From: Amylibacter sp. SFDW26
GTDB lineage: Bacteria; Pseudomonadota; Alphaproteobacteria; Rhodobacterales; Rhodobacteraceae
NCBI RefSeq assembly: GCF_009184395.1
Contig: NZ_WEIC01000006.1
Location: forward strand, 1 to 64,000
Direction of reading: 5' to 3'
Length of the DNA: 64,000 nucleotides
In this document: in pieces, positions 1-64,000 of the stretch
Numbering within the stretch: the stretch's first letter is position 1
Layout: each line of letters begins with the position of its first letter
Translations under genes and position numbers: made by a program
Notes under the pieces: model-generated
The model's database searches: none
Told to the model about the DNA's origin: nothing
The model's input: the letters and a program-made list of their open reading frames with translations, nothing else

Positions 1-1
1 C

Positions 2-121
2 GACAACTTGAAGTTTGCAGTAGAATTGATCTACCCAATCGCGATGGAAGAAGGCTTGCGCTTCGCTATCCGTGAAGGTGGCCGCACTGTAGGCTCAGGC
101 GTCGTTTCTAAAATCCTTTAA
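2..121 (+). CDS. tuf: Elongation factor Tu, C-terminal end (partial)
   Basis: The last 39 codons of EF-Tu, the GTPase that delivers aminoacyl-tRNA to the ribosome. The frame contains the conserved beta-barrel ending with [14 protein letters not shown] and ends in SKIL before TAA. The gene enters from outside the window, so its start is not seen. It is followed by a rho-independent terminator and then tRNA-Trp, an order common in Alphaproteobacteria, where secE and nusG usually come next. Confidence 0.97.
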
Positions 122-147
122 TATTAGATTTAAAGGCCTGAATTTTT

Positions 148-178
148 AAGGGTAGCCATCTTGGCTGCCCTTTTTCCT
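148..178 (+). terminator. Rho-independent terminator of tuf
   Basis: An 11-bp stem (AAGGGTAGCCA / TGGCTGCCCTT, one G-U pair) with a 3-nt loop runs directly into a T tract. It lies 27 nt after the tuf stop codon. Confidence 0.9.
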
Positions 179-198
179 TTGCCATATGCAGTTGCCCC

Positions 199-227
199 TT
201 GCAAAAGTAAGAATCCTTGCGTATCTG
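199..227 (+). promoter_or_regulatory. Putative sigma70-type promoter of tRNA-Trp
   Basis: TTGCAA and TATCTG are separated by 17 nt and end 18 nt before the tRNA. Position and spacing fit a housekeeping promoter. Inferred from sequence only. Confidence 0.5.
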
Positions 228-244
228 AGCTTTACTTTGGTTAT

Positions 245-320
245 AGGGGTTTAGCTCAGTTGGTAGAGCATCGGTCTCCAAAACCGAGGGTCGTGGGTTC
301 GAGTCCCTCAGCCCCTGCCA
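245..320 (+). tRNA. tRNA-Trp (anticodon CCA)
   Basis: A 76-nt cloverleaf with encoded 3' CCA. The acceptor stem AGGGGTT pairs with AGCCCCT using G-U pairs. The D loop is AGTTGGTAGA, the anticodon loop CTCCAAA contains CCA, and the T loop is GTTCGAGTC. Its 3' half is duplicated at 20408-20458, so this gene is the integration site of the island that follows. Confidence 0.97.
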
Positions 321-324
321 AAGT
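274..324 (+). repeat. attL: left 51-bp direct repeat within tRNA-Trp
   Basis: 51 bases from the anticodon stem through CCAAAGT are repeated without mismatch at 20408-20458. The left copy completes a full tRNA gene. The right copy is only the 3' fragment, as expected when an element's attP restores the tRNA it enters. Confidence 0.95.
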
Positions 325-385
325 TATCCATATATAACAGTTATTTAGAAAAATTACCCTCCTGTATGGATGGCTCTGTTTGTAT

Positions 386-410
386 CTGGGGGACATATAG
401 GGGACATTTT
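386..410 (+). repeat. Left arm-type integrase site candidate
   Basis: Two tandem GGGGACAT units (388-396 and 399-407) lie about 60 nt inside attL. A near-identical pair sits at 20225-20243 between integrase and attR, in the same orientation. Paired sites of this kind near att sequences usually bind the integrase N-terminal domain; that role is inferred. Confidence 0.55.
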
Positions 411-486
411 GTATAAAAACCTCTAAATTTACCAATACACTTGAGGCGAGCACTTACGTTTCATAATTATATTTAAGAGGAATTAT

Positions 487-1002
487 ATGTTTGATAAATT
501 ATGGGAACTCATTGTTCCAAGTAAAAGCAGCGGGAGTCTAAAAGAAAACTTTATACGATTAATTGTTTTTTCCATCGGTCTAGGGGTAGGTATTTATGCT
601 TCAGATGAGTACATAAATGGAGCGTTAAGAACATCGCTAGAAATATCAAAGGATGAAATTAAGAAAAATAGAGAAAAAGTTTCACAGCTTGAAGCCGCAC
701 TCGTCTCTCTACAGGTTGAAAATAATGATTTGGTGGAGGCATATAATCATCCTAAGATACTTGCCGCAAAATGCGCAACAATTGAAAAGCGTATAATACA
801 AACACAAAATGAACGTGAAGGCATAAGGGATAGGCTCGCCGCGCATAAATCAAGTGTTATAGCGTTTGACAATGAAGGGCAGGTTATTGAAAGGAAAGAA
901 AGTCCTGAATATTATAGAGTACTTAATGAAGAAAGGCGGCTGATTGACCGCTTAGAAGCCTTAAAAGTAAGGTTGGACAATTGTTTTGAGACAAAGGATT
1001 AA
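487..1002 (+). CDS. Membrane-anchored coiled-coil protein, unknown function
   Basis: 171 aa, not recognised. One hydrophobic segment near residues 25-40 is followed by a long charged helix (about 50-100) with heptad-like spacing, and a second helical stretch to the C-terminus, so a single-pass protein with a coiled coil is likely. AGAGGAA lies 7 nt before ATG. It is the first gene inside attL and stands alone, with about 280 nt before the next gene. Confidence 0.7.
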   Translation: MFDKLWELIVPSKSSGSLKENFIRLIVFSIGLGVGIYASDEYINGALRTSLEISKDEIKKNREKVSQLEAALVSLQVENNDLVEAYNHPKILAAKCATIEKRIIQTQNEREGIRDRLAAHKSSVIAFDNEGQVIERKESPEYYRVLNEERRLIDRLEALKVRLDNCFETKD

Positions 1003-1282
1003 GTGGAACGAAGTTAGAATGGCGTCTTTTTATTTCCCGATAGACCGCCTCCGAAAACCCATTCGCAATGTTAAGTTCTAAGCTATTTCCGTTTTTTTCA
1101 GGCTTTTGGCTTCCGCAACCATAACATTTGATAACAGGCGCGAACCTTACTCTGCGGTTATTTGAGTGAGTTTCTAACGTTTCCATAATGATGAAAATAC
1201 ACTGTTTGTTATTAAGCCGTTTCTGGACAACATCTAATATGTGTGAATATATCATTAACTATAAATTCATATTGAGACATAA

Positions 1283-1738
1283 ATGCGTATTCTGAAAACA
1301 CTATTAGTGACGATTATGCTGACGGCTATATCGAAGAGTGCCCTATCCGCTCAAATTTATGACGATGATTTATCCCCCGAGATAATCCCAAACCTTAAAG
1401 TTGTGATTTGGGATGGCGCAGATAATGGATGTTGGACTAACCTGGGCGAAGCAAAAAATTACGCAGCGGATAAGTTAACAGAATTAGGTTATAGTATTGA
1501 TGATGAGGCCCTCAATTTCTTCACAATCGTTGTCCATTCGACTAGGGTTAATAACGGTGGTTGTTATGGCAAGGTTGATATTGAATTAGCCTCATATACA
1601 TTACATGAAGATTTAGCTGGCTTATTTGTTCATGCTATTGAAGGTGGAATTTTTACTGGCCATAAAAACGCAAACCTAATGGTTCTTGATTATATCAAAA
1701 AGTTAACTGATGCGATGGGCGAGAAACAACGTAATTAA
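1283..1738 (+). CDS. Secreted protein of unknown function
   Basis: 151 aa with a clear signal peptide (basic MRILK, hydrophobic core, cleavage near ALSA-QIY at about residue 23). The mature part has two cysteines (Cys50 and Cys93 region) that could form a periplasmic disulphide. No family recognised. GAGACA lies just upstream of ATG. The next gene, 40 nt downstream on the same strand, also encodes an exported protein, so the two may be co-transcribed. Confidence 0.65.
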   Translation: MRILKTLLVTIMLTAISKSALSAQIYDDDLSPEIIPNLKVVIWDGADNGCWTNLGEAKNYAADKLTELGYSIDDEALNFFTIVVHSTRVNNGGCYGKVDIELASYTLHEDLAGLFVHAIEGGIFTGHKNANLMVLDYIKKLTDAMGEKQRN

Positions 1739-1778
1739 TGACGATTTTTAAACAACGAATTAATAGAAAGATAAATTC

Positions 1779-2135
1779 ATGCATTACATAATGAAGTTAA
1801 TTTCAGCCGTAGGAATTGCCCTGTTTCTCGCTACTTCTGTCCAAGCAGAAACTATAACCCCACAAGAAGCGTCTCATTATGCGGGAAGTGCAATCACTGT
1901 CGAAGGTGTCGTTAGTCAGGTTAAAACAACAGGCGGTGGCACAACATTTATCAACTTTGGTGGGCGTTATCCCAACCACGTCTTTTATGGCGTTATTTTT
2001 AGAAGCAATCAGGATCGGTTCTCTAAAGTCCACTCCTTAGAAGGTAAAACAATTTCAATCAGTGGGACAATTGAATTCTACAAAGGCAAGCCGCAGATTG
2101 TCCTTACGTCACCAAATCAGATTAAGCTGCGTTAG
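1779..2135 (+). CDS. Periplasmic OB-fold-like protein
   Basis: 118 aa. A signal peptide ends near SVQA-ET. The mature domain has the small OB-fold pattern seen in many exported bacterial proteins: ITVEGVVSQV, then a ligand-face strand with FINFGG, then GKTISISGTIEFYKGKPQIVL and a final IKLR strand. Such domains bind varied ligands, so no specific role can be given. A second in-frame ATG at codon 5 is a possible alternative start. It sits between a secreted protein and a pentapeptide-repeat protein. Confidence 0.7.
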   Translation: MHYIMKLISAVGIALFLATSVQAETITPQEASHYAGSAITVEGVVSQVKTTGGGTTFINFGGRYPNHVFYGVIFRSNQDRFSKVHSLEGKTISISGTIEFYKGKPQIVLTSPNQIKLR

Positions 2136-2297
2136 AGCTGGCAGGCGATGTGGTGGCCGTAGTGTGCGTGTCCTCGCGCTGGCGGGTTTGTTACGCATCA
2201 GATGTAAGCATAACGGCGGTATATATGTTTCTTGCGCGTCTGGTTGAAAGTGGAAGTATTGTAACAACGGGAGGCAGGACATCTGTCTTAGGGGTAT

Positions 2298-3089
2298 ATG
2301 ATGAGAGCTAAACGTCGCCGTAGTCAGCATATTGTTAGGGGGCGAAACTTGCCGCCAAAGCAAACAAAGCTTGAGAAAATAAAAAATAGCTTTCTATTTT
2401 TTATTGTCGAGATGTTAGTAATATTCTCTGCTATTGCAGGGTTGTTTTTCACAGCTATGCAAGCGTATGAATCCAAAGCAATCAATCTAGCTACACTTAG
2501 GGAAATACGTGAGGCCCGCTCGGAACGTGCGGTTATTATGTACAATACAGCTGTTGACCCTCGCACGGCTCCTGCTGCTCGCATAAAAACATTACAATTT
2601 CTAGTTTCTGCTGGTGAAACCCTATTTGGCATTGATCTATCTTGTTCAAAAATTGGGGTAATGGAGGAAAATGAACTTGGAATTACAGAATGTGTTGGTA
2701 GACCTAATCTTATAGGGATTGATTTTTCAGAAACAACTCATGGGATTCAGGCCAACCTAGGCGTTGCTAAGTTAATCGACGTAGACTTTAGGCGTGCTAA
2801 TTTGAGCGGTGTGAGGTTGAGTGGGGCTAAGTTAAGTGGGGCCCAATTTACTGGTGCGGATCTGCGTAATGCTGATTTACGCGGAGCAGATTTGAGTGGT
2901 GCAAATTTTACAGGGGCTCGAAATACAGAATATGCAGATTTTACTGGCGCATGGGCTTGGCATGACATGCCGCCTGTTGGGCTTGATGTAAAAATCACCT
3001 CATGTGTTTTTGATAGTAGTGGAGATAATCGTTTGCAAAGTTCTAATATATGTAGGGTGTTGGAGTTGAAAACTGTAGAGAGCAAATAG
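2298..3089 (+). CDS. Membrane-anchored pentapeptide-repeat protein
   Basis: 263 aa. The basic N-terminus is followed by a transmembrane helix at about 33-55, then a helical linker. From about residue 150 comes a run of A(D/N)LXX pentapeptides (for example ANLSG, AKLSG, ADLRN, ADLRG, ANFTG), which form a right-handed quadrilateral beta-helix in known family members. The function of most such proteins is unknown. Some mimic DNA or protect gyrase, but the membrane anchor argues against that here. A 68-aa membrane protein follows after 9 nt, probably in the same transcript. Confidence 0.8.
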   Translation: MMRAKRRRSQHIVRGRNLPPKQTKLEKIKNSFLFFIVEMLVIFSAIAGLFFTAMQAYESKAINLATLREIREARSERAVIMYNTAVDPRTAPAARIKTLQFLVSAGETLFGIDLSCSKIGVMEENELGITECVGRPNLIGIDFSETTHGIQANLGVAKLIDVDFRRANLSGVRLSGAKLSGAQFTGADLRNADLRGADLSGANFTGARNTEYADFTGAWAWHDMPPVGLDVKITSCVFDSSGDNRLQSSNICRVLELKTVESK

Positions 3090-3098
3090 GGAAATTTT

Positions 3099-3305
3099 AT
3101 GTTCGTTTTAATCCTAAGAACGCTGGGATGGCTGGGTTTGTTGTCGGGCGCATTCAACATTAGTATCAAGCTGTTTGGTAGCGAACAGGCTGTACGTGAA
3201 TATGCAGGAGCTAGCAGGAACCTAGACGCAGCTATTTTGATGATTGCGATTTGTATCATCTTCCTGGCATTGGCTTCTATTATGGCAAAACTTGAAGGTG
3301 ATTAG
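3099..3305 (+). CDS. Small two-helix membrane protein
   Basis: 68 aa with two hydrophobic segments (about 2-22 and 45-62) and no recognised family. AGGGAAA stands 6 nt before ATG. It follows the pentapeptide-repeat gene by 9 nt, so the two may act together at the inner membrane. Confidence 0.6.
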   Translation: MFVLILRTLGWLGLLSGAFNISIKLFGSEQAVREYAGASRNLDAAILMIAICIIFLALASIMAKLEGD

Positions 3306-3325
3306 AGCAAAATGGGTGGGAATGC

Positions 3326-4288
3326 TTATCGTCTCCATGAGGCCATTAGGAACCGTTTTCCACTTATAGTTTCAGATAATATTAAGTCGGCATACCAAAA
3401 CGACCATTCCCAAATAGGTTCATTAGGCAACTCGTTTGCTTGTATCCCGAGTCTTTTTATAATTTTTGGTCGTTCATGAAGTAGAGGTTCAAATTCTTCA
3501 ATTATCTTACAACAAAAATCCGCATGACGAGTATGGGCTACTGCGGTTCCTGTTGTTGAAAGCATTGCAGGTATAAGAAATTTTCCATCTATTTCGTCAA
3601 TTGTATTTATACCGCGTCGTGTCAGTTTTGACTTATCTTCATTAATTGGATTTGAAGCCAGGCCTGCGACGCCTATCAGTTCGTTCCCGCTTTGAGCGTG
3701 ATATTCGGAAACAGCTTCACGTAATGATCCGTCATCGAAACTTTTATGATCACCTAACATAATAAATAGAACCTCATCACGGCTTACGCCAACAAATAGA
3801 AGTTCTTTACTTTGGCCTTTTCGGTTACCGTTTTTATTAATGGGCACTAAGTGTAGATGATGAACATCATAAGCGTTAAGCGCCATGTCTTTGCCCATCC
3901 AGTTGATACCCTTTTTCTTAGTATCTAATGGCGAATAGCACTCCTTGAGTATTTTCTCTGAAAGGTACGGTTTGAGGTTACCTCCCTCGTTTATAATTTT
4001 TATTAACTCGTTTAACTCAGAAGAAAATTGTTTAGGATTATTTCTTTTCTCAAAGCCATCCCAGCCCATAACTCGCCGCTTTCTCGGTGGGATGAAACGA
4101 TCCACCCAATTCATGTATATAGTCACGAGAGAGTTAATAGACATGTCGAGAAGCTCTTTGCGGACTTGGTCATCACCAGGCTTGCTTGGTATCAATCCTA
4201 TTACCAGTTTGCGAAGAGATGCAACACGTTCTTCAGACATAACCAAATGGTCAATCTTCTGGTCTACCTTGGGATCATGATAATCCAT
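3326..4288 (-). CDS. Conserved-type protein with HHLHL motif, unknown function
   Basis: 320 aa from the ATG at 4288, which has a GAGAG ribosome site 9 nt upstream. The longer frame to 4378 would need a TTG start inside the preceding small gene. A central block has KDMALNAYDVHHLHLVP, then LLFVGVSRDEVLFIMLGDHKSF: a His-rich strand followed by two hydrophobic strands and a Asp-His turn. I have an impression of similar blocks in uncharacterised bacterial proteins but cannot name a family. The His/Asp cluster could be catalytic or metal-binding; this is inference. It is preceded by a 44-aa gene in the same direction. Confidence 0.65.
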   Translation of the reverse strand: MDYHDPKVDQKIDHLVMSEERVASLRKLVIGLIPSKPGDDQVRKELLDMSINSLVTIYMNWVDRFIPPRKRRVMGWDGFEKRNNPKQFSSELNELIKIINEGGNLKPYLSEKILKECYSPLDTKKKGINWMGKDMALNAYDVHHLHLVPINKNGNRKGQSKELLFVGVSRDEVLFIMLGDHKSFDDGSLREAVSEYHAQSGNELIGVAGLASNPINEDKSKLTRRGINTIDEIDGKFLIPAMLSTTGTAVAHTRHADFCCKIIEEFEPLLHERPKIIKRLGIQANELPNEPIWEWSFWYADLILSETISGKRFLMASWRR

Positions 4289-4301
4289 CTGAATATTTCT
4301 C

Positions 4302-4436
4302 TCACTTATAATTTTCGATTGAGAGCAACAATCCAATCTTCCATTTACCCCACTTAGCAAAGCCGCCCAGTGTGGCAAGCCAACCCCGTTTTTTAGAATT
4401 TTTCATTTGATGGTTTATATTATTCTGTGTAGTCAT
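4302..4436 (-). CDS. Small basic protein upstream of the HHLHL gene
   Basis: 44 codons from ATG 4436, with GGAG 6 nt upstream, ending 13 nt before the ATG of the HHLHL gene. The product is basic (K/R-rich, several Trp and a short hydrophobic C-terminal stretch). The ribosome site and tight spacing support a real gene. A two-gene small/large arrangement is typical of toxin-antitoxin or leader pairs, but nothing in the sequence identifies either. Confidence 0.5.
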   Translation of the reverse strand: MTTQNNINHQMKNSKKRGWLATLGGFAKWGKWKIGLLLSIENYK

Positions 4437-4776
4437 TGGATACTCCATTTCCTTGAGTCTTGGATTAGGCGAGGCGGGCTACAAGGCTTCAAATTTTGAA
4501 ACCCGCTTCGCGTTACTTATATCTCGGTTGTTATAATCTTCTTATTTGTAAAAGCTCAGAACCATACTTTTCAATGAATCTTCTTTGTTGACATAAAATT
4601 AGTTTGTCCGAATCCATTATATTCACTTAACATATTGATTTCATTTTATTATTACTGGTGATTTCAAATGTGAATTTAGTTGACCTTAAGGTACTTATCC
4701 TAGTGGAACCTTTGGTGCATTGGACAGATAATGTTATTCTCTTAATCTTTCTTCATACATATTGAGGAGAAAATAA
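4437..4776. other. Intergenic region, about 340 nt, between divergent genes
   Basis: Very AT-rich stretch between the 44-aa minus-strand gene and the 93-aa plus-strand gene. It must hold both promoters. TTGACA-like sequence is present near 4590, but I see no convincing -10 at standard spacing, no RNA gene and no reading frame that I would defend. Confidence 0.5.
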
Positions 4777-5058
4777 ATGGATAATCACTTTTGTTATAGC
4801 GAATGCTTTCTTTGCAAGAAGCGATACCGAGTAGGTCCAAACATATACGATGGTAGGAGAATACCTGCGTATGAAATAAGTATTTGTATGCTTTGTTATC
4901 GTAGCAATTGGGATGGGTTTACGAAAGTTGACGCAGAGAAGATTGAAGCGCACTTAAAGGCCAATGGGTTACATATACCAAAACGTAACGAGAAAGGTTG
5001 GTTACCACGTGATGGTGAATTTAAGCTTGTCGAGATAGTAGGTATAGATTTCAGCTAA
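4777..5058 (+). CDS. Small putative zinc-ribbon-like protein
   Basis: 93 aa. Two CxxC knuckles (CFLC at about 9-12 and CMLC at about 37-40) suggest a bound zinc ion. The C-terminal half is mixed charged sequence with IPKRNEKGWLPRDGE. Strong GAGGAG ribosome site 8 nt before ATG. No family recognised. It lies between two minus-strand genes in the cargo half of the island. Confidence 0.65.
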   Translation: MDNHFCYSECFLCKKRYRVGPNIYDGRRIPAYEISICMLCYRSNWDGFTKVDAEKIEAHLKANGLHIPKRNEKGWLPRDGEFKLVEIVGIDFS

Positions 5059-5168
5059 AACAGAAATTTGCATTCTGTAAACTAATACATTATATATTGG
5101 TTATGGATTGGGCTTATCTCGGTCGGCATTTGGGTTCTGGATTTCTGGGACCCCTTTGTTTTTTAAGG

Positions 5169-5900
5169 TTATGGAAATTGCTTTATTACACCCATCTTTG
5201 TGAGAATAGTATCAAACGCTCTGTTAGGTTGTTTTGGACGAAGAGTATTTAAGGCAATAGGGCGAGCAGTTAAGTCTGCGAATTGAAGCCCTGTTGAGTT
5301 AATTGCCTTCTTAGCAAACACTGGTTCCATCTGTACTGCTGAAAAGTCTCTTTTAATCCAGCCCCAGCTATTTTTTCCACTGACAATTTGTCTAAATTTA
5401 AGTTCTAATTCAGCATCTTCGGCTTTACCTCTACATTCAAAAATTACATGAATGAGTTTATTCTTTTGACCATTTTCACATAGGAAAAGCAGAAGCCTTT
5501 CGAGGCAGAAGTGTAGTGCGATTTCATAAGGATTCCATGGGTCTGGATATTTCTCTTTGTGTTTTATCTTATCGACAGTTGAAGCAATTACCGTAAAAGG
5601 CGCGTCCTTCATTACAGTATGTAGGTCTTCGTAAAAACTTTCTCGTAAGGTCTTATCTCCTCTTAAAAAAGCAAAATCTCCCTTTGTTTTACGAATTTCA
5701 TGTTCGTGCAAGATTACGGAATCGTGACCCCAATATTTAAACTTTAGGTTTTGTACAGCAGGCACTACTTCAGTTGTGTATTCGTTTTTTGCTACGATAC
5801 AAAACGACAACGAAAAAACTGGAAAGTCCATATCGATAGTTTTTAGAGAGTGGTCCCCACTCTCATCAACATAAACAACATAGTCTGAAAAATCAGTCAC
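5169..5900 (-). CDS. DUF3800 domain protein
   Basis: 243 aa. Starts with the family hallmark VVYVDESGDHSL (acidic D-E-S-G-D), and carries a second conserved acidic region and LQFADLTARPIA near the C-terminus. DUF3800 proteins are thought to have an RNase H-like fold and occur often in phages and genomic islands; their activity is not established. Start codon is GTG at 5900, since no ATG lies upstream in frame. The ribosome site is weak. A 29-codon proline-rich ORF ends 20 nt upstream. Confidence 0.85.
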   Translation of the reverse strand: MTDFSDYVVYVDESGDHSLKTIDMDFPVFSLSFCIVAKNEYTTEVVPAVQNLKFKYWGHDSVILHEHEIRKTKGDFAFLRGDKTLRESFYEDLHTVMKDAPFTVIASTVDKIKHKEKYPDPWNPYEIALHFCLERLLLFLCENGQKNKLIHVIFECRGKAEDAELELKFRQIVSGKNSWGWIKRDFSAVQMEPVFAKKAINSTGLQFADLTARPIALNTLRPKQPNRAFDTILTKMGVIKQFP

Positions 5901-5920
5901 AATAAATCATCAATATTGTA

Positions 5921-6010
5921 TCACTTTGGCTTTGGTGGTGGCGGGGGTGACGGCCATGGGCTAGGTGCATCTCTTATATCTTTTGGTGTTGGATCGGGTT
6001 CGCGTGCCAT
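5921..6010 (-). CDS. Possible 29-aa proline-rich micro-ORF
   Basis: ATG at 6010 preceded by AAGGTAAAATTT; 29 codons, nearly half of them proline in the C-terminal part. It ends 20 nt before the GTG of the DUF3800 gene, so it could be a leader peptide or a small partner. Length alone makes it uncertain. Confidence 0.35.
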   Translation of the reverse strand: MAREPDPTPKDIRDAPSPWPSPPPPPKPK

Positions 6011-6033
6011 AAATTTTACCTTAAAGTGATTAT

Positions 6034-6507
6034 ATGAATGATTCTATTGATGATAATACAAGAATTTTACTTGAAGCATATAGACTTAGCGAAGAACGCT
6101 TAAAGGCTCAAACAAGTTCTGCTTTGGCTGCAGATTCTAGAGCTATGGCTTTTGCTGGATTATTAGTTGCTGCATCTGCTATTCTCGCAGGTCTTTCAAC
6201 AAGTTCCCCAAATACTGACGGTATGTTGTGGGGCGCTGCCATATTGATAATAGCTGCAATATTTTCCGGTTTAGCAGCAAGACCCATCGATTTTTATATG
6301 GCAGGAGCTAAAGCAGGCGATGTATATATTGATGCTTCTCAGAGCGACTTTCTTGAAGAAATAAAGCAACTCAGCGGCTTTAACGATAAGCATATTGTGG
6401 AAAATTATAGGAAGATGAAACACAATAATGATTTATTCAGAATATCTTTTGTTTGTGCTTTGCTTGGAGTGGCGTGGCCAATTTTAGTTCAACTATGCAC
6501 GCCTTAA
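6034..6507 (+). CDS. Inner-membrane protein, unknown function
   Basis: 157 aa with an N-terminal helical part and three hydrophobic segments (about 35-52, 62-82, 138-155). The first two are joined by a short STSSPNTDG loop. No family recognised. Starts 23 nt from the divergent micro-ORF at 6010, so the two directions probably share a promoter region. Confidence 0.6.
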   Translation: MNDSIDDNTRILLEAYRLSEERLKAQTSSALAADSRAMAFAGLLVAASAILAGLSTSSPNTDGMLWGAAILIIAAIFSGLAARPIDFYMAGAKAGDVYIDASQSDFLEEIKQLSGFNDKHIVENYRKMKHNNDLFRISFVCALLGVAWPILVQLCTP

Positions 6508-6513
6508 TTACCT

Positions 6514-6648
6514 ATGCCCGCACAATACTTAACTCGAGAAGAGCTATGCGCCCGCGTTTGAGAAACACCAATGACCAAGTTTACAGCAGAGTTTGGCAAT
6601 CTGACCTTGGGTTACGCCAGCAAGAGCTTCAACGTGTGGGTCGTATGA
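6514..6648 (+). pseudogene. Degenerate remnant of an LTREEL...TPMTK-type HTH protein
   Basis: ATG followed by MPAQYLTREELCARV, a TGA at 6559-6561, then in the same frame ETPMTKFTAEFG before a second stop. The pattern matches the start of a widespread uncharacterised bacterial family in which L(T/S)REEL is followed by (S)TPMTKLA(E)EFG and an HTH. The in-frame stop and the loss of the rest suggest decay. Recognition is from memory, so confidence is modest. Confidence 0.4.
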
Positions 6649-6830
6649 TATGGGATTGGTCGGGGGTTTGATTTACACGTATCAACCTAAGCGGTTAATA
6701 TTATGTGAAATATACTGCTTAGATGGAATCGGTATATAATGTAACCTGAGCACATGAATTTTATATTATTGTAGTGAAATTTATTAAGAAGCGAAGACCT
6801 CGAAAAGTAATGTTTTAGGTGGTATAGTAA

Positions 6831-7745
6831 ATGGGAAATGCATTTAAAAAAATACAGAAATATTTTGAACCCCAAGAGGGTTGGGCACTTGAAACACCAC
6901 TTCAATTTAAGCGCCAGAGAGAATTTCATGCACTCTGGATAGGCATCATTGCATTTACTATGCCTGCTCTTCTTTATTATTCCAACCGAACTTCCGAATG
7001 CTTTAGAGATACAATCAGCCACACTTATTACACTCCATTCTGGGGTGACATTTTTGTTGCCTTAACCGCATTTGTTGGTGTTTCATTATTGTTCTACAAG
7101 GGTCAAAGCAAAGCCGAACGGCTACTCGCATTAATCGCGGGCATCAGCGCTATTATTGTCGCAATTGTACCAACCACAGGTACGGGTTGTGAAACTACCT
7201 ATGCAGCTTCACGAGTGTTCCTTTTTAGCGATACGGATAATGCACTTAAGGATGCCTTTGTTCCTGGAGAGTATTATTCGACAATTCATGGTGTTGCCGC
7301 TGGAGTTCTGTTTCTAATGCTTACTATTTTTAGTGTTTTTGTCTTTACCGCAATTGATAAGTCCAACAAGTATCAGATTAAAAGTGCTAACCGAAATAAA
7401 GACATTCGAAATATCATATACAGGATCACAGGCAGCATAATGCTTGCCACGCTAATACTGCTTGCTACGAACAAATTCTTCGGTTTTCCTGATTGTGATA
7501 TTTTCGACCCAAATATAGGTATTGGAAAAAGTCACCTCATTTGTGAAGATAATGATAAACTATTCTCATCCCGCAGCTGGGACCATTTCAATCTTACATT
7601 TTACTTTGAATGGCTCGCGTTGGCTTCATTTGGGGGAGCTTGGTTTGTGAAGGGGCGAGGTGGGGGTTTCCTTTTACTAGATGAAACGCCTAATCGAACA
7701 ATTTCAAAACCGTGGTGGTGGCCTTTACGGTTTGGGGGAAGTTAA
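6831..7745 (+). CDS. Multi-pass membrane protein, unknown function
   Basis: 304 aa with about six hydrophobic segments (about 32-52, 70-90, 98-115, 153-175, 202-220, 265-285). A conserved-looking periplasmic loop contains CFRDTISHTYYTPF and the sequence later has PTTGTGCE, which gives cysteines that may pair. The arrangement resembles DUF998-like membrane proteins, but I cannot confirm this. AGGTGG lies 9 nt before ATG. The next gene, 62 nt downstream, is a lipoprotein. Confidence 0.6.
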   Translation: MGNAFKKIQKYFEPQEGWALETPLQFKRQREFHALWIGIIAFTMPALLYYSNRTSECFRDTISHTYYTPFWGDIFVALTAFVGVSLLFYKGQSKAERLLALIAGISAIIVAIVPTTGTGCETTYAASRVFLFSDTDNALKDAFVPGEYYSTIHGVAAGVLFLMLTIFSVFVFTAIDKSNKYQIKSANRNKDIRNIIYRITGSIMLATLILLATNKFFGFPDCDIFDPNIGIGKSHLICEDNDKLFSSRSWDHFNLTFYFEWLALASFGGAWFVKGRGGGFLLLDETPNRTISKPWWWPLRFGGS

Positions 7746-7807
7746 ACATCTATCCAAGATAGGAACTATTAAAATTATTATTTATATTTATGGGGAGAAT
7801 TACTGTC

Positions 7808-8440
7808 ATGACTACATCTAAACACTTTTTTACAAGCCTATTAGTTGTCTTTTGTCTTGTTGGTTGTACTGAGCGCTCTATGACAAAAAAAGAAGTTGCT
7901 TATATTGATGCGTTTCATGGTGAAACTGTTGATACAGAAAGCATAATTTTTGCACGTGGATTGCGGTGGGGGGTTCGAAATGTATTAAAAGATATACGTA
8001 GCAACCCCGAAATGTTGAAATCAATTCAAGAGAATAATATAGACCTCAAGGATGTAAAAAGCTCATTATTAACAACTGCTGCCGTTGTGGTGGGCAACAA
8101 AGTATATTTCCGATCAGATATATATTTAGATGATTTTGGCGATAGTCCTTTTGAAACGGATCGTGCGCTTGTTGGTCATGAGGTTACACATGTTTGGCAA
8201 TGGCAGAATAGACAGGAAACGGGCTATAACTTATTCAAAGTTGTGAGTGAGCACATCAAATACAAAGATCCATATTATTACGATATTATACCTGGTCAAA
8301 AATATGGAGAATATCGATTTGAACAACAGGCCGAAATGGTTGAAGATTACCTATTGCTTCGCTTGACAGACCCTCACGGGAATAAAACTAAAAAGTTGGC
8401 AAACGTTTTATCTCCCGCCTTCCCAAATGCGGTTAAATGA
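7808..8440 (+). CDS. Lipoprotein with HExxH metallopeptidase-like motif
   Basis: 210 aa from ATG 7808, chosen because GGGGAG lies 10 nt upstream; the ATG at 7790 has no ribosome site. N-terminal lipobox LVGC. The centre has ALVGHEVTHVWQWQNR, with HEVTH fitting the zinc peptidase HExxH consensus. The HE(L/V)THVWQ(W/Y)Q form is typical of a group found in eCIS/DUF4157-like and Vgr-associated proteins. A later EQQAEMVEDY could supply the third ligand. Likely periplasmic and membrane-tethered. Substrate unknown. Confidence 0.65.
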   Translation: MTTSKHFFTSLLVVFCLVGCTERSMTKKEVAYIDAFHGETVDTESIIFARGLRWGVRNVLKDIRSNPEMLKSIQENNIDLKDVKSSLLTTAAVVVGNKVYFRSDIYLDDFGDSPFETDRALVGHEVTHVWQWQNRQETGYNLFKVVSEHIKYKDPYYYDIIPGQKYGEYRFEQQAEMVEDYLLLRLTDPHGNKTKKLANVLSPAFPNAVK

Positions 8441-8508
8441 TAATGTCTTATTCTAGGTCGTATGTATGGTGTTGAGTTGGAAATTGATAAAGAAATCGGG
8501 AGTGTATT

Positions 8509-8946
8509 TTGAATAGAAGTTTTATGTCAGGTATCATTGGCGGAGTTATAGCGACTGTTGTTGGTGGTATAATACTTACAATGCTTGACCCTTTATTTGG
8601 TAGAGCAGCATATGATAAATTTGGGGTAGCAAATAAGGTAACTACTGGTGCGCAGTTGGAGCCAGACATCCCATATAGAGTTTTTTCAAGTGAGAAATAT
8701 CGCCTGAAGGCAGGAGGGTTTCTTTCAGTTGATATTGAGCAATCACCAAGAGAGAATAGACCACAAGGGGCTTCCCTTGATGTCAGGTATGTCTCTGCTA
8801 GTAATAACACCCAGTTTCCAATTGATTTTGTTCAATCTGGTAGTTTTGAAACACCACGAGGTAAAGCTAGTATCGTTTTATTAAAGAAAGCTACCGTACG
8901 CGATGATAGTTATGTTGTCTTATATCAAGTAGAGGATGAAACTTAG
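8509..8946 (+). CDS. Single-pass membrane protein, unknown function
   Basis: 145 aa. TTG start at 8509 has GGGAG 6 nt upstream; an ATG at 8524 is an alternative without a clear ribosome site. A glycine-rich transmembrane helix (about 6-27) anchors a C-terminal domain that looks all-beta. No family recognised. It sits between the metallopeptidase-like lipoprotein and a secreted nuclease. Confidence 0.55.
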   Translation: MNRSFMSGIIGGVIATVVGGIILTMLDPLFGRAAYDKFGVANKVTTGAQLEPDIPYRVFSSEKYRLKAGGFLSVDIEQSPRENRPQGASLDVRYVSASNNTQFPIDFVQSGSFETPRGKASIVLLKKATVRDDSYVVLYQVEDET

Positions 8947-8972
8947 TTAACGCTGGATTGGATGAATAAATC

Positions 8973-9392
8973 ATGCATCTGACTTTGATTATCGCCGCAA
9001 TAATATTCGTAGGTATAGTAACAATTGCTGAGGCTAACGAAATCACAGGAAAAGTTACACACGTAAGAGATGCGGATACTATCGAAGTGAACGGCATTCC
9101 AATTCGCTTTAATGGCGTTGATGCACCAGATAAAGGCCAAGTAAATTATTATGCTGGCAAAGAGTGGGTGCAAAACAATTATCTCGGCAGAAAAGTTAAA
9201 TGTATCTTAACAGGTGCAAAAACCTATGACCGCTGGGTTGGTACTTGCTATGGTGCTAAAGGTGAAAATATTAGCGTAAGAGTGATAGGTGCAGGATGGG
9301 CTAGGGATTGCCCTAGATATTCTGGTGGAAAGTATCGTAAATACGAGACCGCACGGTCTCGTTCTGTCCCTATGAAAAAGTACTGTAGATGA
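8973..9392 (+). CDS. Secreted thermonuclease-like (SNase-fold) protein
   Basis: 139 aa. Signal peptide ends near AEANE at about residue 19. The staphylococcal-nuclease pattern is clear: VRDADTIEVNG, then IRFNGVDAPD (Arg and Asp equivalents of Arg35/Asp40), and TYDRWVGTC carrying the second catalytic-type Arg. The usual Glu43 position is Asp here, as in several homologues. The family cleaves DNA or RNA with Ca2+. Six cysteines or so in the C-terminal half suggest disulphides. Probably degrades nucleic acid outside the cytoplasm. Confidence 0.85.
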   Translation: MHLTLIIAAIIFVGIVTIAEANEITGKVTHVRDADTIEVNGIPIRFNGVDAPDKGQVNYYAGKEWVQNNYLGRKVKCILTGAKTYDRWVGTCYGAKGENISVRVIGAGWARDCPRYSGGKYRKYETARSRSVPMKKYCR

Positions 9393-9438
9393 CAACTAAT
9401 AAAACACTTCTTTGTTGAAGCGATTTATCTAGGGTCAA

Positions 9439-9993
9439 TTACAGTAAAAATTTACTGGCAAAGAAAGCGAGGGTTAATATCGAAATCAAAATTGACATAG
9501 CCATGATTGCGTCTGTCATTCCCTTAAACACAAATTTACTATGAGACTTCATAATTGTTTCAGCATATGTTTTTGTAAAAAACCGTAACCTAGGATTGCT
9601 TTGCGTCATTCCATATTGAGCATTCAGCATGGCGAGAGTCTTTTCATCCAAGCCAATATCTTGATGCCTCAATTCACCACAAGAAAGTAACCATAAATCG
9701 TGGTTGATTGCCATACATTGTACAGAAATACCGTCTCTGATTCTTATTTGAAGGTAAAGGAAGCGCAGAGATACAATATAAATTGCCGCCACAATGCACA
9801 GAAATAGAATATCTATTGGCTTTGAGAATACAGTAAGTTCTGGAGCTTTAGAGAAAATAAACACAGAAAATGCTGCAATAAAACTAACCACTGCATAAAT
9901 CACATTTTCTTTATGGGTATAGTAAGCATAAAAAATAGGATCTGTATGCATAAGCTGCTGTTTGTAAGCTTCTAGTTTTTCTTCATTGTTCAT
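9439..9993 (-). CDS. Three-helix membrane protein, unknown function
   Basis: 184 aa. Hydrophobic segments at about 32-48 and 60-80, a cytoplasmic-looking central domain, and a third segment at about 160-182. GGGGAAA lies 7 nt before ATG. No family recognised. It is the leftmost gene of the minus-strand half of the island. Confidence 0.6.
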   Translation of the reverse strand: MNNEEKLEAYKQQLMHTDPIFYAYYTHKENVIYAVVSFIAAFSVFIFSKAPELTVFSKPIDILFLCIVAAIYIVSLRFLYLQIRIRDGISVQCMAINHDLWLLSCGELRHQDIGLDEKTLAMLNAQYGMTQSNPRLRFFTKTYAETIMKSHSKFVFKGMTDAIMAMSILISILTLAFFASKFLL

Positions 9994-10086
9994 TTACATT
10001 TCCCCTTTATCCAGTCTCGTTAAGATTTACCATATTCGAAGAATAGGCATTATACTGATCGAGTAAGCTATCACTTCCCACCGAAA

Positions 10087-10641
10087 CTACAATATTCTCG
10101 AACTAAACGCGAAGCTTGCTTCTCTGAGGCTGAGTTGCGAGAAATTTTCACTACTGCGCTGCTTACTGTTTGCCACAACTAAATCATGTGGAAACGACCG
10201 TATATCGAACCACTTAAAACAAGTACCATCACCAGTGGTCTTGTCTCCACATACTATAGGGTGATTATGACGCCGTATGAGCGCGGATCGAAACACATTT
10301 AAGTCCAACAGCCACCAAAGTGTTAAGCCGTCTCCAGTCTCGTTAGAATGCCCATAGAACATCCAGTCGCCATGCCCTTCGACTATCTTGGCAAGCTCTG
10401 TCTTAGCTCCTGACGCCACCTTAGCTCGAATGGTGAACTGATACGGAAACATGTGGGCGACGCCGTGTCTACGTATCCTGACGGCTATACGCTTGTCTCT
10501 GGCATTCAACATCATCAAGTCAGTGGCTTCACGCATATCATTTAAGTCGGGAGCTGTGTCTAGCAAATGACGCCCTACGATGTGTTGAACCTCTGGTAAA
10601 AACTTATCTGACCAATTCCTATTTCGAATATAGCAGTTCAT
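10087..10641 (-). CDS. Phage-type hypothetical protein
   Basis: 184 aa, rich in basic and aromatic residues. It has no signal peptide or membrane helix and contains MFPYQFTIRAKVASGAKTEL and a C-terminal half with DKTTGDGTCFKWFD. I recall similar proteins in phages and islands but cannot name a function. GGGAG stands 8 nt before ATG. Confidence 0.6.
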   Translation of the reverse strand: MNCYIRNRNWSDKFLPEVQHIVGRHLLDTAPDLNDMREATDLMMLNARDKRIAVRIRRHGVAHMFPYQFTIRAKVASGAKTELAKIVEGHGDWMFYGHSNETGDGLTLWWLLDLNVFRSALIRRHNHPIVCGDKTTGDGTCFKWFDIRSFPHDLVVANSKQRSSENFSQLSLREASFAFSSRIL

Positions 10642-10733
10642 TGGAATTACTCCCTTTGAAATGCCCCCGTTAAAATATCTTGTTGTTTATTTAGGCTGTT
10701 GATGTGTTTCTTTCAAAACGTTGTGGCCTCAAA

Positions 10734-11006
10734 TCACTCCAATTCCCAACATTGTTTACTCATGTCATATTTTGCATGTGGTTGCCCCGTAACCCAGTTT
10801 GGAGTGAAGGCGTTTGCGATAACCTCATCACCAACGAAATGTACACTGTCTAATACATACATGCCATCAGGTGCCGTTTCCTTTAATAGTTTCATAAACT
10901 CCTGCTTATGGTAGATTAGTTTTTCGTGAACGGTTTGGGTATCTGCATTTGCTACCCCTGCTAGCGGAGTAACGGCGGCGGCGGTTATAAAGGTTCTACG
11001 CTCCAT
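10734..11006 (-). CDS. Small exported protein with Tat-like leader
   Basis: 90 aa. MERRTFITAAAVTPLAGVANA resembles a twin-arginine leader (RRTF) with an AxA cleavage site. The mature part is about 70 aa with no recognised family. It starts 2 nt after the stop of the upstream gene, so the two form an operon. Confidence 0.55.
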   Translation of the reverse strand: MERRTFITAAAVTPLAGVANADTQTVHEKLIYHKQEFMKLLKETAPDGMYVLDSVHFVGDEVIANAFTPNWVTGQPHAKYDMSKQCWELE

Positions 11007-11008
11007 AA

Positions 11009-11494
11009 TTAGGCCTCTGACTTTTTATGTTTATGCTCTGCGGGGTTATGTAAAATACTGCTAATGTCACTAACCCTGTCAGATAGATTTCCGAGAATAT
11101 TTATAGATTCATAACTTAAAATTTTAATTGCTTTGCGCTCATAATAATCATCAATTGAATGTGAATGTTGAGCCATTTCACTGATTGCAACGGAATAAGC
11201 AAAAAGAAGGTCTACATTTGTACCAAGACCATAAACTGCTGTTGCTGTGGAACTGTAGTCATCATCGAGCATTTTTTTAATTTGATTAGCAGCGTCTTCG
11301 TAATTGGTTGGCAGGGATTCTTTATATAATTTCTGCTTGGCTCTTAACTTCTCAACTTTGCTCTTATAATCTTCCCAGCCTGCTTGGTACACTTTCGCGC
11401 AACCATTTACTTCTTCGTTTTCCCAGTCAGCTACAGGTCTAGGCTTTTCAAAGGGTGAATCCGTATTGTTTGTACAAATTTGATTAATAGACAT
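11009..11494 (-). CDS. Helical hypothetical protein
   Basis: 161 aa, mostly helical and charged, with no export signal. CGGAGAA precedes ATG. It is the first gene of a two-gene unit with the Tat-like small protein. Not recognised. Confidence 0.55.
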   Translation of the reverse strand: MSINQICTNNTDSPFEKPRPVADWENEEVNGCAKVYQAGWEDYKSKVEKLRAKQKLYKESLPTNYEDAANQIKKMLDDDYSSTATAVYGLGTNVDLLFAYSVAISEMAQHSHSIDDYYERKAIKILSYESINILGNLSDRVSDISSILHNPAEHKHKKSEA

Positions 11495-11541
11495 TTTGTT
11501 CTCCGATTTGTGATTGGATATGTGATTAAGGCGGGCTGTTT

Positions 11542-12015
11542 TTAGGCCGCCAGCTTGAAAACGTGAGTTGTGCGCGGACGCTCATCCTTTTTGGTAAAGT
11601 CCACGACAACAAGTTCACCACCCGTAGCGTTGATAAGGTCACGCTTTGTCTTTGGCACCGCTAGTGCGGCTGCTGGAGCGGGTGTAGTTGGGTTCGGGCC
11701 TGTTGGTGCTTCAATTTTTGCTAGTTCTGCCTTTAGCTCAGCTTCGCGTTTAGAAATGTCCATGGAAAATGGCTTGTTTTGCAAAAGGGCTATCTGAGTT
11801 CGGATTGCGTCGCTACGACGCTCTGACATAGCTTTAAATGCGTCTAAGGCAGTTTTAGCCTGCTTCTTTGCCTCATCCCATGCTTGATACATTGCGTATC
11901 GCATGTTTGTTTTGTTGTATGGGCGGTTTTGCATGATTTCCCAGGCGCGGATCATAATCGCTTTACGGTTATAAATTGGGGTAGCGTCTTGAATATTTAC
12001 TAGTTCGATATGCAT
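11542..12015 (-). CDS. Phage-type hypothetical protein, divergent from XRE regulator
   Basis: 157 aa from ATG 12015; a GTG three codons upstream (12024) is an alternative. The N-terminus has MRYAMYQAWDEAKKQA, followed by a coiled-coil helix, a Pro/Ala-rich linker (about 110-125) and a C-terminal strand region with GELVVVDFTK. Similar short proteins occur in alphaproteobacterial phages and islands, but no function is known to me. It shares its promoter region with the XRE regulator, which probably represses it. Confidence 0.6.
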   Translation of the reverse strand: MHIELVNIQDATPIYNRKAIMIRAWEIMQNRPYNKTNMRYAMYQAWDEAKKQAKTALDAFKAMSERRSDAIRTQIALLQNKPFSMDISKREAELKAELAKIEAPTGPNPTTPAPAAALAVPKTKRDLINATGGELVVVDFTKKDERPRTTHVFKLAA

Positions 12016-12042
12016 CACTTCCACTTTCTCTTATTGCTTTTT

Positions 12043-12122
12043 TTGTAACGTTGTTATAAGAATATATAACGGTGTGCTTATTGTCAATGTATAGTTGTAA
12101 CATTTGCACAAATAATTGTAAC
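12043..12122. promoter_or_regulatory. Three TTGTAAC repeats between divergent genes
   Basis: TTGTAAC occurs at 12043-12049, 12095-12101 and 12116-12122. The steps are 52 and 21 nt, which are close to whole helical turns. They lie between the XRE regulator and the divergent gene, so they are candidate operators for that regulator. Confidence 0.4.
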
Positions 12123-12137
12123 AAGGGAATAATTATA

Positions 12138-12395
12138 GTGAAATCAATGCAATTGCGAATGGCTAGGGCCGCTATTGAAATGGGCACGAGAGAGCTTGCA
12201 TCATTGGCAGAGGTGTCACCTGCCACAATATCCCGCTTTGAAAAGGGCAAGGGTGGCCTACAATCCGCAACGAGCGATAGGATTCAAAGCGTTCTTGAAG
12301 GACGGGGCGTCATTTTTTTAAATGACGGTGCCGTGTCTGTTGGTGCAGGTGTGTCGATGAAAACGAAAGATGAAAGCGTTATTGAAAGCGAATAA
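12138..12395 (+). CDS. XRE-family transcriptional regulator
   Basis: 85 aa from a GTG start with AAGGGAA 8 nt upstream. The longer frame to 12072 has no ribosome site and adds a cysteine-rich tail foreign to the family. HTH: MARAAIEMGTRELASLAEVSPATISRFEKG, then a helix ending in GRGVIFLND, the usual layout of short Cro/CI-like regulators in alphaproteobacterial islands. Probably controls the divergent minus-strand genes and itself. Confidence 0.85.
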   Translation: MKSMQLRMARAAIEMGTRELASLAEVSPATISRFEKGKGGLQSATSDRIQSVLEGRGVIFLNDGAVSVGAGVSMKTKDESVIESE

Positions 12396-12408
12396 GCCTT
12401 AAATAAAC

Positions 12409-12439
12409 AACCCCACACTACGGCACTGTAGATGGGGTT
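12409..12439. terminator. Bidirectional hairpin terminator candidate
   Basis: AACCCCA and TGGGGTT pair outside an inner CTAC/GTAG stem with a GGCACT loop. It lies between convergent genes (XRE regulator and the 115-aa secreted protein). The T tract is weak. Confidence 0.6.
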
Positions 12440-12465
12440 AGCGTTTTATTATCAAGGCTATACGC

Positions 12466-12813
12466 TTAGTCGCTATGATTTTCCTTACAAGTATCAAGCA
12501 TAATTTGCTCAAGTTCTTCGGGTGATAAGTTTTTGCCGATATCGAATACCATAGCCACGTAATTTACGTATAATTTATCACTACCCTTAAGTATCAAGAT
12601 TTTACCAAATTCTGTTTTAGCCTCACTGCTTAACTTTAGTTTAAGCTGTGTAACAGCGCCATCAGTGTCATATCCACGATCCCTCAACTTAGCCATGTAG
12701 AGAACATTGTCTGTGTTATCTTTGCATTGCTCTAAGTTAGTTTTAGTTTTTGATTGAGAAAAAGCTTCGTCGGGTGCGAGGATTAGAGTGATAACTAAGA
12801 TTAAGTATTTCAT
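12466..12813 (-). CDS. Small secreted protein, unknown function
   Basis: 115 aa. The signal peptide ends near DEAFSQSK at about residue 20. Two cysteines (about 30 and 109) could form a disulphide. The rest is charged, with no family recognised and a poor ribosome site. It follows the terminator of the convergent XRE gene. Confidence 0.5.
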   Translation of the reverse strand: MKYLILVITLILAPDEAFSQSKTKTNLEQCKDNTDNVLYMAKLRDRGYDTDGAVTQLKLKLSSEAKTEFGKILILKGSDKLYVNYVAMVFDIGKNLSPEELEQIMLDTCKENHSD

Positions 12814-13001
12814 AAGAATGCTTTTAAATAATATGCTGATAAACTAACCCTCTTTTGAGACAAAACAACCCGAAGAACGATTTTTGTCATGCCCTAAAGG
12901 GAAGGCTTGGCTATGTTCAGTAATAAAAGCGAGTGCTCCACCTATTGAATAACTTTGATTATTTATCGAGAGAAACAACCGCCCTTATAGTGGAATATGC
13001 T

Positions 13002-14732
13002 CTAAGCTTGCACCAAATTAATCTGACCACCGTTTTCAATCTCTTCATTGATTACAGGGATAAGCTGACCCAATAGGCTGTTTGCAAGCACGCTATCACC
13101 AACATCCAAGAAAACTGTACGCGATTGACTTTGCTGTGAGGTAGTTGATGCAACTGAACCAGCAACCGTACCTCCCGATACAGAACTAGAAGATGAACTA
13201 TTTATGGAACGAATGGCAGCAACAAAACCAGCACCCTTTGCAACAACTGCTGCTGCTTTAGCAAATCCAAGCGTCCCTTTCTCCAGCTCCCTAGCCGCAC
13301 CTCTATATGTGCTTATGAGTGCGTGGGCTGCTGCGGCGGCTTGTGCCAACTTAACTGCTTTTTTATTAGTTGACCCAAGTGCATTTAAGATATCCGATCC
13401 GCCCTTTAATACACTTTGAACACCAAAACGGTTTGTTGCGTCCCTAATCTGACCAAGACGTTCTTGATACTCTTCCTCTAGGCGTAACTTAGCCTCATTA
13501 TGTCCGCCCAATACTGCAAGCTCAGCTTCATTAGCTGCTTCTAACAATTCAAGCCCTTCTATGCGCCATTCCTCTAGGACTTCACGTTGCGTCTTTAAAC
13601 TCTCCACTAAACTATCCAGCTCAGTGTTTCTGTTTGTTGTTGATCGACCTGACCTGCCGCCTGCTTTAGTTTTAGTTGGGATAGTACTGTATCTTTGAGG
13701 GTCTGGTGCTTCAAAGGGTTGTATTTCGCTCTTTGATGCATTTAGTGACTTCATAAGAAGCTCTGCGTTCGTAGCTGCGTTGCCAGTTTCCTGTGTGACT
13801 TTCTCCATTGCCCTTTTAACAGCATTAGCTGCTGCTTCGGCGTCGTAAGTTGCTTGCTCCATGTTGCCCATTTCAATTAATGCTTCACGCAACTGTGGGG
13901 GCAAATCAGAGGCTTCAACATTCATCTCTGAAAACAAAGATTTTATATTACTAAGTGCTTCCTGTTGGCTTTCAAACGTCTGGGCAGCTTCAAATTTTAG
14001 GAAAGCCTCATTTAATCTAGCAGCTTCTTGATTTGTTACTCCAAATTCTCTGCTAATTTTTGCTAAGCTATCTCGAAGTTCCGCACCGCCTGATAACATA
14101 TGCTGTGCGCCTGTTGTAACTGCAGTAAACCCAGAGAATGTATCACCTAGAACTGCAGTTAAGCCTTGCAGCGCCTCTGATGTTTTAGCCAGCCTAAGCT
14201 CCGCCATATTTTGCGCTAAAGTAACAACAGCAAGTGAGTTTTCACCATACTTTGCTGTTAAATCTGTAAGGCTAATATCAAGAATGTCATTGGTAGATTT
14301 CAAATCCATCATAACTTGGTCAAGTTGCTTTATAGCATCCTCGACATTTGATACGTTTTCTTTAAGCGAAGACATAGCAAAAGCTATTGCGGGGATGCCT
14401 ACTGCAGCCAACACACCAACAGCAGCACCTACCGCACCAAACGCGCCAGCCAATTGCGGTAATTGTTGTGCAAGCGCTACACTTGCTCTTGTTCCGCCTT
14501 GGAGCTGAACAGCAATATCCTGCAATTGAAATGATACTTGTTGTATTCTGGCTTTTGTTTGCCCTGACACATTAGATAATTGCGCAAAATTACCCTTAAG
14601 AACATTTGATTTTGCGGCTGCATTTGTGGTTTTTGAGGCAACCCCATCAACAGCACGGCCTAATGTTTTTATATTAGCTGTTGCTGATGCAGTATTAGCC
14701 GTAGCTTTAACTTTAATTTCAGGTATCGCCAT
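13002..14732 (-). CDS. Phage tail tape-measure-like protein
   Basis: 576 aa from ATG 14732, which has GGAGAA 5 nt upstream. The N-terminal block KARIQQVSFQLQDIAVQLQGGT with ASVALAQQLPQLAGAFGAVGA is characteristic of short tape-measure proteins, followed by a hydrophobic stretch (about 95-120), long coiled coils, and a second hydrophobic/Ala-rich segment near 450-500. In phages this protein sets tail length and helps DNA entry. No other tail gene lies nearby, which is odd. The Ser-rich C-terminus is low complexity. It may be a leftover, or part of a satellite strategy. Confidence 0.75.
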   Translation of the reverse strand: MAIPEIKVKATANTASATANIKTLGRAVDGVASKTTNAAAKSNVLKGNFAQLSNVSGQTKARIQQVSFQLQDIAVQLQGGTRASVALAQQLPQLAGAFGAVGAAVGVLAAVGIPAIAFAMSSLKENVSNVEDAIKQLDQVMMDLKSTNDILDISLTDLTAKYGENSLAVVTLAQNMAELRLAKTSEALQGLTAVLGDTFSGFTAVTTGAQHMLSGGAELRDSLAKISREFGVTNQEAARLNEAFLKFEAAQTFESQQEALSNIKSLFSEMNVEASDLPPQLREALIEMGNMEQATYDAEAAANAVKRAMEKVTQETGNAATNAELLMKSLNASKSEIQPFEAPDPQRYSTIPTKTKAGGRSGRSTTNRNTELDSLVESLKTQREVLEEWRIEGLELLEAANEAELAVLGGHNEAKLRLEEEYQERLGQIRDATNRFGVQSVLKGGSDILNALGSTNKKAVKLAQAAAAAHALISTYRGAARELEKGTLGFAKAAAVVAKGAGFVAAIRSINSSSSSSVSGGTVAGSVASTTSQQSQSRTVFLDVGDSVLANSLLGQLIPVINEEIENGGQINLVQA

Positions 14733-14786
14733 GGTTTTCTCCATATATGTTGCTTGCTTTTGTGATGTGTTTCATTGCCTTCCTCA

Positions 14787-15368
14787 TTATTGGACTTCTG
14801 ATAAATCGACGGCAGGTAAAGTTAAGACTTCCCAACCTAGAGAATTCGCCACTCGTGCTTTCTCAAGAGCGGCTTGGTCGTTGATATGTCCACCATCGCT
14901 GATTATGATTAATCGCCTTGGTTCGGGCGGTAGCTCTAGTTCTGCTAGGCTTTCATTTGTTAAACATGCCTATACTTCGGGATCATGCTCTGAGAGCCAT
15001 TCAAATGCGACTAAACCTGCATCTATGCTTACGGATATAACGAGTGCGCCTGTGCCGTTTGTAAGCTTTACGTATCCGCCTAGGCATTCACCAATAATTG
15101 CCTTTGGTTTATCATCCGCAATTTCACCTTGCTCCGTGAAATAAGTACAGTGAACCGCTTTAGAATTATGAATACTTCCAACCATTGCGTCAGACCATGT
15201 GTCAGAAGGTGAATGGTAAATATTACTCACAAACCTAAGTGTGGCTGGTATTGGAACCTTTACATATAAATTCCTAATATAGGTTTCTGCTTTCGTCCCT
15301 GAAATAGGAGTAGATGAACCCCACAGTAATTGAGCTTCTGCCAATTGTCTTTCACTTGATTGTATCAT
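14787..15368 (-). pseudogene. Toprim-domain primase fragment interrupted by TAG
   Basis: The frame opens with QLAEAQLLWGSSTPISGTKAETY, the usual start of the DUF7146 region of phage/plasmid primases. It reaches DPEV and meets TAG at 14970-14972, then continues in the same frame through ACLTNESLAELELPPEP and LIIISDGGHINDQAALEKA, a Toprim-like strand and helix, to TAA at 14787. The family normally has Trp before AxLS, so TGG to TAG is the simplest explanation. The usual EGIE catalytic motif is also lost, and the zinc-finger N-terminus and any helicase domain are missing. Almost certainly non-functional as a primase. Confidence 0.75.
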
Positions 15369-15631
15369 CAGATGCTCCCATCATTTATTAAGGCTGATAG
15401 TGAGCGGCCCATTTCATTAGCTAGTTTACGCAATTGTTCCGCCTCTTGAGTGCGTCCACCGTGCTTATAGGCGTTGGCATTAATACCTGACTTTGACCCA
15501 CCACGAGCTCCATGCATTCGGCATACTGACCAACCCCTTACGGCAGGAGATTTACAAGGTTTCCCAGTTCGTTTTGAATGAGCGGTACATCTCGGTGAGT
15601 TGTGCATGGGGTATACGTTATCTTTCGTCAT
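15368..15631 (-). CDS. Small phage-type HGA/KHG motif protein
   Basis: 87 aa from ATG 15631 (ribosome site GGGGGGAAAAC). The sequence CTAHSKRTGKPCKSPAVRG with CRMHGARGGSK and NAYKHGGRT is the hallmark of a small Cys/His protein common in alphaproteobacterial phages and islands, probably zinc-binding. Its start overlaps the end of the upstream gene by 14 nt, and its stop abuts the primase fragment. Confidence 0.7.
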   Translation of the reverse strand: MTKDNVYPMHNSPRCTAHSKRTGKPCKSPAVRGWSVCRMHGARGGSKSGINANAYKHGGRTQEAEQLRKLANEMGRSLSALINDGSI

Positions 15632-16286
15632 GTTTTCCCCCCATCCCGTGATTAACTGTATCTGCGACAATCGCTTGTCCGCCGTCATTTACGTGGACGT
15701 GACGAACCGTCTGGGTTCCTTTGGAACGGCGCTTTCGAAGGGCCTCCATTTGAGCCGCAAAAGTGCGCATCAATTTATTGGCTGCGACCTCATATAGTTT
15801 CATTGTTTCGATTGTCTTGGCACGTCCCATCTTTCCCAACATCTGCATGGCTGATGAATGAGTAACCGTCATTTGCGAACACAGCATTGTTTCAAAAGCG
15901 TCTGTTGGCTCCATCGCTAGAATGGTTGCCAGATTTCCATTAGCACTGTCTTTGTCAGCATTGATAACCATTCCAGGAATGGTGGTGCGAAAATCAAAAT
16001 TACCAACAGATAAATCCTCGCCAAAAGCCAAGGCGACTTCTGCAACTGATGTTTTTGGATCAAGTCTGACCATTGCATCGGGAGATAATTGGCGATTAAG
16101 CATTTTTACAATTTTTATATCAATCGCAGATTTTCTCGCTTTTTCTCCAGCCTCTGGATTTTCACATGTTGCTTGAATTGTTACTATACCATCTTCACCT
16201 TCAGCCATTTCATAACCTGTGACATCAGTCGTTATGGTTTCTTTTTTGGTGCCTAATGCTGTTTCTTTGGTAGTTAATGCGTTCAT
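15618..16286 (-). CDS. Phage/plasmid-type protein with QMEALRKRR tail
   Basis: 222 aa. The C-terminal part TFAAQMEALRKRRSKGTQ followed by VRHVHVNDGGQAIV is a conserved ending seen in many alphaproteobacterial phage and island proteins of unknown function. The central part is helical, with a TVTHSSAMQMLGKM stretch. It overlaps both neighbours by a few bases, so it belongs to the replication-type operon running from 17.9 to 14.8 kb. Confidence 0.65.
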   Translation of the reverse strand: MNALTTKETALGTKKETITTDVTGYEMAEGEDGIVTIQATCENPEAGEKARKSAIDIKIVKMLNRQLSPDAMVRLDPKTSVAEVALAFGEDLSVGNFDFRTTIPGMVINADKDSANGNLATILAMEPTDAFETMLCSQMTVTHSSAMQMLGKMGRAKTIETMKLYEVAANKLMRTFAAQMEALRKRRSKGTQTVRHVHVNDGGQAIVADTVNHGMGGKHDER

Positions 16287-17137
16287 CTACTTGCTCCCAT
16301 TGCTAAGAGTGATTTCTTGGCTGCTTCGCTTGCAAGTTGAGAAGGACGTTTGGATTTACTCTCACTTATTCTAAACTCTTCTACGTTTGGAACTTGGTGC
16401 TCGGTTAGTGGTTTAAAACCATCATTTTCCAAAACAGACGATGTTTTAGTTTTAGTATCTTTTTCGTTTAAGTTTTGTCTTAGTCTCGTCTCGTCTCGTC
16501 TACGTCTTGTGTCCCCCCCACCTGTGGTACAGGGTGTCGACAGGGTGTCCTTTTCAAACTTAAGTAAGTTTGGAATTAGTGAGTGGATTTCATATTGAAG
16601 TGTTTCGCCAACCTGTTTGATTTCATCCAGCATTGGAATTGCAAAAGCTTCGCCATGATCCCTGATTAACGTAAGCAAGAGGGGTTTTAACTCTTGGCGT
16701 AGGTTTTCTGCGTCTTTCTTCCATTTCAGACTGCGCTTTAAAGTGGCTACAGCAAATTCTGCCAGTGCTTTGAAGTAAGCTTCACAGCCAGGAATATCTA
16801 ATTCGCAGAAGTCTGTAATGAGTTTGTTGGCATGGCTGGCGTTCGTTGCACCGTTGGCTTTGTGAAACCACCCAATAATTCTAATAATTTCTTGGTCTTT
16901 GTGCATTTCAATTAAACCGTTTTCGGCAAGCTCATTTAAGGCCGCGTCCAGTTCGTCGGGATTAATATCAATCTCATGCGCTAAAACAATGTCTTGGTAT
17001 TGAAATATACCCAGATAGTTCATTGAGTTTGAAATATGCAGATGGTTATAGACAAGTTTAGCTAACACGGACCCAGCGCGATACTTACGCGAATAGGGTA
17101 GAGAGGTGCTTATCATTGCAAAGTCTTTACGCGCCAT
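16283..17137 (-). CDS. Winged-helix replication-initiator-like protein
   Basis: 284 aa from ATG 17137 (GGGAG 9 nt upstream); the frame extends to a TTG at 17152 with no better site. The N-terminal 100 aa (FAMISTSLPYSRKYRAGS to IIRIIGWFHKANG) has the layout of winged-helix domains in phage replication proteins of the DnaD/RepA-like type. A charged linker with GGGDTRRRRDETR follows, then a basic C-terminus. Its place upstream of a primase fragment fits replication initiation. Exact role not proven. Confidence 0.6.
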   Translation of the reverse strand: MARKDFAMISTSLPYSRKYRAGSVLAKLVYNHLHISNSMNYLGIFQYQDIVLAHEIDINPDELDAALNELAENGLIEMHKDQEIIRIIGWFHKANGATNASHANKLITDFCELDIPGCEAYFKALAEFAVATLKRSLKWKKDAENLRQELKPLLLTLIRDHGEAFAIPMLDEIKQVGETLQYEIHSLIPNLLKFEKDTLSTPCTTGGGDTRRRRDETRLRQNLNEKDTKTKTSSVLENDGFKPLTEHQVPNVEEFRISESKSKRPSQLASEAAKKSLLAMGASR

Positions 17138-17435
17138 GTGAGATACTCCCAATTATCTTAGGAAGTTTTCCTAGTTCCACAGCACCGTGATAGTCTCCAG
17201 ATTTAGTATGCCAGACACGGATTAAGCTCTTTTTAGTGGTATGGTAACTAACGGCGGCCCATTCGCATTGGCCGTGCCTTTTTTCGGCTCTTTGAATGAT
17301 CCATTGAAGGCTATCCTTGCAAGCAATAACCCTAAGATTACCCTTATGATAAATGACGCTTTGATAGTTATCGTCACACTCACGGTGAGAGGGGGGTATT
17401 ACACCCCCTAACTGGTTAGTTGATGCATCTAGCAT
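17127..17435 (-). CDS. Small hypothetical protein in island operon
   Basis: 102 aa, not recognised; moderately basic with paired aromatic residues. It overlaps the initiator-like gene by 11 nt and starts at the stop of the upstream gene (TAATG-type overlap), so it is co-translated with both. Confidence 0.55.
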   Translation of the reverse strand: MLDASTNQLGGVIPPSHRECDDNYQSVIYHKGNLRVIACKDSLQWIIQRAEKRHGQCEWAAVSYHTTKKSLIRVWHTKSGDYHGAVELGKLPKIIGSISHGA

Positions 17436-17749
17436 TATGCGGCCTCCTTAATTGGAGTGACCTTGCTTAGCAGGTGGTACTTGCCATGTGTGCCAGGGAA
17501 CTCACCACGATGCTCTTCATGTTCCGTATGTATCTGGACGCCTTCACCACGTAGGCGAAAGATATAATCCGACCAACGTGGGGCGGGTCTATTTATTGGT
17601 GTGCAAGGCCCATCCATTAGGTTTTCAAGAGCCCACATGACACGACCAGTGACATTTATTTCGAAAGGGTCTTGGCGTTCATTCTGAATGAGAAATTTAC
17701 CCTTACGAACCTGCTTTTTTGGCGATTTTTTTACTACTACTCTACTCAT
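17435..17749 (-). CDS. Small winged-helix-like protein
   Basis: 104 aa. A basic N-terminus (SPKKQVRKGK) precedes a compact domain with LRGEGVQIHTEHEEHRGEF and HGKYHLLSKV, a pattern I associate with short winged-helix domains in phage genomes. Likely binds DNA. Starts at an ATGA overlap with the 42-aa gene upstream and ends at the start of the 102-aa gene. Confidence 0.55.
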   Translation of the reverse strand: MSRVVVKKSPKKQVRKGKFLIQNERQDPFEINVTGRVMWALENLMDGPCTPINRPAPRWSDYIFRLRGEGVQIHTEHEEHRGEFPGTHGKYHLLSKVTPIKEAA

Positions 17750-17874
17750 GCCGTCACCTCATTTTGAAGTGCGTGAAAAGGCTGTATCGAATGTGTTTTA
17801 CGTGACCAATAGAAGTGACGACGCTTAATGTAATCATCTTTTATGGTGGTTCTTCTCTGCTTAATATTCCTCAT
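17746..17874 (-). CDS. 42-aa basic protein
   Basis: ATG at 17874, 42 codons, TGA overlapping the next gene's ATG by four bases (ATGA). The product is strongly basic (IKQRRTTIKDDYIKRRHFYW). The 4-base overlap and position at the head of the operon argue that it is translated. Confidence 0.5.
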   Translation of the reverse strand: MRNIKQRRTTIKDDYIKRRHFYWSRKTHSIQPFHALQNEVTA

Positions 17875-17986
17875 GTGTTCTTAATCCTGTTGTTTTTCAG
17901 GATGCGAAACGTTATAGTTCTGTTATCGCCGCTAAACGATTAAAGAATTTCCCCGCCCGCAATCCATTTGGTTTGTGGGTGGTTCT

Positions 17987-18199
17987 TTATGCAGCTATTG
18001 TGTTTTCGAGCGGCTTGGCTTTAGCATCGATGTAACGGTCAAGCTCTTGACGCTCGATACGTGTTGAACCATCCATTTTGATTAGTTGTATATTGCCTGA
18101 TTTAGCCTCTTGATAAAGCTTAGCTCGGCTATCACCAGTGTATTTAACCGCGCCCTCTATAGTAAAAAGTCGGGGTATAAAATCTAGTGTTGGTTTCAT
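17987..18199 (-). CDS. AlpA/excisionase-like HTH protein
   Basis: 70 aa from ATG 18199 (AGGAG 7 nt upstream). FTIEGAVKYTGDSRAKLYQEAKSGNI with TRIERQELDRYIDA has the layout of the MerR-like HTH_17 / AlpA group, which act as excisionases or activators next to integrases. It lies two genes from the integrase, so a role as directionality factor is plausible. Confidence 0.75.
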   Translation of the reverse strand: MKPTLDFIPRLFTIEGAVKYTGDSRAKLYQEAKSGNIQLIKMDGSTRIERQELDRYIDAKAKPLENTIAA

Positions 18200-18236
18200 T
18201 GTTTTGACTCCTGTATGCTGGTGGATACAGGTAGAT

Positions 18237-18995
18237 TTAAATTCCAAATTCAGTTAATTCGTCCGAAAAGAATAGAAGGTCTTTTTCGGACATATCGCCA
18301 TCCTTGTATTTTTCCCAAATTCCTTCGATTACTTCTAAAGTCAAAAACACCCCATGATCGGCAAGAAAGCCAGCGATAACTTCAGATGCGCTAAAATTGC
18401 TGGAGCTCCTTAAGCGATTTGAGGTAGGCTGACATTCCAAATCTACTAGAATTTTAAGAGCTGAGTATATTTGTGTGTTCCTCAAAGCTACTTTTGAAAA
18501 TGGCTTTTTTTTATTTTTTGATGGGCTATAATTTTTGCCTTCCAATACCTCAGAGGCAAATTTCATAGTGCTAGGCTTAGTCCATTCAACAACGTCTTTG
18601 TGTAAAAACATAGCATTATTTTTTATGAGCATTGCAGCCCAAGCTTTAAATGCTTGATGGAAATAATAGTTTTGCTTTGCCTTCCACATAAAAGTACTAA
18701 ATGCTTCCGCGTTAAAGACTGTATCGTTTTCAGTATCATCCCATACACTCCACTTTTCATATTCGCTAAATAGTAGAAATTTGATGTAGAGTTGCTCGGG
18801 ATCGATACTTGAATTTCTATAAGCCATAGCTTTTATTGGAGGATATGCTTCGATTAACTCTCGAGCTTCTTCTTTAGATAATTTTAGACTCTTATCTTTT
18901 TTGATAGATATAAACCCAAGCCAAATTTCATAAAAATGTTCAAATGCTTCATTTGATAAATATGTGTCGTTAGCAGTGTCATCAAAAATTTCCAA
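18237..18995 (-). CDS. Hypothetical protein downstream of integrase
   Basis: 252 aa from TTG 18995, which has AAGGTGG 6 nt upstream; a TTG at 19013 is the alternative. It overlaps the end of the integrase gene. The sequence is helical and acidic, with repeated WDDTENDT/DDTANDT phrases in the first half and no recognised domain. It is not seen in other parts of the window. Confidence 0.6.
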   Translation of the reverse strand: MEIFDDTANDTYLSNEAFEHFYEIWLGFISIKKDKSLKLSKEEARELIEAYPPIKAMAYRNSSIDPEQLYIKFLLFSEYEKWSVWDDTENDTVFNAEAFSTFMWKAKQNYYFHQAFKAWAAMLIKNNAMFLHKDVVEWTKPSTMKFASEVLEGKNYSPSKNKKKPFSKVALRNTQIYSALKILVDLECQPTSNRLRSSSNFSASEVIAGFLADHGVFLTLEVIEGIWEKYKDGDMSEKDLLFFSDELTEFGI

Positions 18996-20211
18996 TTTGT
19001 ACCACCTTAGCAACTTCCCCAGTCACGATTTCAGCCCACTTATCTAAAGCCCGTGCTCTCTCTGGTAGCTGTTGGGCTTGGTTGTAAACTCGTGACACTG
19101 CACTGGGGGCTGATCCTGTTGCTTGGTGGTTCTGGATACGGTCGACAATGTTTTCAGGCACTCCGCTTTCGTTTAACGCTGTGGACATTGCTGTCCTTAC
19201 ATCGTGAAGCGTCCAGGGTTCAAAATCATCGCCTAGAAGATTATCAAGGCGTACCTTCATTTTCGAAAAGCCTGATACGGGAGTAGTCCCTGTGGTTGTG
19301 AACAAGTAACCCTCTGGAAGTGGGTCAAACGTGCCTATCTCAGCCATAGCAGCGGGGGAAAGGTGGGTAACGTGTGGCATGGCGTTTTTCGTATCTGAAC
19401 CCCGTTTCATAATCTGTGTTTTTGACACATCAATTTCGGAACCTTGAAGCTTTGCAATCTCACCGCGTCTTTGGCCTGTAAGAATTATTAGGCGCAAGAG
19501 TGGCCCCCAAAGCTTACCCATCTGATAAGTGGTTTCCCATATGTGTCGAATTTCAGAAATTGTAATCACACGATCCCTTGGCACCTCTTTAACGGCCTTC
19601 GGTATCTCAACCCCCACACGTTCCTTTAGGTACTTTCGACGCCAAGCCCAATGCGTGAAAGCCAAGAGCATTGAGCGGACACGATTTGCATAAACCCTGT
19701 AACCCTCTTTAACCTTTGCATCTATGGCCTCTTGTAAGTGGGCGCTCTCTAATTCCTTTATTGATATACTGAGCCTTTTGAATAATGCCTTCTCAATCGC
19801 CCGCTTTACATCTTTACCAGTACGTAAGGTCGATAGGTGTAGCTCATAGTATAAATCAATTACTTCTTGTACTGTAGTTAAGCCAGCACGGGCGGCTTCC
19901 AACTCTAATCGCTCCCTCTCAGCAATTTCAACGCGGTCAATACCTTTTGCTGCCTCGGCCTCTATATCTAAAGCTGTGGCGCGGGCTTCTGACAATGAAA
20001 CCATAGGCCAGCTGCCAAATGTGTGCTTTCGTTTCTTGCCGCCCTTCACACGCTTTTCATACATCCATACGGCTTTGCCTTTTGGGTGTGTTGTCGATGG
20101 AGAGTAATGGCGCAATCTAAGACCTAAGCGTCTGGTGTCCGAATATTCAGTACGACCGCTTTCAGGTGCCTTGAGCGATTTTATGAATAGTTCTGTTATC
20201 TCGATTTTCAT
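18982..20211 (-). CDS. int: Tyrosine recombinase, P4-type integrase
   Basis: 409 aa from ATG 20211 (GAGG 8 nt upstream); the frame extends to a TTG at 20244. The N-terminal DUF4102-like arm domain has RRLGLRLRHYS and HTFGSWPMVSLSEAR. The catalytic core carries Arg248 (TGQRRGE), His336-Arg339 (LHDVR), His362 (NHQATG) and Tyr376 (VSRVYNQ), a full R-H-R-H-Y set. It is expected to recombine the 51-bp tRNA-Trp sequences at both ends. It lies beside attR, not beside the intact tRNA. Confidence 0.93.
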   Translation of the reverse strand: MKIEITELFIKSLKAPESGRTEYSDTRRLGLRLRHYSPSTTHPKGKAVWMYEKRVKGGKKRKHTFGSWPMVSLSEARATALDIEAEAAKGIDRVEIAERERLELEAARAGLTTVQEVIDLYYELHLSTLRTGKDVKRAIEKALFKRLSISIKELESAHLQEAIDAKVKEGYRVYANRVRSMLLAFTHWAWRRKYLKERVGVEIPKAVKEVPRDRVITISEIRHIWETTYQMGKLWGPLLRLIILTGQRRGEIAKLQGSEIDVSKTQIMKRGSDTKNAMPHVTHLSPAAMAEIGTFDPLPEGYLFTTTGTTPVSGFSKMKVRLDNLLGDDFEPWTLHDVRTAMSTALNESGVPENIVDRIQNHQATGSAPSAVSRVYNQAQQLPERARALDKWAEIVTGEVAKVVQIGNF

Positions 20212-20224
20212 GTCGTAAGCCTCT

Positions 20225-20243
20225 GGGGGACATTTGGGGGACA
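20225..20243 (+). repeat. Right arm-type integrase site candidate
   Basis: GGGGGACATTTGGGGGACA just upstream of the integrase start. It is similar to the tandem units at 386-410 and in the same orientation. It also overlaps the likely int promoter region, so int could repress itself. Confidence 0.55.
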
Positions 20244-20407
20244 AAATATTCTGGCTTGTGGTGGATGCTTATGGACAACTATGCACACTTTGTGCTTGGG
20301 GTACAACTCTATATTATCTTTATTTTATTATATGTTGCATGGTTTCTTAGCTAGCTATGGACGTATATGGACAACCATGTACAAACCCTAAAATGTACAG
20401 GCTTTCT

Positions 20408-20458
20408 GTCTCCAAAACCGAGGGTCGTGGGTTCGAGTCCCTCAGCCCCTGCCAAAGT
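20408..20458 (+). repeat. attR: right 51-bp direct repeat (tRNA-Trp 3' fragment)
   Basis: Identical to 274-324. It lacks the 5' half of the tRNA, so it is not a gene. It marks the right end of the island. Confidence 0.95.
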
Positions 20459-20977
20459 GGTTTCTGTAAAATGCCACAAGATTTTGCCTTTTTGATGCAG
20501 ACCTTTGCCTTTATAGACACATAGGTTTGCCTTTGGCTCTCAAAATCGTCCCAAATTGGTCATTTGAACAAAATTTCAGATGTCAGTAAAAAAACCTTAT
20601 ATGGCATTCTGGTTTATTGGATATGTGTCTGCATTCAGCCCTTAACCGCTTTTCGATATTTATGATTTCAAACCTTAAAGTTTCTCCAAAGCGGACATTG
20701 TTAAAGTTTCGCAAATTACTTTGGTCGAACTACAACTATGTCAGACATAATACTTACTGCGAATAAGCTTCTTTACATAATAACTGGTTATGTGCTCGTA
20801 GATGTTTCACGTCTAAGTTGCTTTACATAAAACCTCTTTAGGCGGTTTTCATATCTGATATACTTTTGAATATAGACGATAGACGAATGCAACTGCGTAT
20901 CATCTAATGCTACATCGAGCTTAAATCTTACAAACGGTACTTATCCTTTAACCCATATCGGTGAGAGGATTGGTTTA
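20459..20977. other. Intergenic region between attR and algE, about 520 nt
   Basis: Chromosomal side of attR. It starts with three TTTGCCTTT-like repeats (about 20483-20540), has no defensible reading frame, and carries near its right end the palindrome and GTGAGAG leader elements shared with other alginate-region promoters. secE and nusG, which usually follow tRNA-Trp, are not here. Confidence 0.5.
20859..20884 (+). promoter_or_regulatory. Shared palindrome, copy 1 (upstream of algE)
   Basis: TATACTTTTGAATATA followed by GACGATAGAC. It resembles copies at 26601, 29774 and 32922. It lies about 100 nt before the algE ATG. A GGTGAGAGGAT element at 20961 sits just before the start, like the AAGTGAGAG elements before the other genes. 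Confidence 0.5.
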
Positions 20978-22219
20978 ATGATGTGTAATATAAGTATTAA
21001 GGTAGTATCTGGAGCTATTCTATTTGGTATTTTGACTGGTGACTTTGCATATGCTGGATCACGTAAACCAATCAAATCACCTTTGGTTTTTGACCTTATA
21101 ACGCGTAAAAAAACAAGGATCGTAGTAAATGATTACCTGTCATTCTCAGGAAGCGTTGGGGTTTCATATTTACGCGAACGTAATCTGAAACTAGATGATT
21201 TGGTGAATGATGAAGTGAGCCAATATAAGGCTGTTATGGAGATAGTCGGCCGTGCTGAATTATCTGAAAAGCTCATCGCATTTACGCATTTAGAGTTTGG
21301 TTTGAAAGGTAAAGACACGCATATAAAGTCATATGGTGTGAAGTCAGATATCCGTGCCAAGGAAGCCTTCTTAGCCTATCAGTTTGCAAGAAATACTACA
21401 TTGTCTTTTGGGCGCATAAGGCTTTCGGATAAGAATAAATGGGTCGCGGATAAAGCTGTTGATGGTATTCATTACGGGCGACGCTTACAAAACTCTGGGT
21501 TTGAGTTTGCAATTTTCAAAGATGATGATGGAAACAATAGTTCATATGTGTTGGCTCATTATACGAGGTTTCAAAATAAGCAAGCAGCAGGAATATATGC
21601 GATTGCACAACGTGTAGAGTTAGAAACCAATGGGCACATTATTGGCTATGTTAATAATCAGAGAAATAAACGTTTTAAGTATACTGCAAATATTGCGGGT
21701 ACCTTTAGCAATGCACAATCAGCTGCGCGAAACGGTTTTGGATTTGATTTCCGTGCGACACAAAGGATTGGCCAACATAAGTTAAACCCACAAATCACAT
21801 ATGGGTTAGCGGTTGGTTCTAAAGGATTTCGTCAAACGGGTTTAGAAAGCAATAAAACAAAAGATGGTGGGCAAACTTTATGCCACCGTTACGGTTTTGT
21901 GTATCAACCTGATTTGACGAACATGGCTGTGGCTTCGGTTGGATTTGCTGTGCGGCCTAGTAAAACCTTTTCAATTGATTTGAATACTTATGCTTATGCG
22001 CAAGTCAGTAAGCAGGCGACAACTCCTGCGGCACGCATTTCGGGAGTTACTACAGGTCGCTCTGCATTCTTAGGCGCAGAAGTCAGTCTTATTGGTGCAT
22101 GGCGCCCAACAAAAAAGGCGAAAGTTGAGTTCGGTATTGGCGTGTTTCAAGCTGGTTCAGCATATCAAAACAAATCGTCATCAAAGCGCATTTATTTGCG
22201 CGCTACCCGCTATTTCTAG
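20978..22219 (+). CDS. algE: Alginate export outer-membrane porin (AlgE-like)
   Basis: 413 aa. Signal peptide ends near FAYAGS (about residue 26). The rest is a beta-barrel with alternating strands and terminal aromatic (ATRYF). Landmarks of the alginate export family are present: KEAFLAYQFARNTTLSFGRIRLSDKNKWVADKAVDGI, then GFEFAIFKDDD. In Pseudomonas AlgE is the anion-selective channel through which alginate leaves the cell. Here it heads an algE-F-I-J-X operon. GAGAGG lies before the ATG pair; ATG at 20981 is possible too. Confidence 0.8.
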   Translation: MMCNISIKVVSGAILFGILTGDFAYAGSRKPIKSPLVFDLITRKKTRIVVNDYLSFSGSVGVSYLRERNLKLDDLVNDEVSQYKAVMEIVGRAELSEKLIAFTHLEFGLKGKDTHIKSYGVKSDIRAKEAFLAYQFARNTTLSFGRIRLSDKNKWVADKAVDGIHYGRRLQNSGFEFAIFKDDDGNNSSYVLAHYTRFQNKQAAGIYAIAQRVELETNGHIIGYVNNQRNKRFKYTANIAGTFSNAQSAARNGFGFDFRATQRIGQHKLNPQITYGLAVGSKGFRQTGLESNKTKDGGQTLCHRYGFVYQPDLTNMAVASVGFAVRPSKTFSIDLNTYAYAQVSKQATTPAARISGVTTGRSAFLGAEVSLIGAWRPTKKAKVEFGIGVFQAGSAYQNKSSSKRIYLRATRYF

Positions 22220-22229
22220 GAGTTTAGGT

Positions 22230-22823
22230 ATGAAAAATATTATGATCACTATTTGTTGCGTTTTGACTTTGGTAACACCGTTTAAAGCATTGGCTAATGA
22301 TGAAGCATTATATGCAGCGGCTCCTCCGAGTGATGCAAGTTTTGTGCGCTTCATTGGGTTTGATGCAGATGAAGCTGTCCAGTTTGCAGGCAAGGCTTTT
22401 AGGATGAGGGCAGATGAAGCGGGTGCATATGTACCAGTATCGTCGAGCCGACTAGATAACGTTCCTATGGGTTCATTCTATAGCCTTTTAAAGAAGGCAG
22501 ATAGTTCTGTTGTTGTTATTCAAGAAGAGGCGCCGGGTGATCCTGCAAAGGTCACTTTGACGCTTTTGAACGGTTCTGACCAACCTTTAACTCTTGGGGT
22601 GGCTGATGGGTCTATGAATGTGATTTCCAATATAGCTACATCATCTTCAGGCCAGCGTGCGGTGAATCCAATTGCAATTGAATTAGGTGTGTTTAACGCA
22701 AAAGACAAAAGTCTCATGGCTAAGTTTGATGTCGCATTGCGCCGTGGGCAAAATGTAACCTTTTTCGCTGATGCCAGCGGTGTTCGTATGATCGAAGATC
22801 GTTTTGGCGCGAACGCTGAATAG
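22230..22823 (+). CDS. algF: Alginate O-acetylation protein AlgF
   Basis: 197 aa from ATG 22230 (AGGAG 8 nt upstream). Signal peptide to about ALANDEA. The mature part matches AlgF through LYAAAPPSDASFVRF, LLNGSDQPLTLGVADGS and QRAVNPIAIELGVF. AlgF is a periplasmic protein needed with AlgI and AlgJ for acetylating mannuronate residues. It lies 10 nt after algE and 10 nt before algI, as in a tight operon. Confidence 0.85.
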   Translation: MKNIMITICCVLTLVTPFKALANDEALYAAAPPSDASFVRFIGFDADEAVQFAGKAFRMRADEAGAYVPVSSSRLDNVPMGSFYSLLKKADSSVVVIQEEAPGDPAKVTLTLLNGSDQPLTLGVADGSMNVISNIATSSSGQRAVNPIAIELGVFNAKDKSLMAKFDVALRRGQNVTFFADASGVRMIEDRFGANAE

Positions 22824-22832
22824 GAGGTCGAT

Positions 22833-24230
22833 ATGATTTTTTCCAGTTCGATTTTTATCTTTGGGTTTCTACCGCTATTTTTAATTGTTTATTATTGCAC
22901 TCCGAAACAAGGGAAATCATGGGCTATTCTGTTAGGTAGTTATGCATTCTATGGCTGGTGGCGTGTTGATTACTTAGTGTTAATCTTTGGCATATCATTG
23001 CTAAGTTATTTTGCTGCCCAAATTGCATATAATGCGAAGACTGAGGTGAAGAAAAAATGGGCTGTTCGCATTGGTGTGACTTTTGATTTAATCGTCCTTG
23101 GATATTTCAAATATACAATGTTTTTTATGTCTGGACTTAGTGACTTGTCTCTGGCGCTTGGTGGCGGTTCGATGAGCATTCCCGCAATTATATTACCAAT
23201 TGGGATCAGCTTTCATACATTCCAATCGATTAGTTACATCATTGATGTTTCTAGAGAGGATGCACCACCCGCACGCCGCTTAGTTGATTTTTTAGCCTTT
23301 GGCTCATTGTTCCCACAGCTAATTGCGGGTCCAGTTTTGCGGTATAAAGATCTAGCAGATCAGTTTGAAACCCGCACCCACACAGTGGAAAAATTTACGC
23401 AAGGTATTGTGCGATTTACCCAAGGCTTGGCAATGAAATGTTTGATAGCGGATAATGTCGCGCCATTAGCCGATCGCATGTTCAATTTATCTGCGCCAAC
23501 TGGAGCAGAAGCGTGGTTGGGTGCTGTCGCATACTCTATTCAACTGTTGTTCGATTTTGCAGGATATTCTGCAATGGCAATTGGTTTGGGACTGATGATT
23601 GGTTTCAAATTCATTGAAAACTTTAATGCCCCTTATGTGAGCCTGTCTATTACAGAGTTTTGGCGCCGGTGGCACATCAGCCTGTCACATTGGTTGCGGG
23701 ACTATTTATATGTGCCTTTGGGTGGAAACCGTAAAGGAAAAGTGCGTACGTATATCAATCTCATGTTGACGATGGTCTTGGGTGGGTTTTGGCATGGCGC
23801 AAATTGGACATTCCTTGTCTGGGGTGCATGGCATGGATTATGGCTTGCTATCGAACGTATGCTTGGTGTGAAAACAGGCGCGCCTATGTGGCCGCGTTTT
23901 TTAGCTTGGCCAATGACGGCTTTGATTGTGATCCTTGGTTGGGTCGTATTTCGCGCAGCGACAATCGAGGATGCCTTAACAATGTACAGTGGAATGATTG
24001 GGTTGAACGGGTGGGCTGTTTCTCTTGATCAAGTTTGGCAAATTCAACCAACAGAGATTTGTATGTTGTTAATTGGTGGCATGATAAGTGTTTGGGGTCC
24101 TGCAATTAAAAGTATTATGCATAATACACCGCAATCCTTGCGACTGGGATCAACCGCCGCACTATTTGCAATCGCAACGTCTTCGATGTTTGCACAATCT
24201 TATTCACCTTTTTTGTATTTCCAGTTTTAG
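22833..24230 (+). CDS. algI: Alginate O-acetyltransferase AlgI (MBOAT)
   Basis: 465 aa, multi-pass (about 11 segments). Starts with MIFSSSIFIFGFLPLFL, the AlgI/DltB-type opening, and has the MBOAT catalytic His321 in LGGFWHGANWTFLVWG and the conserved LSITEFWRRWHISLSHWLRDY block. It passes acetyl groups across the inner membrane to AlgJ/AlgX. Length matches Pseudomonas AlgI. GGAGG stands 6 nt before ATG, and algJ follows after 10 nt. Confidence 0.95.
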   Translation: MIFSSSIFIFGFLPLFLIVYYCTPKQGKSWAILLGSYAFYGWWRVDYLVLIFGISLLSYFAAQIAYNAKTEVKKKWAVRIGVTFDLIVLGYFKYTMFFMSGLSDLSLALGGGSMSIPAIILPIGISFHTFQSISYIIDVSREDAPPARRLVDFLAFGSLFPQLIAGPVLRYKDLADQFETRTHTVEKFTQGIVRFTQGLAMKCLIADNVAPLADRMFNLSAPTGAEAWLGAVAYSIQLLFDFAGYSAMAIGLGLMIGFKFIENFNAPYVSLSITEFWRRWHISLSHWLRDYLYVPLGGNRKGKVRTYINLMLTMVLGGFWHGANWTFLVWGAWHGLWLAIERMLGVKTGAPMWPRFLAWPMTALIVILGWVVFRAATIEDALTMYSGMIGLNGWAVSLDQVWQIQPTEICMLLIGGMISVWGPAIKSIMHNTPQSLRLGSTAALFAIATSSMFAQSYSPFLYFQF

Positions 24231-24240
24231 GGGAAATGAT

Positions 24241-25281
24241 ATGGATCGTTTAAAAAATAAATATCAACAAGCTTTCTGTAGTGCCTTTTTAATTGGGGTC
24301 GTAACGTTAGGTTTGTTTAGTCATGAAAATATGAAACCGCATGGGAGCGCATCGGTTCTTACAGGAAAACTTCAGGGTTTATATGAAGATGGTTTTAGTG
24401 CTTCTAATCCTTTACGCCAGTCATCCGTAAATATTTGGGGTGCGTTTAAATATGCGATTCTAGGTCAAGCTTCTAATGGTGCAATTGTTGGTCGTGATGA
24501 TTGGCTCTTTACAACAGAAGAATTGTCTTATGAACCTGATCAGGTTTCAAATTTGGATGCGTCAGTTCAAGAAATTATAAACGTATATGCAGAGTTGCAA
24601 GATCGCGAAATTAAACTAATACCTGTAATCGTTCCAGATAAGGCGCGTGTTTACGAAGAAAAGCTAAAGCATGTTCGTGGTGAAGAGGTTTCGAACAGAT
24701 ATTATACATTAATATCTAAGCTGAACGACAATAAGATTGCTACGATATCTGGATTGTCTCCGTTGGAGCGCAATAAATCTATTGCGGATGTTTTCATGCG
24801 TGACGATACACATTGGTCACCGTTTGGCGCGAAAACTGTGGCGAGACATATAGCTGACTACATTCAGCCAGGGGCGTTTGACCTAGTTCAAGTGAAAACG
24901 AAGCAGATTGATACTAAAATTTTTGACGGCGACTTATTGAAGTATGTACCAACGGGTTTTTTGCGACCCTATGTTGGCCCAGCTCAAAATACGATCGAGC
25001 GCTTTGAAACCACCGTGCAAAATAATGCCAGTCTTTTTGGTAATACTGCAATAGACGTCGTACTTGTTGGAACCAGCTTTAGTGCTAAATCTGATTGGCA
25101 TTTTGAAGGTTTTCTTAAGCAAGCTTTATCCGTTGATATTTTAAATATGTCGCAAGAAGGAAAGGGACCCTTCGCCCCAATGCGTGATTATTTGAAATCA
25201 GACACTTTCGAAAACACCCCTCCAAAACTGATCATCTGGGAAATTCCAGAACGATATACAACACAGGATTTACCAAAATGA
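24241..25281 (+). CDS. algJ: Alginate O-acetyltransferase AlgJ-like
   Basis: 346 aa from ATG 24241 (AGGGGAAA upstream). An N-terminal signal anchor (about 10-28) is followed by an SGNH-like domain with Asp189-x-His191 (RDDTHWS) and Ser279 (GTSFS), the catalytic triad arrangement of AlgJ/AlgX. The protein transfers acetyl groups to polymannuronate in the periplasm. Stop overlaps the algX start by 4 nt (ATGA). Confidence 0.85.
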   Translation: MDRLKNKYQQAFCSAFLIGVVTLGLFSHENMKPHGSASVLTGKLQGLYEDGFSASNPLRQSSVNIWGAFKYAILGQASNGAIVGRDDWLFTTEELSYEPDQVSNLDASVQEIINVYAELQDREIKLIPVIVPDKARVYEEKLKHVRGEEVSNRYYTLISKLNDNKIATISGLSPLERNKSIADVFMRDDTHWSPFGAKTVARHIADYIQPGAFDLVQVKTKQIDTKIFDGDLLKYVPTGFLRPYVGPAQNTIERFETTVQNNASLFGNTAIDVVLVGTSFSAKSDWHFEGFLKQALSVDILNMSQEGKGPFAPMRDYLKSDTFENTPPKLIIWEIPERYTTQDLPK

Positions 25282-26573
25282 GACAGCTAATTTTAACTGC
25301 GATACTATCAACCGCTATATGTGCACCAATTGTGCAGGCTGCGCCATATTGTGATGCATTAATGAAGATTGAGGCGCTTCCTAAAAAATATCAAAAGAAA
25401 GGGCCGTTTTATTCGGATATGGACCAGGGATGGATTATTGCGAATGATCAACTGGTTAACGATTTTGAGTTTAATGCAGAAGCAAGCGCTCTTATGACTA
25501 AAATAGCGGAGGCGTTTCAAGACCGTGGCGTAAAGCTCGTATTAGCTGTGCCTCCTCCGCGCCCGTTATTCATGGATGTATCAATTGATGGTTATGACCG
25601 AGAGAAAGCGACTGCGAGCTTTCAATCATACTTGAAAAGTATTTCTGCAACAGGCGTTTTTGCAGCCGATCTATTATCCCCAATGAAAGCATCATTGGGG
25701 CAAGGCGCATATTTTTCGCGTGATACACACTGGACGCCTAAGGGTGCTGCTTTTGCTGCTTTCAGTTTAATACAACAGATTGGAAAGCTTGATGATCTTG
25801 AAAAAAAATTCCTTGGTTTGAAGTTTTTAGAACTGTATTCTGAGAAAGGATCTCTTACAGCTGTTGTAGATAAAACATGCAAAACTACGCTCAAGCCTGA
25901 GGGCGTAATGTCGGCGAGTTTTACCCAAAAAGGGAACGCATCTGATTTGTTATCAGATTTATCCGATGATGCACAAAAAGTTGCTCTTGCTGGAACCAGT
26001 TTTTCAAACCGCTATGGACGCGATGTATACCGCTTTAGTGATGCCTTATCATTTGCACTTAATTCAGAGGTTGATAATTACTCTGTTTCTGGTGGCGGGA
26101 TTATCAGTGCTATAGAAGCACTTATCTTAAGTGATGCTTTCCAGAAAGGCACTTATCATACTGTTATCTGGGAAGTGCCATATACACAGAACCTATCTGA
26201 TACGCATAGCTTAAGACAAATCTTAGGAGCGTTACGACTATCTGACGATGACAAACCTGTAGAAATATTTAAGGGTACAGCCAATTCAGGTTGGCAGTCT
26301 GTTTCGCTGTCTGTGAACATTTCAGAAGTTTTAATTCTTCAAATCATTACTGACAGTGCGAATCTGAAAGAAGTAGAGGTTGAACTTTATAGCCAAGAGA
26401 ATGAGAAAACGCGCATAAAATTACGAAAGTCAAATCGTGTCCCTTTGGAACTACAATCAGATATTTGGTCAGCATCTTTAGAAGGGCTAGGTGTTTCTGT
26501 AGTGAAAAAGATGAAGCTTAGATTGAAGGGCGCTAAATCCAGCCAAAACCTGTCTGCACACTTAATAAATTAA
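25278..26573 (+). CDS. algX: AlgX-like alginate acetyltransferase with C-terminal sugar-binding region
   Basis: 431 aa. Signal peptide to about VQAAPYC. SGNH-like domain with RDTHWTPKGA (Asp149-x-His151) and GTSFS (Ser241). A C-terminal beta-rich part (about 325-430) follows, in the place of the AlgX carbohydrate-binding module. It also has Cys25 and Cys201 that may pair. AlgX acetylates the polymer and is part of the export complex in Pseudomonas. ATGA overlap with algJ ensures coupling. Confidence 0.82.
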   Translation: MRQLILTAILSTAICAPIVQAAPYCDALMKIEALPKKYQKKGPFYSDMDQGWIIANDQLVNDFEFNAEASALMTKIAEAFQDRGVKLVLAVPPPRPLFMDVSIDGYDREKATASFQSYLKSISATGVFAADLLSPMKASLGQGAYFSRDTHWTPKGAAFAAFSLIQQIGKLDDLEKKFLGLKFLELYSEKGSLTAVVDKTCKTTLKPEGVMSASFTQKGNASDLLSDLSDDAQKVALAGTSFSNRYGRDVYRFSDALSFALNSEVDNYSVSGGGIISAIEALILSDAFQKGTYHTVIWEVPYTQNLSDTHSLRQILGALRLSDDDKPVEIFKGTANSGWQSVSLSVNISEVLILQIITDSANLKEVEVELYSQENEKTRIKLRKSNRVPLELQSDIWSASLEGLGVSVVKKMKLRLKGAKSSQNLSAHLIN

Positions 26574-26596
26574 AATTTTAAGACTAAAGGATAGGA

Positions 26597-26626
26597 CGAC
26601 TATACTTTGGTATAGTCGCCTATACT
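26597..26626 (+). promoter_or_regulatory. Shared palindrome, copy 2; also a hairpin after algX
   Basis: CGACTATAC-TTTG-GTATAGTCG is a 9-bp perfect stem, followed by CCTATACTG. It resembles copies at 20859, 29774 and 32922 and lies about 80 nt before the next gene, whose leader has AAGTGAGAGAT at 26681-26691. It could act as a weak terminator, an operator, or both. Confidence 0.5.
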
Positions 26627-26698
26627 GCTGCGCAATTATAATGTTTACAATTGGATGGTAGTTACAAAGAAATCCAAACCAAGTGAGAGATGGTTACT

Positions 26699-27214
26699 AT
26701 GACAGTTTTTAAGAAGATTCTTTGTACCGTAACATTTTTGGCTCTTAGCCAATCAAATGTATTTGCCGATGAAATGCCGCGCCCTTCTGGGGAAGTACTT
26801 TTAACGCTTTCTGGTGAGATTGCGAATACAAATACGGATGATGGTCGTTTAGAATTGGATTTAGCAATGCTTCAGGCTATGCCTGTTACGAGCTTTAAAA
26901 CGAATACCATCTGGTTAGATAAAGTTGCTGAGTTTACAGGTGTGAGCTTAAAGGCCGTATTAGATTATGCAGGTGCATCTGGCTCGCTTATTCACGCAAT
27001 TGCTTTAAACGATTATAAAGTAGATATTCCAGCAGATACTGCGAATGAGGATGCCCCTATAGTTGCATACCATCTGGATGGTGAAACAATGTCAGCACGA
27101 GATAAGGGGCCTTTATGGGTTGTGTATCCATATGATCAGAACTCAAAATATCGTACAGAAGTGATTTATTCTCGTTCCATTTGGCAATTAGACCGCTTAA
27201 CATCTGTTAAATAA
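26699..27214 (+). CDS. Periplasmic Mo-cofactor-domain-like protein (sensor partner)
   Basis: 171 aa from ATG 26699; the ATG at 26690 touches the ribosome site GAGAGA. Signal peptide ends near NVFADE. The mature part has VLLTLSGEIANT, LDLAMLQAMPVTSFKTNTIWLDKVAEFTGVSLKAVL and the final YSRSIWQLDR. That is the short oxidoreductase molybdopterin-binding layout found beside histidine kinases in Proteobacteria. The Cys that binds Mo in sulfite-oxidase-type enzymes is not seen, so sensing is more likely than catalysis. It lies 6 nt before the hybrid kinase. Confidence 0.65.
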   Translation: MTVFKKILCTVTFLALSQSNVFADEMPRPSGEVLLTLSGEIANTNTDDGRLELDLAMLQAMPVTSFKTNTIWLDKVAEFTGVSLKAVLDYAGASGSLIHAIALNDYKVDIPADTANEDAPIVAYHLDGETMSARDKGPLWVVYPYDQNSKYRTEVIYSRSIWQLDRLTSVK

Positions 27215-27220
27215 CAGCAG

Positions 27221-29767
27221 ATGGAACATCCAAATATGAATGTCAGGCACTCTCTATTTAGACGTGTGTTGCCTTTAAGCGTAATTGCTATTGGTTTGAT
27301 TGTTCTACTGGTTTTGTTCCAAAATATTACGACACGTTTGGCTGATTTACGTGAAGCGCCCAATGACAATTTATCTTGGACGCTTTCTCAGGTTGAGGTC
27401 GAGGTTCTCTTATTATCTGATGCAGCATCTTTGGTTGGGGAAGATCCTTCGCAGCTAAAAGATGTGAGACGGCGTTTCAATAACTTATACAGCCGTGTGT
27501 CCCAATTGCGCCAAAGCAGTGTTTTTCAAGCTATGCGTGAAGATCAGCAGTTTTTAAAATATCTTAAGATGCTAGAGTTTTGCACTAAAAAATTAGTAGA
27601 ACCGATAGATTCTAGTGATGATGTGCTTCTCACAAAAATCCCAGATGTTCTGAAAGAACTTCGAAAAGTTCGAGGTATAGCACACGATATTGCTTTGACA
27701 GGTATTCGGTTGAACGCAGAAGAGACTGATGCAGAAAGAGCAGATTTTACTGACTTGCTAGTTATTGCTGCTGTCGTTTCTGCGGCATTGATTGGTTTGT
27801 TGGTCATTATTTCGTACTTCCTTTTTCGACAGCATAAAAAATCACAAGAAGTTTCAGCCGCCATTGAACGGGCGAGTACACGTTTGAAATCCAGTTTTGA
27901 CACATCCCTTGATGCAATTGTGGTTGCGAATACAAATGGTGAGATCATGGAATTCAATGAAGCAGCAGAAACTGTATTTGGATATTCAGCGACTGAAGCA
28001 GTTGGTGCTCAAATGGCGGATCTGATTATCCCCCCGCAATACCATGAAGCCCACCATGCTGGTATGAAGCGCTTTAATGATACCAAGTCTCCTAAGCTGG
28101 TTGGTCAAGGGCGGATCGAAATTACAGCATTACGTAAAAGTGGTGAAGAGTTTCAAATTGAAATTGCTATCGGGCACGCAGAGGATGAGAACGGTTCAAT
28201 TTTCGTGGCCTATATTCGCGACATTACAGACCGTCTTGCTGCAGAAGAAGAATTACGCATTGCGCGCGATAAAGCATTGGATGCTGATAAAGCAAAATCA
28301 AACTTTCTCGCTGTAATGAGTCATGAAATGCGCACACCATTGAATGGGTTGTTTGGAACAATTGAGTTATTGCAGGAGACGAGGCTTTCGAAAAAGCAGA
28401 CTGAATATATAGGCTTAGCTAAAAATTCTAGTGATATTCTTTTACATCATGTGAATGATGTTTTGGACGTGTCCCGATTGGATGCAGCTAAGATGGATTT
28501 ATCGCCAAAGTCATTTGATCTTAAAAAGTTTTTTGAAAATATCATTACGACAAACCAAACGACGGCATATTCAAAGAAAAACCAATTAAGTTTAGAACTT
28601 GGAAACATGCCTGATCGAAATGTCTGGATGGATGATCATCGTTTACGGCAAATTGCTTATAACCTGATCGGAAATGCACTTAAGTTTACAACTGGTGGAC
28701 AGGTCAAAGTGAAAGCTCATGTTACATCTGGATTAGAACTTGTCTTTTCAGTATCGGATACAGGAATAGGTATTTCCGAAGATAATATAGAGCATGTTTT
28801 CGAAGAGTTTTATACGCAAGATAAATCCTATGATCGTATGGCATCTGGTGTGGGCCTTGGGCTTGCTATCTGTAAACGCATTGTTGATTTAATGGGTGGT
28901 GAAATATCTCTTGAAAGCTCTCTTGGAAATGGGACAAAGTTCACTGTCGTTGTTCCATTGCTTTTGGATGATAAAGTGAAAGAGATCATTGAGATTATAC
29001 CGACAAGTTATGACCCTAAAATACTAAAAGCGCGTAGGATTCTTCTTGTGGAAGATAATGATATCAACAGGCATATCGTTCGTGAGATGTTGGAAAAAGA
29101 TGGGGTTATAATCACTGAGGCGACGAACGGTTTAGAAGCTGTTCAAATGGCGGAGGAACAAAAATACGATCTCATCTTGATGGATGTGAGTATGCCTGTA
29201 ATGAATGGTATCGATGCGACAAAAGAAATCCGCAATTCTGGTGGTTTGTCGGCTGAAGTTCCAATTTTAGGCTTAACGGCGCATGCTTTGCCAAGAGAGC
29301 ACGAAAAATTTATTACGGCAGGAATGGATGCGTGCCTTTGCAAGCCTATATCGCATGAAATTTTGGCCTTTAATATTGAAGGCTTACTGACTGCAAAATC
29401 AAGAGGGCGATCTATAGCTGGTCAAGAAAATGCGCCATACTATCTGAATTCTAATATAGTATCGGAAGTCAAAGATGCACTTGGTGATGAAAAGTTTAAG
29501 AATATATTAAATGATTTCCAAATTGAAATTGATGGACTCATCAAGTCAATACCTCAACTTATTGATGCGAGTGATTATAATGAACTGGCGGCTGCTACAC
29601 ATAAATCTGTAGGTTCTTCTGGGGTTTTAGGTGCAGAATGTCTGCAGGATAGTTTACGTGTCATTGAAGATGCTGCAAAAACAAATGCCAAAGATGCAAT
29701 CATATCGGAACATTCTAATCTTTCAGATATTTGGCGTATTACCTTCGAACAACTAAAGGCGCTCTAA
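27221..29767 (+). CDS. Hybrid sensor histidine kinase (PAS-HisKA-HATPase-REC-HPt)
   Basis: 848 aa. Two membrane helices (about 17-35 and 183-205) enclose a periplasmic helical domain; a PAS domain follows (about 225-345, SLDAIVVANTNGEIMEFNEAA). The kinase core has His368 (SHEMRTPLNG) and an ATP site with NLIGNALKF and GVGLGLAIC. The receiver has Asp655 (LILMDVSMPVMNG). A C-terminal HPt carries His794 (THKSVGSSG). All phosphorelay residues are present. The periplasmic partner gene is 6 nt upstream. It lies between the two halves of the alginate cluster and probably controls it. A start at 27236 is also possible. Confidence 0.93.
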   Translation: MEHPNMNVRHSLFRRVLPLSVIAIGLIVLLVLFQNITTRLADLREAPNDNLSWTLSQVEVEVLLLSDAASLVGEDPSQLKDVRRRFNNLYSRVSQLRQSSVFQAMREDQQFLKYLKMLEFCTKKLVEPIDSSDDVLLTKIPDVLKELRKVRGIAHDIALTGIRLNAEETDAERADFTDLLVIAAVVSAALIGLLVIISYFLFRQHKKSQEVSAAIERASTRLKSSFDTSLDAIVVANTNGEIMEFNEAAETVFGYSATEAVGAQMADLIIPPQYHEAHHAGMKRFNDTKSPKLVGQGRIEITALRKSGEEFQIEIAIGHAEDENGSIFVAYIRDITDRLAAEEELRIARDKALDADKAKSNFLAVMSHEMRTPLNGLFGTIELLQETRLSKKQTEYIGLAKNSSDILLHHVNDVLDVSRLDAAKMDLSPKSFDLKKFFENIITTNQTTAYSKKNQLSLELGNMPDRNVWMDDHRLRQIAYNLIGNALKFTTGGQVKVKAHVTSGLELVFSVSDTGIGISEDNIEHVFEEFYTQDKSYDRMASGVGLGLAICKRIVDLMGGEISLESSLGNGTKFTVVVPLLLDDKVKEIIEIIPTSYDPKILKARRILLVEDNDINRHIVREMLEKDGVIITEATNGLEAVQMAEEQKYDLILMDVSMPVMNGIDATKEIRNSGGLSAEVPILGLTAHALPREHEKFITAGMDACLCKPISHEILAFNIEGLLTAKSRGRSIAGQENAPYYLNSNIVSEVKDALGDEKFKNILNDFQIEIDGLIKSIPQLIDASDYNELAAATHKSVGSSGVLGAECLQDSLRVIEDAAKTNAKDAIISEHSNLSDIWRITFEQLKAL

Positions 29768-29773
29768 GTCATA

Positions 29774-29798
29774 TATCCTTTTGGATACAGGCCTATAC
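29774..29798 (+). promoter_or_regulatory. Shared palindrome, copy 3 (upstream of alg44)
   Basis: TATCCTTTTGGATA, a perfect 14-nt palindromic unit, then CAGGCCTATAC. It aligns with copies at 20859, 26601 and 32922 and lies about 125 nt before the alg44 start, with AAGTGAGAG at 29862-29870. Confidence 0.5.
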
Positions 29799-29851
29799 GT
29801 ATTAGATTCTGCCTGCCCTCTTGGGCTAAAGCTCTCAATTGTGATTCCATG

Positions 29852-29896
29852 TACATTTTAAAAGTGAGAGATACTGGGTAACCAGTATAAAATGTA
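29852..29896 (+). promoter_or_regulatory. Structured 5' leader of alg44
   Basis: ATACTGG (29871-29877) pairs with CCAGTAT (29882-29888) around a GTAA loop, and TACATTTTA pairs with TAAAATGTA outside it. It ends a few bases before the AGGAGA ribosome site, so it could influence translation. Confidence 0.4.
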
Positions 29897-29911
29897 TGCA
29901 GGAGACGGCCT

Positions 29912-31339
29912 ATGAACATTCGCCATGAATGTCCAATGCCCGACCTATCTTTTAGGGTTACAGCCCCGTTGTATTTACATGCACCGGATGGGCAAACACA
30001 TACAATTGACCGTTGGTCATTGACTGGTTTTATCCTTGATGGATTTGAAGGTGATTTACCCGAAGGTTTATATCTGTCTGTTCCATTTCAAGGGATTGAT
30101 ATAAAATTCCCTATTGATGTCATACCTCTGGACGAGGAAGGCGGTTTCTCATTCACCAATCTAACAGTTCGCCAGCGTGAAACACTTTCGATGTTTTATA
30201 AAGGTATTTTGACTGGCCGTATGGTTTCTACTTCGGAAATGATTACAAGCCTTGATACGCCCGTTGATTTGGTTCCCATGGGAGAAACCGAAAGAGAAAT
30301 GGCATCAGGTATGGCTAAGACTAGGCCTCGGATATTACGTATTATTTGGAATGTTGTTTTTTACATTTCATTGGCTGTGTTTTTATTCGGATTTGTTGGA
30401 AACCAGATATGGAAACGCCTTTCAGTGTTAGAACTTGATCATGGGCGTTTTGTTGCGCCTATCATTACCTATCAAGCTCCTGAATCTGCATATATCCAAA
30501 AAATATTAGTCAAAGAAGGGGATAATGTTTCCGCTGGAGATATCCTGGTACGCTTGGAAGACCCAGATCGTGAAGGTCAGGTTGAAGAGGTGCGCACAGA
30601 GATACGAATTGCCGAACGACGCTTAAACCAAGCTCAGGTGCAATTGGATAAACATATTGCAAGGTTGGATGAGTTTAGGCAGCCTTATTGGGATGCTTTT
30701 TATTACCTATGGTATCCTTGGGATCAATCGGAGCATCTGTATGATGATTATCCACAAGACGTTCAAAAAGCATGGGATATTGTGAAGCGTTTTGATGAAG
30801 GACAGATGCTTCAACCGGGGAGTTATCATGATATTCGACAAGCTTTGCAACGGCGAGTGGATGAATATTATTTGGATTTACGGCGCTGGAAACGAGATTT
30901 AAGCAATAAGAAAGCTGCTGCTGATGAACTGCATGTCATTGCACGTACAGATGGTATCGTGTCTTCTGTTCCCGTTCTTCAAGGTAGCTTCGCAAGTCGT
31001 TCAGAAACTGTTGTCGAAGTAGAAGAAAATACGCCGCGTGTTGCCATTGGTTGGTTGGACGACCGTATGGTGAGTAGTGTGTATATCGGAATGCCGGCAA
31101 CCGTTTCATATTCGTTCCGTGGGCAATCGAAATCTATCACAGGTACAATAATAGATTTGCAAGCAGGTAGTGATGAAGTTCAGCCTGATAAATTTGGGAT
31201 GGTTATAACGATTAAAGCAGATGATTCTGGGTTGAAGAAAACACGCAAATGGTTTCGGCATAATGCGCCCGCTGGTATTCGACTTCACCGTAAGCTCTTT
31301 TTTGATTTTACAGGGAGTGGCGATAATGAAAGCACCTGA
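29912..31339 (+). CDS. alg44: Alg44-like PilZ/HlyD-type polymerase partner
   Basis: 475 aa. N-terminal PilZ-like domain (about 10-110), one transmembrane helix (about 145-165), then a periplasmic membrane-fusion-like part with a lipoyl-like strand set (SAYIQKILVKEGDNVSAGDILVRLEDP), a helical hairpin and a second half-lipoyl region (ARTDGIVSSVPVLQG). This is the architecture of Alg44, which binds c-di-GMP and activates Alg8. The PilZ signature looks degenerate here: RxxxR is not seen, and RWSLTG replaces (D/N)xSxxG. Start overlaps none; AGGAGA ribosome site. alg8 overlaps its end by 14 nt. Confidence 0.78.
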   Translation: MNIRHECPMPDLSFRVTAPLYLHAPDGQTHTIDRWSLTGFILDGFEGDLPEGLYLSVPFQGIDIKFPIDVIPLDEEGGFSFTNLTVRQRETLSMFYKGILTGRMVSTSEMITSLDTPVDLVPMGETEREMASGMAKTRPRILRIIWNVVFYISLAVFLFGFVGNQIWKRLSVLELDHGRFVAPIITYQAPESAYIQKILVKEGDNVSAGDILVRLEDPDREGQVEEVRTEIRIAERRLNQAQVQLDKHIARLDEFRQPYWDAFYYLWYPWDQSEHLYDDYPQDVQKAWDIVKRFDEGQMLQPGSYHDIRQALQRRVDEYYLDLRRWKRDLSNKKAAADELHVIARTDGIVSSVPVLQGSFASRSETVVEVEENTPRVAIGWLDDRMVSSVYIGMPATVSYSFRGQSKSITGTIIDLQAGSDEVQPDKFGMVITIKADDSGLKKTRKWFRHNAPAGIRLHRKLFFDFTGSGDNEST

Positions 31340-32909
31340 TACGCTTTATGCATTCGAAAAACATTTGGATCAGTGGTTGGAAACGTTAGCTGGGCCAATG
31401 CCAAAAGGATTGCAGAAATGGACGCCGCAATTTTTGGTGCAATTCTTAGTATTGTTCACTGCACTTGCGGCAGCACTTGTATATTTGCCGAATGGTTTTT
31501 TTGAACCAGATGTTTTATCGGTCTCTATTACATTAGGTACATTGGGGCTTTGGAGGTTTGGCTGGTGGTTCACACACGCTGTGCGTGCAGAAATCTATTC
31601 TGCCTATAAATGGCCAAAAATGCGTTATCGTGCAAATTTGGTTTGGCAGGCAGGCTGGCGCCCTGGTCGATTACACATTCAAATGACGACTTATTATGAA
31701 GAGCCAGCCATTACGCGCCGTGTGATTGGCTCTATAATCAGTCAGATCAGACGCGAAGGTATTGCGACGACCTTATGGATTGGGACTGGATCTAGTTACG
31801 ATGAAGAAATTATCACAGATTTTGTACGAACACATGCGGCTGATTTAGACGCAGATCTAGTTTTCTTGCGTCAAAATCAACCAGGTAAGCGTATGGCAAT
31901 TGGGATGATATTACGTGCTATGAACCGATCTATCATTGCCCCTGATGACTTGGTAATCTTCATGGATGGTGATGCAGTTTATGGAAACGACGTTTTGGAA
32001 AAAACCTGTTCCATGTTTGGAGCTGATCCCGAGTTGCAAGCTTTAACCACAAACGAAGAAGTGATTTGTTATGGGCCGCAATGGATACAAAGTTGGTTGT
32101 CTATGCGGTTTGCCCAAAGACGCTTGGCAATGCAAAGCCATGCTATGTCTGACAAGGTATTGACTTTAACTGGGCGCATGAGTGTTTTTCGGGCGCAACA
32201 TATTGTTGACGAAAAATTTATCCGCACCATCGAGGCAGATCATTTGGATCATTGGTTGTGGGGGCGTTTCCGTTTCCTGTCCGGTGACGATAAAAGTACG
32301 TGGTATCATTTGCTAACGCGCAGTGCGAAAATGACGTATGTGCCTGACGCATGCGTTTATACTATTGAACAGATTGAAGGCTCTGGTACTGGACGAATGG
32401 TGCAAAACTTTCGTCGTTGGTCAGGTAATATGTTGCGTAATGGTTCTCGTGCGATTGCGCTTGGGCCGCGCCAAGTTAAACCGTTTATTTGGTGGTGTAT
32501 TGTGGATCAACGTATTGCAATGTGGACAATGTTGGTCAGTCCGACACTCGCTATTTTGACGTTGTTCATTGAGCCGATGTATTTGCTACATTGCCTCATC
32601 TGGATTGTGCTCTCGCGCACAATTCTGTGTTTGTTTTTATTCAGATATGCTCGCAGTACAGATTTAAGTTGGCCTTTTATTCTTTACTTTAACCAAGTCA
32701 TTAATGCTTGTGTGAAAGTGTTTATGATCTTTCATTTGAGTAAGCAAAAATGGTCAAACCGTGGAAATCAATCTGCAGGTGATGGTGTTGGCTTACTTGA
32801 AAGTGTTCAAAACTGGACTGCGAAGTTTCAATTGATAACAACGGTCTGTGCTTTTGTTGCAGGTTTGGCAATCTATATTGGTTTACTGCCAATGCCTATA
32901 ATTTTGTAA
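31326..32909 (+). CDS. alg8: Mannuronan synthase-like glycosyltransferase (Alg8)
   Basis: 527 aa from ATG 31326 (AGGGAG upstream); it overlaps the Alg44-like gene. Membrane helices lie near 35-55 and 65-85, and at 390-520. The GT2 domain between them has the metal-binding FMDGDAVYG (Asp214, Asp216), TGRMSVFRA, and the processive signature NFRRWSGNMLRNGSRA, typical of Alg8 and cellulose/hyaluronan synthase relatives. It would polymerise GDP-mannuronate and thread it out. The pairing with the alg44-like gene supports the call. Confidence 0.85.
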   Translation: MKAPDTLYAFEKHLDQWLETLAGPMPKGLQKWTPQFLVQFLVLFTALAAALVYLPNGFFEPDVLSVSITLGTLGLWRFGWWFTHAVRAEIYSAYKWPKMRYRANLVWQAGWRPGRLHIQMTTYYEEPAITRRVIGSIISQIRREGIATTLWIGTGSSYDEEIITDFVRTHAADLDADLVFLRQNQPGKRMAIGMILRAMNRSIIAPDDLVIFMDGDAVYGNDVLEKTCSMFGADPELQALTTNEEVICYGPQWIQSWLSMRFAQRRLAMQSHAMSDKVLTLTGRMSVFRAQHIVDEKFIRTIEADHLDHWLWGRFRFLSGDDKSTWYHLLTRSAKMTYVPDACVYTIEQIEGSGTGRMVQNFRRWSGNMLRNGSRAIALGPRQVKPFIWWCIVDQRIAMWTMLVSPTLAILTLFIEPMYLLHCLIWIVLSRTILCLFLFRYARSTDLSWPFILYFNQVINACVKVFMIFHLSKQKWSNRGNQSAGDGVGLLESVQNWTAKFQLITTVCAFVAGLAIYIGLLPMPIIL

Positions 32910-32920
32910 ACACGCAGTAT

Positions 32921-32942
32921 GTATACTTTGGGATATACGGCC
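32921..32942 (+). promoter_or_regulatory. Shared palindrome, copy 4 (upstream of algA)
   Basis: TATACTTTGGGATATA then CGGCC, about 105 nt before the algA start. AAGTGAGAAG lies at 33016-33025, close to the ribosome site. Matches copies at 20859, 26601 and 29774. Confidence 0.5.
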
Positions 32943-33042
32943 TGATCTGTTGAGCCCATTACTGTTCTCTTGCACGCCCGCACCTCTTCATGATGTCATC
33001 TATAACAAACTTACAAAGTGAGAAGTGTAAGGAGAAAATAAA

Positions 33043-34470
33043 ATGATTTACCCAGTAATCCTATGTGGTGGTAGCGGAACAAGGTTGTGGCCTTTGTCAC
33101 GCAAAAGCTATCCAAAGCAATTTGCAAATCTGTCTGGTGATACAAGCCTGTTCCAAGAAACGTTAAAGCGTGTTCAAGATGATAGGTTTGAAGCACCAAT
33201 TCTAATGACGAATTCTGATTACCGTTTTACGGTACAAGAACAAGCAGAAGGCGTTGGTGTAACGAACCCTTCTATTATTATTGAGCCAGAAGGTCGTAAT
33301 ACAGCACCTGCTATATTGTCGGCGGCCCTTAAACTTGAAAATCAGCCAGATGCGGTCATGCTAGCTATGCCATCTGATCATTTGATTAAAGACACACATG
33401 CGTTTTCTATGGCAATTGAAACGGCTTATTCAGCAGCACAAGCTGGTAAATTGGTAACATTTGGAATTAAGCCAACCCGCGCAGAGATTGGTTATGGCTA
33501 TTTAGAAGTTGCCGATAGAATTGGGTATGAACATGCATCTGCATTGCCTTTAAGTGCTTTTGTTGAAAAGCCAAATACTGAGAATGCAGAAATTTATGTA
33601 GACTCTGGTCGCTACCTTTGGAATGCGGGAATTTTCATGTTTAAGGTTGCTGATATCCTCGAGGCCTTTGAGGTGCTTGCTCCGAAATTGATGATGCCTT
33701 GTCGTCGAGCTGTATCAAGCGGTGTAAAAGATTTAGGTTTCTTCCGCCTAGGCCAAGAAGCATATAAATCCGCAGAGGAAATTTCTATAGATTACGCAAT
33801 TATGGAGTTGTGCGAAACATTATCTGTTGTGCCAATGGATTGCGGGTGGAGCGATATGGGCAGCTGGAGTTCTGTATGGGAAGAAGGCGACGCCGATGAA
33901 AATGGTGTCGTTGAAAACGGCTCAACGACTGCAATTGATTGTGAAAACACATTGCTCAGATCTGAAACTGACGGTGTAGAGTTGATTGGCCTTGGGTTGA
34001 AAAACATTACGGCGATTGCAATGGGCGACGCCGTTTTGGTCGCAGATATTAGCCAATCAGAAAATGTAAAAAATGCGGTTCAAAAACTAAAAATTAAGAA
34101 AGCAAAACAAGCAGAGACATTCCCACGTGATCATCGCCCATGGGGGTATTTTGAAACACTTTCGCTAGGTGAAAGATTTCAAGTTAAACGGATTGTTGTG
34201 CAACCAGGTGCCGCACTTTCATTACAAAGCCATGTACATAGATCAGAGCATTGGATCGTTGTACAGGGATCAGCAAATGTCACAGTGAATGAAGACATAA
34301 AATTAGTGTCAGAAAATGAATCAATTTATATTCCACTTGGTGCAATTCACCGGATGGAAAACCCGGGGAAAGTGCCTTTACACCTGATCGAAGTTCAAAC
34401 AGGCGCATACTTAGGCGAAGATGATATTGTGAGATATGAAGATATCTATGCCCGAGATACAGCAGCATAA
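33043..34470 (+). CDS. algA: Mannose-1-phosphate guanylyltransferase / mannose-6-phosphate isomerase
   Basis: 475 aa, full length for the bifunctional family. N-terminal nucleotidyltransferase motif CGGSGTRLWPLSRKSYPKQF and FVEKP; C-terminal cupin-type isomerase domain with HRPWGYFETL, PGAALSLQSHVHRSEHW and IPLGAIHRMENPG. It makes GDP-mannose from mannose phosphates, the precursor for AlgD. AAGGAG ribosome site 8 nt before ATG. A strong terminator follows, so algD has its own promoter. A general manC role cannot be excluded, but the position argues for polymer synthesis. Confidence 0.93.
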   Translation: MIYPVILCGGSGTRLWPLSRKSYPKQFANLSGDTSLFQETLKRVQDDRFEAPILMTNSDYRFTVQEQAEGVGVTNPSIIIEPEGRNTAPAILSAALKLENQPDAVMLAMPSDHLIKDTHAFSMAIETAYSAAQAGKLVTFGIKPTRAEIGYGYLEVADRIGYEHASALPLSAFVEKPNTENAEIYVDSGRYLWNAGIFMFKVADILEAFEVLAPKLMMPCRRAVSSGVKDLGFFRLGQEAYKSAEEISIDYAIMELCETLSVVPMDCGWSDMGSWSSVWEEGDADENGVVENGSTTAIDCENTLLRSETDGVELIGLGLKNITAIAMGDAVLVADISQSENVKNAVQKLKIKKAKQAETFPRDHRPWGYFETLSLGERFQVKRIVVQPGAALSLQSHVHRSEHWIVVQGSANVTVNEDIKLVSENESIYIPLGAIHRMENPGKVPLHLIEVQTGAYLGEDDIVRYEDIYARDTAA

Positions 34471-34504
34471 TTATAAAAAGAACATACACTCTCACACCAA
34501 CTTT

Positions 34505-34531
34505 AACGGCCCTTCGGGGCCGTTGTTTTTT
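34505..34531 (+). terminator. Rho-independent terminator after algA
   Basis: AACGGCCC-TTCG-GGGCCGTT with a stable UUCG tetraloop and a following TGTTTTTT tract. Confidence 0.93.
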
Positions 34532-34668
34532 GTCCTTCCATATGTGTAGCCATTACTAACCAAAAGGATAGTGATCTACTGCGAAGTATTTAAAAACTAT
34601 ACGAGCCAGACAAAGAATATATTAAAACAATTAGTTACCTTCATCTTAAGAAAATGAAGGATAATAAA

Positions 34669-36069
34669 ATGCTTGATAATGCTGCCAACCAAAGACTGTT
34701 CGCGACTGCGCAACCACTACGCCTTGTCGAAGAAAAACCCTCCATTAGTGTTGTTGGACTAGGATACGTAGGAGCGGTTTCTACCGCATGCCTATCCAGT
34801 CTAGGACATCAAGTTATCGGTGTGGATATCGATATGGATAAGGTCGATTGCATCGCCAATGGTGTTTCACCTATTCATGAAAAAGACCTAGGTAAACTGT
34901 TGCACGAAGGCCTTACCGAAGGTTTGGTTTCTGCAACGAATGATCTTAGGCAAGCCGTTATTGATACTGATGTTACGTTCGTGTCGGTTGGCACGCCAAC
35001 TGCGGCGGATGGTGGGTGTGATTATTCTTATATTGATGCGGCCGCTCGCTCTATTGGTGAAGGCATTAAATTAAAAAACGACTTCCATGTAATTGTTATG
35101 AGATGCTCAATCCCTCCAGGCGTCACTATGGGTTTTATGGCCCCGATTATTGAGGAAGTTTCAGGGTTGAAAGCTGGCGTTGATTTTGGCGTATGCTTTA
35201 ACCCAGAGTTCTTGCGCGAAGGCGTTGCCGTTGAGGATTTTTATGCACCGCCAAAAACGGTTATTGGTGCTGATGATCCTAAATCTGCTCGTATCCTATC
35301 TCGCATCTATGAAGCCGTTGATGAAAAACCAATCATCACCTCTGTAGAAACGGCTGAGATGGTAAAATACGTAGATAACGTATGGCACGCGACCAAGGTA
35401 TGTTTTGCAAATGAAGTCGGGAGACTTTGCAAACCACTTGGCGTTGACAGTCACGCAGTCATGGATGTCTTCGTGCAAGATACGAAGCTTAATCTGTCAC
35501 CGTATTACCTGAAACCTGGGTTTGCGTTTGGTGGTTCATGCCTTCCAAAAGAAGTGCGTGCAGTTGCACATATTGCGCAACATTTGGGCGTTGATTTGCC
35601 AATGATTAACAGTTTGGGAAAATCGAATGATACTCAAATTGCAGAAGCTTTGAGGATGGCAAAAGAGACTGGTGCGCGTAAAGTCGGTATTCTTGGTTTG
35701 GCATTCAAACCTGGTACGGACGATCTACGTGAAAGTCCAATTCTTGAGGTTATAGCGGCCTTAAATGCTGATGGCGTTAAAGTTACTATTCATGACGCTG
35801 CGATCACCGTTGATACGCCTTTGGCTGGTCAACTTGCATATGTAAGGCATGGCAGCTCTGGCTTGCAGGCTCTTGCAGAAGATTTACCAAAGATGTTGCG
35901 AGACGATGTTTCCGACGTTGTTGAACAATCAGATGCTTTGATCATTACGCATAACAATGAGCTTTATCAAGATGCTGTTCTAACGGCTGGGAATACACCT
36001 GTCATCGATGTTGTACGCCTATTTTCAGACGTACCTCAAACAACAGCTTATTCAGGAATCGGTTGGTAA
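34669..36069 (+). CDS. algD: GDP-mannose 6-dehydrogenase (AlgD)
   Basis: 466 aa from ATG 34669, preferred to 34654 because AAGGATA lies 7 nt upstream. NAD-binding ISVVGLGYVGAVSTACL, central NPEFLREG, catalytic Cys (about residue 291) in FGGSCLPKEVRA, and GLAFKPGTDDLRESP. It oxidises GDP-mannose to GDP-mannuronate, the committed step of alginate synthesis. The UDP-glucose dehydrogenase family is the alternative, but the ALG-cluster context and the algA neighbour favour AlgD. It has a N-terminal extension of about 25 aa. The RTX gene follows after 27 nt. Confidence 0.88.
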   Translation: MLDNAANQRLFATAQPLRLVEEKPSISVVGLGYVGAVSTACLSSLGHQVIGVDIDMDKVDCIANGVSPIHEKDLGKLLHEGLTEGLVSATNDLRQAVIDTDVTFVSVGTPTAADGGCDYSYIDAAARSIGEGIKLKNDFHVIVMRCSIPPGVTMGFMAPIIEEVSGLKAGVDFGVCFNPEFLREGVAVEDFYAPPKTVIGADDPKSARILSRIYEAVDEKPIITSVETAEMVKYVDNVWHATKVCFANEVGRLCKPLGVDSHAVMDVFVQDTKLNLSPYYLKPGFAFGGSCLPKEVRAVAHIAQHLGVDLPMINSLGKSNDTQIAEALRMAKETGARKVGILGLAFKPGTDDLRESPILEVIAALNADGVKVTIHDAAITVDTPLAGQLAYVRHGSSGLQALAEDLPKMLRDDVSDVVEQSDALIITHNNELYQDAVLTAGNTPVIDVVRLFSDVPQTTAYSGIGW

Positions 36070-36096
36070 ACTCACTTAATTAATAAAGGAAATACA

Positions 36097-38301
36097 ATGG
36101 TAGAGATAAATGGAACTGCCGCAGGAGATGCCTTACAAGGCACTCAAGGGGCGGATATTGTGACCGGCTTTGGCTCAAACGATATTATAAATGGTGGAGG
36201 TGGTAATGATCTTCTTATCGGGGACGGCGTTCCCGAGCAAACCTCAGAAGTTATGCCTGATACAGTGGCATATGATAGTACGCAAAGCGGTTCGGGTGGC
36301 AATTTAAGTTATTCTGATGTGACTGCTGTAAATGCGGCTGAAATGTTGACGGGTGGTGCTGTTGAAATTGTAAGTGCCAATTTAATCGGATCATCACAGC
36401 AGGTTCAAACATATTCAGATGGCGCAACTGTAGCGCCAAATGTTGTGCCAGGCGATACAGGACTTATCCTGTCTACAGGTAATGCCTCAGGTACGACAAC
36501 ATCAGATTCTAATAACCCAAATACATCTAGCAATATGACTACAGATTTTGGTGGCTCTGGAGACGTTGGGTTAGATCAATATAATACGCCTTTGCAAGGC
36601 CTCAACGATGCTGCAGGTTTAGAGTTTTCATTTGAAGCACCAAGTGGTTTAGAACAAGTTACGCTTGTTCTTTCTTTTGCATCCGAAGAGTTTCCCGAGT
36701 ACGTGAATGCTGGGTTTAGTGATCTTGCAGGGGTATTTGTTAATGGCGTTCTCTGCCCTATCGATGGAACGACAAACGGCGTTATTGACGTTGATAATGG
36801 TGCTGCAAACTCTGGGTATACAGAAAATCACCATAACAACGATGTACTGAATACTCAATTTGACGGTGTTGTGACAGGTCTAACTGTAACGATCCCATTG
36901 GTGCCAGGTGAGCTTACAATTATTAGAATTGTTATCGCTGATGAGGGTGATGGTCTTTACGATAGCGCTTTATTCCTCGCAGAAGGAGCTTTGCAATTCG
37001 ACGAACATCTTGCTGGCAATGACACTATTAATGGAGGTCTAGGTGATGACACAATCCAAGGGAACGAGGGGAGCGATTTATTGATAGGTGGTCAAGGTGC
37101 AGATAGTGTTGATGGTGGCACTGGCGATGACTTAATCGAAGGTGGCCAAAATGGTGACCTATTGATTGGTGGTGAAGGCCATGATGTTATTTATGGCGGT
37201 TCGGGCGTGAATTTTATCGATAATGGCTTGGTTTCACATTACGATGTGAATGGCGTCAGATATGATCAATACGGTAATATTCTTCCTGAAGATGATGATA
37301 TTATCTATGGTGGCGAAGGTGCTGATTCAATTAGCGGGTCAGCGGGTCATGATATCTTGGATGGCGGTACTGGTGGTGACGTATTATCGGGAGGGTCAGG
37401 TAATGATGTCCTCTATGGTGGCGAAGGTTTTGATGACCTGAACGGTGGAGGTCAAGATGATGCTATCTATGGTGGTTTGGGTCGTGATGAGCTTGTCGGA
37501 GGCTCTGGTGATGACATACTAGATGGTGGTGCTGACGAAGATAATCTAAGTGGTGGTGCGGGTGCCGATACTCTTGATGGCGGGTCTGGTGATGATAAGT
37601 TGTTCGGCGGTGTTGGGGATGATATCTTGATCGGTGGTTCTGGTAATGACGAACTTAAAGGAAGCACTGGTAACGACAGGCTGACTGATAGCGAGGGTAA
37701 TAATTCGCTTTACGGCGGATCTGGAAATGACAATTTAGAAGGTGGCACGGGCCAAGATTTGTTAGATGGCGGATCAGGAGACGACATCTTAATAGGTGGC
37801 GGAGCCAAAGATACACTAAAAGGTGGTAGTGGAGCCGACGAACTCTTTGGTGGTGCTGGAAGTGACAAACTTTACGGTGGATCTGGTGATGACTTTATTT
37901 TTGGTGATGCTGGTAAGGATTACATTAATGCTGGTAAAGGCGATGATGTTATCGATGCTGGTGAAGGTGATGATAAAGTAATCAGTGGTCGTGGAGCTGA
38001 TCAAATTACTGGTGGGGCAGGTTCAGATTGGTTTGTATTTCGATCAGAGGATGATGATTATTACACGGATACGATAACTGATTTCACACGAACTGGCTTA
38101 GAGCAAGACCGATTGGACTTACGTTTACTTGATTTGAATGTAGATGGATTAAGCACTTTAGATTGGCTTTCGGAAAATGCGACCCAAGGTGAAGATGGCA
38201 CAATTTCTATCAATATTGGAACTTGTGAAATTGACTTAATCGATAGTCAGGGGCTTGGAGCAGACTTCATGCTTCAGATTTCTGATGGTTTGCAACTCTA
38301 A
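36097..38301 (+). CDS. Choice-of-anchor-L / RTX calcium-binding secreted protein
   Basis: 734 aa, no N-terminal signal peptide, very acidic. A few RTX units open the protein. Next is a choice-of-anchor-L-like domain (about 60-305) with GDTGLILSTGNASG, DAAGLEFSF, SFASEEFPEYVNAGFSDLAGVFVNG and IVIADEGDGLYDSALF. Then come about 30 GGxGxDxLx nonapeptides (310-660) and a C-terminal DWFVF / TDTITDF region typical of type I secretion substrates. Calcium-bound surface or matrix protein, probably exported by a type I system such as the one at 45-48 kb. No epimerase or lyase domain is present. It follows algD by 27 nt, suggesting joint expression with the polymer. Confidence 0.88.
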   Translation: MVEINGTAAGDALQGTQGADIVTGFGSNDIINGGGGNDLLIGDGVPEQTSEVMPDTVAYDSTQSGSGGNLSYSDVTAVNAAEMLTGGAVEIVSANLIGSSQQVQTYSDGATVAPNVVPGDTGLILSTGNASGTTTSDSNNPNTSSNMTTDFGGSGDVGLDQYNTPLQGLNDAAGLEFSFEAPSGLEQVTLVLSFASEEFPEYVNAGFSDLAGVFVNGVLCPIDGTTNGVIDVDNGAANSGYTENHHNNDVLNTQFDGVVTGLTVTIPLVPGELTIIRIVIADEGDGLYDSALFLAEGALQFDEHLAGNDTINGGLGDDTIQGNEGSDLLIGGQGADSVDGGTGDDLIEGGQNGDLLIGGEGHDVIYGGSGVNFIDNGLVSHYDVNGVRYDQYGNILPEDDDIIYGGEGADSISGSAGHDILDGGTGGDVLSGGSGNDVLYGGEGFDDLNGGGQDDAIYGGLGRDELVGGSGDDILDGGADEDNLSGGAGADTLDGGSGDDKLFGGVGDDILIGGSGNDELKGSTGNDRLTDSEGNNSLYGGSGNDNLEGGTGQDLLDGGSGDDILIGGGAKDTLKGGSGADELFGGAGSDKLYGGSGDDFIFGDAGKDYINAGKGDDVIDAGEGDDKVISGRGADQITGGAGSDWFVFRSEDDDYYTDTITDFTRTGLEQDRLDLRLLDLNVDGLSTLDWLSENATQGEDGTISINIGTCEIDLIDSQGLGADFMLQISDGLQL

Positions 38302-38309
38302 TTGAATGG

Positions 38310-38339
38310 GATGCTGGTCAAAAGAGGCCAGCATCTTTT
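38310..38339. terminator. Bidirectional terminator between RTX gene and response regulator
   Basis: GATGCTGG and CCAGCATC form an 8-bp stem followed by TTTTG. It overlaps the stop codon of the convergent response regulator. Confidence 0.75.
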
Positions 38340-38932
38340 GCAATCATCGCAGCATGTGTGCGGTTTTTTGCATCTAATTTGCGACATAAAGTTTTAACGT
38401 GTAGTTTGACTGTAACTTCTTGTAATTCGACTTCACGTGCAATTTCCTTATTTGCTAAACCACGGCACAATCCTGATAAAACTTGTAGCTCACGATCGCT
38501 GAGCTGCTTTTTAAGAGGATGATCTGACGATTCATCTTCACTAGTCATGAAATCAAGAGGGGCGTATTTCTCCCCCATAGCCATAAACTTTACAGCATTG
38601 ACTAAAGATGACGCAGCCATGGATTTTGGTAAAAAACCAGCGGCACCTAACTCTAACGCTTTTTCTGCTATATTTTTGTTCGCTGTTCCTGAAATAATCG
38701 CAACGGGCTTTCGGCCCGCAAGTTCCATAATGTTTTTCAGGCCATCTAAGCCATTCATTCCAGGCATTTCGTAATCAAGGAGAACTAAATCGAACGGTTC
38801 GTGTGTCTCTATAGAACGCTTGGTTTGTGTGATGTCATTTGCTTGTGCGACTGTAAAACCGTCTTCTTTTTCCAAAAAAGCAGAAAGGGTTTCTCGAACT
38901 AGATCGTGATCATCTGCTAATAGTATTCTCAT
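38318..38932 (-). CDS. NarL/LuxR-type response regulator
   Basis: 204 aa. Receiver with acidic pocket LLADDHD, phosphorylation site Asp53 (LVLLDYEMPGMNG) and PKSMA (Lys). LuxR-type HTH at about 143-200 (LSDRELQVLSGLCRGLANKEIAREVELQEVTVKLHV). All residues needed for phosphotransfer are present. It is a likely target of the hybrid kinase at 27-30 kb, and the shared palindromes upstream of the alginate genes are candidate sites for it; both are inferences. Confidence 0.92.
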   Translation of the reverse strand: MRILLADDHDLVRETLSAFLEKEDGFTVAQANDITQTKRSIETHEPFDLVLLDYEMPGMNGLDGLKNIMELAGRKPVAIISGTANKNIAEKALELGAAGFLPKSMAASSLVNAVKFMAMGEKYAPLDFMTSEDESSDHPLKKQLSDRELQVLSGLCRGLANKEIAREVELQEVTVKLHVKTLCRKLDAKNRTHAAMIAKDAGLF

Positions 38933-39085
38933 TAAAAATAGCCCTATTCTGGTCGCATAATTTCAAACGTATTATTCTAGGTAGTTTGTCTACGTTGTTT
39001 GAGTGTGTAAAGACTTCATTGAAATAATGATTGGTATGGAAAGCTTACTTGATGCTTCAATAAGTATCGATTTTATAGATTGAAC

Positions 39086-39157
39086 CTACGTATTATACAC
39101 TAAAAAGGCAAAACCTTTTGGCCATCCATATTTCCAGAAACACCTCCGTTCTTTCAT
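39086..39157 (-). pseudogene. Truncated small phage gene start
   Basis: A strong AGGAGACAGG ribosome site before ATG 39157, then 23 codons (MKERRCFWKYGWPKG...) and a stop. It lies in the same GC-richer patch as the HNH remnant, so it is probably the broken start of another phage gene. Confidence 0.35.
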
Positions 39158-39324
39158 TGATCCTGTCTCCTAGTAGAAGGCACAAATGGCCCCTAGAATC
39201 GCCCCCGAGCTGGTATGGCGTGATTTCATCACTCTGACGTGGTGAGACTGTGCCACGGGCTTGTCCCGTGAGCATTGCCCTGAACGTATCTTCACCGAAG
39301 CTCCGACACGTCCGAGGCCTGTCC

Positions 39325-39480
39325 TTACAACAACGACCAGTCGATCCCGTTCGCCGCACGGTCCCAGTCATACTGCTTGTTATCCGCCTGCGACCCTAGC
39401 TGCAGGTGCTTTGGGTTGATGCACTGGCGGTTGTGGTAACGGTGCCTGACGACGTCATGTGTAGACGCAACCTCGCGATT
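39325..39480 (-). pseudogene. HNH endonuclease C-terminal remnant
   Basis: Reading downstream on the minus strand gives LNREVASTHDVVRHRYHNRQ then CINPKHLQLGSQADN and a stop. The HxC/N-x-x-C-INPxHLxxG pattern is the HNH finger of phage-type endonucleases. No start or N-terminal half is present; the sequence upstream runs into the HEPN-like gene. The patch is GC-richer than its surroundings, consistent with imported phage DNA. Confidence 0.65.
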
Positions 39481-39524
39481 CAGGATGCAAAAGATGATTA
39501 TTAGGTCATTTTTTAATTTAAACT

Positions 39525-40022
39525 CTATATTGGATAGCTAAAATCCTTAATGATCTTCCATATCGCTTCGTTTATTGATTTCAACTCAGTGATAGCAACC
39601 TTAATCCCTTTAACAGAGTTATCATCAATTTCGTCAGTTTGCCCCATCTTAATGTTGTTTTTACGATCAGCGATACGCATCAAAATCGTCTTATGATGAC
39701 CGCTTTCAGGATCAAAAGTATATATGCAATGATTATAACGATTTCGAAGAGCTGAAAGTTTCATTATCCGTTCTGTGGTTTTTAATATCCTTGAACGCTC
39801 AGCTACATCGATACGTTCCAATTTCGCTAACCTTTGCACCAAATCCATCCGCGCTCGCGATGTATTAAGCGTTAAAAAAATAACAACTGCGGTTTCTTTG
39901 TCGACACCAGATAAGCCTGCAATCAAGTGAATCAATAAGCTCTCGGTGTTCGTCCAAGAATAATTTAGTTTCCCCACCAATAGCAAAAAGTCATCGAATG
40001 ATATTTCTGGTGTGTCAGTCAT
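39525..40022 (-). CDS. Helical protein with HEPN-like RNxxxH motif
   Basis: 165 aa from ATG 40022, which overlaps the stop of the LuxR regulator (ATGA), so translation is coupled. All-helical sequence with SALRNRYNHCIYTF at about 95-108: the Arg-x4-His spacing is that of HEPN ribonuclease domains, and the N-terminal helices (NYSWTNTESLLIHLIAGLSG) fit the fold. HEPN proteins are often RNases or toxins, but inactive ones exist. Assignment is tentative. Confidence 0.5.
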   Translation of the reverse strand: MTDTPEISFDDFLLLVGKLNYSWTNTESLLIHLIAGLSGVDKETAVVIFLTLNTSRARMDLVQRLAKLERIDVAERSRILKTTERIMKLSALRNRYNHCIYTFDPESGHHKTILMRIADRKNNIKMGQTDEIDDNSVKGIKVAITELKSINEAIWKIIKDFSYPI

Positions 40023-40774
40023 TTTATGACTTGTTTGGTTGTGTTTCGATTTTGGGAAAGGTACCAAATCGCAGCTTCAGTACGATTGTGCACGTTTAAT
40101 TTCACGATGATATGATGAATGTGCAACTTTACTGTATGTTCGGATATATCAAATTCATTTGCGATTACTTTATTTGGCTTACCTTCGGATACAGAACGCA
40201 AGACTTCTTGTTCACGAACAGTCAGATCATCAATAAGTAGATTTAATTCGGGCTGACCACTTTCCTGTATCTTTGCGAAGCTTAGATCACCTTTTTTAAA
40301 GTCTTTCACAATTTTATCTAGCAGATCACAAGGTAAGTATTTATGGCCACAAAGGATCAAACGTATAATTCCAAGCCAAATATCTAAACTCACATTCATA
40401 GGCAAAAAGCTGATTGCAGAAGATGCCATAAAACATTCTGAATCTAATAAGACATTATACGGTAGCGTATCGTCTTTATATGCAATTGCGATGTTTGCTT
40501 CGGGGGCAATAGCGCATATTTCATCGTAACGCTCGGCAAATATCAAGGTGAGTGTTTCCTCCATGATAATGCTGAAAATTTTTCTTTTATTAATTTCATT
40601 ATTAGCAATGATTTCATCAAAAGAGTTTACTCTTAAGATTACGGTGTCAGAGAACTCTGACTGAACTGTTTGAATTAAAAGTTCAGAAAAATATCTTTTG
40701 TCTCCGATAAAGATAACGCAGGCTTGCGTATCATTGTAATTGGTCAAATTTATAACATCTATTGAATCGTTCAT
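40019..40774 (-). CDS. LuxR-type regulator with degenerate receiver (CsgD/VpsT-like)
   Basis: 251 aa. The N-terminal 160 aa have receiver-like strands and helices, ending in IWLGIIRLILCGHKYLP, but no clear phosphorylatable Asp. The C-terminal HTH (about 185-245: LTVREQEVLRSVSEGKPNKVIANEFDISEHTVKLHIHH) is standard. The layout resembles CsgD/VpsT-type biofilm regulators, which are not phosphorylated; VpsT's c-di-GMP motif W(F/L/M)(T/S)R is not seen. Its neighbour, divergent by 720 nt, is the type I secretion cargo gene. Confidence 0.8.
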   Translation of the reverse strand: MNDSIDVINLTNYNDTQACVIFIGDKRYFSELLIQTVQSEFSDTVILRVNSFDEIIANNEINKRKIFSIIMEETLTLIFAERYDEICAIAPEANIAIAYKDDTLPYNVLLDSECFMASSAISFLPMNVSLDIWLGIIRLILCGHKYLPCDLLDKIVKDFKKGDLSFAKIQESGQPELNLLIDDLTVREQEVLRSVSEGKPNKVIANEFDISEHTVKLHIHHIIVKLNVHNRTEAAIWYLSQNRNTTKQVIK

Positions 40775-41497
40775 AATAACGACACCTGTTCCCTCCTGAT
40801 GGTTTTTGGCTAATTAAGATTGCTTCTTCATTTTTGAAACACACCCATACCCACCAAGGAAATATGTAACTAGAAGACGCGGCCAAACACAAAAGTCAGT
40901 AGTCTAAAATGTTGTTTTATTGATATTAGACAGCAACTATAACAGAATTATTCAACAAAAACATTGATATATGTCACGTTTACGTTTGGCGGTAATTTTT
41001 ATTACTACTAATCTTTTGATCAAATACGATCTCGATTCGGACTATAGTCGTTTCTTTTCATATAAACCTTTCGGTTAATATCACTCCGTTAAAATACATA
41101 AAAAACCTCGGTTTAACCTTAGGTAAAGTTTCCTCTTTTTTATACACCTTTAGGCCAGCTATTTTTTGCATCCCCATGATGGAATGCTGATGGAACGGTC
41201 ATTCTGCATGACTAAAATACGTAACAATTTAGCACATAATTGGCGCTCTTTGCGGGAGTAGTTGCAAGAAAATCGTGCGAATCACATGTGGTTCGTCATT
41301 TTTTCATCCCCACATAAATCGCCAAGTTTAGAGAGGGGGTTTATGACAAAAACTTAGCATTCAATATGGATTGATCATCGCAGCCTATGCGCATGAACTC
41401 AGTCAACTTTCACTAAAATTTGAAACACGTATTTGGGCGATGACTGCTTTTGAAATGAGTGGCGGTCCGGCAAATACCACAATAAGGAGTATGAATA
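40775..41497. other. Long regulatory-type intergenic region, about 720 nt
   Basis: No defensible gene. It lies between the LuxR regulator (minus) and the Gln/Asn/Gly-rich cargo gene (plus) and contains a cluster of four ACCT(T)(T/C)GGT-like palindromes at 41065-41154. Large promoter regions of this kind are usual for surface-matrix genes, such as csgB/csgD. Confidence 0.55.
41065..41154 (+). promoter_or_regulatory. Cluster of four ACCT..AGGT-type palindromes
   Basis: AACCTTTCGGTT (41065-41076), AAACCTCGGTTT (41103-41114), AACCTTAGGT (41115-41124) and ACCTTTAGG (41146-41154). The repetition in a long leader region suggests protein binding sites. No known regulator can be named. Confidence 0.4.
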
Positions 41498-42958
41498 ATG
41501 TCTAATCGTCAACACTATATTTGGCCATGGAATAATGATCATCAAGATCAGGACCAACACCAAGGTCAAGGACAACATCAGGGCCAAGGCCAACATCAGG
41601 GTCAAGGACAATATCAATATAGTTCGAGTGAAAATGACAACGATAATGATAACGGCAATGGCAACCTGAACCTAAATGGTAATGGAAGCTTGAACCTGAA
41701 TGGTAATGCGAATGGCAATGCTAATGGAAATTATAATGGGAACCATAACCATAATGATAACCAAGCAAATAACGCAGCAAACAATGCAGCTACAAACAAT
41801 GCCACTAATGACACGGATGTTACAACAACAGTAACAACCGATGTTTCTGTCAATGTTGGGCTGGATGGTTATGTGCCAACGGATGATGATTTCGCTGATA
41901 TCGATCTTTCGAATGCATCTATTGATGATATTGTAATGGCAAAAGGTGACCTGAATTACGATCCAGGCAATGACCTAAGCTTAAATGATATCCTTGATGG
42001 CGCTCTTGATGGCGAAGGAAACGACAATGGTATCGTGAATGCTATGTCGAACAACCTTGTCGACAATGACACATTAAACAGCCCAACGATCGGTGGATCA
42101 ATTAGCCAAAACAACAACGCTAATGGTGGTCATGCTTACGCTGAAGAAGGCATTGATGCTGAATCTGAAGGCGGCAATGGTGGCGGCGACGCCGATGCTG
42201 ATGGCGGTGGTGCTATTGGTGGATTTGCAGCTGGCGGGCATGGATATGCTGGCGGTGGTGATGGCGGAGACGCTGGATCACTTGGCGTAGGTGTCGGTGT
42301 CGGCGGTGCTGCTTCTGGTGCAAATGCCGAAGGCGGCGATAGCGGAAACGCTGGATCTGTAGGTGCTGGTATTGGTGCTGGACTTGCAGCAGCGGGTGCT
42401 GATGCAGACGGTGGCGAAGGCGGAGACGCTGGCGCAATCGGTGTTGGTTTAGGTCTACTTGGTCTAGGACTAGCAAATGCAGAAGGTGATGACGGCGGCG
42501 ACGCTGGTGCAATCGCTGGAGCATTAGGTGCTGGTCACGGGCATGGTTCAGCTGGCAACGCAAACACCGGTCACGGTGGCAATGCTGGTGCCGCATCTGG
42601 TGCATATAATGCAGCTGGTGGTCATGGACATGCTGGTGCAATAGCTGGTGACGGCTATGGCGGCCAAGTCCAAGCTGGCGGCGGTCATGCTGGCGGTGGC
42701 ACAGGCGGTGCTGGTGGTTCAGCTACAACTGGTGACGGTGGTGCTGGTGGTTCTGCAGGAATGTGGGGCTCTAACAACGGTGACGATGGTTTCGTGACTG
42801 GTGAGTCTTTTGCATCTGCTGCAGCAGCTATTGACACTACAGCGTTTAATCAAAGCATCGTAATGGGTGCCAATGTGTTGGGTAACACTGTTGATATGAC
42901 AGTGGTAGGTGGCGCAATGAGCTCTACATTCATCGGCGACGATAGTGATGGTGCGTAA
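41498..42958 (+). CDS. Gln/Asn/Gly-rich repeat protein, type I secretion cargo candidate
   Basis: 486 aa, extreme composition. N-terminal Gln/His/Gly repeats (QHQGQGQHQGQGQ), then Asn/Gly repeats (about 50-95), an acidic stretch, and several roughly 26-aa Gly/Ala repeats each beginning GG(D/E)xG(D/N)AGS. The C-terminal 40 residues (NQSIVMGANVLGNTVDMTVVGG) resemble a module in the next protein. No signal peptide, which fits type I export by the downstream ABC/HlyD pair. AAGGAG ribosome site. Likely a fibrous matrix protein. Similar proteins are known to me only as hypothetical. Confidence 0.75.
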   Translation: MSNRQHYIWPWNNDHQDQDQHQGQGQHQGQGQHQGQGQYQYSSSENDNDNDNGNGNLNLNGNGSLNLNGNANGNANGNYNGNHNHNDNQANNAANNAATNNATNDTDVTTTVTTDVSVNVGLDGYVPTDDDFADIDLSNASIDDIVMAKGDLNYDPGNDLSLNDILDGALDGEGNDNGIVNAMSNNLVDNDTLNSPTIGGSISQNNNANGGHAYAEEGIDAESEGGNGGGDADADGGGAIGGFAAGGHGYAGGGDGGDAGSLGVGVGVGGAASGANAEGGDSGNAGSVGAGIGAGLAAAGADADGGEGGDAGAIGVGLGLLGLGLANAEGDDGGDAGAIAGALGAGHGHGSAGNANTGHGGNAGAASGAYNAAGGHGHAGAIAGDGYGGQVQAGGGHAGGGTGGAGGSATTGDGGAGGSAGMWGSNNGDDGFVTGESFASAAAAIDTTAFNQSIVMGANVLGNTVDMTVVGGAMSSTFIGDDSDGA

Positions 42959-42981
42959 TTAATCGCTTTAAATAGATACTG

Positions 42982-43007
42982 ATCTGCGCGGGATATCTCG
43001 CGCAGAT
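42982..43007 (+). terminator. Intercistronic hairpin between the two cargo genes
   Basis: ATCTGCGCG and CGCGCAGAT form a 9-bp stem with loop GGATATCT. The tail is AT-rich but lacks a pure T run. It probably lowers expression of the downstream genes or protects the upstream message. Confidence 0.6.
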
Positions 43008-43065
43008 TTATATAATAAAAAAATATTTTGAGGCCGAGTAACCAATATTTAAAACGAGGGTTATT

Positions 43066-45075
43066 ATGGCGTTTGATGCAACAACTGAGATTGTCGCTCA
43101 CTTTGTCGGTGTATTTGATATCGCTATCGAAAATGCCAAACTTCGCGACAATTATGACAGACTTAAAGCTCTGAAAGGCCAAGAGGCTGAGTATGAGGAA
43201 TTAAATAATATAACAGTAAATTTGAAAGCACCCTATACATTAAAAGGGTATGAACCGGGTCTATCACCCTACGCGTCTGCGTCGGTTTCTGATGGCAACT
43301 TTCACCCACCATATTCTTTATACAATAATTATGCGCGACCAGATGATTTTACCAATAACATTCAAACTCCAGAAGCCGATGATTTTTACCTAACCCATCC
43401 GCATTCAGGTCATAATACGTCTTTTGAGTTCTTCCTTGAACCTGCAAGCTCTGTCGTATCGATTGTCTATCAGACAACATTTCTTGAAGATAACGATATT
43501 CTCACTTTTGATGGTGCGGTTGAGTTCACCGATCCATCATATTTTTTGAACTATCTTAATGAATTGGTCTTAATAGCATCTGTTATTGATGGTTTGGAAG
43601 TCCCCAACCTGTTATCAAGCGATGCCATTGTTCACGATGAAGCCATTCAATTGCTTGAACGCGCTTCTGAATTCGAAACTGTAGCTTTATCTGGATTGAC
43701 GTCTACGACACTGCATGGAGATGCCGCTTACGGAATTCATATAAATGGGGAAACGGCAGAAAATTTACCCATTATAAAAGACCTTTTACCAGGTATCTTT
43801 AAAAAGGAAGAAACACCCGATGAAGATACTGAAAACCCATTAGAGGCCGTCTTTTCAGAGGACACCTCACTAGATTTCTTTGATGTGGATCCTGGGCACG
43901 CGATTGTGTCTGGCGCAAACCAAATCGTCAATCAAACATCGCTCGCAACCAACTGGCTAGACGCCCCCGTTATTTCAGTGATGGGAGATGTTATTTCCAT
44001 AGAAATCATCAACCAACTTAATATTTTATTCAATCATGACAATGGAGCGACCTCAGCCGAAACAAATGTATCTCATGCTTTCAATATGGCAGAGATCAAA
44101 CACGAATTTACCACGCCTCCTGTAGAAGAAGGCACTGTTGATGAAACCACTTCAGAGCCCATAGATAAAAGCTTACCTACACATTGGGTTGTAACCACCG
44201 TGGATGCCGACCTTGTTGCGATTAATTGGGTTCAGCAATATAATTTTATCACAGATACTGATCGCGCAGAAATAGAGTTTTCTGGTTGGGAAACTTATAT
44301 CGGTCTTGGCGAAAACAACATTCTAAACACCGCTTTACTGCTTGAAATTGGATATGGTTACGACCTTATTATTATAGGCGGAAGCATGATCAACATTAGC
44401 ATGATCAACCAAGTTAACATCGTTTTAGACAGCGATAATGTAACTTACACTGGTATCGCTCCAGATAATATTTCGACAAACGATAACTTGCTTTTAAATT
44501 ACGCGTCTTTGACTTCGGTTGGGGTGGATAATTATATCGAAATGACTGATCCATTTGCCAATGCAGCCGAGCAATTGGCTGATGGTGCACAAACGATCGG
44601 GGCTGATGTTGCACAAGATATGATGTTTGAAGGTGTAGATGTATTAAGCGTTCTATACATAGATGGCGACCTAACTGTGATGACTATGGTTGAACAATCA
44701 AATATTCTTGGAGACAGCGATCAGGTTCACCTCGCACTTGATGATTTCGAAAATACAACGGGTGCAGACGTGACCGTTACAACGGGTTCCAACGCCACCT
44801 TGAATACCGCGGTAGTGGTTAACCAAGGAGTGGATTCCACAGTGATGGTACAAGGTGAAGTGTACAGTGACGCATTAATTTACCAAGCGGAATTGATTGA
44901 TACAGATGCAGTTCCTCTTGGCGTCTCCACATCGGATTTAACAAGCGAAGCCGTCGTATTTTTAAGCGATGAAATGGCCGAAAGCCCTCCGATAACTTCC
45001 GAAGAAACAGTTTTAACACCAACAATGAATGGTGGCGCAACAACGCCAGATGTCATGCAAACGGTATTGGCCTAA
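43066..45075 (+). CDS. Large secreted repeat protein, second type I cargo candidate
   Basis: 669 aa, acidic, without signal peptide. From about residue 285 it carries at least five variants of a 25-residue unit, such as VISVMGDVISIEIINQLNI, DLVAINWVQQYNFITDTD, SMINISMINQVNIVLDSD, DLTVMTMVEQSNILGDSD and VYSDALIYQAELIDTD. The common pattern is alternating hydrophobics, then Q(x)N and D(x)D, as in beta-solenoid or amyloid-like repeats. The N-terminal 280 aa are unrelated. It lies between the first cargo gene and the exporter, 21 nt before the latter. No known family name. Confidence 0.65.
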   Translation: MAFDATTEIVAHFVGVFDIAIENAKLRDNYDRLKALKGQEAEYEELNNITVNLKAPYTLKGYEPGLSPYASASVSDGNFHPPYSLYNNYARPDDFTNNIQTPEADDFYLTHPHSGHNTSFEFFLEPASSVVSIVYQTTFLEDNDILTFDGAVEFTDPSYFLNYLNELVLIASVIDGLEVPNLLSSDAIVHDEAIQLLERASEFETVALSGLTSTTLHGDAAYGIHINGETAENLPIIKDLLPGIFKKEETPDEDTENPLEAVFSEDTSLDFFDVDPGHAIVSGANQIVNQTSLATNWLDAPVISVMGDVISIEIINQLNILFNHDNGATSAETNVSHAFNMAEIKHEFTTPPVEEGTVDETTSEPIDKSLPTHWVVTTVDADLVAINWVQQYNFITDTDRAEIEFSGWETYIGLGENNILNTALLLEIGYGYDLIIIGGSMINISMINQVNIVLDSDNVTYTGIAPDNISTNDNLLLNYASLTSVGVDNYIEMTDPFANAAEQLADGAQTIGADVAQDMMFEGVDVLSVLYIDGDLTVMTMVEQSNILGDSDQVHLALDDFENTTGADVTVTTGSNATLNTAVVVNQGVDSTVMVQGEVYSDALIYQAELIDTDAVPLGVSTSDLTSEAVVFLSDEMAESPPITSEETVLTPTMNGGATTPDVMQTVLA

Positions 45076-45096
45076 TTATATTATTTGGAGAATAAA

Positions 45097-47103
45097 TTGA
45101 CAGATCGATTAGACGCTCGCGAAAATGACTCCGCAGAAACAGCTTCCAACTCCGATGAACATGACGCAGCTGAAACAGCAGAAGCGAAGGTTATTCTGGA
45201 ATCAGAACAACGTATTGATAAGAATGAGAGACCAGCCGCTGGTTTGGGTGGCGTTCAGATTGAACAAACCAAAGGGCCAATTTTAAAGGATGGTAACGCA
45301 AAACCACCCACAACGGGTGGTAATGGTTCGGGGGGTGGCGGCGGGCAAACACCTAACTTCCATAAACGCATGGGGCCAGATCAGTTTTCTGATAGTTTAA
45401 AAATGGGCATGCGCGCGGTTCGTAAGAACCTAGCATTCGTGATGGTATTAACCTGTGCAACTAACTTATTGATCTTAGCAATACCAATTTACCTATTCCA
45501 AATATCAGATCGCGTTTTAACCAGTCGCTCAATTGATACATTGATCATGCTAACAATTGTGATTGCTGGTGCGGTTTTACTGCAAGCCGTTTTAGATGCG
45601 GTACGACGTTTTATCCTCATGCGATCAGCCGTAGAGATCGCTGCCCGATTAGGGGCTCCAATTCTAAGTGCAGCAGCACATGCATCTCTGCACAGCGGAG
45701 GACGAGAATATCAAACATTAGGCGATTTACAGCAAGTGCGCGGCTTTCTTGTTTCAAGCACATTAATTTCATTCCTTGATGTCCCCTTTGCACCTTTGTT
45801 CATTCTAGCAATCTTCCTTGTCCATCCGCACTTAGGAACCATTGTAATTGTGACGGCATTATTTTTATTTGTGATCGCCATAATTAACCAAAAAATGACA
45901 GCCAAACCATTTGCCGAAGCAAACGTAGCTCAGAGCAAAGCCAATATGCATCTGGATTCAATGTCACGGAACAGCCAAATTATTAACGCTTTGGCAATGG
46001 TTCCCGAAGCAGTGACAATTTGGGGGCATGACACGGCTGCGTCCCTAAAGGCACAAGTCCGCGCCCAAGACCGTAACATCGTTTCAGCAGCATGTTCACG
46101 TGCCACACGACTTTTAACCCAAATTGGTATGTTGGGATGGGGTGCATATTTGGCAATCAATGGCGAAATCACTGGCGGTATGGTGATCGCTGCATCAATC
46201 ATTGCAGGGCGAGCATTGGCACCTATTGAGGGTGCTATCGAAGGCTGGAACGCGTTTTTATTATCCCGTGCTGCTTATGGGCGGATCACTGGGTTGATGA
46301 ATAATTCTAAAGTTCAATTTGAAAAATTACGCTTACCACGCCCAGAAGGACGATTAGATGTTGAACGGCTTTTATATGTGCCAGCGGGCACAAAACAGGT
46401 CATCTTAAATGGATTAAGTTTCAACCTAACTCCAGGGGAGTCTTTGGCAATTATTGGCAATTCTGGCGCAGGGAAAACCACACTGGGGAAAATGTTGGTT
46501 GGATCCGTATTACCAACGTCTGGCAATGTGCGTCTGGATTTAATGGATTTACGGAATTGGGACACACGGCAATTAGGGGAAAGCATTGGCTACGTTCCAC
46601 AAGATGTGCAACTTTTCCCAGGCTCTATCAAAAACAACATCGCGCGGATGCGGACCAATGCAAATGACGCAGATATTCACCGTGCATCCGAATTGGCCGA
46701 TGTGCATGAAATGATTGCAAACCTACCTCATGGGTACGAAACCATGGTCGCGGCAGATGGATCCCCTCTATCAGGCGGGCAAAAGCAACGTATTGCACTG
46801 GCACGCGCATTTTATGGAAACCCACGTCTGCTGGTTCTTGATGAACCAAATTCCAATCTCGACGCGGGGGGTGATCAAGCATTAGCGCGTGCTATTCAAC
46901 ATGCAAAAGAAAGCGGCATTACTGTTGTTGTGATAACGCAGAAACCATCACTGTTACGTGTGGTCGATAAGATCATGTTAATGGCCGACGGTAATATTGC
47001 CCTGTTTGGGCAACGCCAACAAGTTTTGCAGCAACTTGCACAACGCGCAGCTGGAAATGATGAACTGGGCTCAGATACGCAAGGCGGTATTGAAAATGGC
47101 TAA
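45097..47103 (+). CDS. Type I secretion ABC exporter (PrtD/HlyB-like)
   Basis: 668 aa from TTG 45097, chosen because GGAG lies 6 nt upstream; an in-frame TTG at 45085 overlaps that site. An acidic, Gly-rich 95-residue N-terminal extension precedes the exporter domain. Six membrane helices (about 110-390) are followed by the ATPase: Walker A GNSGAGKTTLGK, signature LSGGQKQRIALARAF, Walker B LLVLDEPNSNLDAGG. No C39-like peptidase, so it is of the T1SS PrtD type. Overlaps the HlyD gene by 8 nt. TolC is not in the window. Confidence 0.93.
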   Translation: MTDRLDARENDSAETASNSDEHDAAETAEAKVILESEQRIDKNERPAAGLGGVQIEQTKGPILKDGNAKPPTTGGNGSGGGGGQTPNFHKRMGPDQFSDSLKMGMRAVRKNLAFVMVLTCATNLLILAIPIYLFQISDRVLTSRSIDTLIMLTIVIAGAVLLQAVLDAVRRFILMRSAVEIAARLGAPILSAAAHASLHSGGREYQTLGDLQQVRGFLVSSTLISFLDVPFAPLFILAIFLVHPHLGTIVIVTALFLFVIAIINQKMTAKPFAEANVAQSKANMHLDSMSRNSQIINALAMVPEAVTIWGHDTAASLKAQVRAQDRNIVSAACSRATRLLTQIGMLGWGAYLAINGEITGGMVIAASIIAGRALAPIEGAIEGWNAFLLSRAAYGRITGLMNNSKVQFEKLRLPRPEGRLDVERLLYVPAGTKQVILNGLSFNLTPGESLAIIGNSGAGKTTLGKMLVGSVLPTSGNVRLDLMDLRNWDTRQLGESIGYVPQDVQLFPGSIKNNIARMRTNANDADIHRASELADVHEMIANLPHGYETMVAADGSPLSGGQKQRIALARAFYGNPRLLVLDEPNSNLDAGGDQALARAIQHAKESGITVVVITQKPSLLRVVDKIMLMADGNIALFGQRQQVLQQLAQRAAGNDELGSDTQGGIENG

Positions 47104-48436
47104 CGTTCCAACAGATACAGTGCCTATAAATTGGTATGATGACGTTCCTCGATCTGTACGGAAACACGTCATATTCGGGACACTGTTATTGATCTTGTCT
47201 TTTGGAGGTTTTGGATACTGGGCAACCAGTGCTCCTTTGGCTGCAGCTGTCATTGCCCAAGGCAGCTTTATCGCCACAGGCCGTAATAAAATCATTCAAC
47301 ACCTTGAAGGTGGCATTATCCAAAGCATCAGCGTCAGTGAAGGTGATCTTGTGCAAAAAGGCCAAACATTGATGCAGCTGGATGAAACAGCGGCCTTAGC
47401 AACTGAGCGTGAGTTATTCTTGCGGCAGGTTCGTCTGCAAGTCGCAGAAGCCCGCATTCATGCTGAATATCAACGCGCCGAGACATTAGTGTTTCCAGAC
47501 CACATGATGACATTGCGATCTGATTATGAAATTGCGACTATGATGGATGGTCAGATGGTTGCATTTAACGTGGCCATGCAAGGTTTGAATAATGACATTG
47601 CGCTTCTGAACCGAAATATTGACGCCCTTGCTATTCGTAGCACGGGTTATGTTAGCCAACTCAAGTCTGCGAATGAGCAAAAGAAAATACTGACTGAAGA
47701 ATTAATAGACAAAGAGCAACTTTTCGAAAGCGGCTTGGTGCGTAAAGTTGAACTGAATGCTGTGAAACGTGCAATTGCCGAAGCTGATGGTCAGATAGGG
47801 CGACTTGAAGCAGAAATATCTGAAATTGAAGAAGTCTCACGCAGATATCACACGCAGATAGAACAGACGTTGGGTAAGCATCGGAATGCGGCGCTGGATG
47901 AGCTTCAGGCGATCCAAGCAGAATTAGAAAGTATCCGCGAACAATTTAGAACTGCAGAAAACGTTCTAAGCCGCGTTGAAATCACAGCACCTGTATCTGG
48001 CACAGTTGTACGGCTATATTATCATACGGCAGGTGGTGTAATAGAAAGCGGTAAGGCAATTGCTGAAATTCTGCCATCAGATCAGCCCCTGATCATTGAA
48101 ACTCAAATTCCCCGTACGGAAATTGATAGCGTTCAAAATGGTTATCAAGCGACAGTGCGTCTAACAGCATTAAACCAACGCATAACACCTGTGCTTTTTG
48201 GTGAGGTTTATTATGTCTCAGCGGATACGATTTCAGAAAAAACCAGTGGGGAAACAACTGAGGTTTATGTAGCGCGCGTCTCAATTCCCGCTGAAGAATT
48301 ATTAAGAGTTCCAGGGTTTTCCCCGACCCCAGGTATGCCAGCGGAAATCATGATCCAAACAGCAGAACGTACTTTCATCCAATATCTAACAAAACCGATC
48401 ACAGATAGTATGACACGTGCATTTCGTGAACAATGA
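47096..48436 (+). CDS. HlyD-family membrane fusion protein
   Basis: 446 aa from ATG 47096. One transmembrane helix (about 22-42), then lipoyl-like KIIQHLEGGIIQSISVSEGDLVQKGQ, long coiled-coil helices (about 105-290), and a C-terminal lipoyl half and beta-domain (ITAPVSGTVVRLYYHTAGGV). The adaptor connects the ABC exporter with an outer-membrane TolC-type channel. Its overlap with the ABC gene supports translation coupling and a dedicated complex. Confidence 0.93.
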   Translation: MANVPTDTVPINWYDDVPRSVRKHVIFGTLLLILSFGGFGYWATSAPLAAAVIAQGSFIATGRNKIIQHLEGGIIQSISVSEGDLVQKGQTLMQLDETAALATERELFLRQVRLQVAEARIHAEYQRAETLVFPDHMMTLRSDYEIATMMDGQMVAFNVAMQGLNNDIALLNRNIDALAIRSTGYVSQLKSANEQKKILTEELIDKEQLFESGLVRKVELNAVKRAIAEADGQIGRLEAEISEIEEVSRRYHTQIEQTLGKHRNAALDELQAIQAELESIREQFRTAENVLSRVEITAPVSGTVVRLYYHTAGGVIESGKAIAEILPSDQPLIIETQIPRTEIDSVQNGYQATVRLTALNQRITPVLFGEVYYVSADTISEKTSGETTEVYVARVSIPAEELLRVPGFSPTPGMPAEIMIQTAERTFIQYLTKPITDSMTRAFREQ

Positions 48437-48547
48437 AGAAATATATAGGAAAGTCAGCCATTATTTTTTCATACTAAAGATAGTAAAGAGATAAGTTATT
48501 TGCCTCCAAACTACTTTTAGTGGAGGGACACAAGAACGATCTTCTAT

Positions 48548-48652
48548 ATGGTTTATTCGGTGCCAGACAACCCGATCGTCATTTTATTGATGGTCAACGT
48601 TGTTCTAGTCCTGATTGGAATGTTGATGGATGACATTAGAGTCCACAAATGA
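48548..48652 (+). pseudogene. Fragment of TRAP transporter large permease (dctM-like)
   Basis: 34 codons: VPDNPIVILLMVNVVLVLIGMLMDD is very like the helix-loop region (DNPxVxLLLINxxLLxxGMxMD) of DctM permeases. The rest of the 430-aa protein is absent and the frame stops. The ATG has no ribosome site nearby. Probably a deletion scar between the secretion locus and the sugar operon. Confidence 0.5.
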
Positions 48653-48693
48653 TTTAGATGCGTAGTCCAAAATTATTACCGAAGCATAGGTAA

Positions 48694-49698
48694 TTAAGTT
48701 GTGGAACCTGGTATTAAGATAAATCCAACATCATAGCTGTTGCGTGTGGCATTTCCATGTAAAGCGTCTAAAAGAACTTCTGCTGCCATCCGCCCTAAAC
48801 GAAGGTGAGGGACGCGTACGGTTGTCATCTTATAAGGAACAATGGATAAAATAGGTAAATCGCCCCAGCCGGCAATGGCAATATCATCAGGAACTTTCTG
48901 TCCTTTCGTTTCACAATAGTTTAAACCACCAACAGCCATATTGTCATTTTGATAGAATATAGCTTCAATATCTGGGCTGGATGCTAATAATTGTTCTGTG
49001 CCGTAAAAACCAGGATAAAATCCTGGGTTGTCGTGAAGGCATAAGTGTTTTGTAAACCTGCTGCCAGCATCTTCGATTGCTTTTGTAAAGCCGTTCATTC
49101 GAGCTGTTGCTGCGTTAGCCGTTAGGTGTGATGTGCCGACATATCCAAGCTTACGATATCCCTTGCCAACCAAGTAACGTCCCATCTCATAACCACTATC
49201 ATAATGGTTTATGCCGACGGACATATCGATTGGCGAAGAGTTAAGGTCCCATATCTCTACAATCGGTATGCCTGCAGCTTTTAACATTGCTTGGGACTTT
49301 TGAGTATGTGAACGTCCTGTTAAAATCAGCCCGGCAGGTTGCCATGATAATACGGTTTTTATCCATGCTTCTTCTTGATTTAATGCGTGCTGTGTCATGC
49401 CTAAAATTGATTGATGAGAAAAGGCTCCTAGCTTTCGGTCTATGCCTTCTAACATTAAGCCAAAAACTTCGTTGCCGAGATCAGGGATGGAAACACCAAC
49501 AAATGTAGAGTTTATGTCACCTGCAAAAACAGAAGCTAAACGATTCGGTAAATAGCCAAGCCGTTCGACTTCTGCCATCACCTTTGTCCGCGTCTTTTCT
49601 GAAAAGCTACCTTTGTTACGTATAACTCGACTGGCAGTCATTTTAGAAACGCCAGCGGCTTTTGCGACTTCTTCTAGGCTTATCTTGTTGTTATTCAA
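48694..49698 (-). CDS. LacI-family transcriptional regulator
   Basis: 334 aa, full length. HTH ISLEEVAKAAGVSKMTASRVIRNKG, hinge KVMAEVERLGYLPNRLASVFAG, then a periplasmic-binding-protein-like effector domain. Start is a TTG at 49698 because no ATG precedes the HTH, with GAGA about 10 nt upstream. It is divergent from the sugar operon, and two GTTAC-N2-GTAAC sites lie between them, so it probably represses the operon and itself. Confidence 0.93.
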   Translation of the reverse strand: MNNNKISLEEVAKAAGVSKMTASRVIRNKGSFSEKTRTKVMAEVERLGYLPNRLASVFAGDINSTFVGVSIPDLGNEVFGLMLEGIDRKLGAFSHQSILGMTQHALNQEEAWIKTVLSWQPAGLILTGRSHTQKSQAMLKAAGIPIVEIWDLNSSPIDMSVGINHYDSGYEMGRYLVGKGYRKLGYVGTSHLTANAATARMNGFTKAIEDAGSRFTKHLCLHDNPGFYPGFYGTEQLLASSPDIEAIFYQNDNMAVGGLNYCETKGQKVPDDIAIAGWGDLPILSIVPYKMTTVRVPHLRLGRMAAEVLLDALHGNATRNSYDVGFILIPGSTT

Positions 49699-49726
49699 GG
49701 TAAAAATCTCTGCTTTTTAAGTTTTT

Positions 49727-49738
49727 GTTACCCGTAAC
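49727..49738. promoter_or_regulatory. LacI-type operator O1
   Basis: GTTACCCGTAAC: inverted arms GTTAC/GTAAC around CC. It lies between the regulator start and the -35 of the sugar promoter; a second copy with GG centre lies 57 bp away. Confidence 0.75.
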
Positions 49739-49746
49739 ATTTTGTG

Positions 49747-49775
49747 TTGACAGGTGCGACTTTCACATCAATGAT
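49747..49775 (+). promoter_or_regulatory. Promoter of the sugar-acid operon
   Basis: Perfect -35 TTGACA (49747-49752), 17-nt spacer, -10-like AATGAT (49770-49775). It is flanked by the two GTTAC-N2-GTAAC operators, an arrangement that fits repression by looping or blocking. Confidence 0.65.
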
Positions 49776-49783
49776 AGACTAAT

Positions 49784-49795
49784 GTTACGGGTAAC
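49784..49795. promoter_or_regulatory. LacI-type operator O2
   Basis: GTTACGGGTAAC, the reverse complement of O1, lies near the expected transcription start of the sugar operon. Confidence 0.75.
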
Positions 49796-49862
49796 TCAAT
49801 AATTCTCTTGGAGGGGGATGTTGATAAATTAAGCATAAGTGAACGTAACACTGGGAGGAAAC

Positions 49863-51392
49863 GTGGAACAAAGATTGAATAATGGTCTGTTTTTTAATGC
49901 GATTGAGAAACACTTTGGCGGTACTTATGCCTTAAAGTCTGTATCGCTAGCTATTGAGCGTGGTGAAGTTGTTGCTTTGCTGGGCGAAAACGGGGCTGGT
50001 AAGTCAACATTGATAAAAGTGCTTGGCGGTATTTATAGGCCCGATGAAGGGCAGGTTACGATTGATGGTGTGCGGTATGAACATCGTACAAGTGGGTTTG
50101 GCGAGCGTCAGAAAGTTGCTTTTATCCACCAAGACTTAGGCTTGATTGAATGGATGACCGTTGCCGAGAATATAGCGCTTGCTTTAGGATACTCACGTGA
50201 CAAGGGTTTTATTAAATGGGGTAAGGTTAACGAGTTTGCTAAGAAAGCATTAGATAAAGTTAAATGTGATTTTGACCCAACGACACGAGTACAAGATTTA
50301 TCGCGAACGGAAAAATCTCTAGTCGCTATTGCGCGAGCATTAGCTGTAGATTGCGATTTCCTCGTTTTAGATGAGCCGACAGCTTCTTTACCTGCAGATG
50401 AAGTGAGCCGATTATTTGAAGCATTGCGTCCTTTGCGTGATCAAGGCGTAGGTATGATCTATGTTTCACATCGATTAGATGAGATATTTCAAATTGCGGA
50501 TCGGGTTGCTGTTTTGCGCGATGGTCAAATGGTCGGTGTGCGTAGTATTGATCACACCTCTCCTGAGGAATTGGTGAACTTAATCGTTGGCCGTAAAACA
50601 CGTGAAGTGCTTAAGCCAAACGTAAAATTGGGCGATAAGGTTTTATCCGTTAGCAATCTTCATGCTGGAGTTGCGGGCCCTATCAATTTTGATTTGTATC
50701 AGAATGAGATTCTGGGTTTAGTGGGTTTACGTGGGGCCGGGCATGAGGATGTATCGCGAGCCTTGTATGGCATGGAAGGGTTCACAGGCCAAGTACTTCT
50801 GGAGGATGAACACCCAGACTTAAGTAGCCCTTTGGCCGCTCTTAAATCAGGTATAGGTCTTGTCGCACGTGACCGTGCAGAAGAATCTATAGCAATGAAT
50901 TTAAGCATTCGCGAGAATACATTTTTGAACCCTGCTGCTGCAGGTCGCGGTACGTTTTCTTTTAAATCTGTGAAGAGAGAAACCGATGAGGCCGTGGCAA
51001 TAGGGCGCGAACTTGGTTTAAGTCCCAATGATCCCACATTGGCTATTGAAGCTTTGTCGGGGGGGAACCAACAAAAAGTTGTTATGGGACGATGGTTGTC
51101 TACGGGCCGTAAGCTATTGATTTGTGAGGACCCTACTGCAGGTGTTGATGTTGGCGCTAAAGCTGAGATTTATGCATTGATGAATAAGGCGTTGTCGGAA
51201 GGGGTGGCAATTATAGTTGTTTCAACTGACTTCGAGGAGGTTGCTGCGATTTGCCATCGGGCCATTGTCTTTAGTCAAGGGCAAGTCGTGGATCAACTTA
51301 AAGATACAAAACTAACTTCAGAAAATCTGATCCAAACAGCATCTGCTGGAAATCATAGATCAACAAAGGAACTAAATAATGCAATCGCTTGA
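49863..51392 (+). CDS. Sugar ABC importer, duplicated ATPase (RbsA/MglA type)
   Basis: 509 aa from GTG 49863, preferred to the GTG at 49839 because GGGAGGAA ends 2-4 nt upstream. Two ATPase halves: the first has Walker A GENGAGKST, Walker B DFLVLDEPTAS; the second has the degenerate Walker A and signature LSGGNQQK, then LICEDPTAGVDVGAK, as usual for the family. Energises uptake of a monosaccharide or sugar acid. It is first in the operon and its end overlaps the permease start by 14 nt. Confidence 0.92.
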   Translation: MEQRLNNGLFFNAIEKHFGGTYALKSVSLAIERGEVVALLGENGAGKSTLIKVLGGIYRPDEGQVTIDGVRYEHRTSGFGERQKVAFIHQDLGLIEWMTVAENIALALGYSRDKGFIKWGKVNEFAKKALDKVKCDFDPTTRVQDLSRTEKSLVAIARALAVDCDFLVLDEPTASLPADEVSRLFEALRPLRDQGVGMIYVSHRLDEIFQIADRVAVLRDGQMVGVRSIDHTSPEELVNLIVGRKTREVLKPNVKLGDKVLSVSNLHAGVAGPINFDLYQNEILGLVGLRGAGHEDVSRALYGMEGFTGQVLLEDEHPDLSSPLAALKSGIGLVARDRAEESIAMNLSIRENTFLNPAAAGRGTFSFKSVKRETDEAVAIGRELGLSPNDPTLAIEALSGGNQQKVVMGRWLSTGRKLLICEDPTAGVDVGAKAEIYALMNKALSEGVAIIVVSTDFEEVAAICHRAIVFSQGQVVDQLKDTKLTSENLIQTASAGNHRSTKELNNAIA

Positions 51393-52401
51393 GTCTAATG
51401 CTTTAGAGCCAACACGTGCCGAATTAAGTAAACTCTCATTAAGTGGACGTTTGATACGTTTACTACCAGTCTATGGCTTAGTGATATTAACGGTTCTTTT
51501 AATAATCATATTTTCAATATTGTTGCCAAATACATTTCCGACAATGTTAAACTTGCGTGCCATTATTTCAGATAAGGCAATTATTGCACTACTTTCGCTT
51601 GGGGCGATGATACCAATGGCGGCGGGGCGAATAGATTTGACTGTTGGATATGGTATTGTGCTTTGGCACATTCTGGCAATCTCATTACAAACTATCTATG
51701 GCCTACCATGGCCTGTGGCTGTGAGCATAGTGATTATGCTTGGGATGTTATCTGGATTTCTAAATGGTTTGTTAGTCGAAGTTGCAAAGATTGATAGTTT
51801 TATTGCGACATTAGGAACTGGCACTGTGCTTTATGCATTGGCATTATGGCATACAGGTGGGCGTCAAATGGTTGGGGTTTTGCCTGATGGATTCTTTGCC
51901 ATTAATGGAACCTTTATTTTGGGTCTGCCAATTACTGGTTACTATGTATTGGCTATCACGATCACTATGTGGCTAATTTTAGAATACACACCGGTTGGGC
52001 GTTATCTTTATGCAATTGGTGCAAATCAACGTGCAGCGGATTTGAATGGGATTCCAACACGTAAGTATGTGATCGGTGCTTTCATGTGTTCTGGTACTTT
52101 GACCGCATTAACGGGTGTTCTACTTGCTTCTAAACTACGTATCGGTCAAGCAAGTGTTGGCCTTGAGTTCTTATTGCCAGCACTTGTTGGAGCCTTCTTA
52201 GGGTCTACAACAATTAAGCCAGGTAGAGTGAATGTTTTTGGAACTATAATTGGTGTCGTAATTCTTGCTGTAGGGATTTCAGGCATCCAGCAATTTGGTG
52301 GCTCATTCTGGGTCGAACCAATGTTCAACGGTGTAACATTGCTTATTGCAATTGGCATCGCAGGATATGCGCAGCGACGTAAGGCTGCTGCGCCTAAATA
52401 A
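51379..52401 (+). CDS. Sugar ABC importer, permease (RbsC type)
   Basis: 340 aa, about eight to ten membrane helices. Conserved loop GANQRAADLNGIPTRKYVIGAF of the BPD_transp_2 group and AAGRIDLTVGYGIVL. Forms the homodimeric channel with the duplicated ATPase. Its start overlaps the ATPase end; the binding protein follows after 20 nt. Confidence 0.9.
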   Translation: MQSLESNALEPTRAELSKLSLSGRLIRLLPVYGLVILTVLLIIIFSILLPNTFPTMLNLRAIISDKAIIALLSLGAMIPMAAGRIDLTVGYGIVLWHILAISLQTIYGLPWPVAVSIVIMLGMLSGFLNGLLVEVAKIDSFIATLGTGTVLYALALWHTGGRQMVGVLPDGFFAINGTFILGLPITGYYVLAITITMWLILEYTPVGRYLYAIGANQRAADLNGIPTRKYVIGAFMCSGTLTALTGVLLASKLRIGQASVGLEFLLPALVGAFLGSTTIKPGRVNVFGTIIGVVILAVGISGIQQFGGSFWVEPMFNGVTLLIAIGIAGYAQRRKAAAPK

Positions 52402-52421
52402 ACATAAATGGGAGGTTTTTT

Positions 52422-53519
52422 ATGTTAAGAAGATCAATGTTAATTGGAATGTCAGCGATTGTATCGTTGGCTACACCGAACGTAACTTTCGCCGATGTCG
52501 TTAAGGATGCGATGGCGGAAGTGCAAAAACACGCAGGTCAAAAAACGGTATGGGACGGACCGATTACAGGACCAAAAGCTGCAGAGGACAAAACGATTGT
52601 TGTGCTTGCTAGTGATATGAAAAATGGCGGCGTTTTGGGGGTTACGCAAGGTGTTGAAGAAGCTGTTGAGGCAATTGGATGGGATGTCAGAACTCTTGAT
52701 GGTGCTGGATCTATCCAAGGACGAACAGCAGCGTTTGGCCAAGCATTAGCTTTGAAGCCAGATGGCATTATAATCAATGGTTTTGATGCTGTTGAACAAC
52801 AAGCTGCATTGGCAGAAGCTAAAGCAACTGGAATTCCAATTGTAAGTTGGCATGCTGGCCCTGTCATTGGCCCAGATCCAGAGGTGGGACTTTTCACCAA
52901 CGTATCAACTGATGCGATGGAAGTATCCGCAGCTGCCGCACAATGGGCGTTTGCAGACGCTGGCGGCAAACCGGGCGTAGTCATTTTCACAGACTCTACA
53001 TATGCTATTGCGATTGCCAAAGCTGATCGGATCAAAGAAGAAATCGAAAAACTTGGCGGTACCGTTTTAGAATATGTCGATACTCCGATTGCGGATACTT
53101 CCAACCGTATGCCTACCCTGACTACTGCTCTTTTGCAACGTTACGGTAGCCAATGGACGCATACATTAGCGATTAATGACATTTACTTTGATTTCATGGG
53201 GCCATCATTGGCCACGGCAGGTATCAAAGGCGATGAAAACCCTAAATCTGTTGCCGCAGGTGATGGTTCTGAAAGCGCATATCAACGTATCCGTTCAGCA
53301 CAATATCAATCCGTGACAGTCGCAGAACCGCTAAACTTGCAAGGCTGGCAGTTAGTTGATGAACTTAATCGTGCTGTGCAGGGGCAAGAGTGGTCTGGTT
53401 ATACTTCACCTCTTCATGTGGTTACCGCTGAGAATATCAGTTTCGATGGTGGAGATGGCAATATCTTCGATCCAGGAAATGGATATCGCGATGAGTACCG
53501 TAAAATCTGGGGTAAGTAA
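52422..53519 (+). CDS. Sugar ABC importer, periplasmic binding protein
   Basis: 365 aa. Signal peptide ends near VTFADV. Type I periplasmic-binding fold with TIVVLASDMKNGGVLGVTQGVEEA, PDGIIINGFDAVEQQAALAEAKATGIPIVSWHAG and NTVSTDAMEVS-like blocks, as in the RbsB/AraF group. Delivers the ligand to the ATPase/permease pair upstream. The ligand is unknown; the downstream enzymes suggest a pentose or sugar acid. Confidence 0.9.
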   Translation: MLRRSMLIGMSAIVSLATPNVTFADVVKDAMAEVQKHAGQKTVWDGPITGPKAAEDKTIVVLASDMKNGGVLGVTQGVEEAVEAIGWDVRTLDGAGSIQGRTAAFGQALALKPDGIIINGFDAVEQQAALAEAKATGIPIVSWHAGPVIGPDPEVGLFTNVSTDAMEVSAAAAQWAFADAGGKPGVVIFTDSTYAIAIAKADRIKEEIEKLGGTVLEYVDTPIADTSNRMPTLTTALLQRYGSQWTHTLAINDIYFDFMGPSLATAGIKGDENPKSVAAGDGSESAYQRIRSAQYQSVTVAEPLNLQGWQLVDELNRAVQGQEWSGYTSPLHVVTAENISFDGGDGNIFDPGNGYRDEYRKIWGK

Positions 53520-53707
53520 TATTCTAAGCCCCTTGTAGATATTTTTACTGGGGGCGTTAAAGGGAATATTTTCAATCAGAAATGACTGTGAAAAAAACGA
53601 TACCTTTAACAAGATAAAACTTCGAAAGATTGCGAACATTAGTTTGCGTTTAACAGAAATTCATACTTGTTAACAAATGCTTAGCAAGTAAATGGGAAAT
53701 TATTAAG

Positions 53708-54976
53708 ATGATTAATATCAAGAAAACAGTTAAATGTTTTGCTGTTGCCAATATAACCGTGGCATCTTTGGCAGGACAAGGTTTAGCAGAGGATATAAAA
53801 CGTCCTTCGGATGGGTTTGACCCAGACAAATTTTTAACAGGTGATTGGGGTGGAGCACGCCAAATCTTGTTAGACAAAGGCTTGAGTTTTACGGGGCTTT
53901 ATATCAACCAGGCCGCGACAAATCTAAAAGGTGGAACATCTACTGAATTAATATACTCGGACATGTTTCTTTTCGGGGTGGATGCTGATTTGGATAGATT
54001 GGTTGGCATTCCAAATACAACGCTTCATGCAACAGTAACAAACCGAAACGGGGATAATCTTGTAGAGGAGGCCAATTTAGGGACAAATCTTCTTGTAAAT
54101 GAAGTTTTTGGTCAGGGTAATTTTACGCGCCTAAATCATTTGTTCCTGAATACAAAGCTTTATGATGATAAGCTGGAACTTAAATATGGTCGTATTTCTG
54201 GTAGCTTCGACTTCCATGACTTTAGTTGTAATTTCCAAAATTTAACTTTTTGTGGAGCGATACCGTCCTACTTAACGCCGAATTGGACACCATTCCCTGG
54301 TCATACATGGGGGGCGGTTGCCACTTGGAAACCAACAAAGGATTTCTATTTCAAAGCTGGTATATCTGAAATTAACTCTGATTTTGACAGGCCACAAAAT
54401 GCGCGTCGGATCGAAGGAATTGGTCAAGGCGAAGGTAGCCGCTATAATACAGAAATCGGCTATTCACCAAAGATAGCTGGGAAACCTGGATCCTATAAAT
54501 TTGGTGTATTTTGGGATGATGTTGGCGCTCAAGATGTTGCGGACGCAACAATTAATCATAGCGATCAGTTAGGATATTACTTAAATGCACAACAAGAAAT
54601 CTGGAGCGATTCCACGACCTCAGGTCGTAAAGTTGACTTGTTCTTCAACTATGTTCAAGCTGATGAAGATGTTGCTGCTTTGGAATCTGTTGTTGAAGCC
54701 GGTATCTTTTTTCAAGGTCCTGTAAAAAGCAGACCACAAGATGAGCTAGGGTTTGCAGTTGGTCTCATTAATACTAGCAGCAAACTGACAGCCGCAGATA
54801 TCGCTGCTGGTGGTACCGTACGCGATAAAGAATTTCCAATGGAGATTTATTATTCATTCCGCCTGAAACGTGGAATTACGATTCAACCAAACCTTCAATA
54901 CATTGTTAATCCTGGTGGTATTTCAAGCAATGAAGACGTTGCCGTGCTTGGTTTGAAAACAGTGTTTAATTTCTAA
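53708..54976 (+). CDS. Carbohydrate-selective porin (OprB family)
   Basis: 422 aa. Signal peptide to about GLAEDI. The N-terminus has FLTGDWGGARQILLDKGLSF, the classic OprB start, followed by beta-strands and a C-terminal Phe (KTVFNF). It allows the sugar across the outer membrane. It follows the binding-protein gene after 188 nt, so it may have its own leader while still belonging to the regulon. Confidence 0.9.
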   Translation: MINIKKTVKCFAVANITVASLAGQGLAEDIKRPSDGFDPDKFLTGDWGGARQILLDKGLSFTGLYINQAATNLKGGTSTELIYSDMFLFGVDADLDRLVGIPNTTLHATVTNRNGDNLVEEANLGTNLLVNEVFGQGNFTRLNHLFLNTKLYDDKLELKYGRISGSFDFHDFSCNFQNLTFCGAIPSYLTPNWTPFPGHTWGAVATWKPTKDFYFKAGISEINSDFDRPQNARRIEGIGQGEGSRYNTEIGYSPKIAGKPGSYKFGVFWDDVGAQDVADATINHSDQLGYYLNAQQEIWSDSTTSGRKVDLFFNYVQADEDVAALESVVEAGIFFQGPVKSRPQDELGFAVGLINTSSKLTAADIAAGGTVRDKEFPMEIYYSFRLKRGITIQPNLQYIVNPGGISSNEDVAVLGLKTVFNF

Positions 54977-54987
54977 TTCGAAATCTA

Positions 54988-55022
54988 GGTATCGCCCAAT
55001 GCAACCAACATTGGGCGATACC
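54988..55022 (+). terminator. Strong hairpin after the porin gene
   Basis: GGTATCGCCCAATG and CATTGGGCGATACC form a 14-bp perfect stem with loop CAACCAA. No T run follows, so it may stabilise the upstream message or act as a factor-dependent terminator. Confidence 0.6.
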
Positions 55023-55170
55023 GTACCTCAATCGTAATTTGCCCTCCCTCAATAGGGGCAAAAAAGCCAAGCAAATAAGGAAGCGCTTTACTTAAAAGTT
55101 TTGTGCCGAAGGACGTAAATATGACGCGAACATCTAGTCAGTTACATTTAATTGTTAAGGAGGAATTATT

Positions 55171-56133
55171 GTGGCTCAATCCATGATGTTGATAGAGAAA
55201 TGCAGCCATTGCGTAAGCTGGTATGATATTGAGACTGGTGAGCGCCAAGGTCGTTTATCATTACCTGATTACCCACATGAATTTGTAGTCGATAAGGAGT
55301 TTAAATATGCTTATGTTGGGCATTACGGTGTTCAGAACTCTGGCATTGATGGAACGGATGGCCAGTCTGTTATCGTCGTCGACATTGAGAAACAGGAAGT
55401 TGCGCATACTTATGATTTAGGTGAGCATGCTCGCCCTCATGGGATCAGTTTGGATGATAATGGTCGCTTGTATGTCTTGTCTGAATGGACAGCACATTTG
55501 CTGGTAAAAGAAAACCCGCGTGCATTTGATCAGGGATGGGATCACATTACACCAACAGGGGGCACAAAATCCCATCTGTTTGCTTTGACTGGTGATGGAG
55601 ATACAGCATATTCGATGAATCTTACATCTGGTGATGTGACGATGTTCAAGCCTTATGACGCCTCTTTTGCGCCAATTTCAATTAAGACAGGCAAGAAGCC
55701 AGAAGGCCGTTGCCTGCGTGCTGACGAAAAAATCTTATACACGAGTAATCGTATTTCTAATACGGTGACGGTGATCGATACGGAAAAATTAGAAGTTATT
55801 CGATCGTTTCCAACACCAGATGATCCTTGTCGTATTTACCATGATACAAAACGTAACCGTTTGGTCACTATGAACCATTTCGGGGGGTCATTTAGTGTTT
55901 TTGATGAGGTTACAGGCGAAGAGTTGCACCGCCAAGAGACACCGGCCAATCCTTTAGCGTTATGTTTGGATGCTGAAGAAGACTATGCCTACATAGCAAT
56001 CGACTGCGAGCAAGTGCAGCGGTTTAATTTAGATACATTTGAGATTGTTCAGACATTCGACACGGGAAAAGAACCAGATGTAATGGTCATTTTGCCAGAC
56101 GGGTTTTCAAAAAAATGGGAGGCTTTGTCATGA
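55171..56133 (+). CDS. YncE/lactonase-like beta-propeller protein
   Basis: 320 aa from GTG with AAGGAGG 6 nt upstream. Seven WD-like blades, e.g. ARPHGISLDDNGRLYVLSE and EKILYTSNRISNTVTVIDTEKLEVI. No signal peptide, so cytoplasmic. This fold includes 6-phosphogluconolactonase-type (Pgl) enzymes and non-enzymatic members; a lactonase is possible given the operon, but SMP-30 downstream would be redundant. Stop overlaps the next start by 4 nt (ATGA). Confidence 0.7.
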   Translation: MAQSMMLIEKCSHCVSWYDIETGERQGRLSLPDYPHEFVVDKEFKYAYVGHYGVQNSGIDGTDGQSVIVVDIEKQEVAHTYDLGEHARPHGISLDDNGRLYVLSEWTAHLLVKENPRAFDQGWDHITPTGGTKSHLFALTGDGDTAYSMNLTSGDVTMFKPYDASFAPISIKTGKKPEGRCLRADEKILYTSNRISNTVTVIDTEKLEVIRSFPTPDDPCRIYHDTKRNRLVTMNHFGGSFSVFDEVTGEELHRQETPANPLALCLDAEEDYAYIAIDCEQVQRFNLDTFEIVQTFDTGKEPDVMVILPDGFSKKWEALS

Positions 56134-57137
56134 GTAAGCCACGTATAGCAATTGTTCCTGGTGACCCTTCAGGTATAGGGCCAGAGCTGATTGCAAAACT
56201 GATTAATGATGAAGGCGTCCAAGATGCTGCGAATATTGTTTTAGTTGGCGATAGCCATCTTTGGCAGCAAGGTGCTGAACAGGCAGATATGCCTGTTGCT
56301 ATTGCGACATTATCTGAAGATGAAATCGATGCCCAACAAGGTTTGAACCACCTCGAGATGGATACAATTGAGACTTCTGAAATTGAAATATCAGAAGTAA
56401 CTGTTGCAGGTGGGCGCTCCTCATTACGGTGTTTGGATAAAGCAATGGACCTTGCACAAGCAGGTAAAGTTGATGGTGTTTTATTTGGACCATTCAATAA
56501 AGCATCAATGACCAGCGCGGGATTGAACGCGGAAGATGAGCACCGTTATATGGCTCGTTATTTAGGTTTTGAAGGATACCATAGCGAAATTAACGTTCTT
56601 GATGATTTGATGACTACACGCGTGACCAGTCATATCGGGCTGAAGGATGTGGCTGAAAACATCAACGAAGAGGGCATTTTAAAAGCTATAAATTTAGCTA
56701 ACGATACTTTGCGCCGTTCAGGCAATACGCGTCCATCTATTGCGGTTGCCGCATTGAATCCACATGCAGGTGATAATGGCAAGTTTGGTCGCGAAGAAAT
56801 TGATATCTTGGAGCCTGCGATTGCTAAGGCACAAGCAAAGCAGATGGACGTTACAGGCCCATGGCCGTCTGACACAGTATTTTTGAAAGCAAAGCGTGGC
56901 GAAGTGGATGCAGTAGTAACCATGTACCACGATCAAGGTCAAATTGCGATCAAGCTATTGGGATTTGAGCGGGGTGTAACTGTTGCAGGAGGATTGCCAA
57001 TCCCAGTTGCAACCCCTGCACATGGCACAGCTTTCGATATCGCAGGAACAAACAAAGCAAATGTGAGTGCAACACGACAGGCATTCGACCTGTTGGTTCG
57101 CATGAGTAAAAACCACCGCGCCGAACGCGACGCGTAA
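56130..57137 (+). CDS. PdxA2-like 4-phospho-sugar-acid dehydrogenase
   Basis: 335 aa from ATG 56130 (GGGAGG upstream). PdxA family: [17 protein letters not shown], metal ligands His168, His212 ([14 protein letters not shown]) and His267 ([12 protein letters not shown]). PdxA2 members act on D-erythronate- or D-threonate-4-phosphate, or related acids, rather than in B6 synthesis. In this operon it probably handles a sugar acid derivative, but no kinase is present to make the phosphate, so its substrate is unclear. Confidence 0.85.
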
Positions 57138-57151
57138 TAAGGAGACACTTA

Positions 57152-58327
57152 ATGACTAAAATTAAATCAATACGTACGCGTGTATGGAATTGGAAAGGCC
57201 CAACGGTTCCGCCTCAGGGTAACTTTTGCACCAATGCATCTGATGCGCTTTGGATGCGCGGTGATGCGATGGAAAGCTTTCGCTTTCACCAGTGGTTGAC
57301 TTGTGAAGTTGAGACTGACGATGGTACAATTGGCATCGGTAACGCCGCTTTAGCACCTATGTTAACTAAAGTTGCCATCGATGAGTTTTATGCACCTTTG
57401 GTTATTGGTGAAGATCCATTTGATTATGCTTACCTTTGGGAAAAAATGTACCGTCGCACACATGCGTGGGGTAGAAAAGGCATTGGTATGACTGCGATGT
57501 CAGCAATTGATATCGCGATCTGGGATTTGATGGGCAAGCTAACAGGCAAGCCTGTGTTCAAACTTCTTGGTGGTCGTACAAAAGAAAAAATCCCTGTTTA
57601 TTATTCTAAGCTTTATGCAGACAGTGTTGAAGGCATGCAAAAAGAAGCTGAAGAAGCAATGAAGGGCGGCTATCAAGGTTTCAAAACTCGTTTTGGCTAT
57701 GGCCCTAAAGACGGCATGAAGGGCATGCGTGAAAATTTAAAGCGTGTCGAGGCTGTACGTGAAGTGATCGGTTACGATACCGATCTAATGCTAGAATGTT
57801 ATATGGGTTGGAACCTTGATTACGCTAAGCGTATGTTGCCAAAGCTTGAAAAATTTGAGCCCCGTTGGTTGGAAGAGCCAGTGATTGCTGATGATGTGAA
57901 TGGCTATGCGGAATTAAATGCTATGAACATTGTGCCAATCTCTGGTGGTGAACATGAGTTTTCAATAATGGGCTGTCAGCAACTTTTGGAAAAGAAAGCT
58001 GTCAGTATCCTACAATATGACACGAACCGTGTTGGTGGTATTACAGCTGCTCAAAAAATCAATGCGATTGCAGAAGCGTATCAAATTCCAGTGATCCCTC
58101 ATGCAGGCCAAATGCACAACTATCACCTAACTATGGCGAACGTGAACTGCCCAATCAGCGAATACTTTCCAGTGTTTGACGTCGAGGTTGGTAATGAGCT
58201 GTTCTATTATATTTTCGAAGGTGATCCAGATGCAGTAGATGGTTATTTGGATCTGGATGATAATAAACCTGGTTTGGGCATCAGTATTTCTGACAAACAT
58301 ATCGATAACTTTGAGGTGTTTGAATGA
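57152..58327 (+). CDS. Enolase-superfamily sugar acid dehydratase (RhmD-like)
   Basis: 391 aa. Matches L-rhamnonate dehydratase-like members: [42 protein letters not shown], metal ligands Glu215 (LECYMGW), Glu241, Glu267 (SGGEHEF), and the catalytic His317 in [10 protein letters not shown]. Removes water from an aldonic acid to a 2-keto-3-deoxy acid. With an L-KDA-dehydratase-like enzyme next to it, an L-pentonate (L-arabinonate or L-lyxonate type) is a better guess than rhamnonate. Stop overlaps the next start by 4 nt (TGAATGAG region). Confidence 0.85.
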
Positions 58328-59238
58328 GCCGCCCATACAAAGGCATATGGCCTGTAGCACCAACGCCGTTTAACAATGATGGTTCTCTTGATCTTGATGG
58401 CATGAAACGTGTTTTGGATTGTATGATTGATCAAGGCGTTGATGGGATTTGTATCCTTGCAAATTTCTCTGAGCAATTTTTGATTTCAGACGCGGAGCGT
58501 GAAATCTTAACACGCCTTAGCTTGGAACATGTAGCTGGGCGCGTACCAGTAATTGTGACAATCAGCCATTATTCAACACAAATTGCTGTGGAGCGCGCGA
58601 AACTTGCTAAGGATTTAGGAGCAGCCATTGTTATGATGATGCCACCATATCACGGTGCGCTTTTGAAAGGGAACGCTCAACAGATATTTGAGCAATTCCA
58701 AGCGGTTGGTCGTGTTGGTATTCCAATCATGGTACAAGATGCGCCATTGGGAGGGGTTGACTTGCCTGTTCCTTTGTTGGTGAAAATGGCAAAAGAGATC
58801 GAATATGTAAAACTATTCAAGATCGAATGCCCCCAAGCTGCTGGGAAAATTCGCGCATTGATAGAAGCAGGTGGTGACGCCATCGAAGGGCCATTTGATG
58901 GCGAAGAAGCAATTACGCTTTTGGCTGATCTTGATGCGGGCGCAACTGGTGGCATGACATCTGCGATGATCCCTGAGTTAATTAAACCAGTGATCGAGCT
59001 ACATGCTGTAGGAGACCGAGAAGCTGCGACTGCTGCTTATGCAAAGGTACTGCCAGCAATTAACCATGAAAATCGCCAATGTGGTTGGCGATCTTGTAAA
59101 GCCGCAATGGTAGAAGGTGGGGTCATTAAGTCAGAGTTTTGCCGCCACCCAATTGAACCTTTGCATCCTGACACGCGTTCAGGGTTGATGGATCTTTTGC
59201 GTCCGCTTGATCCAATTGTATTGAAATGGGGTAAATAA
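58324..59238 (+). CDS. L-2-keto-3-deoxy-pentonate (L-KDA) dehydratase-like, DHDPS family
   Basis: 304 aa. Strongly similar in pattern to AraD of Azospirillum: [57 protein letters not shown], Schiff-base Lys166 (LFKIE), and [17 protein letters not shown]. Converts L-KDA to 2-oxoglutarate semialdehyde. ATGA overlap with the dehydratase; the semialdehyde dehydrogenase is next. Confidence 0.85.
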
Positions 59239-59241
59239 CAA

Positions 59242-60747
59242 ATGTTAACAGGTAAAAATTTAATTGATGGCTCTTGGGTTACATCTGACCAGATGGCCGC
59301 AAGTGAAGATCTGGGTGGTTTTGAGTTTTCACAAGCAACCGTAAACCAAGTCGATACTGCATGTCTTGCTGCGCGTCGTGATTTTCGTACATACGCTGGG
59401 AAATCACGTGCAGAACGTGCTACGTTTTTACGTACGATTGCAGAGCAAATTGATGCTTTGGGTCAAGAGATTACGGAAACTGGGATGAAAGAAACTGGTT
59501 TGCCAGAGATGCGTTTGAATGGTGAGCGTGGGCGTACTACTGGTCAGTTGCGTATGTTTGCTGACTTGATTGAAGACACGAAATACCTTGATACACGTGT
59601 TGATGAAGCCATGCCAAATCGTGAACCTCTGCCGCGTGCTGACCTACGTTTGACACACCGCCCAATCGGCCCTGTGGTGGTGTTCGGAGCATCTAACTTT
59701 CCATTAGCATTTTCAACGGCTGGTGGTGACACAGCAAGCGCGTTGGCAGCTGGTTGTCCAGTGATTGTCAAAGGTCACGGTGCTCATGCAGGGACTGCTG
59801 AATTGGTGGGGCAAGCAATTGCAACAGCGGCTAAAATTTGTGACATGCCTTCTGGCGTATTCCAAATATTACAAGGTTCTGGTCGTACAGTTGGACAAGC
59901 TTTGGTTCAACATCCAGAAATTCGTGCAGTTGGTTTTACTGGATCATTGGCTGGTGGTCGCGCGCTCTATGACTTGTGTCATTCCCGTTCGCAACCTATT
60001 CCTTTCTATGGTGAAATGGGTTCTGTGAATCCTGTGTTCCTATTGCCGAATGCGCTTAAAGCGCGTGGCGGTGCGATTGGTGCTGGATGGGCTGGATCTC
60101 TAACAATGGGGGCGGGACAATTTTGTACTAATCCTGGCGTTGTTGTTGGTGTTAAAGGCGATGATTTTGATGCATTTACGGATGCTGCATTATCTGCATT
60201 GAATGATGCACCAGAACAGAAAATGCTGACTGATGGTATACATGAAGCTTATCAAACTGGTGTTAAAGATTTTGCTGCGCTGATGGATGAGGTTTCATCG
60301 TGCGCACGTTCAGACAAGCCACGTCATTCTTTGCCTGCAGTTTTTAAGATCGATGCAGACACATGGATGAATACACCTAAGTTGCAACATGAAGTATTTG
60401 GGGCCGCAGGTGTCTTGGTCGAGTGTGATAATACAGATCAGATGATTGCTGTTGCGGAAGTCTTAGAAGGTCAATTGACTGCAACGATGCATTTGGATGA
60501 TGCTGATATAAGTTTTGCGCAGGAATTAGCCCTTATTCTAGAAGAAAAAGCTGGTCGCTTGTTGTGTAACGGATTTCCAACTGGTGTAGAGGTTTGTGAT
60601 GCAATGATGCATGGCGGGCCTTATCCATCAAGTACGGATGTGCGGGCAACATCTGTTGGTACACTTGCTATTGTGCGTTGGTTACGACCAGTCTCGTATC
60701 AAGATTTCCCAGAGGTAATGTTACATTCGGAGCTACAATCTAATTAA
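59242..60747 (+). CDS. 2-oxoglutarate semialdehyde dehydrogenase-like (ALDH)
   Basis: 501 aa. Nucleophile Cys295 in AGQFCTNPG, general base Glu258 in GEMGSVNP, VFGASNFPLAFSTAGGDTASALAAGCPVIVKGH and the C-terminal GVEVCDAMMHGGPYPSSTD. The subgroup is that of 2,5-dioxovalerate (KGSA) dehydrogenases that end oxidative pentose pathways. Follows the L-KDA-dehydratase-like gene by 3 nt. Confidence 0.9.
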   Translation: MLTGKNLIDGSWVTSDQMAASEDLGGFEFSQATVNQVDTACLAARRDFRTYAGKSRAERATFLRTIAEQIDALGQEITETGMKETGLPEMRLNGERGRTTGQLRMFADLIEDTKYLDTRVDEAMPNREPLPRADLRLTHRPIGPVVVFGASNFPLAFSTAGGDTASALAAGCPVIVKGHGAHAGTAELVGQAIATAAKICDMPSGVFQILQGSGRTVGQALVQHPEIRAVGFTGSLAGGRALYDLCHSRSQPIPFYGEMGSVNPVFLLPNALKARGGAIGAGWAGSLTMGAGQFCTNPGVVVGVKGDDFDAFTDAALSALNDAPEQKMLTDGIHEAYQTGVKDFAALMDEVSSCARSDKPRHSLPAVFKIDADTWMNTPKLQHEVFGAAGVLVECDNTDQMIAVAEVLEGQLTATMHLDDADISFAQELALILEEKAGRLLCNGFPTGVEVCDAMMHGGPYPSSTDVRATSVGTLAIVRWLRPVSYQDFPEVMLHSELQSN

Positions 60748-60760
60748 GCGATTTTATCGC
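60748..60760 (+). other. Small intercistronic hairpin GCGAT-TTT-ATCGC
   Basis: Short perfect stem right after the ALDH stop codon; too weak to be a firm terminator. Confidence 0.3.
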
Positions 60761-60803
60761 ACAAACCCATGTTTTTATAAATGAGGATAAAAAGGGAACA
60801 ATA

Positions 60804-61724
60804 ATGTTTGGTATTTTAGAAGGTACTGGTTACGAAGTTTTGGATGCTGAGTTTGAAGAGTGTATTATCGGACATGCACGCGTTGAGCGCTTATGGACAG
60901 GTATGCGATGGTCGGAAGGCACAGCATGGTTCCCTGCGGGGCGTTATCTTATTTGGTCTGATATACCGAACAATCGTTTAATGCGATGGGATGAGACTGA
61001 TGGATCTGTGTCCGTTTTTCGTGAACCATCTAACAACGCAAATGGGAATACTAGGGATGCGCAAGGTAGGTTGGTTTCATGTGAACACCTTACGCGCCGT
61101 GTAACACGTACTGAACATGATGGCATGATAACCGTTTTAGCGGACAGTTATAACGGGAGTGCTTTAAATTCCCCTAATGATGTTGTGGTTAAATCCGATG
61201 GATCGATATGGTTTACCGATCCATCGTACGGTATCATGATGGATTACGAAGGGGAGCGTGCAAAGCCTGAGATCGATGGCTGCCATGTATATCGCATCGA
61301 TGCAAAAACGAAGAACGTTACCGCCGTTGCTGTAGACTTTAATAAACCAAATGGATTGGCTTTCAGTAATAATGAAGACTATCTTTTTGTGTCTGATACA
61401 GGGATCACACATGATCCAGATGGACCAAAACATATTCGTAAAATTGTGGTTAATCCAGATGGTCAAACACTAGGAAAATCCCAAATATTTTCCGAATGTA
61501 GTGTGGGTGTTTTTGATGGGTTTCGGTTAGATACATCTGGACGGGTTTGGTGTTCAGCTGCTGATGGTGTCCATTGTTTGAATTCATCAGGAAAACTTAT
61601 TGGAAAAATCTTAATTCCAGAAATGACAGGTAATCTTTGTTTCGGTGGACCAAAGTTAAATCGCTTATTCGTGGCAGGCACGAGTTCACTTTACAGCGTG
61701 TATTTGAACGTCAACGGTGTGTGA
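60804..61724 (+). CDS. SMP-30/gluconolactonase-family lactonase
   Basis: 306 aa, six-bladed propeller. Metal/active-site markers SEGTAWF (Glu), NSPNDVVVKSDGSIWFTDPSYG (Asn, Asp) and FDGFRLDTSGRVWCSAADGV (Asp). Hydrolyses sugar lactones to aldonic acids, supplying the dehydratase. No signal peptide. Last gene of the operon; ribosome site is weak (GGGAAC). No sugar dehydrogenase that would make the lactone is visible in the window. Confidence 0.9.
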   Translation: MFGILEGTGYEVLDAEFEECIIGHARVERLWTGMRWSEGTAWFPAGRYLIWSDIPNNRLMRWDETDGSVSVFREPSNNANGNTRDAQGRLVSCEHLTRRVTRTEHDGMITVLADSYNGSALNSPNDVVVKSDGSIWFTDPSYGIMMDYEGERAKPEIDGCHVYRIDAKTKNVTAVAVDFNKPNGLAFSNNEDYLFVSDTGITHDPDGPKHIRKIVVNPDGQTLGKSQIFSECSVGVFDGFRLDTSGRVWCSAADGVHCLNSSGKLIGKILIPEMTGNLCFGGPKLNRLFVAGTSSLYSVYLNVNGV

Positions 61725-61757
61725 TTGACCTATGAAGTTTATGTGAAAGGCAAACTT

Positions 61758-61895
61758 ATGTGCCCATATGCCAGTGGTGATCATGTTGTCATTGAAGATG
61801 CGCTTGCAAATATCACCGAGATGCGACGTATGAAATCTAATAGGGTTCTTGATTGGATTCTGTCACATCCAAATGATGATGCTGGGGGTGTTTGA
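61758..61895 (+). CDS. Possible 45-aa ORF, unknown
   Basis: ATG at 61758 to TGA, mostly acidic and not recognised (MCPYASGDHVVIEDALANIT...). The same frame is open to a TTG right after the lactonase stop. Could be a small gene or a remnant. Confidence 0.25.
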   Translation: MCPYASGDHVVIEDALANITEMRRMKSNRVLDWILSHPNDDAGGV

Positions 61896-62026
61896 GTTTA
61901 TTTTAGTCGCTTTATCATAATTTCCATTATGGGTCTTACGTTACAATAAACCTCAAACAGTTCAATGTCCGCTTTGAACCCTTATGAGACATTAAATAAT
62001 CATATTAAATTGAGTTAAAAAAACAT

Positions 62027-62725
62027 CTAACTTTTGGGATCATCAATAAGCGCTGTTGGTTTTGCCAAATCTTTTAATGATTGAATATCTGTCAGCTTTA
62101 CATTCTGCCCATCGATTATGACACCATATGCTTGTAATGTTTTGAAAGCACGCGATAGGTTTTCAGGGGTCATACCTAAATAAGATGCTAGCCGTTTCTT
62201 TTCGACATTTAATGAAAACTCTAACAAGCCTCCTGATCTAACATGAAGCTTAATCAGTTGGTTTGCCAATCGCTCTATTGATGTTCTGAGTTTCAGGTTT
62301 TTGGTACTCTTAATCACACCGCGGTAACATTGGGCTAATTCTGTCACGACGGCTCTGGCAAAAGAATTATCAATCTCGAAAACAGCACGCACATCAACGG
62401 CAGGGAGCAAGATTAACTTAGCTTTTTCTAGAGTTCTGGCTGACATAAGGCATGGCGCATCTTTCAAAGCTGCTGCTAAGATAAAGGCAGAGATTGGCCG
62501 GACTGTTGCCATAGTTGTTTCGCGATTGTTCCAACTGGCAAATAATTCAACGCTGCCTTCGACCACTATATGTAAAAAATCGCTGTGGTCGCCCTCTGAT
62601 ATTAATTCAACTTGTGGAGGGAAGTTTTGCAAATACGCTCCACGCATAAGCTGTTCAAAGTTGTCATCTGCCATATCTGTAAACAATGGTAGTTCGCGGA
62701 TTTCTGTCAGGTCGATGGAACGCAT
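62027..62725 (-). CDS. Crp/Fnr-family regulator
   Basis: 232 aa. Cyclic-nucleotide-binding-like N-terminal domain (about 10-130: ELISEGDHSDFLHIVVEGSVELF), dimer helix, and C-terminal HTH at about 165-205 (EKKRLASYLGMTPENLSRAFKTL). No N-terminal Cys cluster of Fnr is present, so it is closer to Dnr/NnrR-type NO or redox regulators; effector unknown. Divergent from a narK-type gene that has a perfect FNR/DNR-type box, which it may recognise. Confidence 0.88.
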   Translation of the reverse strand: MRSIDLTEIRELPLFTDMADDNFEQLMRGAYLQNFPPQVELISEGDHSDFLHIVVEGSVELFASWNNRETTMATVRPISAFILAAALKDAPCLMSARTLEKAKLILLPAVDVRAVFEIDNSFARAVVTELAQCYRGVIKSTKNLKLRTSIERLANQLIKLHVRSGGLLEFSLNVEKKRLASYLGMTPENLSRAFKTLQAYGVIIDGQNVKLTDIQSLKDLAKPTALIDDPKS

Positions 62726-62882
62726 GGGTGACTCGATTTACTTTGGATTGATATTTATCAACTATTTTATGACTTATGTCAAAGAGTAGCGGTTGATTTG
62801 TTAATTTCTGCATCAACTATTTCAAACGCAAATCATGATATATTTCTACAATCCACTTATTTTGGGTGCAAAACCGCAAAAT

Positions 62883-62896
62883 TTGATCCAAATCAA
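62883..62896. promoter_or_regulatory. FNR/DNR-type box TTGAT-CCAA-ATCAA
   Basis: Perfect TTGAT-N4-ATCAA palindrome 100 nt before the narK-type ATG. It is the consensus of Fnr/Dnr/NnrR-type activators. Confidence 0.85.
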
Positions 62897-62940
62897 ATCA
62901 ATAAAAACATCATTCCCATCTTGTAATTCCAAACAGCCCT

Positions 62941-62959
62941 AAAGCGCATACGGCGCTTT
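62941..62959 (+). promoter_or_regulatory. Leader hairpin of narK-type gene
   Basis: AAAGCGC-ATACG-GCGCTTT, 7-bp stem, 37 nt before the ATG. No T run follows. Confidence 0.5.
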
Positions 62960-62995
62960 CATAGGCCGAATAAGAGGGAACAGAAATGGAACTAC

Positions 62996-64000
62996 AAAAC
63001 AAAGCCACAAGTCTTTGGAGGAATTTCTTCAATGTAAAGATGGTACAAATCCGAACATTCCACATGACATGGTTTGCATTTTTCTCATGCTTTTTTGCGT
63101 GGTTTGGTATTGCACCGTTGATGATCATCGTACGTGATGAGCTTCAGTTGACAAAATCACAGGTTGGCTGGTCAATCATCGCATCGGTCGCAGTTACTGT
63201 ATTTGCGCGGTTTTTTATTGGTTGGCTTTGCGACCGTATTGGGCCCAGATTAGCATATACATATTTACTGATCCTTGGTGCATTCCCCGTAGCAGGTATT
63301 GGATTAGCCAATAGTTTTGAAACATTCTTGTTCTTCCGCCTGCTCATAGGTGTCATTGGTGCCGCCTTTGTTATTACGCAGTACCACACATCCGTGATGT
63401 TTGCCCCGAATGTTGTTGGGACTGCAAATGCAACCAGTGCTGGCTGGGGTAACCTTGGTGGTGGTGTGACACAGTTTGCCATGCCTATGGTTTTTTCCGT
63501 GTTCGTTGTTGGGTTCGGTTTCAGCGATGCACAGGGGTGGCGCATGTCTATGATGGTTGTGGGTGCGGTGATCTTCGTGATCGGCATTGCCTATTTTTTC
63601 CTGACACAGGATGCGCCAGAGGGCAATTACAAGGACTTGCGCGAAAAAGGTAAGTTGCAACAAAAGGATAAGGTTACTGGTGCGTATTTCAAAGCCATGG
63701 CTGATTACCGCGTTTGGGTTTTATTCCTGATTTACGGTGCATGTTTTGGGATTGAATTAACCGTTAACAACGTCGCAGCTTTGTATTTCTATGATTACTT
63801 CGACCTTAGCCTCGTTGCCGCAGGTGGCGTTGCTGCAAGCTTTGGCTTGATGAATATCTTCGCACGTACTTTGGGCGGTATATTCGGCGATAACTTTGGG
63901 GCCCTTTGGGGATTAAAAGGACGATCATTCTGGCTGTTCATTGTGTTGTTGGGCGAAGGGTGTGCATTGATGCTGTTCAGCCAAATGGATGTTCTATTCT
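62996..64000 (+). CDS. narK: Nitrate/nitrite transporter, NarK type (partial at 3' end)
   Basis: 335 codons to the window edge with no stop. MFS protein with about nine helices seen so far. The conserved loop has GWLCDRIGPR and the nitrate signature ANATSAGWGNLGGGVTQ is present. N-terminal QIRTFHMTWFAFFSCFFAWFGIAPLM is typical of NarK1/2. GAGGGAA ribosome site. An FNR-type box upstream fits expression under low oxygen with nitrate. Confidence 0.93.

What the first reader, a model, noticed from the sequence alone, without database searches (positions are those of the whole stretch)
20978..36069. Alginate-type biosynthesis cluster in an alphaproteobacterium, reorganised
algE, F, I, J, X, alg44-like, alg8, algA and algD lie together but in an order quite unlike Pseudomonas (algD-8-44-K-E-G-X-L-I-J-F-A) and in several transcription units. 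I know of no experimentally characterised alphaproteobacterial alginate producer, so the polymer may be new or different in fine structure.
Basis: partly seen in the sequence, partly recalled or inferred. Interest (0 to 1): 0.8.

Follow-up and report, generated by a model that had tools for sequence, protein, structure and literature searches.

The report
Roseobacter mannuronan synthase gene cluster
A marine bacterium carries an intact but unusual set of genes for an alginate-like sugar polymer, apparently without the enzymes that turn it into true alginate and with altered control and export parts, so it may make nearly pure mannuronan.

Summary
In detail: algE, F, I, J, X, alg44, alg8, algA and algD lie at 20978-36069, with a molybdopterin-domain-like protein and a hybrid kinase among them and an RTX protein and LuxR regulator after them. 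The order is not a local scramble: other roseobacters share it. The core alg44-alg8-algD-RTX recurs in Rhodobacterales; acetylation genes and AlgE are optional.

It is alginate-type (AlgD matches GDP-mannose dehydrogenase; AlgE is predicted to fold like AlgE) but not a canonical alginate system. AlgG (epimerase), AlgK and AlgL (lyase) were not found in the window or 87 related stretches (23 of them short), nor in the own genome. Alg8 forms its own deep clade. Alg44 lacks the c-di-GMP-binding RxxxR motif (missing in 77 of 85 clade rows; one change on the tree) and carries a long adaptor hairpin that Pseudomonas-type Alg44 nearly lacks.

Most likely product: O-acetylated mannuronan, made without c-di-GMP gating, with a Ca-binding RTX partner. 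A 2015 review says no mannuronan-producing organism had been identified. Product chemistry, c-di-GMP independence and export route are inferred, not shown.

The parts
20978..22219 (+). algE: outer-membrane alginate exporter, predicted 18-strand barrel
   Evidence: PF13372 58.4 bits; profile finds PDB AlgE at E 2.8e-36; model pLDDT 78, fold match to 3rbh TM 0.70
22230..22823 (+). algF: periplasmic acetylation accessory protein
   Evidence: PF11182 65.3 bits; start chosen
22833..24230 (+). algI: MBOAT acetyl donor transporter
   Evidence: PF03062 115 bits; the only MBOAT match in the genome; 50-55% to AlgI of L153-L155; DltB model far below cut-off (171 of 375 bits)
24241..25281 (+). algJ: SGNH acetyltransferase, DTH and GTS motifs aligned
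   Evidence: best solved match AlgJ 4o8v E 1.1e-42
25278..26573 (+). algX: SGNH acetyltransferase, DxH and GTS motifs aligned
   Evidence: best solved match AlgX 7ula E 2.5e-21, AlgJ second at 9.7e-18
26690..27214 (+). small protein with oxidoreductase molybdopterin-binding-type domain, no cysteine after residue 30; neighbour of the kinase gene
   Evidence: PF00174 28.7 bits over cut-off 24; no Cys in the last 130 residues of 34 of 34 homologues
27221..29767 (+). hybrid histidine kinase (PAS, HisKA, HATPase, receiver, Hpt)
29912..31339 (+). alg44: co-polymerase with PilZ-like domain, TM helix and membrane-fusion domain
   Evidence: HlyD_3 44.5 bits; model pLDDT 86.8; fold matches EmrA, MacA
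29957..30214 (+). PilZ-like domain of Alg44 lacking the RxxxR motif
   Evidence: strands and helix at residues 16-101; aligned to canonical Alg44 PilZ, motif letters D/R and R.S..G; no Pfam PilZ hit
30563..30925 (+). long alpha-hairpin of Alg44
   Evidence: helices 218-250, 252-272, 282-295, 305-338; 29 and 24 residues there in Alg44 of L154 and L158, but 86 and 85 in L156 and L157
31326..32909 (+). alg8: GT2 polymerase, own deep clade
   Evidence: PF13641 96 bits; tree; DGD and GDDK motifs aligned
33043..34470 (+). algA: mannose-6-phosphate isomerase / GDP-mannose pyrophosphorylase
   Evidence: TIGR01479 586 bits, above cut-off
34504..34525 (+). terminator-like hairpin with T tail between algA and algD
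   Evidence: 9 pairs, 6 G-C, TTTTTT
34654..36069 (+). algD: GDP-mannose 6-dehydrogenase
   Evidence: PDB 1mfz 397 bits; next best UDP-glucose dehydrogenase 284
36097..38301 (+). RTX Ca-binding protein; N-terminal choice-of-anchor L domain (36337-36990), clade motif YDxxGxR[YF]DxxGxxL (37240-37284)
   Evidence: PF00353 241 bits, NF038133 117 bits over cut-off 27; motif in 45 of 73 RTX proteins and in no non-RTX ORF of the 80 loci
38318..38932 (-). LuxR-type response regulator, conserved neighbour, likely partner of the hybrid kinase
   Evidence: PF00072 and PF00196; present in 39 of 57 full-flank related loci

Best explanation
This is a synthase-dependent exopolysaccharide system that makes O-acetylated mannuronan (poly-beta-1,4-D-mannuronate), a variant of the alginate pathway. 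Steps inferred from homology: AlgA, a phosphomannomutase-family enzyme elsewhere in the genome, and AlgD make GDP-mannuronate; Alg8 polymerises it; AlgI, J, X and F acetylate it in the periplasm; AlgE passes it through the outer membrane. Alg44 is not gated by c-di-GMP and, through its long hairpin, takes over the bridging that AlgK does in Pseudomonas. No enzyme that turns mannuronate to guluronate and no AlgL-type lyase was found. The kinase and the LuxR regulator control expression, and the Ca-binding RTX protein, if secreted, binds or holds the polymer outside the cell. Shown by sequence: gene identities, genes not found, motif loss, conserved neighbourhood; the hairpin is a structure prediction. 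Inferred: product chemistry, c-di-GMP independence, export route, RTX role.
For: AlgD, AlgA, AlgI, AlgJ, AlgX, AlgE identities; phosphomannomutase-family matches at 2 places in the genome. AlgG not found in 6 of 6 clade genomes searched, found in 3 of 3 controls; AlgG, AlgK and AlgL not found by tblastn in the window, the 80 loci or the stretches of 7 further clade genomes, but AlgG and AlgL found in reference clusters and in L044, a locus of the window's class; PF05426 lyase and PF13229 beta-helix not found in the own genome. The RxxxR pair is missing in 77 of 85 clade Alg44 rows and kept in 4 of 4 outside rows; one change on the Alg8 tree. Review passages: Alg44 mutants that cannot bind c-di-GMP stop alginate production in P. 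aeruginosa. RTX in 52 and algD in 51 of 57 full-flank loci; RTX-type R-modules bind alginate (review passages). Only 1 GGDEF match in the own genome.
Against: No product has been isolated. Alg8 of this clade is 34-35% identical to Alg8 of L153-L155 and lies apart from it; an Alg8 relative in L156 sits beside a dehydrogenase only 33% like AlgD and a PL14 lyase, so Alg8 alone does not fix the sugar. 6 of 57 loci lack algD and 19 of 57 lack algA nearby. Single-sequence searches can miss distant epimerases; secreted epimerase A-modules were not sought genome-wide; AlgL was sought genome-wide only in the own genome. 26 of 85 clade rows keep the second arginine, the window among them. Other genomes without RxxxR have many GGDEF domains (13 in G061, 11 in L060's genome), so a low GGDEF count is not general. 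No PilZ structure is among the 50 fold matches shown, and Pfam found no PilZ. L156 and L157 also have a fairly long hairpin stretch while keeping RxxxR. Hairpin docking was not tested. Only 2 of 33 genomes of the genus carry the Alg8.
Confidence: 0.58

Rival explanations
1. Ordinary alginate: the same polymer with guluronate, epimerised by an enzyme encoded elsewhere and too distant for the searches used here.
For: The supply, polymerisation, acetylation and AlgE export steps are encoded; most producers encode more than one epimerase (review passages).
Against: AlgG not found in 6 of 6 clade genomes with 3 of 3 controls positive; PF13229 not found in the own genome; no epimerase family reported in 10 of 10 RTX proteins scanned.
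Confidence: 0.2
2. A different polymer: the divergent Alg8 clade uses GDP-mannuronate together with, or instead of, another sugar, or AlgD serves another product.
For: Deep separate clade; an Alg8 relative in L156 lies with a dehydrogenase 33% like AlgD, a PL14 lyase, a PF05426 lyase and a Sel1 protein; 6 of 57 loci lack algD nearby.
Against: A single glycosyltransferase gene in the cluster; AlgD clearly on the GDP-mannose side; algD present in 51 of 57 full-flank loci.
Confidence: 0.17
3. The system is c-di-GMP-controlled after all, through other residues of the PilZ-like domain or through a diguanylate cyclase acting on transcription.
For: A PilZ-like fold is predicted; S and G of DxSxxG are mostly kept (68 and 65 of 78 rows); the second arginine is kept in 26 of 85 rows; GGDEF proteins exist in 11 of 11 genomes checked.
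Against: The first arginine is kept in 8 of 85 clade rows only, and in no Rhodobacterales row with letters there; the tree needs one change.
Confidence: 0.2
4. A decayed or silent cluster kept by chance.
For: Patchy: 2 of 33 genomes of the genus, own included, carry it; several of those genomes are incomplete.
Against: Open reading frames throughout; motifs aligned in AlgJ, AlgX, Alg8 and AlgD; Alg8 92% identical in G009 with the same order.
Confidence: 0.05

Closest known systems
Pseudomonas/Azotobacter alginate operon (algD-8-44-K-E-G-X-L-I-J-F-A)
   Same: AlgD, AlgA, Alg8, Alg44, AlgE, AlgX, AlgI, AlgJ and AlgF homologues; GDP-mannuronate supply and acetylation machinery
   Different: no AlgK, AlgG or AlgL found; Alg44 without RxxxR and with a long hairpin; different order; RTX protein, molybdopterin-domain-like protein, hybrid kinase and LuxR regulator added
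'Atypical' alginate operons of the 2020 operon survey (PMC7112194, passages read)
   Same: losses of algKE or parts of the modification genes, and rearrangement, in environmental bacteria
   Different: the main text holds the word Alphaproteobacteria 0 times; the passages shown do not mention RTX or PilZ-motif loss; the supplementary figure was not seen
Azotobacter secreted mannuronan C-5 epimerases AlgE1-7 (A- and R-modules)
   Same: RTX Ca-binding repeats in a protein tied to an alginate-type system
   Different: no catalytic A-module family found in the RTX proteins scanned; N-terminus is choice-of-anchor L in the window, weak choice-of-anchor C/DUF642 and DUF6923 matches in roseobacters, DUF4114 in others
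EmrA/MacA/HlyD membrane-fusion proteins
   Same: barrel-sandwich domain and long alpha-hairpin predicted in Alg44
   Different: Alg44 also has a PilZ-like domain and lies beside a polysaccharide synthase; TolC docking not shown

Membership tests
Canonical alginate biosynthesis system | GDP-mannuronate supply: AlgA and AlgD | tested here: met
   TIGR01479 above cut-off; 1mfz 397 bits against 284 for the next
Canonical alginate biosynthesis system | Alg8 GT2 polymerase with Alg44 co-polymerase | tested here: met
   both present and overlapping by 14 bases; Alg8 34-35% to L153-L155 but in a separate deep clade; Alg44 gives no blastp match to the reference Alg44 at 1e-3
Canonical alginate biosynthesis system | Alg44 PilZ domain with c-di-GMP-binding RxxxR | tested here: not met
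   window has D and R at the two columns; 77 of 85 clade rows lack the pair
Canonical alginate biosynthesis system | AlgK scaffold lipoprotein | tested here: not met
   no match in own genome; none in clade stretches; weak matches in 5 of 5 other clade genomes, E 1e-10 or worse
Canonical alginate biosynthesis system | AlgE outer-membrane exporter | tested here: met
   seen in 6 of 57 full-flank relatives (a lower bound, since stretches end 10 kb out)
Canonical alginate biosynthesis system | AlgG mannuronan C-5 epimerase | tested here: not met
   with positive controls in 56 and 94
Canonical alginate biosynthesis system | AlgL periplasmic lyase | tested here: not met
   PF05426 not in own genome; no match in clade stretches
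Canonical alginate biosynthesis system | AlgI, AlgJ, AlgF, AlgX acetylation machinery | tested here: met
Canonical alginate biosynthesis system | product of 1,4-linked mannuronate and guluronate | not testable with these tools
   needs polymer chemistry
Secreted AlgE-type mannuronan C-5 epimerase (for the RTX protein) | catalytic beta-helix A-module before the RTX repeats | tested here: not met
   Pfam and NCBIfam scans of 10 RTX proteins, the window's included, report no such family; family scans only
RTX family hemolysin (NF033943) | score above curated cut-off | tested here: not met
   229 of 1000 bits
DltB (for AlgI) | TIGR04091 score above cut-off | tested here: not met
   171 of 375 bits

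The most novel reading that the evidence does not exclude
A lineage of marine bacteria makes pure, acetylated mannuronan with a synthase freed from c-di-GMP, spans the periplasm with the Alg44 hairpin itself (docking to AlgE in this strain, and to a general TolC-type channel where AlgE is missing), and replaces the guluronate egg-box by a protein cross-linker: the co-encoded Ca-binding RTX protein gels the polymer.
Probability: 0.2. Interest if true: 0.8.

Novelty: new variant of a known kind. Interest (0 to 1): 0.6.

Why it matters
[quoted passage not shown] This lineage, scattered through many roseobacter genera, looks like a candidate for that missing organism. It would show which parts of the alginate machine are dispensable (AlgK, AlgG, AlgL, c-di-GMP gating) and offer a natural source of acetylated poly-M; since roseobacters often live with algae (recalled), it could add an alginate-like polymer to the sea. 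Named cultured strains (Sulfitobacter mediterraneus DSM 12244, Tritonibacter multivorans CECT 7557) carry the version with AlgE, so it can be tested directly.

Tried and rejected
Rejected: (1) 'a scrambled Pseudomonas operon': the order is shared by other roseobacters. (2) RTX as Azotobacter-type epimerase or as toxin: no catalytic family reported; hemolysin, serralysin, ZapA and polyurethanase models match far below their cut-offs. (3) AlgD as UDP-glucose dehydrogenase and AlgI as DltB. (4) AlgE as a chance half-match: profile and fold support it. (5) The cluster as cargo of the neighbouring integrative element: its repeats are at 271-324 and 20405-20458, so algE starts about 520 bases outside it. 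(6) Promoter scan: 33 sites against a shuffle mean of 44.7, no use.

Led nowhere: Alg8 gave no solved-structure match at E 0.01; Alg44 gave only membrane-fusion, biotinyl-domain and unrelated chains (18; best 60 of 132 seen), no Alg44. Ten literature searches listed no paper that I recognised as describing this roseobacter cluster; [quoted passage not shown] No paper was read whole. Subscription papers are mostly not in that library.

Rows dropped or partial: 23 of the 80 loci (14 of 10-21.4 kb, 9 shorter) were left out of the 57-locus co-occurrence count, which also used score thresholds of my own; the kinase count includes any kinase above threshold, and the algI count includes 38-39% matches in L132 and L133. 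L128 gave no Alg44 and L062 none at the motif; 9 of 86 clade Alg44 rows do not reach the hairpin stretch and were not examined further. Trees are the quick method with SH-aLRT support only, with long-branch warnings. Relatives' proteins were read stop to stop, without fixing their start codons. In one search the identity printed for the reference AlgX genes is that of my AlgJ query; one search gives 25-27% for AlgX against L153-L155.

Full report
What is there. The window is part of contig C9 of a 3.14-Mb genome. No tool names its class; by its nearest named relative for Alg8 (L093, 92%, 'uncultured Rhodobacteraceae bacterium') it is an alphaproteobacterium of the Rhodobacterales. Genes 20978-36069 on the + strand are algE, algF, algI, algJ, algX, then a small protein with a molybdopterin-binding-type oxidoreductase domain and a hybrid histidine kinase, then alg44, alg8, algA and algD. 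An RTX Ca-binding protein follows algD after 27 bases, and a convergent LuxR-type response regulator follows that. algE-F-I-J-X are spaced by 10, 9, 10 and -4 bases; larger gaps (116, 144, 133, 183) separate the later blocks, and a terminator-like hairpin lies between algA and algD.

Identity of the parts. AlgD matches solved GDP-mannose 6-dehydrogenase best (397 bits; the next, a UDP-glucose dehydrogenase, 284). AlgA passes its equivalog cut-off. AlgJ matches solved AlgJ best; AlgX matches solved AlgX best, with AlgJ not far behind (80 and 68 bits); both keep the aligned DxH and GTS motifs. AlgE matched Pfam only over its C-terminal half, so I tested it twice: a 10-sequence profile finds PDB AlgE at E 2.8e-36, and the predicted structure (mean pLDDT 78, 18 strands) has AlgE structures as its first 17 fold matches, TM about 0.7. 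Alg8 keeps the DGD and GDDK motifs of the reference Alg8 proteins.

Comparison with canonical clusters. Against L153-L155 the window's proteins are 44-45% (AlgD), 34-35% (Alg8), 42-43% (AlgA), 50-55% (AlgI), 35% (AlgJ), 25-27% (AlgX) and 24-28% (AlgF) identical; Alg44 gives no blastp match at 1e-3 and AlgE only short ones. In a tree of 43 Alg8 proteins the window's clade (23 rows) is one side of a fully supported long branch; canonical Alg8 lies on the other side together with other synthases of the window's class.

A lineage, not a scramble. Among the 80 loci kept (the best 80 of 264 confirmed), the same order from algE (cut at the locus edge) to luxR occurs in L054, L055 (Sulfitobacter mediterraneus), L056, L059 and L093. 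Tritonibacter multivorans (L060) has algE to the RTX gene but no match for the kinase pair or the LuxR gene. In the 57 loci with both flanks: alg44 57, RTX 52 (35 with the clade motif), algD 51, luxR 39, kinase 38, algA 38, molybdopterin-domain protein 31, algI with algJ 14, algE 6 (algE and acetylation genes further than 10 kb out would be missed). On the tree, over 58 rows, algI needs 8 changes, algA 10, the molybdopterin-domain gene 6, luxR 3 and algE 2. So the stable core is alg44-alg8-algD-RTX, with a regulator in most; algA, the acetylation block and the exporter come and go. PF13372 (AlgE) was found genome-wide above cut-off in 7 of 20 genomes (an eighth, G261, below it), and not in the core-only genomes of L107, L100, L113 and L087 nor in those of L103 and L063, which have the acetylation genes. 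Spread is patchy: 2 of 33 genomes of the genus, and of 385 genomes sampled from the class 23 have any Alg8 relative, 7 of them (own included) of this clade at about 52% identity or more.

What is missing. tblastn with AlgG, AlgK and AlgL of the reference clusters over all fetched DNA finds no match in the window, in the 80 loci (9 of them under 10 kb), or in the stretches of G009, G061, G184, G254, G261, G148 and G394, while it finds AlgG in L044, L046 and L158, and AlgL in L044, L158 and several other distant clusters. At genome level AlgG was not found in 6 of 6 clade genomes but in 3 of 3 controls; AlgK was not found in the own genome, and the other five clade genomes show only weak matches (E 1e-10 or worse, 24-30% identity); PF05426 lyases and PF13229 beta-helices were not found in the own genome. 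These are sequence tests and could miss very distant enzymes.

Alg44. The predicted structure has an N-terminal six-strand barrel with a helix, one long TM-region helix, and a membrane-fusion domain with a long alpha-hairpin (mean pLDDT 86.8); its best fold matches are EmrA and MacA. The PilZ reading of the N-terminus rests on its alignment with canonical Alg44 and on the strand order: Pfam found no PilZ and none is among the 50 fold matches shown. The hairpin stretch holds 121 residues here (median 117 in 86 clade rows, of which 9 do not reach it) against 29 and 24 in L154 and L158, but 86 and 85 in L156 and L157, so a long hairpin is not confined to this clade. At the RxxxR columns the window has D and R; both arginines are present in 8 of 85 clade rows (two Roseibium loci, L125, L127, G148, G184, G254, G261) and in 4 of 4 outside rows; the other 77 lack the pair, among them every Rhodobacterales row with letters there. 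The first arginine is kept in 8 rows, the second in 26. On the Alg8 tree this is a single change (77 rows against 9, one of them L154), and since the outside rows have the motif it is most simply a loss. According to the review passages read, R17 and R21 of P. aeruginosa Alg44 serve c-di-GMP binding and mutants that cannot bind make no alginate (PMC8461298). The own genome has one GGDEF match against 52 in the genome of L154, but the clade genomes checked range from 1 to 21. I infer that this synthase is not gated by c-di-GMP; it is not shown.

RTX protein. It has 12 Pfam RTX stretches and an N-terminal choice-of-anchor L domain (117 bits over a cut-off of 27). The RTX protein of the nearest relative (L093) and those of L055, L058, L060, L066 and L107 have instead weak choice-of-anchor C/DUF642 matches, nearly all below cut-off, in four followed by a DUF6923 match above cut-off; three from other families (G254, G148, L133) have DUF4114; L113 and L126 show repeats only. 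A short motif, YDxxGxR[YF]DxxGxxL, is in 45 of 73 RTX proteins and in no non-RTX ORF among the 5,048 catalogued in the 80 loci. Review passages say RTX-type R-modules bind alginate (PMC4444821). A structural, polymer-binding role is the simplest reading, not shown; secretion is assumed from the RTX type.

Mechanism, with status. GDP-mannuronate synthesis: strongly supported by homology; phosphomannomutase-family genes lie elsewhere. Polymerisation to mannuronan by Alg8-Alg44: likely, because it is the only synthase in the cluster. No conversion to guluronate and no AlgL-type clearing: supported by genes not found. Acetylation: likely. Export by AlgE without AlgK: likely here; in relatives without AlgE the exporter is unknown. 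TolC-type (PF02321) matches exist in 6 of 6 genomes checked, which only shows that a docking partner is available. Regulation by the hybrid kinase and LuxR regulator: inferred from linkage (luxR present in 31 of 31 full-flank loci with the molybdopterin-domain gene).

Against what is known. Two reviews read in passages name only Pseudomonas and Azotobacter as shown bacterial producers (PMC3815931; PMC4444821); [quoted passage not shown] A 2020 survey already reports atypical operons that lost algKE or modification genes (PMC7112194, passages), so 'rearranged alginate cluster' alone is not new. New here, as far as the searches listed in Tried and rejected go, are the lineage-wide lack of AlgG/K/L matches, the loss of the c-di-GMP motif, the hairpin-bearing Alg44 in this setting and the RTX partner.

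Verdict. Observation confirmed; interpretation partly supported; a new variant of a known kind. Polymer chemistry would settle it.

Noticed in passing
window 245-20458: An integrative element: tRNA-Trp at 245-320, 54-base repeats (98% identical) at 271-324 and 20405-20458, and a tyrosine integrase at 18982-20244 next to the right repeat; it ends about 520 bases before algE.
   Followed up: partly
window 41498-48436: A likely type I secretion operon: a 486-aa Gln/Asn/Gly-rich repeat protein and a 669-aa protein, both without Pfam match, then ABC transporter and membrane-fusion protein; it might export the RTX or matrix proteins.
   Followed up: no
window 48694-61724: LacI-type regulator, sugar ABC transporter, OprB porin and enzymes that look like sugar-acid catabolism (named from reading the translations; only OprB confirmed).
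   Followed up: no
window 36337-36990 and L093 14762-17482: The RTX protein's N-terminal domain differs between the window and its nearest relative (choice-of-anchor L versus a weak choice-of-anchor C type) although the neighbourhood is the same: perhaps a recent domain swap.
   Followed up: partly
L156 9215-18983 and L157: An Alg8 relative from another class: Alg8-like synthase, Alg44-like with RxxxR, UDP-glucose/GDP-mannose dehydrogenase-family enzyme only 33% like AlgD, and in L156 a PL14 and a PF05426 lyase and a Sel1 protein; perhaps a different polyuronate.
   Followed up: partly
L044 (G172) and L046 (G131): Other genomes of the window's class carry AlgG (and in L044 an AlgL-like lyase) near a canonical-side Alg8, so more ordinary alginate clusters may also exist in this class.
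   Followed up: partly
L063, L064, L065, L070, L071, L103, L105, L125: Acetylation genes algI and algJ without an algE match in the stretch; for L063 and L103 none genome-wide by PF13372 either: exporter unknown.
   Followed up: partly
window 26690-29767: Molybdopterin-domain-like protein and hybrid kinase, a pair that lies on either side of the alg core in relatives; these proteins lack a cysteine in the domain (its usual role as molybdenum ligand is recalled).
   Followed up: partly
L110, L111, L115, L117, L122, L123, L129, L130, L131: Alg44 reading frames that do not reach the hairpin stretch: cut, split or frameshifted, cause not examined.
   Followed up: no
own genome G000: Only one GGDEF match found in a 3.1-Mb genome, and one in congener G009.
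   Followed up: no
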